Position numbers and translations under genes: made by a program. From Herbiconiux sp. A18JL235 (GTDB taxonomy: Bacteria > Actinomycetota > Actinomycetes > Actinomycetales > Microbacteriaceae): 64,000 nucleotides of DNA. A model generated the notes under the pieces. That model saw only the letters and a program-made list of their open reading frames with translations, did no database searches and was not told the DNA's origin. Shown piece after piece: positions 1-64,000 of the stretch (the first letter of the stretch is position 1; each line of letters begins with the position of its first letter). The stretch is from NCBI RefSeq assembly GCF_040939305.1, contig NZ_CP162511.1, positions 2,728,001 to 2,792,000 of the forward strand. Reading direction: 5' to 3'.

Positions 1-1
1 C

Positions 2-727
2 CTAGTGGGAGCGGCCTGTTGTCGTGAGATCGATGCGGTCGTGCACGACCTCCACCACCCGGGCGACGGTCTGGTCGAAGTCGAGGTGGGTCGAGTCGAC
101 GGTGGTCACACCGTCGGCGGCGTTCATGAAGTCGACGACCCGCGAATCCGCCTGATCGCGAGACCGCAGCGCGGCTCCGACCTTCTCGGCCGACTCGCCC
201 GTCAACTCCTTCGAACGCCTCGCCATTCTAGCCTCTTCACTGGCCGTGAGCAGGATGCGCACCGGAGCATCCGGAGCCACCACCGTCGTGATGTCACGCC
301 CCTCCACGACGACCCCGGGGAACGATGAGGCGGCGACGATCGCCCTGAACCGCTCGTTCAGCCACACCCGCACCTCGGGCACGCGGGCGACGAGACTCAC
401 CACGGCGGTGACGCGCGGCTCACGGATGGCGTCGGTGACCTCGGTCTCGCCCACTCGCACGAAGTAGTGCTCGGGGTCGGTGCCGATGCGGAAGTCGAAG
501 TCGTCGAGCTCTGCGATGACGACGGATGCGTCCTCCGCGTCGACCTGCCGCTCCAGCAGGCTCCAGGCGAGCGCCCGGTAGGAGGCGCCCGTGTCGAGGT
601 ACCCGAAGCCGAGCTCCCGCGCCGCCGCCCTGCTCACGCTCGACTTGCCGCTGCCCGCGGGCCCGTCGACCGCCACCGTGACGGGTTCCCGCACGCTCAC
701 GCCGCTCTCCCTCTCGCTCTCGTTCAT
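2..727 (-). CDS. cmk: cytidylate kinase
   Basis: Phosphorylates CMP and dCMP to the diphosphates with ATP, a cytoplasmic pyrimidine-salvage step. The 241-residue protein has the P-loop GPAGSGKSS at residues 22-30, then the family motifs [11 protein letters not shown] and [11 protein letters not shown] that bind CMP, and an Arg-rich lid (RMARRSKEL). Length fits the family. The ATG at 727 overlaps the tyrA stop by 4 bp (ATGA), so translation is probably coupled to tyrA. The stop lies at the window edge. In many actinomycetes the GTPase gene der follows or is fused, but that would lie outside the window. Confidence 0.96.
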
Positions 728-1806
728 CCTGCAATCCTCCACCCGCGCGCGGCGAGCGCCTCCGTCAGCCGCTCGAGCACCTCGGGCAGCACCGAGATCT
801 CGGCGAGACCCACCTGCGCCCCGGGTGAGTGCTCGAGCCGCAGATCTTCGAGGTTCACTCCCTCTTCCCCGACCTCGGCGAACAGCCGCGCGAGCTCCCC
901 TGGCCTGTCGTCGACCATGACCACGAGCGAGGCGTACTTCTTGTCCTGCCCGTGCTTGCCCGGAATCCGTGCCACCCCGGCGTTGCCCGCCGCGAGCCCC
1001 TCGGCGATGCCCCGCCGCGCTCCCGGCGCGGCCGGGTCGGCCAGCGCGCCGATGAACCGGTCGAGGTCGTCGCGGAACAGCTGCAGCTGCTCCACCACGA
1101 GCGGCGCGTTGGCGCCGAGGATCTGCACCCACAGCTCGGGGTCGCTGGCCGCGATGCGCGTCACGTCGCGCAGCCCCTGCCCGGCGAGGTTCACCGCCGA
1201 GTCGGGTGCGGCGATGAGCCGCTGCGCCAGCACCGACGACACCACCTGCGGCACGTGCGACACCAGCGCCACACCCGCGTCGTGGTCGGCAGCCGTCATC
1301 TCGACGAGGGTCGCTCCGAGGTCGAGGATGAGGTCGTCGACCGCCGCCGCCGTCTGGTACGAGATGGCAGGATGCCCGGCCACCACCCACGGGCGCCCCA
1401 CGAACAGGTCGGCACGGCCCGACATCGGCCCGCCCTTCTCCCGCCCGGCGAGCGGATGCGACCCCACGTAGCGGGTGAGGTCACCGCCCGCGGCGGCCAC
1501 CGCATCAAGGATCGGCTGCTTCACACTCGCCACGTCGGTGACGACAGCCCGCGGGTAGGCCGAGAGCTCGCGCACGATGACCGTGGCCGTCACGTCGGGC
1601 GGCACGCACACCACGACGAGCTGCGGTTCGTCGCCGTCGGTCGTCCGGCGCCCCGCCCCGTAGTCGATGGCGATGCTCACATTCGTCGGCGACGCATCCG
1701 ACAGGATCACATCGACCCCGCGCGCACGCAGTCCGAGCGCGATGCTGGTGCCGAGCAACCCCACCCCGACCACCCGCACGGGCCCCGTCAACCGGCTCTC
1801 CACCAC
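724..1806 (-). CDS. tyrA: prephenate dehydrogenase with C-terminal ACT domain
   Basis: Oxidative decarboxylation of prephenate to 4-hydroxyphenylpyruvate with NAD, the committed step to tyrosine. The 360-residue protein starts with a Rossmann dinucleotide site (GVGLLGTS, residues 14-21), followed by the conserved SVK and [12 protein letters not shown] motifs of the TyrA family. The last 75 or so residues (from [15 protein letters not shown]) look like an ACT domain, which in this family senses tyrosine. Two tandem GTG codons are possible starts (1806 and 1803). It sits 2 bp after rluB and overlaps cmk by 4 bp. The rluB-tyrA-cmk order is common in actinomycetes. Confidence 0.94.
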
Positions 1807-1808
1807 GA

Positions 1809-2720
1809 CTACTTCCCCTTCTTCCGAGGCGCGCCCTGCCCCGCGGGCGCCGTGCTCTTCGTGTGAGATGAGGCGCGCTTCTCAGGCGCCGCGGGCTCGT
1901 CCGCCGCATCCGCCGCCGCATCCGCAGCGGCATCCGCCGCTCCCTTCGCCGCGGCGTCCCGCGACAGCGTCAGCAGCGCCCCCACCTCGGCCCTGCTCAG
2001 CTCCCGCATCCCGCCGGCCTTCAGCGTGCCGAGGTTGAGCGGCCCGAACGACCGCCGCACGAGCTCCACGACGGGGTGCCCGACCTCGGCGAGCATCCGC
2101 CTCACGATGCGGTTGCGCCCCGAGTGCAGGGTCAGCTCGACGAGCGAGGTCGACCGCTCCACGTCGAGCAGCCGCGCCTTGTCGGCGGCGATCGGCCCGT
2201 CGTCGAGCGTCACGCCCGCGGTCAGCCGCGCCACCGTCTGCGGAGTCACCCGCCCCTCCACCTTCGCGATGTACGTCTTCATCACCCCGAACGACGGATG
2301 CGCGAGCACGTGCGCGAGATCGCCGTCGTTGGTCAGGATGAGCAGCCCGCTGGTCTCGGCGTCGAGCCGGCCCACGTTGAACAGCCGCTCCTCGAACGAG
2401 TCGGTGAACCGGCGCAGGTCGGGCCGGCCGCGCTCGTCGGAGAGGGAACTCACGACACCGACGGGCTTGTTGAGCATCACGTAGCGCTTGGCGGGGTCGA
2501 GCTGCACGGCGACACCGTCGACGGCGACGAGATCGGTGGCGGGGTCGATGCGCCGCCCGAGCTCGGTGACGATCTCGCCGTTCACCTCGACCCGCCCGGC
2601 CTCGATCAGCTGCTCCGACACGCGGCGCGACGCCACACCGGCTGCCGCCATCACCTTCTGCAGCCGCACGCCCTCAGGCGCTCGATCGTCGTTCCACGGC
2701 GGGATCTCGAACGGAGTCAT
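1809..2720 (-). CDS. rluB: 23S rRNA pseudouridine synthase, RluB/RsuA family
   Basis: Isomerises a uridine of large-subunit rRNA to pseudouridine. An S4 RNA-binding domain occupies about residues 18-65 (VRLQKVMAAAGVASRR). The catalytic core has the RsuA/RluB motif GRLDAETSGLLILTNDG with the nucleophile Asp120 and the later GRNRIVRRM motif. The C-terminal tail from about residue 258 is an Ala/Asp-rich, then basic, low-complexity extension ending in RKKGK. The ATG at 2720 overlaps the scpB stop by 4 bp. RsuA and RluF subfamilies share these motifs; RluB is the usual assignment for the gene next to scpB. Confidence 0.93.
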   Translation of the reverse strand: MTPFEIPPWNDDRAPEGVRLQKVMAAAGVASRRVSEQLIEAGRVEVNGEIVTELGRRIDPATDLVAVDGVAVQLDPAKRYVMLNKPVGVVSSLSDERGRPDLRRFTDSFEERLFNVGRLDAETSGLLILTNDGDLAHVLAHPSFGVMKTYIAKVEGRVTPQTVARLTAGVTLDDGPIAADKARLLDVERSTSLVELTLHSGRNRIVRRMLAEVGHPVVELVRRSFGPLNLGTLKAGGMRELSRAEVGALLTLSRDAAAKGAADAAADAAADAADEPAAPEKRASSHTKSTAPAGQGAPRKKGK

Positions 2721-3361
2721 CGCACCTGTCCTGTCTCATCGAAACCTTCGCTGCCGTCGTCGAGCAGCGGCGAGATGCGGGGCAGCTCGTCGAGGGAGTT
2801 GATGCCGAGCTGCGTGAGCAGCAGATCGGTCGTGCCGTAGAGGATGGCGCCCGTCTCGGCCTGCGTCGACACCTCCGTGATCAGCCCGCGGCTGAGCAGC
2901 GTGCGCACCACCGAGTCGACGTTGACGGCGCGGATGCTCGCCACGGCCCCCCGGGAGATGGGCTGCTTGTACGCGATCACCGAGAGCGTCTCGAGCGCCG
3001 CCTGCGACAGCCGCGACGGGTTCTGCGTGGTGACGAAGTCGCGCACCAGGCCGTCCCAGTCGCCGCGCACGTAGAACCGCCAGCCGCCTGCCACCTCACG
3101 CAGCTCGAAGCCGCGCCGCACGCTGCCGGGAGCGACGCCGTCGTAGTCGTCGACGAGTCGCTCGATCGCCTGGCGCACCACCGCGACGGGTCGCCCGACG
3201 GCGGTGGCGAGCGCCACGAGCCCCTGCGGCTCGTCGGCGACCATGAAGATCGCCTCCAGCGCCCGGTCGACATCGACGGTCGCAGGCTCGGCGGTCTGCA
3301 CCGTCTCGGCGGCCTGCACCGTCTCGGCGGTCTCGGCCACCGTCTCTCCGTCAGCTGTCAT
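2717..3361 (-). CDS. scpB: segregation and condensation protein B
   Basis: Accessory subunit of the SMC-ScpAB condensin that organises and separates chromosomes. The 214-residue protein has the paired winged-helix regions of ScpB, with the conserved stretch SQAALETLSVIAYKQPISR followed by IRAVNVDSVVRTLLSRGLI. An acidic Thr/Ala/Glu-rich N-terminal 30 residues precede the fold. Its ATG at 3361 lies inside the end of scpA (11 bp overlap) and its stop overlaps rluB by 4 bp, so scpA-scpB-rluB is one translationally coupled unit. Confidence 0.94.
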   Translation of the reverse strand: MTADGETVAETAETVQAAETVQTAEPATVDVDRALEAIFMVADEPQGLVALATAVGRPVAVVRQAIERLVDDYDGVAPGSVRRGFELREVAGGWRFYVRGDWDGLVRDFVTTQNPSRLSQAALETLSVIAYKQPISRGAVASIRAVNVDSVVRTLLSRGLITEVSTQAETGAILYGTTDLLLTQLGINSLDELPRISPLLDDGSEGFDETGQVR

Positions 3362-4229
3362 AGTCCGCCCCCAGGTTCGCGAGGTTCTCCTCGCTCCAGT
3401 CCTCCGCCGTCCAGGTGAGGGTGAGGTCGCCGAGCGGCTCCAGCTGCTCGAACGAGATCGACGCGTGCCGGTACAGCTCGAGCACCGCGAGGAACCGCGC
3501 GATCACCACACCCTTCTCGACGATCCCCGCGATCAGCTCCCGGAACGACACCGCCCCGCCCCGCCGCAACACCGCCACCACGTGTGCGGCCTGCTCTCGG
3601 ATGCTCACGAGCGGCGCGTGCAGGTGCTCGAGCCCCACCACCGGCAGCTCACGCGGTGTCATGGCCACGACGGCGAGCGCGGCGAAGTCGTCGGGCGAGA
3701 GCGTCCAGACAAGTTCCGGTGTCTGCTGCCTGAACTTCTCCTCGAGCCGCACCGCGCGCGGCCAGCGTGTCGCCTCCTGCTCGAACCGGTCGGCGAGCCA
3801 CGCCGACACCACCTTGAAGGCGCGGTATTGCAGAAGACGCGCGAACAGCAGGTCGCGCGCCTCGAGCAGCGCCACGTCTTCGGCGTCGACGAGCTCTCCC
3901 TGCGGCAGCAGCCCGACGATCTTGAGGTCGAGCAGTGTCGCCGCCACCACCAGGAACTCGGAGGCGCGGTCGAGCTCCTCCGCGGAGTCCAGCCCTTTGA
4001 GGTAGGCGATGAACTCGTCGGTCACCCGGCTGAGCGAGACCTCGGTGATGTCGAGCTCGTGCTTGGTGATGAGCGAGAGCAGCAGGTCGAACGGCCCCTC
4101 GAAGTTGTCGAGGCTGAGCGAGAACCCGGGCGCCGCCTCGGGAACCGTGGGGGCCTCGTCGACCGCGGCAGCAGCATCCTGCACCACCGCCGGCCCGCCC
4201 GCCGCGCGGCGCTCAGGCGATCGCGCCAC
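3351..4229 (-). CDS. scpA: segregation and condensation protein A
   Basis: Kleisin subunit that bridges SMC heads in bacterial condensin. The family hallmark near the N-terminus is clear (FEGPFDLLLSLITKHELDI), followed by the DEFIAYL and LLDLKIVGLLP stretches and a C-terminal winged helix. I chose the GTG at 4229 because GGGAG lies 10 nt upstream; it gives 292 residues and overlaps the parA end by 17 bp. GTG codons at 4187 and 4184 are alternatives that would remove a poorly conserved Ala/Pro-rich head. Confidence 0.9.
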   Translation of the reverse strand: MARSPERRAAGGPAVVQDAAAAVDEAPTVPEAAPGFSLSLDNFEGPFDLLLSLITKHELDITEVSLSRVTDEFIAYLKGLDSAEELDRASEFLVVAATLLDLKIVGLLPQGELVDAEDVALLEARDLLFARLLQYRAFKVVSAWLADRFEQEATRWPRAVRLEEKFRQQTPELVWTLSPDDFAALAVVAMTPRELPVVGLEHLHAPLVSIREQAAHVVAVLRRGGAVSFRELIAGIVEKGVVIARFLAVLELYRHASISFEQLEPLGDLTLTWTAEDWSEENLANLGADYDS

Positions 4230-5115
4230 GCGCGACGAGCTCCCTGGCCAGCTGCTTGTACGCCTTGGCGGAGTTGTGCTCGGGTGCGAACTGGGTGATG
4301 GGCTTGCCCGCCACCGTCGCATCCGGGAACTTCACCGTGCGCCCGATCACCGTCTCGAACACCTTGTCGCCGAAGGTCTCCACCACGCGCTCGAGCACCT
4401 CGCGCGAGTGCAGGGTGCGCGGGTCGTACATGGTGGCGAGGATGCCGTCGAGCACGAGCGCCGGGTTCAGCCTGTCGCGCACCTTGTCGATGGTCTCGAC
4501 GAGCAGGGCCACGCCGCGCAGCGCGAAGTACTCGCACTCGAGCGGGATGAGCACGCCGTGGCTCGCGGTGAGCGCGTTCACGGTGAGGAGGCCGAGCGAG
4601 GGCTGGCAGTCGATGAGGATGACGTCGTACCGGTCGCTCACCTTGCGCAGCACCCGCGCGAGGATCGACTCGCGGGCCACCTCGCTGACGAGGTGCACCT
4701 CGGCGGCCGAGAGATCGATGTTCGCCGGGATGATGTCGAGCCCGGGAACGCTCGTGGGCTGGATGGCCTCGAGCGGGTCTTTGACGTTGCCGATCAGGAG
4801 GTCGTAGATGGTGACGGCGTCGTGCGTCTGCACCCCGAGCCCCGCCGACAGCGCCCCCTGCGGGTCGAAGTCGATGGCGAGCACACGCCGGCCGTACTCG
4901 GCGAGCGCGGCCCCCACGTTGACCGAGGTGGTGGTCTTGCCCACCCCGCCCTTCTGGTTGCAGAGCGAGATGATGCGCGCCGGCCCGTGCGAGGGCAGGG
5001 GCGCGGGCACCGGGAACTCCGTGACGGGCCGGCCCGTGGGCCCGAGCTTCGCCACCTCGATGCCGTCGAGCTCGGAATCCGCGGTCTTGGCCGTTCTCGT
5101 GTTCCTGCTCGGCAC
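4213..5115 (-). CDS. ParA/Soj-family chromosome-partitioning ATPase
   Basis: Cytoplasmic Walker-type ATPase of the ParA/MinD group. It carries the deviant Walker A motif QKGGVGKTT, the A' motif FDPQGALS and the Walker B-like ILIDCQPSLGLLT. No parB follows, so this is the second ParA copy that actinomycetes keep beside scpAB and xerD rather than the parAB pair at the origin. A role with condensin is inferred from position only. The GTG at 5115 has AGGAG 8 nt upstream; a GTG at 5124 would leave no spacing to that site. The protein is 300 residues. Confidence 0.9.
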   Translation of the reverse strand: MPSRNTRTAKTADSELDGIEVAKLGPTGRPVTEFPVPAPLPSHGPARIISLCNQKGGVGKTTTSVNVGAALAEYGRRVLAIDFDPQGALSAGLGVQTHDAVTIYDLLIGNVKDPLEAIQPTSVPGLDIIPANIDLSAAEVHLVSEVARESILARVLRKVSDRYDVILIDCQPSLGLLTVNALTASHGVLIPLECEYFALRGVALLVETIDKVRDRLNPALVLDGILATMYDPRTLHSREVLERVVETFGDKVFETVIGRTVKFPDATVAGKPITQFAPEHNSAKAYKQLARELVARGAIA

Positions 5116-5195
5116 CGACGTCACTCCTGTTCCAGCCCGCCATCCCGGCGGGCCTGATCGATTCTAACGGGCGGGGCGCATCCTGGTCTCCTGCC

Positions 5196-6200
5196 TCACC
5201 GGGCGCGCGGATGCGCGGTGAGATACATGTCGATGAGCGTGTCGGCAGTGAGCTGCGTGTAGAGCTGGGTGGTGGCGACGGAGGAGTGGCCGAGCAGGTC
5301 TTGCACGACCCGCACGTCGGCCCCGCCCTGCAGCAGGTGCGTGGCGAAGGAGTGCCGGAAGGTGTGCGGCGAGATGTGCACCTCGAGCCCCGCCCGCTCG
5401 GCGGCGGCCTGGATGACGAGCCACGCGCCCTGGCGGCTGAGCCGCTGGCCGCGGATGCCGAGGAAGAGCGCCGGCGTCGAGGTGCCCCGCCTCGACAGCT
5501 CGGGTCGCACGCGCACGAGATAGGTGTCCAGGGCGGCACGGGCGTAGCTGCCGACGGGCACGATGCGCTGCTTGCTGCCTTTGCCGGTGACCCGCACCAT
5601 GTCGCCGTCGTGCACGTCGTCGACGTTGAGTCCGACGAGCTCGGAGATGCGCGCCCCGCTGGCGTAGAGCAGTTCGAGCAGGGCCCGGTCGCGCAGCGAC
5701 ACCAGGTCGTCGGCGGCCGTCGCGCCGAGCAACCGCTCCATCTGCTCGATGCTGATGGCCTTCGGCAGCCTCAGCCCGAGCTTCGGCGGCTTCACCTCGC
5801 GGGCGACGTCGGTGGCGACGGCTCCCTCCTCGGCGAGGTACCGGTGGAACCCGCGCACGCTCGACAGGATGCGCGCGACCGACGCAGCGCTCATCACCCC
5901 ACCGTCGCCGGTGCGGAGCGCCTGGGTGAAGGCGGCGATGTCGGCCTCGGTCACCTCGCCGAGCGCGTCGACCCCGGCCTCGGCCAGCCACCCTGCGTAC
6001 CGGGCGAGATCCCGCCGATACGCGGCCACCGTATTCTCCGACAGTCCGCGCTCCACGGTCACGTGCCGTAGGAAAGCCTGCATCGAGCGCTCCACCCCGG
6101 GCGGGACCGGCCTCCCCGGCCCCGAGAGCGCGACAGTTCCCGTAGACGCACCACCCGGCGGCTCGTGGGGAGAACTCCGCGCGTCCACGCGCTCAGCCAC
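5196..6200 (-). CDS. xerD: tyrosine recombinase XerD
   Basis: Site-specific recombinase that resolves chromosome dimers at dif, normally with XerC and activated by FtsK (also encoded here at 54782-57670). An N-terminal SAM-like core-binding domain (about residues 40-130) is followed by the catalytic domain with Arg184 (SGARISELVGL), the Lys motif GKGSKQR, His279-x-x-Arg282 (HTFRHSFATHLL), His305 (LGHSS) and the nucleophile Tyr314. It starts inside the end of the Nudix gene (8 bp overlap). The first 38 residues are extra compared with most XerD; Met40 (6083) is an alternative start. Confidence 0.93.
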   Translation of the reverse strand: MAERVDARSSPHEPPGGASTGTVALSGPGRPVPPGVERSMQAFLRHVTVERGLSENTVAAYRRDLARYAGWLAEAGVDALGEVTEADIAAFTQALRTGDGGVMSAASVARILSSVRGFHRYLAEEGAVATDVAREVKPPKLGLRLPKAISIEQMERLLGATAADDLVSLRDRALLELLYASGARISELVGLNVDDVHDGDMVRVTGKGSKQRIVPVGSYARAALDTYLVRVRPELSRRGTSTPALFLGIRGQRLSRQGAWLVIQAAAERAGLEVHISPHTFRHSFATHLLQGGADVRVVQDLLGHSSVATTQLYTQLTADTLIDMYLTAHPRAR

Positions 6201-6858
6201 CCTGGCGCTCCGGCCACGCGGCGTCGGCGGGCCGCAACGTGCTCCAGCCCCTGGCGCGTGACGCCTGGGCGGCGAGCGCCCCGATCACGAGCGACGGGTT
6301 CTGCACCCGGCTCGCCAGCACGGCGTCGACGAGCTCGTCGAGTCCCACCCAGCGCTGCTCCATGTCGGCCTCCTCGCCCTCCCGCTCGAAGGTCGATCCG
6401 GCTTGCCGCAGCCCCCGCGCCAGGTAGATGCGGATTGCCTCGTTGTTCCCTCCGGGAGTCGTCAGGTAGTCGATCAGCACGTGCCACTCGTCGGCCTCGA
6501 GGTCGACCTCCTCGGCGAGCTCGCGCTGCACCGCGGCGAGCGCCGGCTCCCCGCCCACGTCGAGCAGCCCCGCGGGCGGCTCCCACTCACGCCGCCGCAC
6601 CGGGTGCCGGTACTGCTTGATGAGCAGCACACGGTCGTCGTCGTCGAGCGCGAACACCGCGACGGCCCCCGGGTGGTCGACGAAGTCGCGCCGCAGCGTG
6701 CCGTCGCCGTAGGCGAAGGTCTCCCGCCGCACGTCCCAGATGTAACCGTCGAACACGACGTCGCTCGAGGAGACCTCGACCGACGTCACCTCATCGGCGA
6801 GGAGTGCGTGCGTCCCTCGCGCCCCCTCGGCCGGCCCCGACCCGCCCGTCTCAGGCAT
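6193..6858 (-). CDS. Nudix hydrolase, probable ADP-ribose pyrophosphatase
   Basis: Probably hydrolyses ADP-ribose to AMP and ribose 5-phosphate. The 221-residue protein contains the Nudix helix at about residues 97-120, with REL at 112-114 and the paired EE metal ligands just after. The [10 protein letters not shown] lead-in is typical of ADP-ribose pyrophosphatases. The Gly that usually closes the Nudix box (EExG) is Asp here. It lies between pyrG and xerD, overlapping both by 8 bp, an order common in actinomycetes. Confidence 0.9.
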
Positions 6859-8557
6859 CCGCGTCCTGCACGGCGAACAGCCTGCTGGCCTCCTGGCGCT
6901 CGAGCGCCGCTCCCACGAGCCCCTTGAACAGCGGATGCGGGCGCGACGGCCGCGACCGGAGCTCCGGATGCGCCTGGGTAGCGATGTAGTACGGATGCAC
7001 GTCGCGCGGCAGCTCGACGTACTCCACCAGGTGCCCGTTCGGTGACAGCCCGGAGAACCACAGCCCCGACTCGGCGATCTGGTCGCGGTAGCTGTTGTTC
7101 ACCTCGTAGCGGTGACGGTGGCGCTCCGACACGCTCGACGCCCCGTAGACCTCCTCCGCGATCGATCCGGAAGCGAGTGAGGCCTCGTAGAGACCGAGTC
7201 GCATCGTGCCGCCGAGGTCTCCCCCGGCGATGATGTCGACCTGCTCGGCCATCGTCGCGATGACCGGGAACTCGGTGTCGGGATCGAACTCGCTCGACGA
7301 CGCGCCCGGCAGCCCGGTGACGTGCCTCGCGTACTCGATCACCATGCACTGGAGGCCGAGGCAGAGCCCCAGGGTGGGGATGCCGTTCTCGCGCGCGAAC
7401 TGCAGCGCGCCGAGCTTGCCCTCGATGCCGCGCACGCCGAACCCGCCCGGCACGCAGATGCCGTCGACGTCGGAGAGCTCGCGGGCCGCGCCCTCGGGCG
7501 TCTCGCAGTTGTCCGACGGGATCCACTTGATCTTCACCTTGGCCCGGTGCGCGAACCCGCCGGCGCGGAGCGCCTCCGTCACCGAAAGGTAGGCGTCGGG
7601 CAGGTCGATGTACTTGCCCACGAGTCCGATCGTCACGTCGTGCTTGGGCTCGTGCACCGCATCCAGGATCGGCTGCCACCTCGTCCAGTCGACGTCGCCG
7701 GTGGCGTCGCCCAGGTCGAGGTGGTCGACGATGTAGGCGTCGAGACCCTGCGAGTGCAGCATCGTCGGGATGTCGTAGATCGAGGGCACGTCGACGGCGT
7801 TCACGACAGCCGCCTCGTCGACGTCGCACATGAGCGCGATCTTGCGCTTGTTGCTCTCGGAGACGGGCCGGTCGCTGCGCAGCACCAGAGCATCCGGCTG
7901 GATGCCGATGGAGCGCAGGGCCGCCACCGAGTGCTGCGTGGGCTTGGTCTTCTGCTCGCCGGAGGCGTTCATGAAAGGCACGAGCGAGACGTGCACGAAG
8001 AACACGTTCTTGCGGCCGAGCTCGTGGCGCACCTGGCGGGCAGACTCGATGAACGGCTGCGACTCGATGTCGCCCACGGTGCCGCCGATCTCGGTGATAA
8101 TGACGTCAGGCCGCGACGCGTCGTGCGCCTGCAGCCGCATGCGCCGCTTGATCTCGTCGGTGATGTGCGGGATGACCTGCACGGTGTCGCCGAGGTACTC
8201 GCCGCGCCGCTCCTTGGCGATGACGCTGGAGTAGATCTGACCTGTGGTGACATTCGCCGCCTGGTTGAGGTCGATGCCGAGGAAGCGCTCGTAGTGGCCG
8301 ATGTCGAGGTCGGTCTCGGCCCCGTCGTCGGTCACGAACACCTCGCCGTGCTGGAACGGGTTCATCGTTCCCGGGTCGACGTTGAGGTAGGGGTCGAGCT
8401 TCTGCATCACGACGCGGAGCCCGCGTGCGGTGAGCAGATTGCCGAGGCTCGCCGCCGTGAGGCCTTTGCCGAGAGAGGAGACGACACCCCCTGTGACGAA
8501 GATGTGCTTCGTCAGTTTCGTCTCGTTCGTACGTTCCGCGTCATGAGCTTCATCCAC
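6851..8557 (-). CDS. pyrG: CTP synthase
   Basis: Makes CTP from UTP, ATP and glutamine. The N-terminal synthetase domain opens with [18 protein letters not shown] and carries the [16 protein letters not shown] motif. The C-terminal class I glutaminase domain has the nucleophile-loop sequence GLCLGLQCM and the late His-Pro-Glu (QAHPEL). I place the start at GTG 8557, with AGGA 9 nt upstream, overlapping the preceding gene by 8 bp and giving 568 residues. An in-frame reading begins further upstream, but that extra stretch reads as an out-of-frame copy of the neighbour. Confidence 0.95.
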
Positions 8558-10046
8558 GGAGTTCCATCCTAACAGTGCTCTCGTCGACCTGGTCGTCCGC
8601 TGCCGCATCCGTGTCGCCGTCGGTTCCACCGGCGGGCTTGCCTCCGGGCGGAACGGATGCTGCGTCCTCCGCCTCCACGGCGGCGCCGCCCGGCCATCCC
8701 GCCGGCCGCTGCAGAACCTCGACGAGCAGCAGCAGCACCACAGCCACCACGGCCGTCCACACGATCTGCCCGGTCGAGAGCGGCCTCACGAACACGATGA
8801 CAGCGGCGGCGATCACCCCGATGAGCACCTGCACGAGCACCCGCTGCCTGCCGAGCGCCCGCCCGAACGCTCCCGTCGAGATGCCGCGCCGGTCGCCGAC
8901 CCGGCGCAACCGGCCGACGCCTTCGCCGAACGCCGACCGCAGCGCGGGTGCGGGTCGCCAGGGCCCCAGCACCCAGCTGACGACCATGACGGTGAAGCCG
9001 AGCGTCGCGACCGCGGCGATCGTGGAGGCGATGAGCGAGGTGACCCCGTCGTAGACGGCCGACACGGCGGGGCCCGGAACGTACTGCGCTGTCGAGGCGA
9101 TCGCCACGACGTTGCCGACGCGCAGCGCGATGCCGAGGAGCACCATCAGCACCCCCAGCGCGAGCCCGGTCGCGAACAGGGTCACGACCCGCCGCTTCGC
9201 GACGGCAACACCCGCAGCGAGGAAGAGCAGCGCGACGACGGGCAGCCACTGCCCGACACCCACCGCGAGCCCGTAGATGAGGGTGAGCTGGCTGAGACTC
9301 GCCGACTGTGCCACCACGATGCCGATGTCGACGCTCGGGATGGCTTGCGCGAAGCCGAGCCCCTGCGCCACCATCGCCCCCTTCACGGCGTCGATGATCG
9401 GCCCCAGCTGAATGCTGAGCTCCCCCGTCGACGAGATCGACAGCGCCCTGCCGGGGTCGTTCGTGAGCGCCGCCACCAGCTGCTGGTGACTGATGCGGAG
9501 GGTCTGCTGCCAGATGGTCTCGAACGCCTCCGAGTCGACGAAGTTCGTCACGACAGTGGTCGCCAGGGTTCGCAGCCCGAGCGCGGCGGGCGTCTCCAGG
9601 GCCTGCAGGGCAGCGGATGCGCGGGGCGGCAGCCCCAACTGGTCGACGGCCTCGAACACCTCCCGGGTCGACTGCTCGAAGTCGACCTGCTCGTCGACCA
9701 CCCTCATCACCTGGTCGACCAGGAACGCCTTCACGTCGGGGTCGTGGGCCAGCGGGCCGAAGGTCGCGACGAAGCGGTCGGTGTCGACGAGCTGCCCCTG
9801 CGCCCAGGAGCCCACCACCGCGACGGGCGCGAGCAGCAGCCCGATGACGACGAGCACCACCGATGCGACGGTGCGCCCGCGGTGCCGGCGGTGACGGGGC
9901 GCCTCCTCGGAAGTCGGAGCGGCCCGGTCGGCCAGCACCGCATCCGCGCGCTCGGCGGCAGCACGGGCCTCGTCGCGCAATAGCGTGTTCTCGGCCTGCA
10001 GGCGCTCCACCAGCTCCTGCAACTGACCGTTCGTGAGTCGCGCCAT
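8550..10046 (-). CDS. multi-pass membrane protein with N-terminal coiled coil
   Basis: No function recognised. The 498-residue protein begins with a short Leu-zipper-like coiled coil ([19 protein letters not shown], about residues 9-27) and a basic patch (RHRRHRGR), then a membrane segment near residue 60. A long extracytoplasmic-looking stretch of about 170 residues (roughly 80-250) follows, then a cluster of about three membrane spans (about 260-370), two more near 405-450, and an acidic Ala/Asp-rich tail. The layout, cytosolic zipper plus large external loop plus membrane bundle, resembles actinomycete proteins annotated only as integral membrane proteins. It overlaps pyrG by 8 bp. Confidence 0.85.
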
Positions 10047-10094
10047 CGTCCACCCTCCACCCCGGGCCGGAAGCCGACGCTTCTCAGCTGGCTA

Positions 10095-11813
10095 TCAGTG
10101 TGGCACAGCGAGCGCCCGCGCCGTCTCGAGCAGTTCTGCGGCGTGGGCGAGCCCTGACTCGGAGTCGGGGAGCCCGGAGAGCAGCCTCGCCATCTCGGCG
10201 AGGCGCTCCTCGCCCGAGAGCGGAACGATGTTGCTCGCGGTCACCGGGGCGTCGAGGTCTTTCTCGATACGCAGGTGGTTGGTGGCGAAGGCGGCGACCT
10301 GCGCGAGGTGGGTGACGACGATCACCTGCGAGGTCGCGGCCAGAGCGGCGAGCCGGCGCCCGATCTCGATGGCCGACGCGCCACCCACACCCGAGTCGAC
10401 CTCGTCGAAGACGAAGGTGGGAACCGGGTCGGCGGCCGCGAGCACCACCTCGATGGCGAGCATGACGCGGGAGAGTTCACCGCCCGAGGCCCCCTTGTTG
10501 AGCGGACGGGGCTCGCTGCCCTCGTGCGGGCGGAGCAGGAACTGCACCGTGTCTCCACCAGAGCTCGCGAGCTCTTCGCGCGGCAGCACCTCGACGACGA
10601 AGCGGGCGTTCGGCATCGCGAGCGCGGCGAGCTCGCGGGTGACCTGCTCGGAGAGCGCCTCGCCTGCCGAGCGTCGCAGCACGGTGAGGCGTTCGGCGAG
10701 CCGCCCGAGCTCGGTGAATTCGTCGTCGACCAGCGCGGTGAGCTCGTCGATGCGGTCGGAGTCGGAGTCGAGTTCGAGCAGCCGCGGCTCGGCCTCGGCG
10801 GCGAACGCGATCACGTCGCCGAGCTCGGGGCCGTACTTGCGAGTGAGCGCTCCGAGGTCGGCCCGGCGCTCCTGCACCCGGTCGAGCTCGCCCACCTCGT
10901 CGGTCTCGAGGGTGGCCGCGTAGCTCGCCAGCTGGGTCGAGAGGTCGGAGACGAGGAAGCTCGCCTCGGCGAGCGCCGAGACGATCGGAGCGAGCGCTTG
11001 GTCGTGGTGCGCGACCCGCTCGAGGCTGCGGCGCGCGGAGTCGATGAGCCCGATGGTGTCGGGCCCCTCGCCGCTCTCGCTCGAGATCGACTCCTTCGCC
11101 TCGGCGGCGGCGAGCCTCAGGTCTTCGAGATTCGTGAGGCGACCGGCGAGGTCGGCCAGCTCGGTGTCTTCGCCCGCGACCGGTGCCACCGCGGCGATCT
11201 CGTCGATGGCGGCCCGCAGCTGCTCGGCCTCTCGCAGACGGGCGCTGCGTTCGCTGACGAGCGCCTCGATCTCGGCGGTGTGACCCTGCCACGACGAGAA
11301 CAGGGTGCGGTACTCGGCGAGCAGGTCGGCGAGCTCTCGGCCGCCGTAGCTGTCGAGCGCGCTGCGCTGGGCCGATTGGCTCTTCAGCCGCAGCTGATCG
11401 CTCTGACCGTGCACCACGACGAGCGCGTCGCCGAGCTCGGAGAGCACGCTGATGGGGGCCGAACGTCCCCCGACCACGGCTCGCCCCCGCCCCTCGGCAG
11501 ACACCGACCGCGACAGGATGACCTCGGCCGGCCCCTCGGCGACCTGGTCGTCGACGTCTCCTCCGGCTTCGCGCACCCGCTCGGCCACGACGCCGTCGCG
11601 GGGCACGAGGATGCGTCCTTCGATCCAGGCCTGAGCCGCCCCGCTGCGCACGGCGCCGGAATCGGAGCGTTCGCCGAACAGCAGCCCGAGGGCCGAGACC
11701 ACCATGGTCTTGCCCGCGCCGGTCTCACCGGTCACCGCGGTGAAGCCGGGGCCGAGCGGCAGAACTGCCTCGCCGATGACGCCGAGGTCTCTGATGGAGA
11801 GTTCTTCAATCAC
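10095..11813 (-). CDS. recN: DNA repair protein RecN
   Basis: SMC-like ATPase that acts on double-strand breaks. It has Walker A at residues 29-36 (GETGAGKT), a central coiled-coil arm rich in Glu/Ala/Leu, the ABC signature region (ASGGELSRVMLAIE) and Walker B (PTFVFDEVDSGVGG). Length of 572 residues is normal. The GTG start at 11813 lies within the end of nadK (8 bp overlap), and tlyA-nadK-recN is the classic actinomycete operon. I see no LexA box directly upstream, so SOS control, if any, would act from an operon promoter. Confidence 0.96.
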   Translation of the reverse strand: MIEELSIRDLGVIGEAVLPLGPGFTAVTGETGAGKTMVVSALGLLFGERSDSGAVRSGAAQAWIEGRILVPRDGVVAERVREAGGDVDDQVAEGPAEVILSRSVSAEGRGRAVVGGRSAPISVLSELGDALVVVHGQSDQLRLKSQSAQRSALDSYGGRELADLLAEYRTLFSSWQGHTAEIEALVSERSARLREAEQLRAAIDEIAAVAPVAGEDTELADLAGRLTNLEDLRLAAAEAKESISSESGEGPDTIGLIDSARRSLERVAHHDQALAPIVSALAEASFLVSDLSTQLASYAATLETDEVGELDRVQERRADLGALTRKYGPELGDVIAFAAEAEPRLLELDSDSDRIDELTALVDDEFTELGRLAERLTVLRRSAGEALSEQVTRELAALAMPNARFVVEVLPREELASSGGDTVQFLLRPHEGSEPRPLNKGASGGELSRVMLAIEVVLAAADPVPTFVFDEVDSGVGGASAIEIGRRLAALAATSQVIVVTHLAQVAAFATNHLRIEKDLDAPVTASNIVPLSGEERLAEMARLLSGLPDSESGLAHAAELLETARALAVPH

Positions 11814-12720
11814 TGTCGATGGGGCCTCTCCACCCGTTGACGGGCAGGTTGAACTTGCGCACCAGCCGGTCGGTGAACGGTGCCTGGTGCAGGCGGGCGA
11901 GCTTCACCGGCACCGGGGACCGCCTCACGACCACGCGGGCCCGCTTCGGCAGGTCCCACATCCGGCGGCCGTCGCTCCACAGCACCGCTCCGCCCTGTGT
12001 GCGGTCGAGCACCTCGACGGCGAGTGCCGAATCGGGGCCGACCACGAGAGGGCGGGCGAACAGCGCGTGGGGGCTGAGCGGCACGAGGAGCAGGGCGTCG
12101 AGGCTCGGCCAGACCACGGGGCCGCCTGCTGAGAAGGAGTAGGCGGTGGAGCCCGTGGGGGTCGACATCACCACTCCGTCGCAGCCGAAGCTCGACAGCG
12201 GGCGACCGTCGACCTCGACGACGACCTCGAGCATCCGCTCCCGGCTCGCCTTCTCGACGGTGGCCTCGTTGAGCGCCCAGGTCTCGTAGACGACCTCCTC
12301 GCCCACCTTCACCCGCACCGAGAGCGTCATGCGTTCCTCGACCTCGTAGTCGCGCGCGAGTGCGCGGTTCACCGTCTCGGTGAGATCTTCGCGATCGCTC
12401 TCGGCGAGGAACCCGACGTGCCCGAGGTTCACGCCGAGCAACGGCACGGCCGAGCCGCGCACCACCTCGGCGGCGCGGAGGATGGTGCCGTCGCCGCCCA
12501 GCACGATCACGAGCTCGAGGTCGTGCACCGAGACGCCGCGGCCGAGGGTCTCCACCTCGCCCAGCTCGCCAAGCACCTCGGCGTCGTCGTCGGAGTCGAA
12601 GGGGGCGAGCACGGGACGGACTCCCGCCGCCCGAAGCTGCCGGCACACGCTCTCGGCAGCCTCCACGGAGTCTCGGCGGCCGGTGTGCAGCACCACGAGC
12701 ATGTATCGCTCAGCAGACAC
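11806..12720 (-). CDS. nadK: NAD kinase
   Basis: Phosphorylates NAD to NADP. Diagnostic motifs are GGDGT at residues 75-79, the LNEATVEK adenine-binding motif and TPTGSTAYSFSAGGP, all expected in family order. I chose the GTG at 12720 because a clear AGGAG sits 7 nt upstream and it begins 2 nt after the tlyA stop, giving 304 residues. The alternative ATG at 12759 lies inside tlyA without a ribosome site. The gene is coupled to recN downstream. Confidence 0.95.
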   Translation of the reverse strand: MSAERYMLVVLHTGRRDSVEAAESVCRQLRAAGVRPVLAPFDSDDDAEVLGELGEVETLGRGVSVHDLELVIVLGGDGTILRAAEVVRGSAVPLLGVNLGHVGFLAESDREDLTETVNRALARDYEVEERMTLSVRVKVGEEVVYETWALNEATVEKASRERMLEVVVEVDGRPLSSFGCDGVVMSTPTGSTAYSFSAGGPVVWPSLDALLLVPLSPHALFARPLVVGPDSALAVEVLDRTQGGAVLWSDGRRMWDLPKRARVVVRRSPVPVKLARLHQAPFTDRLVRKFNLPVNGWRGPIDSD

Positions 12721-12722
12721 GC

Positions 12723-13526
12723 TCAGGCTCCTGTCATCTCGGTCACTCGCTCCAGCCATTCTGTCGGATGCGTTCCCACTCGCCGGTCGAGCCAGACGAG
12801 GTACTCAAGATTGCCTGCATTTCCCGCGATCGGCGAGCGGATCAGGCCGGCTGTGGACAACCCGAGGTCAAAGGCCGCCCAGAGCACAGAGGCTACGGCA
12901 TCGGCGCGGAGGGCCGGATCTCTGACGATCCCTTCTTTCACACCGGTGCGCCCCACCTCGAACTGCGGTTTCACGAGCAGCACGAAATCGGCCTCGGGTG
13001 TCGCCACCGCCTGGAGCGCCGGCAGCACGAGGGCGAGCGGGATGAACGAGAGGTCGGCGACGACCAGCTCGGGCGCCTCCTCCACACCGGATGCGCCCGC
13101 GAGCGTCTCGGGGGTGGCGTAACGGAGATTGAAACCCTCGACCTGCACCACGCGGTCGTCTCGAGCGATGATCGGGTCGAGCTGGCCATGGCCGACGTCG
13201 GCGGCGATGACCTGCCGCGCGCCCCGCTCGAGCAGCACCTGTGTGAACCCGCCGGTCGAGGCACCTGCATCGAGCGCGAGTCGCCCCTCGACGCGCACAC
13301 CGTCGAACGCCTCCAGGGCGGCGAGGAGCTTGTTGGCACCTCGGCTGACATAGCGGTCGACGGCATCGACCGAGACGAGCTGGCCCTCACGCACCGCGAA
13401 CGACGCTTTCACCACCGGCTCGCCGTCGACACGCACGTAGCCGTTGGCGATCAGTCGTGCCGCGTGGGTGCGCGACCGCGCGAGTCCGAGTGCGGCGACC
13501 GCTGCATCGAGACGTGCTTCAGGCAT
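12723..13526 (-). CDS. tlyA: TlyA-family rRNA 2'-O-methyltransferase
   Basis: Homologue of the methyltransferase that in mycobacteria modifies cytidines of 16S and 23S rRNA and affects capreomycin sensitivity. An S4 domain spans about residues 1-60 (ARLDAAVAALGLARSRTHA). The FtsJ-like methyltransferase follows, with the SAM site DAGASTGGFTQVLLERGA, the ADVGHGQLDP motif and catalytic-region KPQFE. The ATG at 13526 gives 267 residues, the usual TlyA size. It overlaps the preceding 60-residue gene by 8 bp. Confidence 0.94.
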   Translation of the reverse strand: MPEARLDAAVAALGLARSRTHAARLIANGYVRVDGEPVVKASFAVREGQLVSVDAVDRYVSRGANKLLAALEAFDGVRVEGRLALDAGASTGGFTQVLLERGARQVIAADVGHGQLDPIIARDDRVVQVEGFNLRYATPETLAGASGVEEAPELVVADLSFIPLALVLPALQAVATPEADFVLLVKPQFEVGRTGVKEGIVRDPALRADAVASVLWAAFDLGLSTAGLIRSPIAGNAGNLEYLVWLDRRVGTHPTEWLERVTEMTGA

Positions 13527-13701
13527 GGGCTCCCTGATCGCCCGGCACCGTCGCCGCAGCCACGGAGTCACCGCCCTCGAGCCGCCTGGTGAGCTCGTCG
13601 TGAACCTGCGCGTAGGCCTCGGCCCTGGCCCCGAGGGGCTGCTCCTCGATCACCCGCAACCGCGGGAGGAGAGCGTCGTCGTGGTCGTCGTGGTTCACCA
13701 T
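13519..13701 (-). CDS. small conserved protein upstream of tlyA
   Basis: A 60-residue protein, start ATG 13701. It is acidic at the N-terminus (VNHDDHDDALLPRL) with a predicted helical core VIEEQPLGARAEAYAQVHDEL and then a variable tail. I recall similar short proteins between the HAD phosphatase and tlyA genes in other actinomycetes, with the core E-Q-P-L then R-A-x-A-Y-A. Function is unknown. No signal peptide, membrane span or metal motif is visible. The 8-bp overlap with tlyA supports it being a real coupled gene. Confidence 0.72.
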   Translation of the reverse strand: MVNHDDHDDALLPRLRVIEEQPLGARAEAYAQVHDELTRRLEGGDSVAAATVPGDQGAHA

Positions 13702-13777
13702 TCCAGCGTACCCCGCGCATCCGACAGCCGGCCCGGCCGCCGGCGCACGGTCACGGTCTCCGTCTCCCGGAGGCGCG

Positions 13778-14800
13778 TCAGCTGTAGATCGCCGGGTCGA
13801 CGTCGAGCGCGTGGATCGACAGCCCGGAGTTCCAGATCGCTGCGCTGCCCGCACGCACCAGATCGGTCGCCGAATCGCCCGCCTTGGCCACTCGCACGAC
13901 GTGGCCCTGCATGCGCACGACCGACGACCCGACCTTCGTCTCGCTTCCGTCTTTCGATACCGTTGTGGCCGGGTAGGGCTCGAACAGTCCCCTCAGGTCG
14001 TCGACGATGAAGTCGGGGCGCTGCCCCTTGGCTGCCGCGAGCAGTTGCTTCGCCCGATCGATGCCGGTGAGAACGTGGATGGCGCGGAGCCCCGCGCGCT
14101 TCGCCCCCATCGTGTCGGTGTCGAGTCGATCGCCGATGAAGGCGGCGTTCGACGCCCCGAAGCGCTCCTTGGCGACCTCGAAGATGGGGGTCTCAGGCTT
14201 TCCGGCGACGACGGGCAGGCGGCCGACGGCGGTGTGCACGGCCGACACGAGGGTGCCGTTGCCCGGCGCGATGCCACGGGCGACGGGGATGGTCCAGTCG
14301 GTGTTCGTGGCGACCCAGTGCACGGCGGGGTCGTGGAGCGCGAAGCTCGCCTCGGCGAGCTGGGTCCACCCCACCTCGGGCGCGAAGCCCTGCACGACGG
14401 CGGCGGGGCCGTCGTCGACCGAGCGCGTGACGACGAAACCAGCCTTCTCCACCTCCGAGACCAGGCCGACGCCGCCGACGACCAGCACCGTCGCACCGGG
14501 GTCGATCAGGGTCGACATGAGGCGCATCGCCGCCTGGGGCGAGGTGACGACGTCGCGCGGCGCCACCTGCAGGCCGAAGCCGGAGAGATGCTCGGCGACC
14601 TGCGCATCGGTGCGCGACGCGTTGTTCGTGATGTAGCCCACCCGCAGGCCCTCCGAGCTCGCACGGAGCAACGAGTCGACAGCGTGCGGAATGGGATCGG
14701 GCCCTTGGTAGACGACTCCGTCGAGGTCGGCCAGCACCGCGTCGACGCCGTCGAGCGGCGTTGCTCCCTGCGCGTCATTCTTCTTCGTGAACAGCCCCAT
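13778..14800 (-). CDS. HAD-superfamily phosphatase, NagD-like
   Basis: Probable sugar-phosphate or nucleotide phosphatase of the NagD/p-nitrophenylphosphatase group. Motif I is ADLDGVVY with nucleophile Asp25 and Asp27. Motif II is in YITNNASRT, and motif IV is FIGDRLDTDTMGAKRAG. The cap is of the C2 type as in NagD. The 340-residue chain carries an extra C-terminal region of about 70 residues beyond the HAD fold. The ATG at 14800 has a GGAAGAGG site upstream and overlaps the repeat-protein gene by 26 bp. Substrate cannot be told from sequence. Confidence 0.88.
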   Translation of the reverse strand: MGLFTKKNDAQGATPLDGVDAVLADLDGVVYQGPDPIPHAVDSLLRASSEGLRVGYITNNASRTDAQVAEHLSGFGLQVAPRDVVTSPQAAMRLMSTLIDPGATVLVVGGVGLVSEVEKAGFVVTRSVDDGPAAVVQGFAPEVGWTQLAEASFALHDPAVHWVATNTDWTIPVARGIAPGNGTLVSAVHTAVGRLPVVAGKPETPIFEVAKERFGASNAAFIGDRLDTDTMGAKRAGLRAIHVLTGIDRAKQLLAAAKGQRPDFIVDDLRGLFEPYPATTVSKDGSETKVGSSVVRMQGHVVRVAKAGDSATDLVRAGSAAIWNSGLSIHALDVDPAIYS

Positions 14801-16250
14801 CGTCCTCTTCCTCGTCGAACACCTCGATGACGTCGTCGTCGCCACCGTTCACCGCCTCGTCGGCGATGCGGGCACGGGTGCGCCAGGCCGCCGACTCCTC
14901 CTCGCGGCCGAGCTCCTCCAGCACCTCGGCATAGGCGTCGAACAGTTCGGTGCTGTAGGAGAACGCCACGTCGGGGTTCAGCTGAGGGATCTCGAGCTCG
15001 GTCAGCGCCGCCTCGGCCTGACCGAGATCGAGACGCGCTCCCGACATCGCGATCGCCACGGCGACCTGTGCCGGCACGGAGAGGGTGGATCGGTCGACCG
15101 CGCGACCCTCCTCGAGGCCACGCTCGGGGCGCCCCATGCCACGCTCGCTGTCGATCATGAGCGCGAGCTGTTCGTTCGAGCCCGAGATGCGCCGGTAGGT
15201 GCGCAACTCCCGGAGCGCCAGGGCGTAGTCGCCCGTGGCGTAGGCCGTTATCGCAAGGGTCTCGCGCACGACGCCGATACGACCCGCCCGGCGCGACGCC
15301 GAGATCGCGTGCTGGTGCGCCTCTTCGGGGTCGGTCTCGATGAGCCGGCTCGCCATCACGAGATGACGGGCCACGTCTTCGGCGTTCTCCTTGTTGAGTG
15401 TCTTCAGTTCGTTCCGTGCGACCTTGTCGAGGTCGCGAGGCGTCACGTCGTCGGGAAGGAGCGGATCGTCGTGACGATTGCGCACCATGCGGAGCTCGCG
15501 CGCGCGCAGCTCTTCCTCGGTCAGCTGCGGACGTTCGAACCGCGACGCGTCCTTATCGCCACGGGCGGGCTTGCCGTCCTTGGTCCACAACCGTCGCTCC
15601 CCCGGGCCGCCCCGCCCGTCACGCTGCGGTCGACCGTCACGCTGGGGCCGGCCTTCCCGCGAGGATCGCCCGTCCCTACTGGGATAACCCTCACGCTGCG
15701 GGCGGCCGTCGCGACCCTGGTGACCATCGCGCTGCGGGCGACCCTCGCGCGACCCGTCACCGTCGCGCTGCGGACGACCATCGCGCGACTGGCGACCATC
15801 GCGCGGCGCGTAGCCGTCGCGCTGCGGACGACCGTCGCGCTGAGGGCGATCATCTCGCGACCGACGCCCGTCGCGTGGCGCGTAGCCGTCGCGCTGCGGA
15901 TGGCCGTCGCGCTGAGGGCGATCGTCACGCGACTGGCGCCCTTCGCGCGGCGCGTAGCCCTCGCGCTGGGGGCGGCCGTCGCGACCCTGGTAGCCATCGC
16001 GCTGCGGGCGGCCGTCGCGTGAGGGACGCCCGTCGCGAGGAGCGTAACCGTCGCGCTGCGGGCGGCCTTTGCCGTCGTCCCGGCGTCCGCCCGACCCCTG
16101 ATCAGGGCGCGAGCTCGAGTCGCGACGCGGCGTGAACGGCCGCTTGTCGGAGTTCGATCGCACCGGGCGATTGCCATGGGGTCGCGACGGCTGCGAGGCA
16201 CCACGGTCACCTCGTTCAGGACGACGCTTCTCGTCATCGGCATCAGTCAC
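14775..16250 (-). CDS. Arg/Asp hexapeptide-repeat protein with helical C-terminal domain
   Basis: No named family recognised. From the GTG at 16250 (GAGGAG 7 nt upstream; an ATG at 16274 has no such site) the protein has 491 residues. Residues 1-66 are polar and basic. Residues 67-210 are 24 tandem hexapeptides of the form Asp/Glu-Gly-x-x-x-Arg (for example DGRPQR, DGYAPR). Residues of about 225-465 are helical and TPR-like (AITAYATGDYALALRELRTYRR). The last 20 are strongly acidic (EVFDEEEDD). Actinomycete relatives keep the helical part while the repeat part varies, as far as I know. It lies directly downstream of the 5S gene and its terminator. Confidence 0.87.
   Translation of the reverse strand: MTDADDEKRRPERGDRGASQPSRPHGNRPVRSNSDKRPFTPRRDSSSRPDQGSGGRRDDGKGRPQRDGYAPRDGRPSRDGRPQRDGYQGRDGRPQREGYAPREGRQSRDDRPQRDGHPQRDGYAPRDGRRSRDDRPQRDGRPQRDGYAPRDGRQSRDGRPQRDGDGSREGRPQRDGHQGRDGRPQREGYPSRDGRSSREGRPQRDGRPQRDGRGGPGERRLWTKDGKPARGDKDASRFERPQLTEEELRARELRMVRNRHDDPLLPDDVTPRDLDKVARNELKTLNKENAEDVARHLVMASRLIETDPEEAHQHAISASRRAGRIGVVRETLAITAYATGDYALALRELRTYRRISGSNEQLALMIDSERGMGRPERGLEEGRAVDRSTLSVPAQVAVAIAMSGARLDLGQAEAALTELEIPQLNPDVAFSYSTELFDAYAEVLEELGREEESAAWRTRARIADEAVNGGDDDVIEVFDEEEDDGAVHEEE
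15621..16052 (-). repeat. 24 copies of an 18-bp coding repeat
   Basis: An in-frame tandem array of 18-nt units encoding hexapeptides Asp/Glu-Gly-x-x-x-Arg, inside the gene at 14775-16250. Units alternate in a higher-order way: Tyr-containing units (DGYAPR) recur roughly every four repeats between Arg-Pro-Gln-Arg units. Array length is therefore liable to change by slippage or recombination. Confidence 0.9.
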
Positions 16251-16310
16251 GACAGAACTCCTCAGGATCTTCATTCGGCAGCCTGCTAGTTTCTCGGACT
16301 TAACGCAAAA

Positions 16311-16336
16311 TGGCCACCCGAGAAATCGGGTGGCCA
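16311..16336 (-). terminator. rRNA operon terminator
   Basis: Perfect 11-bp inverted repeat (TGGCCACCCGA and its complement) around a 4-nt loop, 14 bp downstream of the 5S gene in the direction of transcription, followed on the minus strand by TTTTGCG. This is a standard intrinsic terminator and separates the rRNA operon from the repeat-protein gene. Confidence 0.93.
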
Positions 16337-16350
16337 TCTTACAAAGAAGT

Positions 16351-16467
16351 CCGGCGGTGTCCTACTCTCCCACAAGGTCCCCCTTGCAGTACCATCGGCG
16401 CTGAGAGTCTTAGCTTCCGGGTTCGGAATGGGACCGGGCGTTTCCCTCTCGCTATGGCCGCCGAAAC
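16351..16467 (-). rRNA. rrf: 5S ribosomal RNA
   Basis: About 117 nt. Read on the minus strand it starts GTTTCGGCGGCCATAGCG and ends with GGACACCGCCGG; the two ends pair as helix I. The internal CCCATTCCGAACCCGG segment is the universal 5S loop sequence. Ends are set by helix I and may be off by 1-2 nt. Confidence 0.97.
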
Positions 16468-16606
16468 ACTATTGATGTATAGGTTTCAACAGTCCAACAC
16501 GTGGTGTTGGTGTTGGGTTCTCGACCGTACATCGAGAACCACTCAGTAGACGCGAGCATCAGGCCCCACATGCCAGCCTTACAACATGCATGTGAGTAGT
16601 GATTTA
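16468..16606 (-). other. 23S-5S spacer with 3' half of the 23S processing stem
   Basis: No tRNA. Bases 16532-16560 (plus strand reads CGAGAACCACTCAGTAGACG, then CGAGCATC) are complementary to bases 19835-19864 in the 16S-23S spacer, with the last 12 bp perfectly paired. The duplex would enclose the whole 23S gene, as an RNase III-type processing stem does. Confidence 0.8.
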
Positions 16607-21675
<5,069 letters not shown>

Positions 21676-21913
21676 ATTACGCGCAACACGACCAACCGGA
21701 ATAGGTTGAAACCATGCTGCAAGTTCGAAACTGACAGAACAAATCATTACTGACTTGCTTTGTTGTTCTAAATGTTTTCCAAAGGAATCCGTAGCCAACC
21801 AAAAAGGCCAGCCAACGGGTATTTGGCATTTGACATTGTGCACGCTGTTGAGTTCTCAAGGATCGGACGCACCGAAACCAAGCCGTCAGGCCGCCGTTCC
21901 GGGCAACTTCTCC
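21676..21913 (-). promoter_or_regulatory. rRNA leader with boxA-like element and 16S processing stem
   Basis: The leader contains the minus-strand boxA-like sequence TTGAGAACTCAACAGCGTGC. Bases 21839-21850 (TGCACGCTGTTG on the plus strand) are a perfect 12-bp complement of 19972-19983, so they can form the stem around 16S rRNA. TGAGAACT also recurs in the 16S-23S spacer, as expected of an antitermination element. Confidence 0.7.
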
Positions 21914-21943
21914 AACCTAGCATAACGGTGAACGGTGTCTGAA
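21914..21943 (-). promoter_or_regulatory. candidate rRNA promoter
   Basis: Minus strand: TTCAGA (21938-21943), 18-bp spacer, TAGGTT (21914-21919), which fits the TANNNT -10 form seen elsewhere here. Further promoters may lie upstream. The rest of the 21920-22112 stretch holds no gene; an AT-rich block (minus strand GGAAAAAGCGG, near 22005-22015) could act as an upstream element. Confidence 0.4.
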
Positions 21944-22112
21944 CGACAGGCCGATTCAGGTTATTTCTAGGAGTGGTGGTCTCCACTTGAGGCCGGCAAG
22001 CTCTTCCGCTTTTTCCGCACCTGTGGGGTGACGAGGGATTACATTACGCGGAGATTTCGAGACCCTGCAAATCACCGTGCATCCCGGGCGTGTCGCGCCT
22101 CATTTCCGTGCT

Positions 22113-22709
22113 TCAGGCCTTCGGATGCTTCTTGTAGGCCGACACCGTCGGGTCGCCCTCCAGGTGGAAGCGCCAGTCGAACGGCACTCCTCCGCCGTCG
22201 CCGCCGACCCCCGTGCGAAGAGTGCGAACGACGGCCCCGGCCGGCGCCTGCGCCGGCACCCGAAGGGCGAAGGGCGACGCGACCAGCGACGCGCCGTCGT
22301 CGGTCATCGCGATGCCGAGGGCGCGCACGAGGTTCGCCGGTCCGCGCGCGAGATCGCGGTCGGACTTGGCCGTCGGTCTCCGCGAACGTGCGAGGTCGAG
22401 ACCGTCGATCACCTCTCCCCCGCGGAGCAGCACCGCTGATGCCTCACCCTCGGGCGAGCACACCACGTTCGCGCAGACGTGCATGCCGTAGGTGAAGTAC
22501 GCGTAGAGGTGTCCTGGTGCTCCGTACATCGAGGCGACTCGGCGGGTCTTCCCGCGGAAGGCGTGCGAGCCCGGGTCGACTCCCTCCCCGAGGTACGCCT
22601 CCACTTCGGAGATGCGCACCGAGACCGGGCCGGCCGGGGACTCGTGGGTGAGCACCGCGTCGAGGAGGAGCGGCGCCACCTCGAGCGCGTCGGCCGAGAA
22701 GTCGATCAT
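22113..22709 (-). CDS. mpg: 3-methyladenine (alkyladenine) DNA glycosylase
   Basis: Base-excision repair enzyme of the eukaryote-like AAG/MPG fold, removing alkylated purines. Recognised by EVEAYLGEGVDPGSHAFRGK, which holds the catalytic Glu, by the Tyr motif ASMYGAPGHLYAYFTYGMH, and by the RGGEVIDG region. The 198-residue length is typical. The gene lies 16 bp after a small membrane protein gene and about 170 bp upstream of the candidate rRNA promoter; I see no terminator between. Confidence 0.93.
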   Translation of the reverse strand: MIDFSADALEVAPLLLDAVLTHESPAGPVSVRISEVEAYLGEGVDPGSHAFRGKTRRVASMYGAPGHLYAYFTYGMHVCANVVCSPEGEASAVLLRGGEVIDGLDLARSRRPTAKSDRDLARGPANLVRALGIAMTDDGASLVASPFALRVPAQAPAGAVVRTLRTGVGGDGGGVPFDWRFHLEGDPTVSAYKKHPKA

Positions 22710-22725
22710 GCGGGCGGGCAGATGC

Positions 22726-25312
<2,587 letters not shown>

Positions 25313-25394
25313 GAGTCACCTTGGTTCGTGGGGGAAGCAATCAGGATAGCGGGAGCGGATCGCGAGCGAGCGATGCCGCCCGCGGCAGCGGCTG

Positions 25395-26597
25395 TCAGCG
25401 GGCGCCGTCGACCGCGGCGAACGCCGCGCGCAGACGGTTGCCGAACTCGCGCACCTCGTCGTCGCCGATGATGAGCGGCGGCGCCAGCCGCAGGCTCGAG
25501 TCGTTCGGGGCGTTGATGATGAGCCCGGCGTCGAGGGCGGCGTTCGAGAGCTCGACCGCGACCGGCTCGGTGAGCCCGACGCCGATGAGCAGCCCCTGGC
25601 CGCGCAGCTCCCCGATGAGCGGGGAGTCGATCTCGCTGATGACTGCGCGCACCTCGCGGCCGCGCCTGGCCGCGTTCTCGACCAAGCCCGCGGTCTCGAT
25701 CTCGGTGAGCACCGCGTTCGCGGTGGCCGTGGCGAGCGGGTTGCCGCCGAAGGTGGAGCCGTGCATGCCCTTCGAGAACAGGTCGGAGGCCCAGCCGAAG
25801 GTCACCAGCGAGCCGATGGGGAACCCGCCGGCCATGCCCTTGGCGAGGGTCACCGCATCCGGTGTGACCCCGTCGTGCATGTAGGAGAACCACTCGCCCG
25901 TGCGGCCGATGCCGGTCTGGATCTCGTCGAGCACGAGCAGCACCCCGTGCCGCTCGGTGAGCTCACGGGCACGCTTGAGGAAGCCGGCCGGCAGGCCGAG
26001 CACACCCGCCTCGCCCTTGATCGGCTCGATGACGAGGGCGGCGACGGTGTCGTCGATCGCCGCGTCGAGCGCCTCGATCGTGGTGTCGATGTGCTCGACG
26101 CCCGCGGGCATCGGCTCGAAGGGCTCGCGCATCGCCGGTTTGCCGGTGAGGGCGAGCGCCCCCATGGTGCGGCCGTGGAACCCGTTCTCGAGCGCGATGA
26201 TGCGGGTACGGCGCTCGGTGGAGTTCAGGCGCGCGAGCTTGAACGCCGCCTCGTTGGCTTCGGCCCCCGAGTTGCAGAAGTAGGCGCGACCGCCCTCACC
26301 GGCCCCGGTCAGCCGGGTGAGCCGCTCGGCGAGCTCGAGCTGGGGCGGCGTCGAGAAGTAGTTCGACACGTGCGCCAGGGTCGCCGCCTGCTGCGACACG
26401 GCGTTCACGAACACCGGATGCGCGTGGCCGAGCGAGTTCACGGCGATGCCGGCGAGGAAGTCGAGGTACTCCTTGCCTTCTTCGTCCCAGACGTACGCGC
26501 CCTCGCCGCGCACCAGCAGGCGCAAGGGCATGCCGAGCGTGCGCATGATGTGCGTGTCGAAGCGGCTCTGCCACGAATCGGATGCGGTGACCGTCAC
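25395..26597 (-). CDS. argD: acetylornithine aminotransferase
   Basis: PLP-dependent class III aminotransferase that makes N-acetylornithine. Key features are the FCNSGAEANEAAFKLAR block, the cofactor-binding LVLDEIQTGIGRTG segment and the Schiff-base Lys in TLAKGMAGGFPIG. The 400-residue protein starts with GTG at 26597 (AAAGG about 9 nt upstream), 18 bp after argB. It may also act as succinyldiaminopimelate aminotransferase, as some ArgD enzymes do. Confidence 0.95.
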   Translation of the reverse strand: MTVTASDSWQSRFDTHIMRTLGMPLRLLVRGEGAYVWDEEGKEYLDFLAGIAVNSLGHAHPVFVNAVSQQAATLAHVSNYFSTPPQLELAERLTRLTGAGEGGRAYFCNSGAEANEAAFKLARLNSTERRTRIIALENGFHGRTMGALALTGKPAMREPFEPMPAGVEHIDTTIEALDAAIDDTVAALVIEPIKGEAGVLGLPAGFLKRARELTERHGVLLVLDEIQTGIGRTGEWFSYMHDGVTPDAVTLAKGMAGGFPIGSLVTFGWASDLFSKGMHGSTFGGNPLATATANAVLTEIETAGLVENAARRGREVRAVISEIDSPLIGELRGQGLLIGVGLTEPVAVELSNAALDAGLIINAPNDSSLRLAPPLIIGDDEVREFGNRLRAAFAAVDGAR

Positions 26598-26615
26598 GGG
26601 TTGACGCCTTTCGGT

Positions 26616-27533
26616 TCAGTGGGCGGCGGCCGGCACGACCTCGGTGCCGACACCACCCTGGGTGAAGACCTCGAGGAGGATGGAGTGCGGCTCGCGGCCG
26701 TCGATGATGGCGGCCTTCGCCACTCCCCCGTCGACCGCCTCGAGACAGGCCGACATCTTGGGGATCATCCCCGACTCGAGCGAGGGCAGCATGGCGCGCA
26801 GCTCCTCGCTGTCGATGACGGAGACCAGCGAGTCGCGGTTCGGCCAGTCGCTGTAGAGACCGGCCACGTCGGTGAGGATGACGAGCTTCGCGGCGGAGAG
26901 TGCCACGGCGAGCGCCGCTGCCGCCGCATCGGCGTTGACGTTCAGCACCTGCCCGGGCTGGTCGACGTCGGGAGCGATGGAGGAGACGACGGGGATGCGC
27001 CCGGCCTCGAGCTGCGCCATCACGCCCTCGGGGTTCACCCCCACGACGTCGCCGACGAGACCGAGGTCGACCATCTCGCCGTCGATCTCGACCCCGCGCT
27101 TGCGCCCTTCGAAGAGCCCCGCGTCCTCACCCGAGAGCGCAGCCGCGAGGGGCCCGTGCTCGTTGATGTGACTCACGATGTCGCGGCTGATCTGACCGGT
27201 GAGCACCATGCGCACGACGTCCATGGCTTCGGGACTCGTGACCCGGTAGCCGCCCCGGAACTCGCTCTCGATGCCGAGGCGATCGAGCATCCGGGAGATC
27301 TGCGGGCCGCCCCCGTGCACGACGACGGGGCGGATGCCGGCGTAGCGCAGGTAGACGATGTCTTCGGCGAAGGTGCGCTGCAGCTCGGGGTCGACCATGG
27401 CGTTGCCGCCGAACTTCACGACGATGATCTGGCCGTGGAAGCGCTTCAGCCAGGGCAGCGACTCGATGAGCGTGCTGGCCTTGACGTGCGCGAGCTCGGC
27501 GTCGGCGGCGGTGGGTGCGGTGTACTCGGGCAT
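26616..27533 (-). CDS. argB: acetylglutamate kinase
   Basis: Phosphorylates N-acetylglutamate and is usually the arginine-inhibited control point. The amino-acid kinase motifs are [21 protein letters not shown] and [13 protein letters not shown]. The N-terminal helix ahead of the kinase core (about residues 10-30) matches the arginine-sensitive hexameric type, so feedback inhibition is likely. Length is 305. The start overlaps the argJ stop by 1 bp (TGATG). Confidence 0.95.
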
Positions 27534-28699
27534 CAGCTGGCGTACGCGCTGTTCTCGTACACGTAGTCGTGGGTGAGGTCGTTGGTGTAGATGGTGGCCG
27601 TCGCGTCGCCCGACTTGAGGTCGATGAGGATGCTCGTGGCCCGCGGGGTGAGATCGACGAGCTCACGGTCGTCTCCCGGCTCCCCCTCACGGCACACCAT
27701 CACCCCGTTCATCGAGACGTCGATGCGGTAGGGATCGAACTCGGCGTCGGTGGTGCCGAGCGCCGCGAGCACCCGGCCCCAGTTGGGATCGTTGCCGAAG
27801 ATGGCGGCCTTCAGCAGGTTGCTGCGCGAGACGGCCCGGCCCACGACGACCGCGTCGTCTTCGCTCGCGGCGTTCACCACCTCGATCGCGATGTCGTGGC
27901 TCGCCCCCTCGGCATCGCGCTGCAGCTGGGTGGCGAGGTCGAGGCAGAGCGCGGTGAGAGCCGTGGTGAACTCCGCCTCGTCGGCGGCGACACCGGATGC
28001 TCCGGAGGCCATCAGGGTGACGGTGTCGTTGGTCGACATGCAGCCGTCGGAATCGACGCGGTCGAAGGTGACGCGAGTGGCGGCGCGGAGCGCCCGGTCG
28101 AGGGTGGCGGCGTCGAGGTCGGCGTCGGTGGTGATGACGACGAGCATGGTCGCGAGACCCGGTGCGAGCATCCCCGCTCCCTTGGCCATGCCGCCGATCG
28201 ACCAGCCGGCGCGCGACTCGATCGTCGACTCCTTCGGCTTCGAGTCGGTGGTCATGATGGCGAGTGCCGCATCCGCACCCCCGTCGCGCTCGCCCGAGAG
28301 GGCGGCGACCGCCGGGGGGACGTTGTCGAGGATGGCGTCGCGGAAGCTCTGGTCGCCGACCCCGATGAGCCCGGTGGAGCACACCAGCACGTCGCCCGCG
28401 GCAACGCCGAGCGCGTCGGCGACGGCCTCGGCGGTGGCGTGCGTGGTCTGGAAGCCGAAGGCGCCCGTGAAGCAGTTGGCTCCGCCGGAGTTGAGGATGA
28501 CGGCGTCGATTCGGCCGTCTTCGATGACCTTCTCCGACCAGAGCACGGGGTTCGCCTTCGCCCGGTTGGAAGTGAACACCGCGGCGGCGGCCTTGCTCGG
28601 GCCGTCGTTGACGACGAGCGCGAGATCGCGGGCGCCGGTGGACTTCAGGCCGGCGACGACTCCTGAGGCGCGGAAGCCTGCGGGATGGGTGACGCTCAC
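27533..28699 (-). CDS. argJ: bifunctional ornithine acetyltransferase / N-acetylglutamate synthase
   Basis: Recycles the acetyl group from acetylornithine to glutamate and may also make N-acetylglutamate. It is made as a precursor that cuts itself before a Thr; that site is visible as [11 protein letters not shown], with cleavage expected between Ala and Thr. Other family blocks are [13 protein letters not shown] and [14 protein letters not shown]. Length is 388. GTG start overlaps argC by 4 bp. Its presence explains why no separate argA or argE is needed. Confidence 0.95.
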
Positions 28700-29742
28700 G
28701 GTGCGACTCCGTTCACGGGGAGGCCGAGCTGCTCGGGCAGGCCGAGCGCGAGGTTGGTGGACTGGACGGCGGCGCCGGCGGTGCCCTTCACGAGGTTGTC
28801 GAGCGCGGTGACCGTGACGACGCGCTCAGCCTCCTCGTCGACGGCGATCCCGACGACCGCCGTGTTCGCGCCCGTCGTGTCGGCGACCCGCGGGAAGGCA
28901 CCCTCGGGCATCAGGTGCACGAAGGGCTCGTCGGCGTAGGCGAGCTCCCACGCCGAACGCACGTCTGCGGCGCTCACCCCGGGCTGGAGACGGGCCGTGG
29001 AGGTGGCGAGGATGCCGCGCGACATCGGCACCAGCACGGGTGTGAACGAGACGGTCACCTTCTCGCCCGCCGCGCCGGTGAGGTTCTGCACGATCTCGGG
29101 GACGTGGCGGTGCACTCCGCCGACTCCGTAGGCGTGGGCCGAGCCGAGCAGCTCGCTGGCGAGCAGATCGGTGCGGAGCGTCTTGCCCGCGCCCGAGGGG
29201 CCGACCGCCAGCACGGCGACGAGGTCGACGGGCTGGATGACTCCCGCCCGGAGGCCCGGCGCGAGGCCGAGGCTGACCGCGGTGACGTTGCAGCCGGGCA
29301 CGGCGATGCGGTTGACGCCCGCGAGCCGGTCGCGCTGCTTGCCGCCGTCGGCGAGCACCAGCTCGGGGAGTCCGTACGGCCACGAACCGTGGTACTCGGA
29401 CTTGTAGAACCTCTCCCAGGCCTCACCACTCGTGAGCCGATGGTCGGCTCCGCAGTCGACGACGACGCTGGCATCGCCGAGCTCATCGGCGAGCGCCCCC
29501 GAATGGCCGTGCGGGAGGGCGAGGAAGACCACGTCGTGGCCCCTCAGCGTCTCAGCGCTCGTCTCCTGGAGCACCAGGTCGGCGTAGCTGCGCAGGTGCG
29601 GCTGGAGAGCGATGAGACGCTGGCCCGCGTTCTTGTTCGCCGTGACCGTGCGCACCTCGAACTCCGGATGCGCGGCGAGGAGGCGCAGGATCTCGCCGCC
29701 CGCGTATCCGCTGGCTCCGGCGATGGCGACTGTGTAGACCAT
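28696..29742 (-). CDS. argC: N-acetyl-gamma-glutamyl-phosphate reductase
   Basis: NADPH-dependent reduction of acetylglutamyl phosphate. It has the N-terminal GASGYAGGE nucleotide site and the catalytic Cys in [13 protein letters not shown]; the later [12 protein letters not shown] block fits the family. At 348 residues it is normal. It is the first gene of argCJBDFH. The ATG has no good Shine-Dalgarno spacing; TAGATT lies 6 nt upstream, suggesting a leaderless transcript. Confidence 0.95.
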
Positions 29743-29748
29743 CTTCCC

Positions 29749-29754
29749 AATCTA
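29749..29754 (-). promoter_or_regulatory. -10-like box of argC
   Basis: TAGATT on the minus strand, ending 6 nt before the argC ATG. Transcription starting 6-7 nt downstream would begin at the start codon. The GGGAAG between box and ATG touches the ATG and is too close to serve as an ordinary ribosome site. No ARG-box palindrome was seen nearby. Confidence 0.5.
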
Positions 29755-29774
29755 TCGCTCAGGCCCGGCGGCGA

Positions 29775-29803
29775 GTGCCGCGGGCGATCTGCTCCCGCGG
29801 CAC
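29775..29803 (-). terminator. GC-rich hairpin after pheT
   Basis: Perfect 10-bp inverted repeat (GTGCCGCGGG / CCCGCGGCAC) with a 9-nt loop, 12 bp after the pheT stop. There is no T-run, so it may be a weak or factor-assisted terminator separating pheST from the argCJBDFH operon. Confidence 0.5.
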
Positions 29804-29815
29804 CCCGCTGCGGGT

Positions 29816-32347
29816 CTACTCCCTGACCGTCGCCTGGAACAGCTCGGCCGCACGCGCAGCGCCGGCCAGCTTCGCCTCCGAGGCCTCGGCGGCGGTGAGC
29901 GTTCGGTCGGCCGCGCGGAAGCGCAGCGCGAAGGTGAGCGACTTCGCAGCGTCGGGCAGACCCTGGCCGCGGTAGTCGTCGACGAGACGGATGCTCTCGA
30001 GCAACTCGCCGGCACCCTCTTCGACGGCGCGCTGCACCTCGCCTGCCACCGTGTCGACCGGCACGACCAGCGAGAGATCCTGCGTCGCGGCTGGATAGCC
30101 GCTGATGGGCGCCACGTCGATGCCGGTTCCGGCAGCGGCGATGACAGCGTCGAGGTCGAGCTCGAGCACGCCCACCACGCGGGGCAGGTCGAGCTCCTTG
30201 GTGAGCGCGGGCAGCAGTTCGCCGGCGAAGCCGATGCTCCGCTCCCCTACGGGGGTCTCCACGAACAGCTCGGCCGTGCGCCCAGGGTGCATCGACTTGT
30301 GCGCACCCGGTGCGACCCGCAGCGCGACGGCGAGTGCCGACTCGAGCAGCCGCACGACGTCGAGCACATCGGCGATGCCGGCGGGAACGGCGGGCTGGCC
30401 CGGCTGCTTGTCGACCGAGTTGCCGAGCACGAGCGCGGCCACGTGACGAGGCTGCGGCGGGATGCCCTCGTGCAGCTCGCCGAGCTGCGCGGCATCGGGC
30501 AGCGCGGCCCCGACGGGCAGCTCGGCCTGCCCGTAGCGTCGGTCGGCCTCGGGAAGGAACACGAGACCGATCTCGAACAGCGCCAGGTCGGTCAAGCCGC
30601 GCGACAGGTTGCGCCGCGCGATGTCGATGAGCCCGGGGATGAGCGAGGTGCGCAGGAGGGCCGCCTCACTGTCGAGCGGGTTGGCCACGCGGATGGCGGG
30701 CACCTCGACCTCGTCGGGGCTGCCGAACCGCACATTCTGCTCCGCACTGAGGAACGGGTACGCGAGCACCTCGACCAGCCCGCCCGCGGCGAGCACGTCG
30801 GCGGTGCGGCGGCGGGTGACCTGCGCGGGGGTGAGCCCGCGCCCGGGCGGCGCGATCGGGAGGATCGAGGGGATGCGGTCGTAGCCGACGATGCGCGCCA
30901 CCTCTTCGGCGAGCGAGGCCTTGTCGATGAGGTCGGGGCGCCAGCTCGGCGGCGTCACCTCGAAGCCCCCCGCGTTCTCCTCGACCGTCGAGCCGATCTC
31001 GGCGAGCGAGCGGGCGATGTCGTCTGGCGTGAAGTCGACCCCGACGAGCTTCTGCACGAAACCGAACGGCAGCATGATCGAGCCGGGCTCGGCGTGCTCG
31101 TGGTGCACCGAGCCGAGGCCGTCGGCGGTGCCCCCGGCGAGCGTCTCGAGCAGCTCGACCACACGGGCCGCAGCGGGCTGGGCGACCTTCGGGTCGACAC
31201 CGCGCTCGAAGCGACGGGACGCCTCGCTCGGCAGCTTGTGCCGCCTGGCGGTGCGCGCGATCGACACCGGGTCGAAGTTCGCCGCCTCGATGAGCACGTT
31301 CACCGTGCCGTCGCCGATCTCGGTGGAGGCTCCGCCCATGACACCGGCGAGCCCGATGGGGCCGCGGTCGTCGGTGATGAGCAGGTCTTCGGGGTCGAGC
31401 GTGCGGGTGACTCCGTCGAGGGTCTCGAGGGTCTCCCCCACGGTGGCGCGACGCACGACGATGCCGCCCTGCAGCGCATCCAGGTCGTACCCATGGATGG
31501 GCTGCCCGAACTCGAGCATGACGTAGTTCGTGATGTCGACGACGAGGGAGATCGAGCGGATGCCGGCGAGCTTCAGGCGTGAGACCAGCCAGGCGGGTGA
31601 CTTCGCCGTCGGGTCGATGCCCCGCACCGTGCGCGTCACGAACACCGTGGCGCCGACGCGACCGCGGATGGGCGCCTCGTCATGGATCGCCACCGGAAAA
31701 CCCGAGGCGGCGACGGGCGTGACCCGATCGACCGGGTCGCGGAAGCCCGCACCGGTGGAGTGGGCGTACTCGCGGGCGATGCCGCGGATGGAGAAGGCGT
31801 AGCCGCGGTCGGGGGTGACGTTCACCTCGACGGCCGAGTCGTCGAGCGAGAGCAGCGCCAGCGCGTCGGTGCCCACCTCGGGGTCGAGACCGAGCGTGGT
31901 GAGTCGCAGGATGCCGTCGTGGTCGTCGCCGAGGCCGAGCTCGCGCGCCGAGGCGATCATGCCGTCGGAGACGTGCCCGTAGGTCTTGCGCGCGGCGATG
32001 GCGAAACCGCCGGGAAGCACGGCGCCCGGAAGCGTCACCACCACCTTGTCGCCCACGAAGAAGTTCGACGCGCCGCAGACGATGCCGCGCACGTCGGCAC
32101 CGCCGTCGGCAGCGAGCTGCCCCTCAGGGGCCACCCGCACCTGGCACCACCTGATGGTCTTGCCGTTGGACTGCGGCTCCTCGACGAAGGAGAGCACCTG
32201 CCCGACGACGACCGGGCCGGTGACGTCGAAGCCGTGCGACCCCTCCTCCTCGAGCCCCACCTTCACGAGTGCCGCGTGGATGTCGGCGATCGACGCGTCG
32301 GCGGGGACGTCGACGTACTCTGCGAGCCAGCTGATCGGTACACGCAT
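29816..32347 (-). CDS. pheT: phenylalanyl-tRNA synthetase beta subunit
   Basis: Beta chain of the alpha2-beta2 enzyme. In order: N-terminal domain (MRVPISWLAEYVDVP), an EMAP/OB tRNA-binding domain (about residues 40-160), B3/B4 editing domains, the B5 domain with the LPSEASRRFERGVDP motif, and the C-terminal anticodon-binding (FDX-ACB) domain. At 843 residues it is full length. The ATG at 32347 starts 2 nt after the pheS stop; apparent upstream coding in the same frame is out-of-phase pheS sequence. Confidence 0.96.
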   Translation of the reverse strand: MRVPISWLAEYVDVPADASIADIHAALVKVGLEEEGSHGFDVTGPVVVGQVLSFVEEPQSNGKTIRWCQVRVAPEGQLAADGGADVRGIVCGASNFFVGDKVVVTLPGAVLPGGFAIAARKTYGHVSDGMIASARELGLGDDHDGILRLTTLGLDPEVGTDALALLSLDDSAVEVNVTPDRGYAFSIRGIAREYAHSTGAGFRDPVDRVTPVAASGFPVAIHDEAPIRGRVGATVFVTRTVRGIDPTAKSPAWLVSRLKLAGIRSISLVVDITNYVMLEFGQPIHGYDLDALQGGIVVRRATVGETLETLDGVTRTLDPEDLLITDDRGPIGLAGVMGGASTEIGDGTVNVLIEAANFDPVSIARTARRHKLPSEASRRFERGVDPKVAQPAAARVVELLETLAGGTADGLGSVHHEHAEPGSIMLPFGFVQKLVGVDFTPDDIARSLAEIGSTVEENAGGFEVTPPSWRPDLIDKASLAEEVARIVGYDRIPSILPIAPPGRGLTPAQVTRRRTADVLAAGGLVEVLAYPFLSAEQNVRFGSPDEVEVPAIRVANPLDSEAALLRTSLIPGLIDIARRNLSRGLTDLALFEIGLVFLPEADRRYGQAELPVGAALPDAAQLGELHEGIPPQPRHVAALVLGNSVDKQPGQPAVPAGIADVLDVVRLLESALAVALRVAPGAHKSMHPGRTAELFVETPVGERSIGFAGELLPALTKELDLPRVVGVLELDLDAVIAAAGTGIDVAPISGYPAATQDLSLVVPVDTVAGEVQRAVEEGAGELLESIRLVDDYRGQGLPDAAKSLTFALRFRAADRTLTAAEASEAKLAGAARAAELFQATVRE

Positions 32348-32349
32348 GA

Positions 32350-33393
<1,044 letters not shown>

Positions 33394-33398
33394 TCACA

Positions 33399-33404
33399 AG
33401 TTTA
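33399..33404 (-). promoter_or_regulatory. -10-like box of pheS
   Basis: TAAACT on the minus strand, 8 nt before the GTG start of pheS and just after the gluD stop. No convincing -35 element at 16-18 bp. If used, the mRNA would begin at or next to the start codon. I see no T-box or attenuator, for which the 21-bp gap leaves no room. Confidence 0.45.
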
Positions 33405-33411
33405 CGCGGTG

Positions 33412-34341
33412 CTACTCCGTGGTGCGGTCAGCCGGGTCGACGTTCGTCACCAGAGTCGCGTTGACGGCGCCGCCACCCTCGGTCGGTATGACGTTGGGGA
33501 TGACACCGCCGATGCGCCCGGGGCGCCGCAGTCGCCGGCGGGCGAAGCGCCGGGTGAGCGCCGAGAGCGTGAGGTTCACCGCGAGGTAGATGATGAGCGT
33601 GATGACGAACAGGGTGAACAGGAAGCGGTTGCCGTAGTAGCTGCCGAGGTTGTTCATCGTGGTGCGGATGAGTTCGTTGTACCCGACGATGTAGCCGAGG
33701 CTGGTGTCTTTGAGCAGCACGATGAGCTGGGCGAGCACGATGGGAAGCATCTGCCGGAACGCCTGCGGGAACTCGATGAGCATCCGGGTCTGCAAGGCGG
33801 TGAGGCCGACGCTGAGGCCTGCCTCTCGCTGACCGCGGGGCAGTGACGCGATGCCGGCCCGGAGCGCTTCGCCGATGATCGCGCCGTTGTAGAGGCCGAG
33901 GCCGAGCACCACGGCCCAGAACGCCCCGGTCGAGCCCACGAGCAGGATGAAGAGCATGAGCAGCAGCACGGGCATGCCGCGGAAGAACTCGAGCACCACG
34001 GTGGCGGGGATGCGCACCACGGCGAGCGACGAGGTGCGCAGCAGCACGAAGAGCACGCCCACGACGAGCGCCATCACGGCGGCGATCGCCGCGGCCTGCA
34101 GCGTGTTGAGGAGACCGCGGCCCACCGCCCCCCAGAACTCGGGATCGGTGACGAGGGGCTCCCAGCGAGAGGCGTCGAAGAAGCCGGGGAGCGTGATGCC
34201 GCCCGACTCCCGCGGCTGCGCCAGGGTGAACAGGCCCCAGCCGAGAACGGCGACGAGCACCACGAGCACCACGATCGAGGCGATGAGGGAACGCCTGCGG
34301 GCCTTCGGCCCTGGGGCGTCGAACAGGACGGAGACGCTCAT
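33412..34341 (-). CDS. gluD: glutamate-type ABC transporter permease GluD
   Basis: Membrane subunit of a polar amino-acid importer. The 309-residue protein has an N-terminal span (about residues 18-42), a periplasm-side loop, and the five-helix HEAAT permease core with the EAA-type motif containing AGIASLPRGQREAGLSVG. The chain ends in a basic then polar tail of about 50 residues. The ATG at 34341 overlaps the gluC stop by 4 bp. Assignment as GluD rests on the gluABCD order known from Corynebacterium. Confidence 0.88.
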   Translation of the reverse strand: MSVSVLFDAPGPKARRRSLIASIVVLVVLVAVLGWGLFTLAQPRESGGITLPGFFDASRWEPLVTDPEFWGAVGRGLLNTLQAAAIAAVMALVVGVLFVLLRTSSLAVVRIPATVVLEFFRGMPVLLLMLFILLVGSTGAFWAVVLGLGLYNGAIIGEALRAGIASLPRGQREAGLSVGLTALQTRMLIEFPQAFRQMLPIVLAQLIVLLKDTSLGYIVGYNELIRTTMNNLGSYYGNRFLFTLFVITLIIYLAVNLTLSALTRRFARRRLRRPGRIGGVIPNVIPTEGGGAVNATLVTNVDPADRTTE

Positions 34342-34985
34342 CGCTGCACCGCGAATCTCTTCTCGAGCCGCCCGGCCAGGATGCCGAGCGGGATGGTGAT
34401 GAGGAGGTAGAAGGTCGCGACCGCGAGGAGCACCGCCACCACGGCGTTGCCGTTCGCGTTGGCGAGCGTGCGCCCGACACCGAACAACTCGGCCACGAAG
34501 AACGCTCCGGCCACCGAGGTGTTCTTGGTGAGCGCGATCATCACGTTGATGAGGGGCGGGATGACCATGCGGAAGGCCTGGGGGAAGATGACGATGGTGA
34601 CCGTCTGCCCGAAGCCGAGGCCGAGACTCCGCGCCGCCTCGGCCTGACCGATCGGCACACCGTTGACGCCCGAACGCAGGGCCTCGGCGACGAACGGCGA
34701 GGTATAGGCGGTGAGGCCGATGACGGCGCACCAGAAGTAGGGCAGCTCCGACCCGAGGTAGGGGAGGATGATCGCGCAGAAGAACAGCACCAGTGTGAGC
34801 GGCGTGTTGCGCAGCAGCTCGGTGTAGACCGCGGCGAAACCCGAGAGGGTGGGCACCGGCGAAATGCGCATCACCGCCACCACCGTGCCCACGACGAGTG
34901 CCGCGAGGCCCGAGAGCAGCAGCAACGACAGGGTCTGGCCGAATCCCTCGAGATACAGCGGCAGATTGTCGATGACGACGTTCAC
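34338..34985 (-). CDS. gluC: glutamate-type ABC transporter permease GluC
   Basis: Partner permease of GluD, 215 residues, with about five membrane spans and the EAA loop GVNGVPIGQAEAARSLGLGF that docks on the ATPase. The N-terminus LPLYLEGFGQTLSLLLLSG is typical of the HisM/GlnP group. GTG start at 34985 with GAGG upstream. It follows gluB by 31 bp. Confidence 0.9.
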   Translation of the reverse strand: MNVVIDNLPLYLEGFGQTLSLLLLSGLAALVVGTVVAVMRISPVPTLSGFAAVYTELLRNTPLTLVLFFCAIILPYLGSELPYFWCAVIGLTAYTSPFVAEALRSGVNGVPIGQAEAARSLGLGFGQTVTIVIFPQAFRMVIPPLINVMIALTKNTSVAGAFFVAELFGVGRTLANANGNAVVAVLLAVATFYLLITIPLGILAGRLEKRFAVQR

Positions 34986-35016
34986 TCGGGCCTCGCTTCA
35001 CTCATCCGTCATCGCC

Positions 35017-35880
35017 TCAGTAGCGGTCGACCGCCGGGGGCTCGACGAAGGGCAGCACCGTGCCCGCCGTGCCCTCCCAGGCCGCTTCGTAACTGCCGTC
35101 CTCGTACGACTCCTCGAGGGTGTCGTTGACGAAGTTCCGGAAGTCGGTGTCGTCTTTGGCGAGACCGATGCCGTAGGGCTCGTCGGTGAAGGGCTCACCC
35201 ACGACCTTGAACTCGCCCTCGTTCTGGGCGGCGAGGCCGGCGAGGATGACGTTGTCGGTCGAGACGGCGACCACCTGGCCCGTGCGCAGCGGCTCGAGGC
35301 AGTTGGTGTAGGTGTCGGTGAGCACCACCTGGGCGCCGAGCGCCTCGAGGTTGGCCGCCGGGGTCGAACCCGTGACGGAGCAGACGGGCTTGCCGACGAG
35401 GTCGTCTTCGCTCTCGATGGTGTCGTCGTCGGCGAGGGTGAGGATGCTCTGGCCGGCCATATAGTACGGCCCGGCGAACGAGATGACCTCCTTGCGCTTG
35501 TCGTTGATGGTGTACGTCGCCACCACCAGGTCGACCTCACCGTTCTGGATGAACGGCTCGCGGTTGGCCGAGACGGTCTCGACCCACTCGATGTTCTCGG
35601 GGGCGATGCCGAGCTTGCCGGCGATGATCTTGCCGATCTCGACGTCGAAGCCCTCAGGGGTGCCGTCGGGGCCGACGAGACCGAACAGGGGCTGGTCGAA
35701 CTTCGTGCCGATGGTGATCTTGCCCGCGTCGGCGAGCGTCTGCATCGTGGAACCTGCGGCGAAGGTGGGTGCTGCCTCCACCTCGGGCTCTGCGGTCTCG
35801 CCCGAGCCCCCCGCGCATCCGGCCAGTGCCACGGCGGTCACCGCGGCGATCGCGAGAAACGATAGCTTCTTGTGCCTCAT
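35017..35880 (-). CDS. gluB: glutamate-binding lipoprotein of the ABC transporter
   Basis: Extracellular solute-binding protein anchored by lipid. A lipoprotein signal (MRHKKLSF then hydrophobic core) ends in the lipobox LAGC, placing the mature Cys at residue 22. The family 3 binding fold follows with GFDVEIGKIIAGKLG and the ligand-contact region FIQNGEVDLVVATYTI and CSVTGSTPAANLE. Length is 287. Glutamate specificity is inferred from similarity of layout to corynebacterial GluB; glutamine or aspartate are possible. Confidence 0.9.
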   Translation of the reverse strand: MRHKKLSFLAIAAVTAVALAGCAGGSGETAEPEVEAAPTFAAGSTMQTLADAGKITIGTKFDQPLFGLVGPDGTPEGFDVEIGKIIAGKLGIAPENIEWVETVSANREPFIQNGEVDLVVATYTINDKRKEVISFAGPYYMAGQSILTLADDDTIESEDDLVGKPVCSVTGSTPAANLEALGAQVVLTDTYTNCLEPLRTGQVVAVSTDNVILAGLAAQNEGEFKVVGEPFTDEPYGIGLAKDDTDFRNFVNDTLEESYEDGSYEAAWEGTAGTVLPFVEPPAVDRY

Positions 35881-35938
35881 CAGTCGTACCTCTCTGTGCT
35901 GTGCCCCCGCCGCTCGTGTGCGCCGGGGAGTTACCCGC

Positions 35939-36730
35939 CTAGTGGGCGAGGATCTTGGAGAGGAAGTCCTTCGCCCGCGGCGACTGCGGGTTCGTGAAGA
36001 ACTCCTCGGGGGCCGCTTCTTCTTCGACGCGACCGTCGGCCATGAAGATGACCCGGTCGGCGGCCTTGCGGGCGAAGCCCATCTCGTGGGTGACGACGAT
36101 CATCGTCATGCCGTCTCGGGCGAGGCCGACCATGACGTCGAGCACCTCGTTGATCATCTCGGGGTCGAGGGCGCTGGTGGGCTCGTCGAGCAGGATGAGC
36201 TTCGGGTTCATCGCCAGCGAGCGGGCGATCGCCACGCGCTGCTGCTGGCCACCCGAGAGCTGGGCGGGCAGCTTCTGCGCCTGGTTCGCGACGCCCACCC
36301 GCTCGAGCAGCTCCATGGCGCGCTTCTCGGCCTCCTTGCGAGAGACCTTGCGCACCTTCATCGGTGCGAGCGTGACGTTCTCGAGCACCGTCTTGTGCGC
36401 GAACAGGTTGAACGACTGGAACACCATGCCCACGTCGGCGCGGAGCCCGGCGAGGGCGCGGCCCTCGCTCGGCAGCACCTTGCCGTCGATGGTGATGGTG
36501 CCGGAGTCGATGGTCTCGAGACGGTTGATCGCCCGGCAGAACGTCGACTTGCCCGAGCCCGAGGGGCCGATGACCACGACCACCTCGCCGCGGGCGACCG
36601 AGGTGGTGATGTCGCGGAGCACGTGGAGTTCCCCGAAGTGCTTGTCGACGTGGTCGATGACGACCAGCGGTGCGGCATCGTCGCCGCGATCGGTCGTCGC
36701 CCCTCGAACGGGGGTGATCGGCTCATCCAT
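35939..36730 (-). CDS. gluA: glutamate-type ABC transporter ATPase
   Basis: Energises the importer. Walker A is GPSGSGKST, the Q-loop MVFQSFNLF, the signature [17 protein letters not shown], Walker B LILLDEP and the switch His in [11 protein letters not shown] chose the ATG at 36730 (GGTGA upstream), giving 263 residues; the in-frame stretch further upstream is not conserved in type. It is the first gene of gluABCD. A -10-like TATGAC lies about 35 bp upstream, without a strong -35. Confidence 0.93.
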
Positions 36731-36811
36731 GGGCTTCACCCAACCACACCCGAACGGGGGGCCGCAACGCGTCATAGAGTTCCGTGACTGAACCGAAACA
36801 TCCTCGAAACG

Positions 36812-37612
36812 TCAGGAGCGGTGGGCGAAGGCGCTCTCGTAGAGGCACACCGACGCAGCGGTGGCGAGATTCAGCGACTCTGCCTGCCCGTAGATGGGCA
36901 GCGAGACGGCGCGGTCGGCCTGGCGCAGGTCGTCGTCGTCGAGGCCTCTCGCCTCGTTGCCGAACAGCCACGCGGTGGGCGCCGACAGAACACCTGCGGT
37001 GCGCACGTCGAGCAGGTCGTCGCCCTTGATGTCGGCGGCGAGCACCTGCAGGCCGGCCTCGCGCGCGCGGTCGAGCACGTCGGCGAGGGTGGCGTCGACG
37101 GCGACGGGGAGGTGGAACAGCGAGCCGGTCGTGGAGCGCACGACCTTCGGGTTGTAGAGGTCGACCGAACGGCCGGTGAGGATGACCGCGTCGGCGCCCG
37201 CCGCATCCGCCGCCCTGATGATGGTTCCGGCGTTGCCCGGGTCGCGCACCTCTTCGAGGATGGCGATGAGGCGGGGGCCTGAGGCGAAGATCTCCTTGAC
37301 CGCCGTGGGGAACTGCCGGCACACCGCCACGAAGCCCTGCGGCGTCACCGTGTCGGCCATCGTGTCGAGCACCTGCTCGGTGACGAAGTCGACGTCGAGG
37401 CCGCCGGCTGCGGCCCTCTGCGCGATCTCGGTGTAGCGCTCGAGCGCCGTCGGGGTGGCGTAAAGCTCGACGATCAGCTCGGGATTGAAGGTGAGGGCCT
37501 CCCCCACCGCCTGCGGCCCCTCCAAGAGAAAGAGCCCGGTCTCAGACCGGGCTCCTTTCTTGGCGAGTTTCGCCACAGCCCTAACCCGAGGTGATCGCGG
37601 ATTGTCCAGCAT
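36812..37612 (-). CDS. SpoU/TrmH-family RNA 2'-O-methyltransferase
   Basis: SPOUT enzyme methylating a ribose in rRNA or tRNA. An N-terminal substrate-binding domain (ETGLFLLEGPQAV) precedes the knotted domain with motif 1 (EEVRDPGNAGTIIRAA), motif 2 (LFGNEARGL) and motif 3 (LPIYGQAESLNLATAAS). Length is 266. It lies 41 bp after rplT, a common actinomycete order. A strong terminator-like hairpin lies within its own 5' coding region (37532-37554), which may limit its expression from the rplT operon. Confidence 0.92.
   Translation of the reverse strand: MLDNPRSPRVRAVAKLAKKGARSETGLFLLEGPQAVGEALTFNPELIVELYATPTALERYTEIAQRAAAGGLDVDFVTEQVLDTMADTVTPQGFVAVCRQFPTAVKEIFASGPRLIAILEEVRDPGNAGTIIRAADAAGADAVILTGRSVDLYNPKVVRSTTGSLFHLPVAVDATLADVLDRAREAGLQVLAADIKGDDLLDVRTAGVLSAPTAWLFGNEARGLDDDDLRQADRAVSLPIYGQAESLNLATAASVCLYESAFAHRS
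37532..37554 (-). terminator. terminator-like hairpin inside the methyltransferase gene
   Basis: Minus strand: 11-bp inverted repeat GAGCCCGGTCT and complement around one central base, followed by TTTCTCTT. It lies about 100 nt beyond the rplT stop and about 58 nt inside the methyltransferase gene, where it encodes part of the conserved ETGLFLLEG region. It has the form of an intrinsic terminator with a weak T-tract. Confidence 0.5.
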
Positions 37613-37653
37613 GTGGCGCTCTCTCTTCTGTTGTGTCGATGCGGTGTCGCGGA

Positions 37654-38040
37654 CTACGCGGCGGTCTTCGGCGCCGAGGTGTCGGCGGGAAGGGCGGCCT
37701 TCGCGCTCTGCACCAGCGCAGCGAAGGTGGCGGGCTCGTTCACGGCGAGCTCGGCCAGGATGCGACGGTCGACCTCGATGCCGGCCAGGGCGAGACCCTG
37801 GATGAGGCGGTTGTAGGTGAGGCCGTTCTGACGCGAGGCCGCGTTGATGCGCTGGATCCACAGGCGACGGAAGTCGCCCTTGCGGGCACGGCGGTCGCGG
37901 TAGGAGTAGACGAGGGAGTGGGTGACCTGCTCCTTCGCCTTGCGGTAGAGGCGCGACCGCTGACCGCGGTAGCCCTCGGCGCGCTCGAGGATGACCCGAC
38001 GCTTCTTGTGGGCGTTGACGGCCCTCTTCACTCTTGCCAT
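37654..38040 (-). CDS. rplT: 50S ribosomal protein L20
   Basis: Early-assembly 23S-binding protein. Begins [20 protein letters not shown], and includes the [21 protein letters not shown] core and [18 protein letters not shown]. Length is 128 residues, with a short Ala-rich tail. It is last in infC-rpmI-rplT. In several bacteria L20 represses its operon by binding the leader or inter-gene RNA; I cannot show such a site here. Confidence 0.98.
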
Positions 38041-38082
38041 TGTTCTTGTCCTTCTAGGTCTCGGTCGGCTGCTGCAGGGCTA

Positions 38083-38277
38083 CTACAGGCCGAGAAGCTT
38101 CTTGGCGACCTTGGTGTCTGCCTTCGAGAGCAGCTGGTCGTGGTTCAGGCGAGCCTTGCGCCCAGGGGCCTTGACCTCCAGGTTGTGGCGCATTCCGGCC
38201 TGCTGCTTCATGATCTTGCCGCTGCCGGTGACCTTGAAACGCTTCTTGGACCCGGAATGGGTCTTCTGCTTGGGCAT
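38083..38277 (-). CDS. rpmI: 50S ribosomal protein L35
   Basis: A 64-residue basic protein starting [20 protein letters not shown] and including [15 protein letters not shown], the standard L35 sequence. It lies between infC and rplT with gaps of about 58 and 42 bp and a GAGGAG-type ribosome site. Confidence 0.98.
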
Positions 38278-38335
38278 CGTGGTTCTCCTCGTGTTGTTCG
38301 GGCTTGTCGCGGCCGTGACGGCCGGGGGTGGTGTG

Positions 38336-38974
38336 CTACTCGGCCGCGGCGGCGGGGGTGGCCGGCGCCTGGTCGGAGTTCGTGGGAGCCGCGTCGGCGT
38401 CGCCGCCGTGGTTGCGGGCCTTCGTGGCGTCGCGGCGGGCGTTCTGCTCGGCCTTCGCCTCGGACTTGTTCTTCAGCGGACCGATGACCATCACCATGTT
38501 GCGGCCGTCGATCGTGGGGTTCGACTCGACGGTGCCGAACTCGGCGACGTCTTCGGCGAAGCGCTGCAGCAGGCGCACGCCCTGCTCGGGGCGGGACTGC
38601 TCGCGGCCGCGGAAGAGGATCATCGCCTTGACCTTGTCGCCGGCCTTGAGGAAGCCCTCGGCACGCTTGCGCTTGGTCTCGTAGTCGTGAACGTCGATCT
38701 TCAGGCGGAAGCGAACCTCTTTGAGGATCGTGTTGGCCTGGTTGCGACGCGCTTCTTTCGCCTTCTGCGCGGCTTCGTACTTGAACTTTCCGTAGTCCAT
38801 GATCTTGGCGACCGGGGGCTTGGAGTTCGGTGCGACCTCGACGAGGTCGAGGTCTGCCTCCTGGGCAAGACGGAGTGCGACGTCGATGCTGACGACGCCG
38901 ACCTGCTCGCCGCCCGGGCCCACGAGGCGGACCTCGGGAACTCGGATACGGTCGTTGGTACGGGGATCGCTGAT
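38336..38974 (-). CDS. infC: translation initiation factor IF-3, AUC start
   Basis: Prevents early subunit joining and checks the start codon. The protein begins [20 protein letters not shown], and includes the IF3 N-domain, the linker [19 protein letters not shown], and the C-domain with [12 protein letters not shown]. The family start lines up with an ATC codon at 38974, preceded by AAGGAG with a 6-nt spacer. No ATG, GTG or TTG fits. It gives 212 residues, with an Ala-rich tail. Non-standard starts of infC (AUU, AUC) are known to mediate autoregulation by IF3 itself. Confidence 0.94.
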
Positions 38975-39200
38975 GCGTTGCTCCTTAGTTTCGTGTGTTG
39001 ACGAAAGCGGAGCTGCCCCGTGCACGCGCAACCTTCACGCGGCACCACACCCTGACTCTGTCTCTATCGCGTCGCCCGAAGGGCGAACCATAAACACAGG
39101 GAGTGCAATCGACCCGGTAACCTGATGAAGCGGTATGCGCGGGTGGGAGATTCTCCACTTTCATACTGAGACCAATGGCCTCAGAGCCTCGAAGAGTCTA
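38975..39200 (-). promoter_or_regulatory. long leader and candidate promoter of the infC operon
   Basis: TAGACT (39195-39200, minus strand) is a plausible -10 box, which would give a leader of about 215 nt before infC. The leader can form a 6-bp hairpin with a 3-nt loop (TCGCCC-TTC-GGGCGA, 39072-39086) and a second weak hairpin near 39148-39163 (GTGGAGA/TCTCCCAC). Long structured leaders are usual for this operon. No open frame of note lies in it. Confidence 0.45.
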
Positions 39201-39236
39201 GCAGAGTCTGGGCCGAAGTAGTTAGGACTTCTCGCG

Positions 39237-39599
39237 ATGAGCGACATCACCTCCCCCTACGACCACGACGAGGCGCCGAGCGACGCCGTGCGCGACATCG
39301 CCGAGGTCTCCGCGGTCGAGGTCATCACCACCACCGCCGTGCACCTCATGAGCGCCGCCGCCGTGAAGTGCGGGCTCGCCGACGACCCCGAGAACCAGAT
39401 CGACCTCGACGAGGCGCGCAAGCTCATCATCGCGCTCGCCGGTCTCGTCACCGCCTCGGCCCCCGAGATCGGCGATCAGCACGCACGCAGCCTCCGCGAC
39501 GGGCTGCGTTCACTGCAGCTGGCCTTCCGCGAGGCGTCGATCATCCCCGACCCCATCGGCAAGGGCCCGGGCGAGAACCTCACGGGTCCCGTCAGCTGA
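39237..39599 (+). CDS. DUF1844 protein
   Basis: A 120-residue cytoplasmic protein, plus strand, divergent from infC. The core DIAEVSAVEVITTTAVHLMSAAAVKCGL followed by DEARKLIIALAGLVTASAPEIG matches the DUF1844 family as I know it, which in actinomycetes sits beside infC. Function is unknown. TAGGA lies about 10 nt before the ATG. Its end overlaps the convergent SseB-like gene by 8 bp. Confidence 0.85.
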   Translation: MSDITSPYDHDEAPSDAVRDIAEVSAVEVITTTAVHLMSAAAVKCGLADDPENQIDLDEARKLIIALAGLVTASAPEIGDQHARSLRDGLRSLQLAFREASIIPDPIGKGPGENLTGPVS

Positions 39600-40371
39600 C
39601 AGCGGTCAGCCGAACCGAGAGCGAGTCGACCCGTTCGGCGATGAGCGGATGCTCGCTCCAGCGCTGCTGCAACCGCGCCATGAGCGCACCCAAAGCCTCC
39701 TGATCGAGGCCAGGGGCCAGAGCCAGCACGACCACGACCTCGGCGCCCGCGAGCCGGGCGTGCGGGTCGCCCGCGACGAGTCGCACGCCGGCGACCACCA
39801 CTTCGTCGGCGACCGAGAGCTCGAAGGCGCCGGCGACGGCGGGGTCGGCGAGTGCGGGCACCCACGGCTCCCCCTGGGCCAGGGCCCACACCATCGGGCG
39901 GCGCAGGGCGAACTCGGTGGGGGAGGCGGGGTCGATGACGACGAGTTCCGTTCCTTCCGCCGCCGCGGCCAGGGCGACCCTCCGCGCCTCGACCGGGATC
40001 GGCCGCGCCGAGGGGTTCCAGCGCGACAGCGCGTCGACCGAGCTGAAGGCGGGCAGCACCGTCCTGCCGTCGGGGCCGGCGACCGTGACGAGGGAGAGCT
40101 CCTGGGTCTTGTCGACCCGGAGCCCCGCCTCCGTCACCCCCTCGTCGCCCGCATGCGCCACGAGGGGCACGAGCAGTCGAACGTCGCGGAGGGCGTCGAC
40201 GACGTCGACCTGGCCGGCCTCACCGCCGGCGAAGGACGTCAGGGCGGCGAGCAGCAGCGGCGGTGCCGCGCCGTCGTCGGTGTCGTGTGTCGTGTCGTGG
40301 GCGGCGAAGTGCCGACCCTTCCACGGCTGGCCCGCCGAGTCGGCGAGGTGCGGGTCAGTCGGATGCGACAT
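39592..40371 (-). CDS. SseB N-terminal-domain protein
   Basis: A 259-residue protein with an SseB-like core: [20 protein letters not shown], then [18 protein letters not shown] and [15 protein letters not shown]. The early histidine-rich stretch ([16 protein letters not shown]) is variable. It lies between hisA and infC in many actinomycetes; its role is not established. The ATG at 40371 is inside the end of hisA (17 bp overlap). It ends convergently against the DUF1844 gene. Confidence 0.82.
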
Positions 40372-41101
40372 CCAGCGCCTCGGCCAGGGTGAAGGCACCG
40401 GAGTACAGGGCCCGGCCGACGATGGCGCCTTCGAGGCCGAGCGGCACGAGGGCACGCAGTTCGGCGATGTCGTCGAGGCTCGAGATGCCGCCCGAGGCGA
40501 TGACGGGGCGCGAGGTGCGCTCCATCACCTGGCGCAGCAGCTCGACGTTCGGGCCCTTGAGGGTGCCGTCCTTCGTGACGTCGGTGACCACGTAACGCGC
40601 GCATCCGGCTTCTTCGAGGCGGTCCATCACCTGCCAGAGGTCGCCGCCGTCCTGCGTCCAGCCACGGGCGGCGAGCGTGGTGCCGCGCACGTCGAGGCCG
40701 ACAGCGATCGCCTCGCCGTACTGCGCGATGACGTGGGCGGCCCACTCCGGGTTCTCGAGGGCAGCGGTGCCGAGGTTGATGCGCTTGGCGCCCGACTCCA
40801 GGGCGGTCTCGAGGCTCTCGTCGTCGCGGATGCCGCCCGAGACCTCCACGTTGACGCCTTTCGCCTGGCGGATGACCTTCTTGATCACGCCCAGGTTGCT
40901 GCCGCGACCGAAGGCGGCGTCGAGGTCGACCAGGTGGATCCACTCGGCGCCCTGGGAGATCCAGTCCGCGGCGGCGTCGACAGGGTCGCCGTGATGGGTC
41001 TCGGTGCCCGCCTTGCCCTGGGTGAGCCTCACTGCCTTCCCGTCGGCGACGTCGACGGCTGGCAGCAGCACCAGCCCGGGTGCCTTGTTGAACTCACTCA
41101 T
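40355..41101 (-). CDS. hisA: phosphoribosyl isomerase, HisA/PriA type
   Basis: Isomerises ProFAR in histidine synthesis. In actinomycetes the PriA form also does the TrpF step of tryptophan synthesis. The start [20 protein letters not shown] with the general acid Asp, the GTETHHGDP loop and the phosphate motifs SGGIRDDES and [10 protein letters not shown] fit PriA more than enteric HisA. Length is 248. Dual function is inferred from lineage and would require that no trpF exists elsewhere. Confidence 0.93.
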
Positions 41102-41145
41102 TGTCGGTTCCTCGATCGTGCGAATGCGGGCGGCGGCCCCCCGCG

Positions 41146-41175
41146 ATAGTAGCGACTCGTCGCGGCCAGGTCGAA
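41146..41175 (-). promoter_or_regulatory. candidate hisA promoter
   Basis: Minus strand: TTCGAC (41170-41175), 18-bp spacer, TACTAT (41146-41151), about 45 bp before the hisA start in the 120-bp hisH-hisA gap. It would let hisA and the SseB-like gene be expressed apart from hisCBH. Confidence 0.4.
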
Positions 41176-41184
41176 ACGGACCCC

Positions 41185-41201
41185 GCCCGGCCCAGCCGGG
41201 C
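41185..41201 (-). terminator. hairpin after hisH
   Basis: Perfect 7-bp GC stem (GCCCGGC / GCCGGGC) with a 3-nt loop, 20 bp after the hisH stop. No T-run follows. A weak terminator or transcript end for hisCBH. Confidence 0.35.
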
Positions 41202-41221
41202 GCGATCCGATCCTGGTCACC

Positions 41222-41863
41222 TCAATCGAGGGTACCGAGCCAGTTGGAGAGCAGACGGATGCCGGCGTCGCCGGACTTCTCGGGGTGGAATTGCGTCGCC
41301 GAGAGCGGGCCGTTCTCCACCGCCGCCACGAACCTCGCGCCGTGCTCGGCCCAGGTGACCAGCGGCGGGCGGTGGGTCTTGTCGGGGGTGAGCTCCCACT
41401 CCTGCGCGGCGTAGGAGTGCACGAAGTAGAAGCGCTGGTCTTCGATGCCGTCGAAGAGCACGGTGCCCGCCGGGGGCTCGACCGTGTTCCAGCCCATGTG
41501 CGGCACGACCTCGGCCTCGAGCAGCTCGACCGTTCCCGGCCACTCGCCGAGCCCGACGGCCTCGACCCCGCGCTCGTTGCTGTCGGAGAACATCACCTGC
41601 ATGCCGACGCAGATGCCGAGCACCGGCCGGCCGCCGGCGAGGCGTTTGTCGATGACCTCGCCGCCGCGCACGGCGGTCAGCTGGTCCATGACTGCGCTGA
41701 ACGCGCCGACCCCGGGAACGACGAGGCCGTCGGCCTCGAGTGCGGCAACCCTGTCTCCGGTGACAGTGACATCGGCGCCTGCGCGCTCGAGCGCCTTCGC
41801 CGCGGAGTGGATGTTGCCGCTGCCGTAGTCGAGCAGCACGACGTTCGGACGCCCGCGCGTCAC
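41222..41863 (-). CDS. hisH: imidazole glycerol phosphate synthase, glutaminase subunit
   Basis: Supplies ammonia to HisF. Class I amidotransferase with [13 protein letters not shown] near the start, the nucleophile Cys in [10 protein letters not shown], and the His-Glu pair in TQFHPEKSG. Length is 213. GTG start overlaps hisB by 4 bp. The partner hisF is not in this window. Confidence 0.94.
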
Positions 41864-42465
41864 AGTGCGCCCTTCGTCGACGGGATGCCGCTCACCAGGG
41901 GATCGAGGGCCTTCGCCTGCCGGAAGGCGCGGGCGAATGCCTTGAACTCGGCCTCGGCGATGTGGTGCGGGTCGCGACCGCCGAGCACGGTCACGTGCAC
42001 GGTGAGGCCGGCGTTGAAGGTGATGGCCTCGAACACGTGCCGCACCATCGACCCCGTGAAGTGCCCGCCGATGAGGTGGAACTCGAAGCCGGCGGGCTCG
42101 CCCGTGTGCACGAGGTAGGGGCGGCCGGAGATGTCGACGACGGCCTGCACGAGCGCCTCGTCGAGGGGCACGAGGGCGTCGCCGAAGCGCGAGATGCCCG
42201 ACTTGTCGCCGAGCGCCTGACGGATGGCCTGACCCAGCACGATGCCGATGTCTTCGACGGTGTGGTGCACGTCGATCTCGATGTCACCCTTCGCCCGCAC
42301 CGCGAGGTCGGTGAGGGAGTGCTTCGCGAAGGCGGTGAGCAGGTGGTCGTAGAACGGCACGGAGGTCTGGATGTCGGAGACGCCGGTGCCGTCGAGGTCG
42401 AGCGAGAGCTCGATGCTCGACTCGCTCGTCTCGCGCTCGAGGCGGGCGGTGCGGGGTGCGGTCAT
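41860..42465 (-). CDS. hisB: imidazoleglycerol-phosphate dehydratase
   Basis: Monofunctional dehydratase of histidine synthesis. Metal-binding His motifs are visible as [41 protein letters not shown] and [15 protein letters not shown]. The 201-residue length fits the single-domain form. The ATG at 42465 lies 10 bp after hisC; the in-frame upstream extension is hisC sequence. Confidence 0.95.
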
Positions 42466-42475
42466 GTCGAGAATC

Positions 42476-43594
42476 CTATCGAGCGGTGTCTCGGCCCGGA
42501 GCGGAGCCTGCGGCAGGGGCGGGGGTGAGTTCACGCATAGCGTCGAGGAAGGCCGTGGTCTCCGCCGTGGTGCCCGCGCTCACGCGCAGGTGACCGGGGA
42601 TGCTGAGGTTGCGGATGATGATGCCCCGGGCGAGGAGGGCCTCGAAGAGCGCCTCGGGGTCGGCGACGCCACCGAAGAGCACGAAGTTCGCGGCGCTCGG
42701 CCACGGGTGGTATCCGAGCTCCGTGAGCTCGGTGACGATGCGGTCGCGCTGTGCCGTGATGTCGTCGACCATCGCGAGCATCTCGGGAGCGTGGTCGAGG
42801 GCGGCCACCGCCGCGGCCTGCGTGAGCGCGGAGAGGTGGTAGGGCAGGCGCACCAGACGGATGGCGTCGGCGACCGCGGGGTCGGCGGCGAGGTAGCCGA
42901 GGCGGGCACCTGCGAACGCGAAGGCCTTGCTCATCGTGCGCGACACGATGAGACGGGGGCGCCCCTCGAGGAGCGTAAGCGCGCTCGGCCGGTCGTGGGG
43001 CATGAACTCGGCGTAGGCCTCGTCGACGACGACCATCCCGTCGGTGGCGTCGTAGGCGGCAGCGATGGTGTCGAGGTCGAGGGCGGTGCCGGTGGGGTTG
43101 TTCGGGGCGCAGAAGAAGACGAGGTCGGGCTTCGTGCGCTCGACCCACTCGACGGCGGTCTGCGGCGAGATCTGGAAGTCGGCATCGCGTTCGCCTGCGA
43201 TCCACTCCGTACCGGTGCCGTGGGCGATGATCGAGTGCATCGAATAGGTGGGAGGGAAGCCGAGCACGGATCGCCCAGGTCCGCCGAACGCCATGAGGAT
43301 CTGCTGCAGCACCTCGTTGGAGCCGTTCGCCGCCCAGATGTTGTCGCGACCGAGCCCGTGGCCGAGGTACGCGGCGAGGGAGTCGCGGAGGGCGGTGAAC
43401 TCCCGGTCGGGGTAGCGGTTCACCTGCAGCAGTTCACGGGCGATCGACTCGATGATGTCGCGAGCGACGTCTTCGGGAATGGGGTGGGTGTTCTCGTTGA
43501 CGTTCAGCTCGACGGGGAGGTGCAGGTGCGGGGCGCCATAGGGCTCCAGGCCGCGCAGGTCGTCTCGGATGGGGAGTTCGTCGAGGGTGGTCAC
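42476..43594 (-). CDS. hisC: histidinol-phosphate aminotransferase
   Basis: PLP aminotransferase of histidine synthesis. The 372-residue protein has [14 protein letters not shown] at the start, [10 protein letters not shown], the APNNPTG motif, VVDEAYAEF and the cofactor Lys in [20 protein letters not shown] start at 43594 has no clear Shine-Dalgarno site, but TAGAAT lies 7 nt upstream. The usual upstream hisD is absent; the LysM gene takes its place. Confidence 0.95.
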
Positions 43595-43601
43595 CCCAGC
43601 G

Positions 43602-43607
43602 ATTCTA
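43602..43607 (-). promoter_or_regulatory. -10-like box of hisC
   Basis: TAGAAT on the minus strand, 7 nt before the GTG of hisC, implying a leaderless mRNA if used. No clear -35 element. It allows hisCBH transcription independent of the SOS-linked LysM gene upstream. Confidence 0.45.
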
Positions 43608-43659
43608 TCGAGTCGATCAGTGCGCCACGGTCGCCGGGGAGGCGCCTCGGCCCGGCCGC

Positions 43660-44058
43660 TCAGTCGGCGAGGTCGGCCGGGATGGCGATGCGCTGGCCGG
43701 GCTGCACCGAGGAGGACGTGAGCTGGTTGAGGCTCATGATCTCGGCGATGACGTCGCGCGGGTCGGCCTCGGGGGCGAGTGACTCGGCGATGCCCCAGAG
43801 GCTCTGGCCACCGGCGACGGTGACGTACTCGAAGTCGGCGGCGGAGCCGGCCCCGGTGGCGATGGCGGAGCCGCCGCTCAGGAGCGCCACCACGGCCAGC
43901 ACGGTGATGACGGGAACGGCAACGAGTGCCGCCAGAACCCGGCGGCCGCGGGCGGTGATGCGCAACTTCGGCGCGGCGACGGTGCTGCTGACGGTGGTGC
44001 GGGTGGCGGCGGGGGTGGTGGTGCGAAGAGAAGCCGTCACAGGTGCTGCGATGCTCAT
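43660..44058 (-). CDS. LysM membrane protein, probable SOS cell-division inhibitor
   Basis: A 132-residue protein: polar N-terminus (1-40), one membrane span (about 41-61), then a LysM domain (about 78-127, YVTVAGGQSLWGIAESLAP and LNQLTSSSVQPGQRIAIP) outside the cell, where it would bind peptidoglycan. Size, fold and position divergent from lexA match YneA of Bacillus and Rv2719c of mycobacteria, which halt division during SOS. A LexA box covers its -10 box. AGGAGG lies just before the ATG. Confidence 0.85.
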   Translation of the reverse strand: MSIAAPVTASLRTTTPAATRTTVSSTVAAPKLRITARGRRVLAALVAVPVITVLAVVALLSGGSAIATGAGSAADFEYVTVAGGQSLWGIAESLAPEADPRDVIAEIMSLNQLTSSSVQPGQRIAIPADLAD

Positions 44059-44118
44059 GATTCCTCCTGAGGGTTCGCACCGGCGCTCGGCCGGGAGCGC
44101 CGGTGCGAAGTTGTGTTC

Positions 44119-44132
44119 CGAATCTATATTCG
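44119..44132. promoter_or_regulatory. LexA box between the LysM gene and lexA
   Basis: CGAATCTATATTCG, a perfect inverted repeat CGAAT-N4-ATTCG matching the actinomycete/Bacillus SOS box CGAAC-N4-GTTCG in form. It covers the -10 of the LysM gene and lies about 160 bp before lexA. A looser pair of half sites (CGAAC and ATTCG, 10 bp apart) lies at 44183-44202. Confidence 0.75.
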
Positions 44133-44149
44133 AATATGGGTCTCGTCAA
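44121..44149 (-). promoter_or_regulatory. promoter of the LysM gene
   Basis: Minus strand: TTGACG (44144-44149), a 17-bp spacer and TAGATT (44121-44126). This is the best-formed promoter in the window and lies about 60 bp before the LysM start. The LexA box at 44119-44132 overlaps the -10 box. Confidence 0.7.
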
Positions 44150-44293
44150 GTCGAAATCTCTGCCCGAATGCTGCGACACACTCGAACATAGATATGTATT
44201 CGAGCAGTTCTCGGATACAGTTTCGATCGACAGGTGAACTCAATCACCAGCCACCGACATCGGATGTCGGAACCCTCGAGAAGGCAGGACACC

Positions 44294-44968
44294 GTGGCCA
44301 TCGACCCGGCACGCACCAGGCGGCGCAAGAGCCTCAGCGACAAGCAGCTCGCCATCCTCGACGTCATCCAGCGCTCGGTCTCGGCCAGGGGTTACCCGCC
44401 GAGCATGCGCGAGATCGGCGACGCCGTGGGCCTGTCCTCCCTCTCCAGCGTCACCCACCAGCTCAACCAGCTCGAGCTGAGCGGCTACCTCCGCCGCGAC
44501 CCCAACCGCCCGCGCGCGATGGAGGTGCTCATCGACGTGCCCGGCATCGAGGAGGCACCGGCGCCCGACGCCGATTCCGCACCGCCCGTGGGCGACGCCA
44601 CCCTCGTCCCGCTGGTGGGCCGCATCGCGGCGGGCATCCCGATCACGGCCGAGCAGCAGGTCGACGAGGTGTTCCCCCTCCCCCGCCAGCTGGTCGGCAA
44701 CGGCGAGCTGTTCATGCTGAAGGTGGTCGGGGAGTCGATGATCGACGCCGCCATCTGCGACGGCGACTGGGTCGTGGTGCGGCAGCAGCAGACCGCCGAG
44801 AACGGCGACATCGTCGCCGCCATGCTCGAGGAGGAGGCGACGGTGAAGGTCTTCCGCCAGCGCGACGGGCACACCTGGCTGCTCCCCCGCAACTCGAACT
44901 TCGAGCCCATCCTCGGCGACCACGCCGTCGTGCTCGGCAAGGTCGTCGCGGTGCTCAGGGCGGTCTGA
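44294..44968 (+). CDS. lexA: SOS repressor LexA
   Basis: Represses SOS genes and cuts itself when RecA is activated. The winged-helix DNA domain (about 12-72: [30 protein letters not shown]) is followed by the S24 protease domain. In the numbering used here, the cleavage site is Ala113-Gly114 (GRIAAGIP), the nucleophile Ser148 (GESMID) and the general base Lys185 (ATVKVF). I chose the GTG at 44294 (GCAGGA upstream), giving 224 residues; ATG 44264 and GTG 44234 are alternatives. Confidence 0.95.
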
Positions 44969-44980
44969 GCCCGCCGACAC

Positions 44981-46585
44981 TCAGCGGGCGATCGCGAACT
45001 CCTCGAGGCGTTCCTCGAACTCCGGGTTGATGAGAGCGCGCACATGGGTGCCCGCCTCCACGTATTCGGTGCTCAGCACGGTGTTGCGCTCGTGCAACAG
45101 GGTCACCAGGTCGCCACGGTCGTAGGGCACCAGCAGGTTCATCTCGAGGCTCGGCCGCGGGATGAGCTCGTCGATGCGCGCCAGTAGCTCGGGGATGCCC
45201 TCGCCGGTGCGTGCCGAGACGAACACCGCCTTCGGCTCCAGGCCGCGGAGCACCAGCTTGTCGTCGTCTGAGACCAGGTCGCTCTTGTTGAACGCGATGA
45301 TCTCGGGAATGCCGCGGGCACCCGCCTCGCCCATCACGTCGCGCACCGTCGCGATCTGGCCCGCCGGGTCGGGGTGCGAGGCGTCGACGACGTGCACCAC
45401 CACATCCGAGTCCTGCACCTCCTCGAGCGTTGAGCGGAACGCCTCGACCAGCTGATGCGGCAGCGCGCGCACGAAGCCGACGGTGTCGGCGATCGTGTAG
45501 GGGCGGCCGTCGGCCGTCGTGTTCTTGCGCACCGTGGCGTCGAGGGTGGCGAACAGGGCGTTCTCCACCAGCACGCCCGCACTCGTGATGCGGTTGAGCA
45601 ACGACGACTTGCCGGCGTTCGTGTACCCCGCGATGGCCACGCTCGGCACCGCGTTGCGGCGCCGGTTGGCGCGCTTGGCGTCACGCGCGGGCTTCATAGC
45701 GGCGATCTGACGGCGCAGCTTCGCCATGCGGGTGTGAATGCGCCGGCGGTCGAGCTCGATCTTCGTCTCACCCGGTCCGCGCGAACCCATACCGGCGCCC
45801 GCGCCGCCCACCTGGCCACCGGCCTGGCGCGACATCGACTCACCCCATCCGCGGAGCCTCGGCAGCAGGTACTCGAGCTGCGCGAGCTCGACCTGCGCCT
45901 TGCCCTCGCGGCTCTTGGCGTGCTGGCTGAAGATGTCGAGGATGACCGCGGTGCGGTCGATCACCTTCACCTTCACCACGTCTTCGAGCGCGCGCCGCTG
46001 GCTCGGGGCGAGCTCGGTGTCGGCGATGACCGTGTCGGCGCCGAGCGACTGCACGATCGCCCGCAGCTCCTCGGCCTTGCCCTTACCGAAGTAGGTACTG
46101 GGGTCGGGGTGTGGGCGCCGCTGCAACAGGCCGTCGAGCACCACGGCACCCGCGGTCTCGGCGAGGGCCGCGAGCTCGTGCAGCGAGTTCTCGGCGTCGG
46201 CGAGCGTGCCCTGCGAGTAGACGCCGATGATGACGACGTTCTCGAGCCTCAGCTGCCGGTACTCCACCTCGGTGACGTCGTCGAGCTCGGTCGAGAGCCC
46301 GGCGACCCGTCGGAGCGACTGGCGGTCTTCACGGTCGAACTGATCGCCGTCGAACCCGCTGTCGGCCGTGGTCTCGGCGCGCTGCAACGCCTGGGCCGCG
46401 CCTTCGGTGAAGAGCGAGTAGGCGCTCGCTCTCGACCCGGCGGAGGCGAGGATGCGCGACACCGCGTCGTCGGAGGCGGCCGCGTCGCCCGAGGTGGGAA
46501 CCGATGCGCGTGGCGAGGCGTCGACGCCGGTCGCGTCGCGCAGGGTGCCGTCGTCGACGGCGTCGTGGTCTGACATCGCAGTCAA
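44981..46585 (-). CDS. hflX: GTPase HflX
   Basis: Ribosome-binding GTPase that splits stalled or hibernating ribosomes. It has the HflX N-domain (YFGKGKAEEL, with a Gly-rich linker GGQVGGAGAGMGSRGPGETK) and the G domain with G1 GYTNAGKSSL, G3 DTVGF and G4 NKSD. The 534-residue protein has a longer acidic N-terminus than usual. I place the start at TTG 46585, with AGGAG exactly 7 nt upstream; an in-frame ATG at 46576 lacks such a site. Convergent with lexA (12 bp between stops). Confidence 0.93.
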   Translation of the reverse strand: MTAMSDHDAVDDGTLRDATGVDASPRASVPTSGDAAASDDAVSRILASAGSRASAYSLFTEGAAQALQRAETTADSGFDGDQFDREDRQSLRRVAGLSTELDDVTEVEYRQLRLENVVIIGVYSQGTLADAENSLHELAALAETAGAVVLDGLLQRRPHPDPSTYFGKGKAEELRAIVQSLGADTVIADTELAPSQRRALEDVVKVKVIDRTAVILDIFSQHAKSREGKAQVELAQLEYLLPRLRGWGESMSRQAGGQVGGAGAGMGSRGPGETKIELDRRRIHTRMAKLRRQIAAMKPARDAKRANRRRNAVPSVAIAGYTNAGKSSLLNRITSAGVLVENALFATLDATVRKNTTADGRPYTIADTVGFVRALPHQLVEAFRSTLEEVQDSDVVVHVVDASHPDPAGQIATVRDVMGEAGARGIPEIIAFNKSDLVSDDDKLVLRGLEPKAVFVSARTGEGIPELLARIDELIPRPSLEMNLLVPYDRGDLVTLLHERNTVLSTEYVEAGTHVRALINPEFEERLEEFAIAR

Positions 46586-46604
46586 GAATAGTCTCCTGGT
46601 TTGC

Positions 46605-46610
46605 TAGATT
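46605..46610 (+). promoter_or_regulatory. -10-like box of the RsmC-like gene
   Basis: TAGATT, 6 nt before the ATG at 46617, with no ribosome site between. This predicts a leaderless transcript. The whole divergent region to hflX is 31 bp, and the hflX ribosome site lies inside it, so the two promoters must interlock with the neighbouring coding sequences. Confidence 0.55.
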
Positions 46611-46616
46611 CCCTCT

Positions 46617-47231
46617 ATGGATGGCGAGCACTACTTCTCTGCGCAGCCGGCGGGAGAGTTGTCGCTCCGCGAGATCACCGTCGAACTGGCCGGTGCCCCG
46701 CGCCGCCTTCAGACGGCATCGGGTGTGTTCAGTCCCGAACGCCTCGATGCGGGCACCCGCGTGCTCCTGTCGAATGTCCCGTCGGCTCCCCCTGGCGGGA
46801 ATCTGCTCGACCTGGGGTGCGGGTGGGGACCGATCGCTCTCTCACTCGCCCTGGAGTCACCGCACGCCACGGTGTGGGCGGTGGACGTCAACGAACGTGC
46901 TCTGGATCTGGTTCGACGGAATGCTCACATGTTAGGCCTCGATCATGTCAACGCCGTGAGGCCCGAAGATGTTCCCGACGAGGTGAGATTCACCACGATC
47001 TGGTCGAACCCACCCATCCGCGTCGGCAAGAACGAGCTGCACTCCATGCTGCAGACCTGGCTCCCGCGGCTCGACATCGGGTCGGACGCCTGGCTCGTCG
47101 TGCAGAAGAACCTCGGCTCCGATTCGCTGCAGCGCTGGCTCGACGCCGAGTTCGCCGGTATGTCGGTGATGCGCACGACGACCAACCGCGGTTACCGCGT
47201 GCTGCGGGTGCGCAACCACGCAGCGGGCTGA
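46617..47231 (+). CDS. class I methyltransferase, RsmC-like
   Basis: A 204-residue SAM-dependent methyltransferase of the MTS type, likely acting on rRNA guanine. HYFSAQP at the start and GVFSPERLDAGT match the small RsmC-like group; the SAM site is LLDLGCGWGPIALSLA and the catalytic motif is SNPPIRVGK. It is a single-domain form, about half the length of E. coli RsmC. Target unproven. Plus strand, convergent with dapF (54 bp between stops). Confidence 0.88.
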   Translation: MDGEHYFSAQPAGELSLREITVELAGAPRRLQTASGVFSPERLDAGTRVLLSNVPSAPPGGNLLDLGCGWGPIALSLALESPHATVWAVDVNERALDLVRRNAHMLGLDHVNAVRPEDVPDEVRFTTIWSNPPIRVGKNELHSMLQTWLPRLDIGSDAWLVVQKNLGSDSLQRWLDAEFAGMSVMRTTTNRGYRVLRVRNHAAG

Positions 47232-47285
47232 CCCCCGAGAGCGAGACGCCCGTTCGGTGCGACCCGCCCGGCCGTCAGCGAGCGG

Positions 47286-48167
47286 CTACGCGATCGCGAG
47301 ATCGCCCTCGTAGACGAGCTCGGCCGGGCCGGAGAGAGCGACATGCTCGCCGTCTTCGGTCGGGAACATGCGCACGCCCACGACCCCGCCGGGCACCGCG
47401 ACGCTCCAGTGGTCGGGGGCACCCGCACCGGCCCAGTGGCGCGTCGCCAGGGCCGCCGCCGCCGCGCCCGTGCCGCAGGAAAGGGTCTCGCCGCTCCCGC
47501 GTTCGTGCACGCGCATCCTGATGTGCCCCACACCGTCGCGCACGAGCGGCTCGCTGGGCACCACGAACTCGACGTTCGCGCCGTCTTCGGGCTCGGGCTC
47601 GACGTGCGGGATGAAGGTGAGATCGGCCTCGGCCAGCTCGTCGTCGTCGGCGAGGGCGACCACGACGTGCGGATTGCCGACGTTGATGCCGAGACCCGGC
47701 CGCGGCACCTGCAGGTTCTTGGCCCGCACGAGCGGCTCGCCGCCGTCGAGCCGCCAGCGGCCGAGGTCGACCTGGAAGCCGAGCTTGCTGCGCTGCACGT
47801 CGCGCACACCGGCACGGGTGCCGATGACGAGGGTCTCCCCCGCCGCCAGCTCGGCGAGCCCGTTGTCGAGGAGGTAGCGGGCGAAGACGCGGATGCCGTT
47901 GCCGCACATCTCGGCGATCGAGCCGTCGGCGTTGCGGTAGTCCATGAACCACTCGGCGGCCGGGTCTTCGGCGAGGGCGGCCGCCCCTTCGGGGATGTTC
48001 TCCGACCGCACGGCCCGCAGCACACCGTCGGCACCGACGCCGAAATGACGGTCGCAGATCGCAGCGACCTGGGTGGGAACGAGGTCGATCTGCCCGTCGG
48101 CGTCGGTGAAGAGAACGAAGTCGTTGCCAGTCCCCTGGCCCTTGGTGAAGTGGAGGTCAGCGGGCAT
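47286..48167 (-). CDS. dapF: diaminopimelate epimerase
   Basis: Converts LL- to meso-diaminopimelate for lysine and peptidoglycan. The two catalytic Cys are visible in [10 protein letters not shown] and SCGTGAAAA. The N-terminal [11 protein letters not shown] motif is present. Length is 293. The miaA-dapF order is typical of actinomycetes. TAGACT lies 6 nt before the ATG and no Shine-Dalgarno site is present, so a leaderless message is possible beside read-through from miaA. Confidence 0.95.
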
Positions 48168-48173
48168 GGAATC

Positions 48174-48179
48174 AGTCTA
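48174..48179 (-). promoter_or_regulatory. -10-like box of dapF
   Basis: TAGACT on the minus strand, 6 nt before the dapF ATG and just after the miaA stop (15-bp gap). Same spacing as in argC, dapA and the RsmC-like gene. Confidence 0.5.
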
Positions 48180-48182
48180 GGG

Positions 48183-49145
48183 TCAGGAGACGGCGGCCAG
48201 GGCGTGGCCGACGGCTGCCTCGACGGAGGCCGGGTCGAGGGCATCGGCGTCGAGGGCGTCGGGGTAGCGCTTGAACCAGCTGACCTGGCGACGGGCGTAG
48301 CGGCGGGTGAGGGCCTGCGCCTCGGCGATGGCCTCGGCGCGCGGCATCGTGCCGTCGAGGTCGGCGAGCGCCTGAGCGTAGCCGATGGCTCGGGATGCCG
48401 TGGTGCCGTCGCGGAGACCGTGCGGAACGAGGGCGGCGACCTCGTCGACGAGGCCGCGCCCCCACATCCCCACCACGCGCTCATCGAGCCGCGGCACCAG
48501 GGCCTGACGCTCGACGCCGAGCCTCACGATCGACAGGGGTCGCCACGGCACAGGCTCGTCGGGCAGGGTGCCGCTGAGAGGTTCACCGGTCAGTTCCACC
48601 ACCTCGAGCGCGCGCACGAGACGGCGGCCGTTGTACTGCCCGATCGAGGCGGCCGCCTCGGGGTCGAGCACCTTCAAGCGGTCGTAGAGGGCGCGCGCGC
48701 CGGTCTGGCCGAGTTCGGCCTCGATCCTTCTCCGCACCTCGGCGTCGCGGGCGGGGAAACGGAAGTCGTGGATGACCGAGGAGACGTACAGGCCCGACCC
48801 GCCCACCAGGAGGGCGACGGCACCGCGCGCCTGGATCGCCTCGATGCACTCCCGCGCCTCCCGCTGGTACGCGGCGACCGAGGCGTCGGCTGTGACGTCG
48901 AGCACGTCGAGGAGGTGGTGCGGCACTCCGCGCCGTTCGGCCGGGGCGAGCTTGGCGGTGCCGATGTCCATACCGCGGTAGAGCTGCATGGCGTCGGCGT
49001 TGACGACCTCGGCGGCCACGCCGCGCTCGTCGAGGCGCTCGGCGAGGCGAAGGGAGAGCTCCGACTTGCCGGTGCCGGTGGCGCCGACCACGGCGATCAG
49101 TCGCGCCTGCTCCTCCCCTGCCGAGGCGGACGCCTCCGGGGCCAC
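48183..49145 (-). CDS. miaA: tRNA dimethylallyltransferase
   Basis: Adds the isopentenyl group to A37 of tRNAs. P-loop GATGTGKS at residues 21-28, then the conserved [27 protein letters not shown] and C-terminal [16 protein letters not shown]. Length is 320. It starts 3 bp after miaB, which carries out the next step on the same base, so the pair acts in sequence. Confidence 0.95.
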
Positions 49146-49148
49146 CCT

Positions 49149-50765
49149 TCAGCCCCGCAGATCGTCGGTGGAACTGTAGATCGGCACGGTCGCGACGCGC
49201 GGGGTCGACGGTGCACCCGCACGCAGGGCCGGCAGCCCCAGCGAGACCCGCCCCGGCGCGGAACCCTCGCCCGCGCTGGCACTGGTGGCGCTCGGCACGG
49301 CGCAGGACTCGGCCTCGCTCCTGTCCCAGGCATCACCCGCGCGGGTTCGCCGAACCTCGAGCGGGGTGCCGTCGCTGTCGGCGATGAGGTAGTACGGCGC
49401 CGCCTGGGTGACCGTGACCGACACGACGTCGCCCGGGCGCGGAGCAGCCGAACCCTCGGGGAGCTCGAAGTGCACCAGCCTGCTGTCTTCCGCGCGACCG
49501 CTCAGTCGCTTCGTCTCGCCGTCCTTCCGGCCCTCGCCGTTCGCGACCACGAGCTCGACACGTCGCCCGACGATCTTCTGGTTCTCCTCCAGCGAGATGC
49601 GGTCTTGCAAGGCGACCAGGCGGTCGTAGCGCTCCTGCACCACCTCGCGCGGCACCTGATCGGGCATGGTCGCCGCGGGGGTGCCTGGTCGGATCGAATA
49701 CTGGAAGGTGAACGCCGATGCGAAGCGGGCCTGCTCGACGACCCGAAGGGTCTCCTGGAAGTCCTCCTCGGTCTCGCCGGGGAAGCCCACGATGATGTCG
49801 GTGCTGATCGCGGCGTTCGGGATCTTCGCGCGCACCCGGTCGAGGATGCCGAGGAACTTGGCAGAGCGGTACGAGCGCCGCATGGCCCGGAGCACGCGGT
49901 CTGACCCCGACTGCAAGGGCATGTGCAGCTGCGGCATCACCGCGGGGGTCTCCGCCATGGCGTCGATGACGTCGTCGGTGAACGCCGCCGGGTGCGGGCT
50001 GGTGAAACGGATGCGTTCCAGGCCCTCGATCTCTCCGGCCGCCCGGAGGAGCTTTCCGAAGGCCAGCCGGTCGCCGAACTCGACGCCGTAGGAGTTGACG
50101 TTCTGGCCGAGCAGAGTGACCTCGAGGGCACCGTCATCGACCAGCGACTGCAGCTCGGCGAGGATCTCACCCGGGCGACGATCTTTCTCCTTGCCGCGGA
50201 GCGCCGGCACGATGCAGAAGGTGCAGGTGTTGTTGCAGCCCACGGAGATGGAGACCCAGCCGCTGTAGGTGGAGTCGCGCTTCGTCGGGAGAGTGGAGGG
50301 GAACGTCTCGAGCGCCTCGAGGATCTCGATCTGCGCCGCGTCGTTGTGTCGAGCGCGCTCCAGCAGGCTCGGCAGTGCTCCCATGTTGTGGGTGCCGAAG
50401 ACCACGTCGACCCAGGGGGCCTTATCGAGGATGACGTTCTTGTCTTTCTGGGCGAGACAGCCGCCGACCGCGATCTGCATGCCCTCGTGGCGACGCTTCA
50501 CCGAAGCGAGGTGTCCGAGGTTGCCGTAGAGCTTGTTGTCGGCGTTCTCCCGCACGGCACAGGTGTTGATCACGACGACGTCGGGCTCCACGCCCTCAGC
50601 CCTGACGTAACCCGCAGCTTCGAGCGAGCCGCTCAGACGTTCGGAGTCGTGGACGTTCATCTGGCAGCCGTAGGTGCGGACCTCGTAGGTGCGTGCCCGC
50701 CCCGACGCGTCGCGTGACGCGTTCGACGCTGCGATGATCGTCGGTGCTTCGCTGACTGTGCTCAT
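49149..50765 (-). CDS. miaB: tRNA-2-methylthio-N6-dimethylallyladenosine synthase
   Basis: Radical-SAM methylthiotransferase acting after MiaA. N-terminal UPF0004 domain with Cys in [18 protein letters not shown] and GGCLAQ; radical-SAM CxxxCxxC in [12 protein letters not shown]; then a C-terminal TRAM domain. The chain of 538 residues is extended at the C-terminus by about 50 low-complexity residues ([17 protein letters not shown]) beyond TRAM. Confidence 0.95.
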
Positions 50766-50832
50766 GGTGCGACCAGTCTACGAAACCGCGGCAGGCCGTT
50801 CGCTCTCGACCGACGCCGCCGCAGCGACCCTG

Positions 50833-51582
50833 TCAGCGGAAACGCACACGGCTTGCGGCCTTGCGGGTGGCCATGGCACGCCGGGTCGCCTCGCGCACGA
50901 TGCTCGAACCGAAACCACGGCGAGCGAGGAAGCCGTTGAGCCGACGCTCGGCGGTCTCGTCGTCGTAGCGCGACAGCTGGCCCACGCGCTTCACAGCGGC
51001 CTCGACGGCGAGCTCGAACTCGTGGTCGTCGTCGAGGTTCTCGAGCGCCGCCGTGACGAGTTCGGAGGGGATCTTGCGGGCATGGAGCTCGCGCGCGATG
51101 ACCGCCCGGCTCTTGTGGCTGCGCTCGCTCAACCGCGCCACCAGCGCTTCGGCGAGGGCCGCGTCGTCGAGGTAGCCCAACTCTTCGTAGCGCGCGACGA
51201 GCCCGTCGGCCTCGGCTCCGCTCGCCCCCTGGGCCACGAGCAGCTCGTGGGCCTCGCCCGAGGAGAGCTGCCGGCGCCCGAGTGCCCGCACGACGGTGTC
51301 GCTCACCCGCTCGAGCCGCTCCTCGTCGGAGAGCTCGACCGGAGCCGGGAACTCGATGGGTGCGGGAGAACCGACCGCGGCCGGGAACTCCACCGGGGCG
51401 CCCGACGCGGTCTCGTGGTCGGCGTCGCGCCCGGCCGGGTGCGACGAGCGAGCGGGGTGCGCCGATCGAGAGGGCAGGCCCACGGGCTCACGGGTGCCCG
51501 CACCGTCAGCGCCCGACTCGGGCGCCGACGGGCGCGTCCGCCCACGGCGGCGCACCGAGTCGAGGTTGACGATGTCGTTCAT
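50833..51582 (-). CDS. recX: regulatory protein RecX
   Basis: Inhibits RecA filament growth. The C-terminal half has RecX three-helix repeats (ALGRRQLSSGEAHELL, LGYLDDAALAEALVAR, LARRGFGSSIVREA). The N-terminal 90 residues are Arg/Pro/Ala-rich and disordered-looking, longer than in E. coli RecX (249 against about 166 residues). It follows recA by 6 bp, the standard order. Confidence 0.93.
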   Translation of the reverse strand: MNDIVNLDSVRRRGRTRPSAPESGADGAGTREPVGLPSRSAHPARSSHPAGRDADHETASGAPVEFPAAVGSPAPIEFPAPVELSDEERLERVSDTVVRALGRRQLSSGEAHELLVAQGASGAEADGLVARYEELGYLDDAALAEALVARLSERSHKSRAVIARELHARKIPSELVTAALENLDDDHEFELAVEAAVKRVGQLSRYDDETAERRLNGFLARRGFGSSIVREATRRAMATRKAASRVRFR

Positions 51583-51588
51583 CGTGGG

Positions 51589-52659
<1,071 letters not shown>

Positions 52660-52862
52660 TTCGGTCTCCTTCGTGCTGTGCGACCTGGCGGCCGGCGATG
52701 GTGTGCCCACAGGCTGTCGTGTTCGCGCCCCTCACGGGGTGGCGACGACAGGGCGTCGACGAGAGTTCGTCGAACACCCTTCACGTTAGAGAAGACCACC
52801 GACATCGAAGCTGCCGGCCGACTCATGTGTGGAGAACGTGTTCGAATCTCTCACTGTGCAGA

Positions 52863-52891
52863 ACTCTACGCCGCACCGAAGATATGTTCGA
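52863..52891 (-). promoter_or_regulatory. recA promoter with overlapping LexA box
   Basis: Minus strand: TCGAAC (52886-52891), 17-bp spacer and TAGAGT (52863-52868). The -35 is part of a LexA box at 52877-52890 (minus strand CGAACATATCTTCG, one mismatch from CGAAC-N4-GTTCG). Transcription would leave a leader of about 200 nt (52660-52860), which holds no gene I can support. Confidence 0.65.
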
Positions 52892-52917
52892 GAGTCCCGC
52901 GGCGTGTTGCGAACACG

Positions 52918-52949
52918 AAAAAGCCCCCGGCCTCTGCCGGGGGCTTTTT
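52918..52949. terminator. bidirectional intrinsic terminator
   Basis: AAAAA, then a perfect 9-bp stem GCCCCCGGC / GCCGGGGGC with a 4-nt loop, then TTTTT. It sits 3 bp after the DUF3046 stop and before the recA promoter, so it ends the ftsK-side operon and insulates recA. Confidence 0.93.
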
Positions 52950-52952
52950 CGA

Positions 52953-53180
52953 TCACGTCTCTCGTGGAGCGGGAAGTCCTGCTCCGTGCCAGCGCTGGGG
53001 CGGCACATCCGCCGACCGGCAGACCGCGAGCCACACCTCTCGCGGGGGGATTCCTGCCTTCAGCGCCTGTTCGGCGGTTCGGTCGCCGAGGTCGACCAGG
53101 ACGACATCGCTCGTCACCACCTGCCCGTAGGCCGGGCCGAACTCGTCGGCGACGGCCTGCCTGAACTCACTCAGCCGCAC
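52953..53180 (-). CDS. DUF3046 protein
   Basis: A 75-residue protein starting at GTG 53180. VRLSEFRQAVADEFGPAYG and the core DLGDRTAEQALKAGIPPREVWLAVC match the DUF3046 family found upstream of recA in actinomycetes. Function is unknown. It is cytoplasmic and ends directly at an intrinsic terminator. Confidence 0.87.
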   Translation of the reverse strand: MRLSEFRQAVADEFGPAYGQVVTSDVVLVDLGDRTAEQALKAGIPPREVWLAVCRSADVPPQRWHGAGLPAPRET

Positions 53181-53196
53181 TCCGTGCCGCAGTCGT

Positions 53197-53505
53197 TCAG
53201 CGGGCGACGAGGTCGGCGTCGAAGTCGGCGACGAACTCGTCGGGGATGGTGTCGGGGATGGGATCGATGCCCTCGACGATCGCGAGACGGTCGCCCACCT
53301 CGCGCATGATGACCGAGATCGGGGTGTCGAGAGCTTCGGCCACCGAGGCGAGGATCTCGCTCGAGGCCTCCTTCTGACCACGCTCGACCTCGCTCAGGTA
53401 GCCGAGGGCGACGCTCGCCTTACTTGCCACTTGACGAAGGGTACGACCCTTCTGCAGGCGGAAGTCCCGAAGCACGTCGCCGATTTCCTGACGAACTAGA
53501 ATCAC
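53197..53505 (-). CDS. clgR: ClgR-like XRE-family regulator
   Basis: A 102-residue DNA-binding protein. The helix-turn-helix is at about residues 18-50 (GRTLRQVASKASVALGYLSE, then VERGQKEAS). ClgR in streptomycetes, corynebacteria and mycobacteria activates clp protease genes and sits after pgsA-cinA as here. The start is GTG 53505 with AAGGAGGG upstream. The C-terminus is acidic and ends Val-Ala-Arg. ClgR is itself degraded by Clp in other species; whether this tail acts so is not known. Confidence 0.88.
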   Translation of the reverse strand: MILVRQEIGDVLRDFRLQKGRTLRQVASKASVALGYLSEVERGQKEASSEILASVAEALDTPISVIMREVGDRLAIVEGIDPIPDTIPDEFVADFDADLVAR

Positions 53506-53668
53506 TGGACCCTCCTTGCGTTCCTGTCACGGTCTGTTCGAGTGGCTCTTCTGACCACGTTACTGCAGTGGTTCGTAGCAGTGACTCTAAACGACTGGGA
53601 CTGAACAATACTTGTGAATGACACCAGATGTAACGTGATCGAAACGGCGCCCATTCCCTCTACGGAGC

Positions 53669-54175
53669 TCACAGGGAATCTCTCAGGATTCGCAGCGCCA
53701 CCCGTACGGTCTCGGCCCTGATCGCTGCCCGATCGCCGCTCAACTCGAGGGCATGGCTGCGCACGTCGGCACCGATGGCGACGCCCACGTACACCGTTCC
53801 CGGCGCCGCCCCGTCCTGCGGGTCCGGCCCGGCCGCACCGGTCGTCGAGATGCCGATCTCGGCCGGGGTGCCCTCGACGGCGAGCGCGCTGCGCACACCG
53901 ACCGCCATCTGCATCGCCACGTCGGCGTGCACGGGGCCGTGGGCCGCCAGTACCTCCGCGTCGACTCCGAGCACCGTGTGCTTCACCGCGGTGTCGTAGG
54001 CGACGACTCCGCCGCGCAGCACCGCCGACGCTCCGGGAACGTCGACCAGCGCCGAGCACAGCAGCCCACCCGTGAGCGACTCCGCGACCGCGATCGTGGT
54101 GCGGCTCAGGGTGAGGGTGGCGACGATGGCCGCAGCGTCGTCGTTCACCGCGGCCACAGCATCCGTCTCGCTCAC
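53669..54175 (-). CDS. pncC: CinA-family nicotinamide-nucleotide amidohydrolase
   Basis: Deamidates NMN in pyridine-nucleotide recycling. The 168-residue single-domain form corresponds to the C-terminal domain of CinA: TIAVAESLTGGLLCSAL, GVVAYDTAVKHTVLGV and STTGAAGPDPQDG. GTG at 54175 overlaps the pgsA stop by 4 bp. The 163-bp gap downstream (53506-53668) has to hold the clgR promoter; I see no clear -35/-10 pair. Confidence 0.92.
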   Translation of the reverse strand: MSETDAVAAVNDDAAAIVATLTLSRTTIAVAESLTGGLLCSALVDVPGASAVLRGGVVAYDTAVKHTVLGVDAEVLAAHGPVHADVAMQMAVGVRSALAVEGTPAEIGISTTGAAGPDPQDGAAPGTVYVGVAIGADVRSHALELSGDRAAIRAETVRVALRILRDSL

Positions 54176-54777
54176 GCGCCGGCCGCCGGCTTGCGGTTGA
54201 GCCGCCAGGCCTGCACCAGATAGTCGATGCCGGTGACCACCGTGAGCACCACGGCCGCGGTCATGGTGACGCCGTTCACCCAGTTCACCCAGTCGCCGAA
54301 GAGCTCGGGGAAGGGCAGCAGTGCCAGCGAGATCGCGACCGACTGCACCAGCGTCTTGAGCTTGCCGCCCCGTGACGCCGGGATAACGCGGTCGCTCAGC
54401 TGCACGAACCGCCACACCGTGATGCCGACCTCGCGGACGAGGATGACGATGGTGACCCACCATGGCAGTTCGGCGAGGATCGACAGACCGATGAGCGCGG
54501 CGCCCGTGAGCACCTTGTCGGCGATCGGGTCGAGCAGCTTGCCGAGATCGGTCACCAGGTTGCGGCTGCGGGCGATGTGGCCGTCGATGCCGTCGGTGGC
54601 GATGGCGAGGATGAACAGCACCGCGGCGGCCCAGCGCAGGGCGCCGTTCTGGCCGTCGTCGACCAGGAGCATGACGAAGAAGACCGGGGCGAGGAGGATG
54701 CGCACGATCGTGATCGCGTTCGGCAGGTTCCAATTGCTGGGCTTCGCCGCGGGTGCCGACTCCTCGTTCGAGGTCAC
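54172..54777 (-). CDS. pgsA: CDP-alcohol phosphatidyltransferase, PgsA type
   Basis: Membrane enzyme, probably glycerol-3-phosphate phosphatidyltransferase, the first step to phosphatidylglycerol. The CDP-alcohol motif is TDGIDGHIARSRNLVTDLGK, followed by LLDPIAD with the final Asp. Four to six membrane spans. Length is 201. Actinomycetes also have a paralogue for phosphatidylinositol phosphate, but the ftsK-pgsA-cinA position favours PgsA. Confidence 0.92.
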   Translation of the reverse strand: MTSNEESAPAAKPSNWNLPNAITIVRILLAPVFFVMLLVDDGQNGALRWAAAVLFILAIATDGIDGHIARSRNLVTDLGKLLDPIADKVLTGAALIGLSILAELPWWVTIVILVREVGITVWRFVQLSDRVIPASRGGKLKTLVQSVAISLALLPFPELFGDWVNWVNGVTMTAAVVLTVVTGIDYLVQAWRLNRKPAAGA

Positions 54778-54781
54778 GCGA

Positions 54782-57670
54782 TCACTCCCTGCCGGTCAAC
54801 TGCCAGGCGTCTTCGCTGCCGGACTCGTCGTCATCAGCGTAGCGGTCGTCGTCGGTGTACGACGACGGCGCCGGCGACGGCCCGCCCGAGGGCCGGGCGG
54901 CCGAGGAGCCGCCGGCATCCGGAGCATCGCCGCGCAGCATCGCCAGCACCTGCGGCAGCTGGTCGGGGGTGACCAGCACGTCGCGGGCCTTCGAGCCCTC
55001 GGAGGGGCCGACGATCTCGCGCGACTCCATGAGGTCCATCAGGCGGCCGGCCTTCGCGAAGCCCACCTTGAGCTTGCGCTGCAGCATCGAGGTGGAGCCG
55101 AACTGCGTCGTGATGACGATCTCGGCGGCGGCGAGCAGCACCTCGAGGTCGTCGCCGATGTCGGAGTCGATCTGCTTCTTCTCGGCGGTGACCGCCACGT
55201 CGTCGCGGTACTCCGGGCGGGCCTGGCGGGTGACGTGCTCGACGACCTTCTGGATCTCGCTCTCGGGAACCCAGGCGCCCTGCACGCGGATGGCCTTCGA
55301 CGACCCCATCGGGAGGAACAGGGCGTCGCCCTGGCCGATGAGCTTGTCGGCGCCCGGCTGGTCGAGGATGACGCGGGAGTCGGTGACGCTCGTGACCGCG
55401 AAGGCCAGGCGCGACGGCACGTTCGCCTTGATGAGACCCGTCACGACGTCGACAGAGGGGCGCTGCGTGGCCAGCACCAGGTGGATTCCGGAGGCGCGGG
55501 CCAGCTGTGTGATGCGCACGATCGAGTCTTCGACGTCGCGGGGGGCGACCATCATGAGGTCGGCGAGCTCGTCGACCACCACGAGGAGGTAGGGGTAGGG
55601 CTTCAGCACCCGCTGCGAGGCGGGCGGCAGCCGGATCTCGTCGTTGATGACGGCGCGGTTGAAGTCGTCGATGTGGCGGAAGCCGAAGCTCTCGAGGTCG
55701 TCGTACCTCATGTCCATCTCCTTCACCACCCACGACAGCGCCTCGGCCGCCTTCTTCGGGTTGGTGATGATGGGGGTGATGAGGTGCGGCACGCCCTGGT
55801 AGGCGGTGAGCTCCACGCGCTTCGGGTCGATGAGCACCATGCGCACCTCGCTCGGCTTCGCGCGCATCAGCACGCTCGTCACCATCGAGTTGATGAAGCT
55901 CGACTTGCCCGAACCGGTGGAACCGGCGACGAGGAGGTGGGGCATCTTCGCGAGGTTCGCCAGCACGAACTTGCCCTCGACGTCTTTGCCGACGCCGATG
56001 GTCATGGGGTGAGGGTCGTTCATCGCCTTCTGCGACCGCAGCACGTCGCCGAGCGAGACCGTCTCCCGGTCGGTGTTCGGGATCTCGATTCCGATGGCGC
56101 TGCGGCCCGGAATGGGCGAGAGGATGCGCACCTCGTTCGAGGCGACCGCGTAGGCGAGGTTCTTCGACAGGGCGGTGACGCGCTCCACCTTCACACCGGG
56201 GCCGAGCTCGATCTCGTACCGCGTGACGGTCGGGCCGCGGGAGAAACCGGTGACCTGCGCGTCGACGGAGAACTGCTTCAGCACATCCGTGATGGCGCGC
56301 ACGATGTCGTCGTTGGCCGCTGAGCGCGACTTCGACGGCTCACCGGTCGACAAATGCGTGACCGAGGGCAGGCGGTAGTTCGCCGGGTCGGATGCAGGGG
56401 CCGGTTCGGGCATGCCGTCGACGGCTCCGGTGGGGTGCGCATCCGGAACCGGGGTGGCGAAGGCGTCGAGCGCCTCTGTGCCGTCGTCGTCGAGCAGGCC
56501 GATGGTCTGCTTACGACCCGGGAGCACCTCGCCGGTGATGCGCTTGATGGCCTGCTCGGCGGCCTCCATGTCATGGAGCAGGCCGCTGCCGAACGCCTCG
56601 GTGCTGTCGAGGTCGCGGGCTGCCGATGCCGGGCCCGCGCCACCGGCCGCAGCGGTGTCGAACTCGGCGGGGCTCATGTACGGGCCGTCTTCGGGCGGGG
56701 GCGTGCGGTCTTCGATGCGCGGCGCCATGAGGGGGGTCTCGAACTCGGGGTCGACCTCGCGCTCGCTCTTGTTGCGGCGCCACCACGGGAGGGCACCGCC
56801 GTCGTCGGGCTGGGCGTCGAAGTCGAGCATGTTCGGGTCGTCGGCGGGGTCGACGGCGCCTTTCTTGCCGCGCTTACCCGCCGTGCCTGCGGTCGACGCC
56901 GCAGCGTCGCCGGGGGCGGCGGCCGGGTCGTCGTCGCTCGGGGCCGGAGCGCCGAAGAGGTACGCGTAGAGCTCGCGCGCGCGGCGACCGATGCGGTTCG
57001 GCGGCGTCTTGGTGATGATGAACAGCGACAGGGCGCAGAAGAACACCAGCACGATCGTGGCCCCGACCGGGGTGATGAGAGTCATGAGCGGGGCACCGGC
57101 GATCCAGCCGATGATGCCGCCGGCGACCGCGAGGCCCTCGATGCCCGCCGCCGGGTCGGGCGCGCCGCCGTAGACGTGGCAGAGACCCGAGACCGAGACC
57201 AGGAACACGGCGAGGCCGATGCCGATGCGGCCGTTGTCGTTCACCGAAGCCGGATGCCGGAACAGCCACAGTGCGAGCAGCAGCAGGATGACGGGGAGTG
57301 CGTAGGCCACCCGGCCGAACAGACCGCCGAAGGTGTAAGCGTTGATCGAGACCGCGACGGCGTTCGACGCGAGGAACCACTCCGTGACAGCACCGGCCAC
57401 CGCGAGCAGGAAGAACAGGAACGGCAGACCGTCGCGCCGCTCCTCCTTGGCCAGCTTCTCGGGCCCGAACGCGCGCGCCGCACCACCCACCACGTGAGCC
57501 ATGCCGAGCCACAGCGACACCAGCGGGTTCGGCTTCTCCTCCGACACCACCGGATACTTCACCGTCTTCTGCGCCGCCGTGCGCTGCGCCGGCTTCCGTG
57601 GCGCAGCCCCGGTCGCACGCGCCGAAGACCCCCTCGTGCTCCGAGGCGTCGACTTACTACTCGTGGCCAT
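54782..57670 (-). CDS. ftsK: DNA translocase FtsK/SpoIIIE
   Basis: Pumps chromosomal DNA through the closing septum. Four membrane spans in the N-terminal 200 residues, a low-complexity linker (about 250-450), then the RecA-like motor with Walker A near residue 584 ([11 protein letters not shown]), Walker B near 696 ([13 protein letters not shown]), and the gamma winged helix ([20 protein letters not shown]) that reads KOPS-like DNA. Length is 962. The start region carries a 25-bp palindrome (57684-57708). Confidence 0.95.
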
Positions 57671-57683
57671 GAAATCACGCTAT

Positions 57684-57708
57684 ATCGAGGCGATGACATC
57701 GCCTCGAT
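57684..57708. promoter_or_regulatory. perfect palindrome upstream of ftsK
   Basis: ATCGAGGCGATG, one central A, then its exact complement: a 12-bp perfect inverted repeat beginning 14 bp before the ftsK ATG. On the minus strand it is followed at once by TATAGC (57679-57684), a possible -10 box 8 nt from the ATG. It could be a repressor site between -35 and -10, or an RNA hairpin near the start codon. It does not match the LexA box. Confidence 0.6.
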
Positions 57709-58231
57709 GCCGCGCCGTGCTGGCTGTGCTGGCTGCCGGCGGGGCCGTGCTTCGCGCGGCTCCGCCGGGGCGCGCCGCCGCTTCTGCGGCGCGCCGCGAT
57801 ATGTGAAGGGGTGGTCGCTCTCGCGGCCACCCCTTCACCTTGGGTCGTCAGGGCAGGGCCTGTTGCGTGCGTACTCGGGGTGCGGGTGCGGGGTGGTGCA
57901 GACAGCGCGCGCGCTGTTGGTCGCGGAGAGTGTCGCTAAGAGCGGGAATGGGAGCATGTTGCGCTACCTACGCGGGACAGGCGCCCCACCTGTGCGGGCG
58001 TGCGGGCGTGCCCGCGGGCGAGCAGCGCTCCCGGCCCAGCGAGAGACGGGGCGCGCCATCTGCGGGTGGGTGCCGGCAGCCGGTCGAAGCGGCGGGCCGT
58101 ACTCGACGACCCAGGGTGAGTGCGCGACCGCGCCAGCGACCGCGCACTCACATGTCGCGTCGCGCCGGGCGAGGACCGGCGCGCCCCGGCAGAGCCGCGC
58201 GCAGCACGGCCCTGCCGGCAGCTAACACAGG
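57709..58231. other. gene-free hairpin-rich spacer between rnj and ftsK
   Basis: About 520 bp in which I support no gene. Open frames are GC-driven and lack ribosome sites. It holds four inverted repeats: 57736-57742 with 57762-57768; 57769-57795 (10-bp stem GGCGCGCCGC, 7-nt loop); 57803-57838 (16-pair stem starting GTGAAGGGGTGG, 4-nt loop); and 58116-58151 (11-bp stem GTGAGTGCGCG, 14-nt loop) about 80 nt after rnj, a candidate terminator without T-run. Confidence 0.7.
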
Positions 58232-59911
58232 TCACGCCTCGATGACCAACGGCACGATCATCGGGCGGCGCCGATAGGAGGTGTTCACCCAGCGGCCGAC
58301 GGTGCGGCGCACGACCTGCTGGAGGGCGTACGGCTCGCGCACGCCGTTCTGAGCGGCTTCGGCGAGGGCGGCGCTGATCTTGGGCTTGACGGTGTCGAAG
58401 ACGGAGTCGTCTTCGGCGAAGCCCTTGGCGTGGATCTCGGGGCCGACGACGATGCGCCCGGTGAGTGCCTCGACCACGACGATGATCGAGATGAAGCCCT
58501 CCTCGCCGAGGATGCGGCGGTCTTTGAGGTCGGCGTCGGTGATCTCGCCGACGGTGGAGCCGTCGACGTACACGTAGCCGAGGTCGTACTGGCCGACCAC
58601 CTTCGCCACCCCGTCGCGCAGGTCGATCACGGTGCCGTCCTCGGCGATGATCGTGTTCTCCTTCGGCACCCCGGTGTCGATGGCGAGCTTCGCGTTCGCC
58701 ACCAGGTGACGGTACTCGCCGTGCACCGGGAGCACGTTCTTGGGCTTCAGGATGTTGTAGCAGTAGAGCAGTTCGCCCGCCGCGGCGTGACCCGAGACAT
58801 GCACCTTCGCGTTCGCCTTGTGCACGACGTTGGCGCCGAGCTTCGTGAGCCCGTTGATGATGCGGTAGACGGCGTTCTCGTTGCCCGGGATGAGGCTGGA
58901 GGCGAGAATGACGGTGTCGCCCTCCCCCACCTCGATCTGGTGCTCGTTGTTCACCATGCGCGACAGCACAGCCATCGGCTCGCCCTGCGACCCGGTCGAC
59001 ATGTAGACGATCTTGTCGTCGGGGATGTCGCCGGCCTTCTTGAAGTCGACGAGCACGCCGTCGGGCACCTTCAGGTACCCGAGCTCAGCGGCGATCCCCA
59101 TGTTGCGCACCATCGAGCGCCCGAGCAGCGCCACCCGGCGCCCGTTCGCGTGAGCGGCGTCGAGCACCTGCTGCACGCGGTGCACGTGGCTCGAGAAGCT
59201 CGCGACGATCACCCGGCGCGGCGCGCGCTCGATGATCGACTCGAGCACGGGGCCGATGTCGCGCTCGAGAGGGGTGAACCCCGGAACATCCGCGTTGGTG
59301 CTGTCGACGAGGAAGAGGTCGACCCCCTCCTCGCCGAGACGCGCGAAGGCGCGCAGGTCGGTGAGGCGGTCGTCGAGCGGCAGCTGGTCCATCTTGAAGT
59401 CGCCGGTGTGCAGCACCACGCCGCCCGGCGTCTTGATGGCGACGGCGAGCGCATCCGGAATCGAGTGGTTCACCGCCACGAACTCGCACTCGAACGGCCC
59501 GAGGTTCTCGATCTGCCCCTCGGCGACGTCGAAGGTGTAGGGCGTGATGCGGTGCTCCTTGAGCTTCGCCTCGACGAGCGCGAGGGTGAGCGCCGAGCCG
59601 ATGAGCGGGATGTCCTCCCGCAGCTTCAGCAGGTAGGGCACCGCACCGATGTGGTCTTCGTGGCCGTGCGTGAGCACGATGCCGACGATGTCGTCGAGGC
59701 GGTCGCGCACGATGCTGAAGTCGGGGAGGATGAGGTCGACACCCGGCTGGTGCTCCTCAGGGAAGAGCACGCCGCAGTCGACGACGAGGAGCTTGCCCTC
59801 GTACTCGAACACGGTCATGTTGCGGCCGATCTCTCCGAGACCGCCCACCGGGGTGATGCGGAGCGTGCCGGCTTCGAGGGTCGGCGGATCGTAGACGGGG
59901 CTGGTGTTCAT
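58232..59911 (-). CDS. rnj: ribonuclease J
   Basis: Metallo-beta-lactamase RNase with endo- and 5'-exonuclease activity in RNA turnover and rRNA maturation. The metal motif HGHEDHIGAVPYL, the phosphate-site motif TGDFKMDQLP, the beta-CASP domain (LVDSTNADVPGF, STGSQGEP) and HVSGHAAAGEL are present. Length is 559. It follows dapA, the classic actinomycete pair. The 106-bp gap upstream shows no obvious promoter. Confidence 0.95.
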   Translation of the reverse strand: MNTSPVYDPPTLEAGTLRITPVGGLGEIGRNMTVFEYEGKLLVVDCGVLFPEEHQPGVDLILPDFSIVRDRLDDIVGIVLTHGHEDHIGAVPYLLKLREDIPLIGSALTLALVEAKLKEHRITPYTFDVAEGQIENLGPFECEFVAVNHSIPDALAVAIKTPGGVVLHTGDFKMDQLPLDDRLTDLRAFARLGEEGVDLFLVDSTNADVPGFTPLERDIGPVLESIIERAPRRVIVASFSSHVHRVQQVLDAAHANGRRVALLGRSMVRNMGIAAELGYLKVPDGVLVDFKKAGDIPDDKIVYMSTGSQGEPMAVLSRMVNNEHQIEVGEGDTVILASSLIPGNENAVYRIINGLTKLGANVVHKANAKVHVSGHAAAGELLYCYNILKPKNVLPVHGEYRHLVANAKLAIDTGVPKENTIIAEDGTVIDLRDGVAKVVGQYDLGYVYVDGSTVGEITDADLKDRRILGEEGFISIIVVVEALTGRIVVGPEIHAKGFAEDDSVFDTVKPKISAALAEAAQNGVREPYALQQVVRRTVGRWVNTSYRRRPMIVPLVIEA

Positions 59912-60017
59912 AGGCCCTCCTCAGTTCTCGTGGGTCGTCGTGCGGTGCGTGGCGTCGTGCTCACGCTGTGGTCTGTGGTGCTGTGCGCTCGGTCGCGCCG
60001 CCCGACGTCGAGGGCGC

Positions 60018-61004
60018 TCAGCGGGTGGTTCCCGCCACCTTCGGCAGCGCTCCACCGGCGGCGGCGTTGCGGTCGGGGCGGAAGTTCTTGAGCTTCAGGC
60101 CCTCGATGCCCTGCACCAGATCGATCTCGTCCTCGATCTGGGCGGCCTCCCACTCCTCGGGGCCGACGAGCGGAAGGCGCACGCGGGGGCTGCCGATGCG
60201 GCCGAGGCCGTGCAGGATGTACTTCGCCGCCACGGTGCCCGGCACATGCGTCATGATGGCGCGCACCAGCGGCTCGAGCGACTGGTGGGCCGCGGTCGCC
60301 GTGGCCAGGTCGCCCGCGTTCACGGCGTCGACGATGGTGCGGTAGGGGGCGGGCGCCACGTTCGCCGTGACACCGATGAGCCCTACGGCCCCGATCGACA
60401 TGTGCGGCAGCACGTTGGCGTCGTCGCCCGAGAAGTAGAGCAGCTCGGTCTGGTTGATGACCCGGCTGACCTCGCTGAAGTCGCCCTTCGCGTCTTTGAT
60501 GGCGAGCACGTTGGGGTGCTTCGCGAGGCGCAGGATGGTCTCGTACTTGATCGGCACACCGGTGCGGCCCGGGATGTCGTAGAGGATGACGGGGAGATCG
60601 GTCGCGTCGGCGATCATGCGGAAGTGGGTGAGGATACCCGCCTGTGTCGGCTTGTTGTAGTACGGCGTGACGACGAGGTTGCCGTCGGCCCCCGCCTTCT
60701 CACTCTGCCGCGCGAGCTGCATGGCGTGAGCGGTCTCGTTCGAACCGCCGCCCGTGATGATCTTGGCGCGCCCCGCCGCGACGTCTTTGCCCACCTCGAC
60801 GAGCCTGATCTTCTCGGGGTCGGTGAGGGTGGAGGTCTCCCCTGTCGTTCCCGACACCACGATGCCGTCGGCGCCGCCGACGATGAGCTCGTCGATCAGC
60901 TTCTCCACGCCCGGCCAGTCGACCTCGCCGTCGGCGGTGAACGGGGTGACCATGGCGACGAGCACCTGGCCGAACGGGTTCTCGGCAGTTGAAGCAGTAG
61001 ACAC
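60018..61004 (-). CDS. dapA: 4-hydroxy-tetrahydrodipicolinate synthase
   Basis: Condenses aspartate semialdehyde and pyruvate, the first step to diaminopimelate and lysine. VAMVTPFTADGEVD at the start, the SGTTGETSTL phosphate-like loop, the catalytic Tyr in VVTPYYNKPTQ and the Schiff-base Lys in LAIKDAKGD are visible. Length is 328. The start is GTG 61004; TAGCCT lies 6 nt upstream and there is no Shine-Dalgarno site, so a leaderless message is likely. Confidence 0.96.
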   Translation of the reverse strand: MSTASTAENPFGQVLVAMVTPFTADGEVDWPGVEKLIDELIVGGADGIVVSGTTGETSTLTDPEKIRLVEVGKDVAAGRAKIITGGGSNETAHAMQLARQSEKAGADGNLVVTPYYNKPTQAGILTHFRMIADATDLPVILYDIPGRTGVPIKYETILRLAKHPNVLAIKDAKGDFSEVSRVINQTELLYFSGDDANVLPHMSIGAVGLIGVTANVAPAPYRTIVDAVNAGDLATATAAHQSLEPLVRAIMTHVPGTVAAKYILHGLGRIGSPRVRLPLVGPEEWEAAQIEDEIDLVQGIEGLKLKNFRPDRNAAAGGALPKVAGTTR

Positions 61005-61010
61005 GACTAC

Positions 61011-61016
61011 AGGCTA
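61011..61016 (-). promoter_or_regulatory. -10-like box of dapA
   Basis: TAGCCT on the minus strand, 6 nt before the GTG of dapA in the 16-bp gap after era. No clear -35. It fits the TANNNT form and spacing shared by argC, dapF and the RsmC-like gene. Confidence 0.45.
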
Positions 61017-61020
61017 TCGG

Positions 61021-61926
61021 TCAGAAGCCCAGCCTTCCGAGCTGCTTGGCGTCCCGCTGCCAGTCTTTGGCGACTTTCACCCGGATGTTCAGGTAGACCT
61101 GCCGCCCGAGCAGGGGTTCGATCTGCGCCCGTGCCCGCGCACCCACCTCACCGAGCCGCGACCCCTTCGGCCCGATGATGATGCCCTTCTGGCTGTCGCG
61201 CTCGACGAACAGGTTGGCGTAGATCTCGACCAGGTCGCGGTCGTCGCGCTCGGTCATGTCGTCGATGGTGACCGCGATGGAGTGCGGCAACTCGTCGCGC
61301 ACGCCCTCGAGCGCCGCCTCCCTGATGAGCTCCGCGATGCGCGACTCGAGGCCGGCGTCGGTGTACTGGTCGTCGGGGTAGAGCTTCTCCGAGCGCGGCA
61401 GCAGCGCGATCAACTCGCTCACCAGCACGTCGAGCTGGATGCGGTCGGTCGCCGAGACCGGGATGATCGCCTCCCAGTCGCGCAGCTCCGACACGGCGAG
61501 TAGCTGCTCGCCCACCCGCTGCTTCGACGCCTGGTCGATCTTCGTGACGATCGCCACCTTCTTCGCGCCCGGATAGGCGTCGAGCTGTTCGTTGATGAAG
61601 CGGTCGCCCGGGCCGAGCTTCTCGTCGGCGGGGAGGCAGAAGCCGATGACGTCGACGTCGCCGAGGGTCGACTGCACGAGCGAGTTCAGCCGCTCACCGA
61701 GCAGCGTGCGCGGGCGGTGCATGCCCGGGGTGTCGACGACGATGATCTGGCCGGCAGGCTCGTGGACGATGCCGCGGATGGTCTGCCTCGTGGTCTGCGG
61801 CTTCGAGCTCGTGATGGCGACCTTCTCACCCACCAGCGCGTTCGTGAGTGTCGACTTCCCGACGTTCGGCCGACCCACGAAGGTCACGAACCCCGCTCTG
61901 AAGTCGTCGCTCCCCTGCTCGCTCAT
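61021..61926 (-). CDS. era: GTPase Era
   Basis: Helps mature the 16S rRNA 3' end and assemble the 30S subunit. G1 GRPNVGKST, G3 DTPGMHRPR, G4 TKID, then a C-terminal KH domain (IIGPKGSRLGEVGARARAQ). Length is 301. The start overlaps the CBS-protein gene by 4 bp. YbeY and Era in one operon links two 16S-maturation factors. Confidence 0.96.
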   Translation of the reverse strand: MSEQGSDDFRAGFVTFVGRPNVGKSTLTNALVGEKVAITSSKPQTTRQTIRGIVHEPAGQIIVVDTPGMHRPRTLLGERLNSLVQSTLGDVDVIGFCLPADEKLGPGDRFINEQLDAYPGAKKVAIVTKIDQASKQRVGEQLLAVSELRDWEAIIPVSATDRIQLDVLVSELIALLPRSEKLYPDDQYTDAGLESRIAELIREAALEGVRDELPHSIAVTIDDMTERDDRDLVEIYANLFVERDSQKGIIIGPKGSRLGEVGARARAQIEPLLGRQVYLNIRVKVAKDWQRDAKQLGRLGF

Positions 61927-63296
61927 GCTCTCTCCTTCGTGTCGTCGTTCGTCGTGGTCTTACCGGCCTTCGGCAGCTTCACCGGGCCCGTGGCGACCCG
62001 CACCGGGCCGGTGTCGCCCTCGTCGTCTCCCCGTGCATCCGGATCGCGCCGCACCGTCGCGGTGACCAGCCGCTTTCGTCTGCCCTCGGTGCGGTCTGCC
62101 GTGAGGATGAGGCCCGCGATGCGCGCCTCGTCGCCGGTCTCAGCGAGCCTGCCGAGCCCCTTGGCGAGCAGGCCCCCCACGGTGTCGACGTCGTCGTCGT
62201 CGAGCTCGAGTCCGAACAGCTCGCCGAGTTCGTCGACCGGCAACCTGGCGCTCACCCGGAAGGTGTCGACGGCCTCGAGCGGCTCGACCTCGACCATGTC
62301 GCGGTCGTACTCGTCGGAGATGTCGCCGACGAGCTCCTCGAGCAGGTCTTCGAGGGTGACGAGGCCTGCGATGCCGCCGTACTCGTCGACCACCATGGCG
62401 AGGTGGTTCGACTCGGCCTGCATCTGCCGGAGGGTGTCGTCGACCTTCTTCGACTCCGGGATGAGCAGGGCCGGGCGGGCGAGCTCGGCGACCGTCGTGG
62501 TCTCCAGCTTGGCCGGGCGTTCGTAGCTCAGCCGCGCGACGTCGCGCAGGTAGAGCACACCCGAGATGTCGTCGACCCGGCCACCGACCACCACGGGCAT
62601 GCGCGAGACGCCCTTGCTGAGGAAGAGCCCGAGACCGTGCCCCACCGTGTCGTCGTCGTCGACGGTCACCATGTCGGTGCGCGGGATCATCACCTCGCGC
62701 ACCACCGTGTCGTTGAACTCGAGGATCGAGTGGATGAGCTCGCGGTCGTCTTCCTCGAGCACCTCGAGCTCGGTGGCCTCGTCGACCATGCTGAGCAGCT
62801 GCTCCTCCGAGGAGAAGGTGCCCGAGCGGATGCGCCCCGGGGTCACCCGATTGCCGATGGCCACCAGCGCGTTCGCCAGCGGACCGAGTACCACGCGCGT
62901 CACGTGCACGGGCACGGCGCCCCAGCGGACGATGGCTTTCGGATGCGCACGGCCGACGCTGCGCGGGCTCGATCCCACGAGTACGAACGAGACCGCCGTC
63001 ATCACCACGGCCGACAGCACGAGGGCGATCCACAGCTCGTCGATGGTGAACGCGAACGAGATGGTGATGAGCACCGCCGCCGTGGTCTCGAACACCACGC
63101 GGGCGAAGTTCGCGGCGTTGAGGTGGGCCGCGGGGTCTTCGGCGATGGCCCGCAGCGACCGCTTCGCGCGCGCCCGCTCGGCGAGCTCGAGCAGATCGCC
63201 GCGGGAGAGCGAGAGCACCGCGGTGTCGATCGCCGCGAACAGGCCGCCCAGCGCCACCAGCACGACGGCCGCGAGGAGGAACAGGACGATGGTCAT
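61923..63296 (-). CDS. CNNM/CorC-type membrane protein with CBS domains
   Basis: A 457-residue protein: DUF21-type membrane domain with three to four spans (about 1-140), a CBS pair (MIPRTDMVTVDDDD; VDEYGGIAGLVTLEDLLEEL) and the CorC/HlyC C-terminal domain (FRVSARLPVDELGELFG). Relatives act in Mg/Co efflux or are called hemolysin-like; haemolysis is not implied. It ends with a basic and Thr/Lys-rich tail. It overlaps ybeY by 1 bp (TAATG). Confidence 0.9.
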   Translation of the reverse strand: MTIVLFLLAAVVLVALGGLFAAIDTAVLSLSRGDLLELAERARAKRSLRAIAEDPAAHLNAANFARVVFETTAAVLITISFAFTIDELWIALVLSAVVMTAVSFVLVGSSPRSVGRAHPKAIVRWGAVPVHVTRVVLGPLANALVAIGNRVTPGRIRSGTFSSEEQLLSMVDEATELEVLEEDDRELIHSILEFNDTVVREVMIPRTDMVTVDDDDTVGHGLGLFLSKGVSRMPVVVGGRVDDISGVLYLRDVARLSYERPAKLETTTVAELARPALLIPESKKVDDTLRQMQAESNHLAMVVDEYGGIAGLVTLEDLLEELVGDISDEYDRDMVEVEPLEAVDTFRVSARLPVDELGELFGLELDDDDVDTVGGLLAKGLGRLAETGDEARIAGLILTADRTEGRRKRLVTATVRRDPDARGDDEGDTGPVRVATGPVKLPKAGKTTTNDDTKERA

Positions 63297-63760
63297 TACT
63301 TACGGCGGCGCTCGCTCATCGCGAACCCCACGAGGATGTCGCGCTGGATGCCGAACATCTCGCGCTCCTCGTCGGGTTCGGCGTGGTCGAAGCCGAGCAG
63401 GTGCAGGATGCCGTGGGTGGTGAGCAGCAGCAGCTCCTCCAGAGTGGAGTGCTTCGCAGCCTTGGCCTGCTCCTCGGCGACCTGCGGGCAGAGCACCACG
63501 TCGCCCAGGAGGCCAGCCGGGGTGGGCGCGTCTTCGGTGCCGGGGCGCAGCTCGTCCATCGGGAAGCTGAGCACATCGGTGGGCCCGGGCTCGTCCATCC
63601 ACTGCACGTGCAGCTGCTCCATGGCCGCCTCGTCGACCAGGACGATGGCGAGCTCGGCGTCGGGGTGCACATGCATCTGGTCGAGCGCATAGCTCGCCAG
63701 ACGCAGCAGCGCCGTCTCGTCGACCTCGATTGACGACTCGTTGTTCAGTTCGATCGACAC
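63296..63760 (-). CDS. ybeY: rRNA maturation endoribonuclease YbeY
   Basis: Zn-dependent RNase involved in 16S rRNA 3'-end maturation and 70S quality control. The metal motif [17 protein letters not shown] carries the three His. [11 protein letters not shown] is the second family block. The start at GTG 63760 (GAGGA upstream) gives 154 residues, normal for YbeY. It lies 10 bp after phoH. Confidence 0.95.
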
Positions 63761-63770
63761 GTGCGCATCC

Positions 63771-64000
63771 TCATCGCTTGTTCCTGTACCGGCGGTCGCG
63801 CTCGCTCGGGCCCTGATAGCCGGGGTTCTCGCGACGCGCGAGCTCCACCTGATCGTATTTCGTGTACGCGTCGACGATCTGCCCCACCAGCGTGTGCCGA
63901 ACCACGTCGGCACTCGTCAGCGTGGCGAAATGGATGTCGTCGATCGAGCCGAGGATGCGCGTCACCACCTGCAGACCGCTGGTGCCGATCGGAAGGTCGA
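63771..64000 (-). CDS. phoH: PhoH-like ATPase, C-terminal part only
   Basis: The gene enters from beyond the right edge; the visible 75 codons encode [20 protein letters not shown], then [20 protein letters not shown], the typical PhoH C-terminus, and a basic tail (RDRRYRNKR). PhoH proteins are RNA-linked P-loop ATPases; the Walker motifs lie outside the window. The phoH-ybeY-CBS-era order is standard in actinomycetes. Confidence 0.88.

Follow-up and report, generated by a model that had tools for sequence, protein, structure and literature searches.

A 64,000-nucleotide stretch of Herbiconiux sp. A18JL235 (GCF_040939305.1, NZ_CP162511.1, positions 2,728,001-2,792,000, forward strand), hereafter the window, raises the question of why the heptamer CGGATGC is so frequent on both DNA strands and what maintains it. 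The initial annotation reported about 32 GGATGC/GCATCC sites in the first 10 kb (18 plus, 14 minus), 23 CGGATGC among them, and more than 20 hexamers between positions 22000 and 32000; the recount gives 33 (18 plus, 15 minus), 23 and 24, respectively, and the density of CGGATGC in these first 10 kb exceeds that in the remainder of the window (Table 1). Over the entire window, the hexamer is found 104 times compared with 50.1 (sd 7.0) in dinucleotide shuffles, none of 100 of which reaches 104, and CGGATGC 60 times compared with 21.4 expected under a first-order model. The z score of CGGATGC is 2.9 under a maximal-order Markov model, and many ordinary coding words in the window score above it by first-order z; the window by itself is insufficient to single out this word, and the case is made by the genome sample and the relatives. 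Genome-wide, 4,587 copies are present compared with 1,043 of the reversed control word, split 2264/2323 between the strands, which bears out the little strand bias noted at the outset. The over-representation in the Herbiconiux chromosome is real and larger than first stated.

Table 1. CGGATGC, its full form and related features in the window.
Feature	Position	Strand	Remark
CGGATGC/GCATCCG, n=60	1..64000	33 +, 27 -	part of 4587 in genome
Rich stretch, 23 CGGATGC and 33 GGATGC	1..10000	both	
ACGGATGCG	522..530	+	full form, local dialect
ACGGATGCG	2294..2302	+	
ACGGATGCG	8604..8612	-	
ACGGATGCG	24671..24679	-	
ACGGATGCG	24744..24752	+	
ACGGATGCG	50007..50015	+	
CGGATGC x3	1906..1936	-	12 bp apart, within gene called at 1809-2720
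CGGATGC x3	6932..6998	+	at 6932, 6965 and 6992, within CTP synthase frame
rRNA genes (5S, 23S, 16S)	16349..21673	-	CGGATGC = 0; excluded from spacer counts

Two codon-preserving nulls, a codon shuffle and a stricter version in which junction dinucleotides are also kept, were applied to a 464-kb genome sample. The 387 coding copies of CGGATGC compare with 108 and 130 expected, and the word ranks first among 5535 and among 5264 heptamers, respectively, so that the excess survives both nulls, including the codon shuffle proposed in the initial annotation. Ordinary codon, codon-pair or dinucleotide preference, in favor of which it can be said that many words in this GC-rich genome beat a first-order model, is rejected by these nulls and, given also the excess in spacers and its absence in a genome of similar GC content (G031, 70% GC; 20 vs 18), is practically out of the question.

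The enrichment climbs with word length (6-mer, 1.9x; 7-mer, 3.0x; 8-mer, 7.6x; 9-mer, 11.5x), the 9-mer ACGGATGCG being present 68 times compared with 5.8 expected in the codon shuffle, and it is found in all six registers on both strands. The initial proposal that the motif forces rare codons in several phases holds for most sites, with the exception of 84 of the 387, which occupy the ordinary xGC-ATC-CG register and only slightly exceed the 72 expected there under the stricter null. The accompanying view that the pressure acts on DNA, not protein, is supported by the codon nulls, by synonymous sites and by the excess in non-coding DNA; a dipeptide check against five relatives revealed no clear protein effect (His-Pro, 1.70 vs 0.82-1.41 of expectation; Gly-Cys, 1.43 vs 0.81-2.21).

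Counts of the motif base in synonymous third positions exceed expectation, in one frame or more, for each letter of the word, and this also holds for transversions: 98 vs 60.8 expected at position 1, 139 vs 62.6 at position 2, 55 vs 11.5 at position 3 (G over C), 98 vs 30.2 at position 4, 139 vs 20.2 at position 5, 93 vs 82.0 at position 6, the weakest, and 98 vs 65.9 at position 7. All seven positions are thus shown to contribute. Intact sites also resist synonymous change between congeners: when the other six bases are kept, the third-position base is retained in 76 of 81 (expected 55.4) and 77 of 86 cases (55.1) in two congeners and, with position 5 omitted, in 61 of 64 (48.5) and 54 of 61 (44.2). 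Taken together, the preference at all positions and the resistance to synonymous change cannot be accounted for by codon preference or by a single mutational hot spot, at which a methylated or damaged C in GGACGC would change to T. Such a hot spot would fit the reduction of CGGACGC to 0.18 of the codon null alongside the enrichment of CGGATGC, as well as the combined non-coding count of GGACGC and GGATGC (204 vs 205 expected). However, the preference extends to positions 1-4 and 7, CGGACGC is missing from the list of the 14 most frequent aligned words in each congener comparison, and the CGGACGC and CGGATGC ratios are uncorrelated over 150 genomes (rho -0.05). The position-by-position test and the congener alignment lead us to reject this very improbable explanation.

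The comparison across Microbacteriaceae suggested in the initial annotation yields a word-to-control ratio of at least 3 in 90 of 150 genomes of this family vs 1 of 148 other genomes of the order; among the genomes sampled, the excess appears to be a trait of Microbacteriaceae. The flanking bases form lineage dialects: the share of CGGATGC copies followed by C ranges between 0.12 and 0.79 across 79 rich genomes (0.19-0.28 for the control word in 32 genomes), and in 16 of the 24 listed genera with at least two genomes the values lie within 0.10 of one another. Two dialects of the word are CGGATGCG and CGGATGCC. On the argF tree, the rich genomes are only weakly clustered (19 changes vs a shuffled mean of 22.4). 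The excess is absent in four phages, three of Microbacterium and one of Curtobacterium (42 genic copies summed, 5-17 in single phages, vs 35.4 in the codon shuffle).

Within the Herbiconiux genome, the word is spread over all chromosome stretches sampled, and the excess is missing from two small contigs, presumably plasmids. Spacers contain 117 copies compared with 7-35 for six words of like composition, at a density of 1.44-2.00/kb vs 0.99/kb in genes. The presence of the word in spacers of all three orientations leads us to reject a promoter or terminator element, and the nearly equal coding-strand orientations (180 and 207) lead us to reject an RNA-level signal. Along genes, the distribution is about flat (27-53 per tenth), with a somewhat richer final tenth. 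Chromosome stretches lacking a congener match carry 1.63 copies/kb vs 0.96/kb elsewhere (genes and spacers pooled), which is not what a mark of the core genome would predict.

No replichore orientation bias was seen (289 leading vs 319 lagging, p 0.24, with the origin placed by gene orientation only). Together with the equal strand counts in the genome, this disfavors replication-polar words, namely KOPS, architecture imparting sequences (AIMS) and the classical, polar form of the Chi-like role that had been suggested initially. AIMS are strand-biased towards the terminus, unlike CGGATGC. Part of the text of PMC5993296 puts forward AIMS, 8 bp in length, as a source of functional architecture in bacterial chromosomes. 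A Chi-like site for a helicase-nuclease of the AddAB/AdnAB type, at which the word would halt degradation and load RecA, is unlikely. CGGATGC resembles Chi in being short and present at about 1/kb on the chromosome; PDDEXK_1 nuclease matches, usually two, are found in 148 of the 150 family genomes, and enzyme variation could underlie the dialects. Nevertheless, apart from the missing orientation bias, PDDEXK_1, a broad family not tied to AdnAB in this analysis, is equally common in genomes lacking the excess, and RecC was found in none of the 150 genomes, which argues against RecBCD. To our knowledge, no Chi site for AdnAB has been described.

Barely less doubtful is a binding site for a nucleoid or chromosome-organizing protein. 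This possibility is compatible with the occurrence of the word in all sampled chromosome stretches, on both strands and in spacers of every orientation, and with the lack of the excess on the two small contigs, but not readily with a nearly random spacing (CV 1.09), with no clear pairing, phasing or regularity, or with the missing replichore pattern.

The most viable, if still doubtful, alternative is that near-matches are turned into CGGATGC by repair that is guided by methylation or specific to context, with single sites being neutral for fitness, as in the repair model for HIPs put forward by the author of PMC4390886 (in part of that text). The same part of the source describes HIP1 (GCGATCGC) of cyanobacteria as highly frequent genome-wide and low or replaced in some lineages; CGGATGC is likewise frequent genome-wide and low in some lineages, and both its presence and its variants are lineage-specific. 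Some near-miss words are depleted relative to the codon null (CGTATGC, 0.17; CGGATCC, 0.32; CGCATGC, 0.44; and CGGACGC, as above), whereas others are not (e.g., GGGATGC, 1.33; CGGGTGC, 1.34). Moreover, HIP1 is palindromic and linked to orphan methyltransferases, whereas CGGATGC is not a palindrome and no such link was detected in a search confined to PF01555 and, as an indirect sign of m5C enzymes, Vsr. When a matching methyltransferase was sought, as the initial annotation suggested, the PF01555 part of this search yielded one widespread candidate enzyme, 62-87% identical to the Herbiconiux copy in 19 other aligned genomes, 10 rich and 9 poor; its presence in rich and poor genomes alike (20 aligned) argues against it as the cause. 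PF01555 matches are only weak (3e-22 and 1.3e-23) in G051 and G121, the two genomes with the lowest ratios, as this explanation would have it, but this is also true of G049 and G119 (1.9e-21 and 1.4e-14), with ratios of 4.5 and 4.1. Vsr is over the cut-off in 32 of 150 genomes, is absent from Herbiconiux and is not associated with the excess (p 0.61). In the available part of a paper on type III m4C modification, neither GGAT nor GCATC occurs at a word start.

Based on these considerations, CGGATGC, in its fullest form ACGGATGCG, is probably a word that is read by a protein and kept by a weak force acting on the whole word. We infer that the reader would be a protein common in Microbacteriaceae that recognizes the word on double-stranded DNA; the force could be selection or molecular drive, that is, biased uptake, conversion or repair. 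Counting against a protein-read word are the weak clustering of rich genomes on the argF tree, three informative frame-position cells with nearly no motif-base preference, and the turnover of whole sites, 40-46% of which are in place between Herbiconiux and congeners, only slightly more than the mean of 35-37% for all heptamers. RecC, Vsr, PilT, ComEC, PDDEXK_1 and the widespread N6/N4 methyltransferase each fail to explain presence and absence of the excess, and the analysis yielded no reader protein, which also counts against such a word.

Among specific functions of a protein-read word, recognition of self-DNA in genetic exchange, by analogy with the DNA uptake sequences (DUS) of Neisseriaceae, leads, albeit tentatively: incoming fragments bearing the word would be taken up or recombined more often, and copies would accumulate without polarity. 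With slightly greater reserve, one may envisage an actinobacterial self-DNA password composed of CGGATGC and its lineage dialects, with a putative reader in genetic exchange, that has been repeatedly lost (e.g., in the sampled Clavibacter and Rathayibacter loci). DUS are non-palindromic, lie on both strands and are enriched far above the levels of CGGATGC, and the lower enrichment of the latter (3-11x only) counts against the uptake reading. According to part of the text of PMC3630211, DUS reach thousands of copies per genome, with a family-level distribution and dialects. CGGATGC is similar in all these respects, being short, non-palindromic and present on both strands, and differs, besides its enrichment, in its actinobacterial host. 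ComEC, encoded in 148 of the 150 genomes, would fit uptake, but it is found with and without the excess (like PDDEXK_1, it is nearly universal and uninformative as a discriminating gene). Also counting against uptake, PilT, the type IV pilus ATPase, over the cut-off in 76 of 150, was not found at that level in Herbiconiux or in the rich G057, G126 and G106. PilT shows no clear link with the excess: it is present in 50 of 90 rich vs 6 of 19 poor genomes, although its carriers have a somewhat higher median ratio of 4.54 vs 3.23 (p 0.003, kinship uncorrected).

Only a few genome-wide words, among them DUS, Chi and KOPS, have a known reader, and each of them gave rise to a field of its own (gene-exchange barriers, break repair and chromosome segregation); similar words in other bacteria are marks of self-DNA or recombination sites. 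Among the literature matches listed, assessed from titles and the opening lines of abstracts, with most subscription journals outside the scope, none describes CGGATGC in such a role. Here, a non-palindromic word spans much of one family, and its dialects, its apparent losses and the culturability of the hosts make it feasible to look for a reader protein through rich-versus-poor comparisons among congeners or through pull-down. Finally, avoidance of GGAC appears to be separate from the CGGATGC excess, the two being weakly related across 5-kb bins (rho -0.17, p 0.09).

Recounting showed that the site counts from which the initial annotation had proposed a strong excess of CGGATGC on both strands of the window were accurate almost to the site. 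In the whole genome, the word occurs 2264 times on the plus strand and 2323 times on the minus strand, compared with 483 and 560 occurrences of the reversed word. This genome of 4.3 Mb comprises the 4.19-Mb contig that carries the window (bases 2,728,001-2,792,000) and two small contigs, 68 kb and 53 kb long and presumed to be plasmids, on which there is no excess (1.13 and 1.25 vs 3.10 on the chromosome). The proposal that the pressure acts on DNA rather than on protein was borne out by two codon-preserving shuffles of a 464-kb sample (the window and 20 further stretches, each of 20 kb, with genes called by a simple codon-model script rather than a standard caller): one exchanged synonymous codons within genes, and the other, stricter, exchanged codons of the same block that precede an identical next base, so that junction dinucleotides were preserved. 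Ranked by a Poisson-type z over 30 shuffles, CGGATGC was first among 5535 and 5264 heptamers (387 observed vs 108 and 130 expected), and GCATCC was the top hexamer under both nulls. The excess extends to all six registers, if only slightly to the ATC register (84 vs 72 expected under the stricter null), and to non-coding DNA (104 copies vs 22 expected from a first-order model); the spacers between called genes contain 117 copies, and six words of comparable composition occur there 7-35 times each. The window by itself gives a weaker signal (z of 2.9, maximal-order model). Within the otherwise rich window, a stretch of about 13 kb that includes recA (41263-54158) contains only two copies, at 47890 and 50008.

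Features referred to in the text (C1, chromosome of the Herbiconiux genome G000)
Feature	Location	Strand	Remark
5S, 23S, 16S rRNA genes	window 16349-21673	-	no CGGATGC
Small N6/N4 DNA methyltransferase (PF01555), own copy	G000:C1:4092445-4093206	-	
ComEC competence channel gene	G000:C1:2808084-2808872		16 kb past window end

The force acting on the word was assessed at third positions in 26 stretches (472 kb of coding sequence) by comparing the motif base with its synonymous alternatives, the other six bases being fixed. The motif base is favoured at every position in at least one frame, with G preferred over C at position 3 (55 vs 11.5 expected) and the weakest preference at position 6 (93 vs 82); the preference nearly vanishes in the ATC frame at position 3 (93 vs 88.9) and in the GGA frame at positions 1 and 7 (22 vs 19.4 and 19.7); the ATG cell is uninformative. 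Where the preference is clear, odds ratios of about 2.5 to 16 correspond, by our own arithmetic, to scaled coefficients between about 1 and 2.8. In two congeners at 83-84% identity, 76 of 81 and 77 of 86 otherwise intact sites retain their third-position base, where conservation of the same codons outside the sites predicts 55.4 and 55.1; with position 5 excluded, the base is retained in 61 of 64 (48.5 expected) and 54 of 61 (44.2 expected). Whole sites keep their place between congeners in 40-46% of cases, and the mean for all heptamers is little lower (35-37%). The picture is one of weak pressure on the population of sites rather than on particular sites, and either selection or a drive by repair or uptake fits both the neighbour (synonymous) and the retention tests.

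The comparison across Microbacteriaceae envisaged in the initial annotation yielded ratios of CGGATGC to the reversed word from 0.3 to 13, at least 3 in 90 of 150 genomes (denoted rich) and below 1.5 in 19 (poor), vs a median of 1.16 in other families of the order, where one of 148 genomes reaches 3; in both sets, the reversed word is a crude control across GC contents and kinship is ignored. By ornithine carbamoyltransferase, the nearest named relatives of our genome are unclassified Microbacteriaceae and Herbiconiux, and the congener G011 clusters with Herbiconiux sp. VKM Ac-1786 (branches of 0.014 and 0). A survey of named loci covered the regions around argF, 77 of the 80 listed being long enough. 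Among the matches listed, an at least 2-fold excess is found in most loci of Cryobacterium, Salinibacterium, Agromyces, Agrococcus and Microbacterium and in three of the four named Herbiconiux; 11 loci fall below 1.25, two each from Clavibacter and Rathayibacter and one each from Naasia, Agromyces, Microbacterium, Leifsonia, Compostimonas, Pontimonas and an unnamed MAG. In the Leifsonia and Compostimonas loci, GGATGC within genes is still about twice as frequent as expected. Mapped onto the argF tree, the label 'high' shows only weak clustering (19 changes vs a shuffled mean of 22.4), with no fewer than 10 changes required on branches that are well supported; part of this scatter is noise because each locus is short. 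When coding sequence from four genomes (about 83 kb from each) was compared with a codon null, CGGATGC ranked first of 8085 words in G091 and second of 7771, after the overlapping GGATGCC, in G057; G031 and G051 showed no excess. Nor is the word in excess in four phages that infect Microbacterium and Curtobacterium.

The flanks of the word differ between lineages. The fullest form in our genome is ACGGATGCG (68 vs 5.8 expected), and the top 8-mer in G057 and G091 is CGGATGCC (94 vs 18 and 72 vs 11.4 expected, respectively). The fraction of copies with a C immediately after the word spans 0.12-0.79 across 79 rich genomes, vs 0.19-0.28 for the control word in 32 genomes; it varies within 0.10 in 16 of the 24 listed genera with at least two genomes, and one genus (g2) switches dialect, with 0.69 vs 0.23 and 0.20. 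Such lineage-bound preferences suggest a recognising protein with an evolving taste.

In how it would work, CGGATGC resembles the genome-wide recognition words as a class. Its behaviour is closest to that of DNA uptake sequences, which also have dialects (PMC3630211), and of HIP1, also genome-wide and lineage-specific (PMC4390886). HIP1 is a palindrome and CGGATGC is not, and the word fails the orientation test for Chi, with origin and terminus inferred from gene orientation; it is therefore filed in none of these families. Among the matches listed in the open-access literature, no description of CGGATGC in such a role was found.

None of the protein families searched accounts for the presence or absence of the excess. 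RecC is found in none of the 150 family genomes and PDDEXK_1 nucleases in 148, usually two in each; Vsr is matched in 34 (32 over the cut-off) and is missing from our genome. PilT exceeds the cut-off in 76 genomes, is missing from ours and from the rich G057, G126 and G106, and goes with a modest shift in ratio (4.54 in carriers vs 3.23 in non-carriers, kinship ignored). A PF01555 methyltransferase is matched in 147 genomes, and among the 20 in which orthology was checked (11 rich and 9 poor, including our own) the enzyme of the 19 others is 62-87% identical to our copy; matches are only weak in G051 and G121, the two genomes with the lowest ratios, but also in the rich G049 and G119. This enzyme looks like a widespread solitary methyltransferase and may be kin to the conserved orphan methyltransferase for TTAA in Arthrobacter that passages of Blow et al. 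(2016) describe. ComEC is encoded in 148 of the 150 genomes, a gene content which hints that the ability to be transformed is widespread in Microbacteriaceae. In G096, where CGGATGC and CGGACGC are both depleted, the open frame is shorter, at 574 aa, and the ComEC match within it has a late start (28-267).

On the chromosome, GGAC/GTCC is strongly avoided, at 0.20 of the first-order expectation, and the small contigs reach 0.52 and 0.66; relative to the trinucleotide-based expectation, the value is 0.40. This trait, which could stem from avoidance of restriction sites or from mutation specific to the sequence context, inflates the position-5 contrast of CGGATGC and appears to be separate from the excess. 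Across the 150 genomes, depletion of CGGACGC does not track the excess of CGGATGC (rho -0.05). Three genomes, G051, G121 and G096, apparently reverse the family trend in that both words are rare, with CGGATGC ratios of 0.30, 0.32 and 0.43 and CGGACGC ratios of 0.06, 0.09 and 0.07, respectively, relative to the reversed words. In G096, GGAC/GTCC stands at 0.18 of the first-order expectation and CGGACGC at 0 vs 50 in 80 kb.
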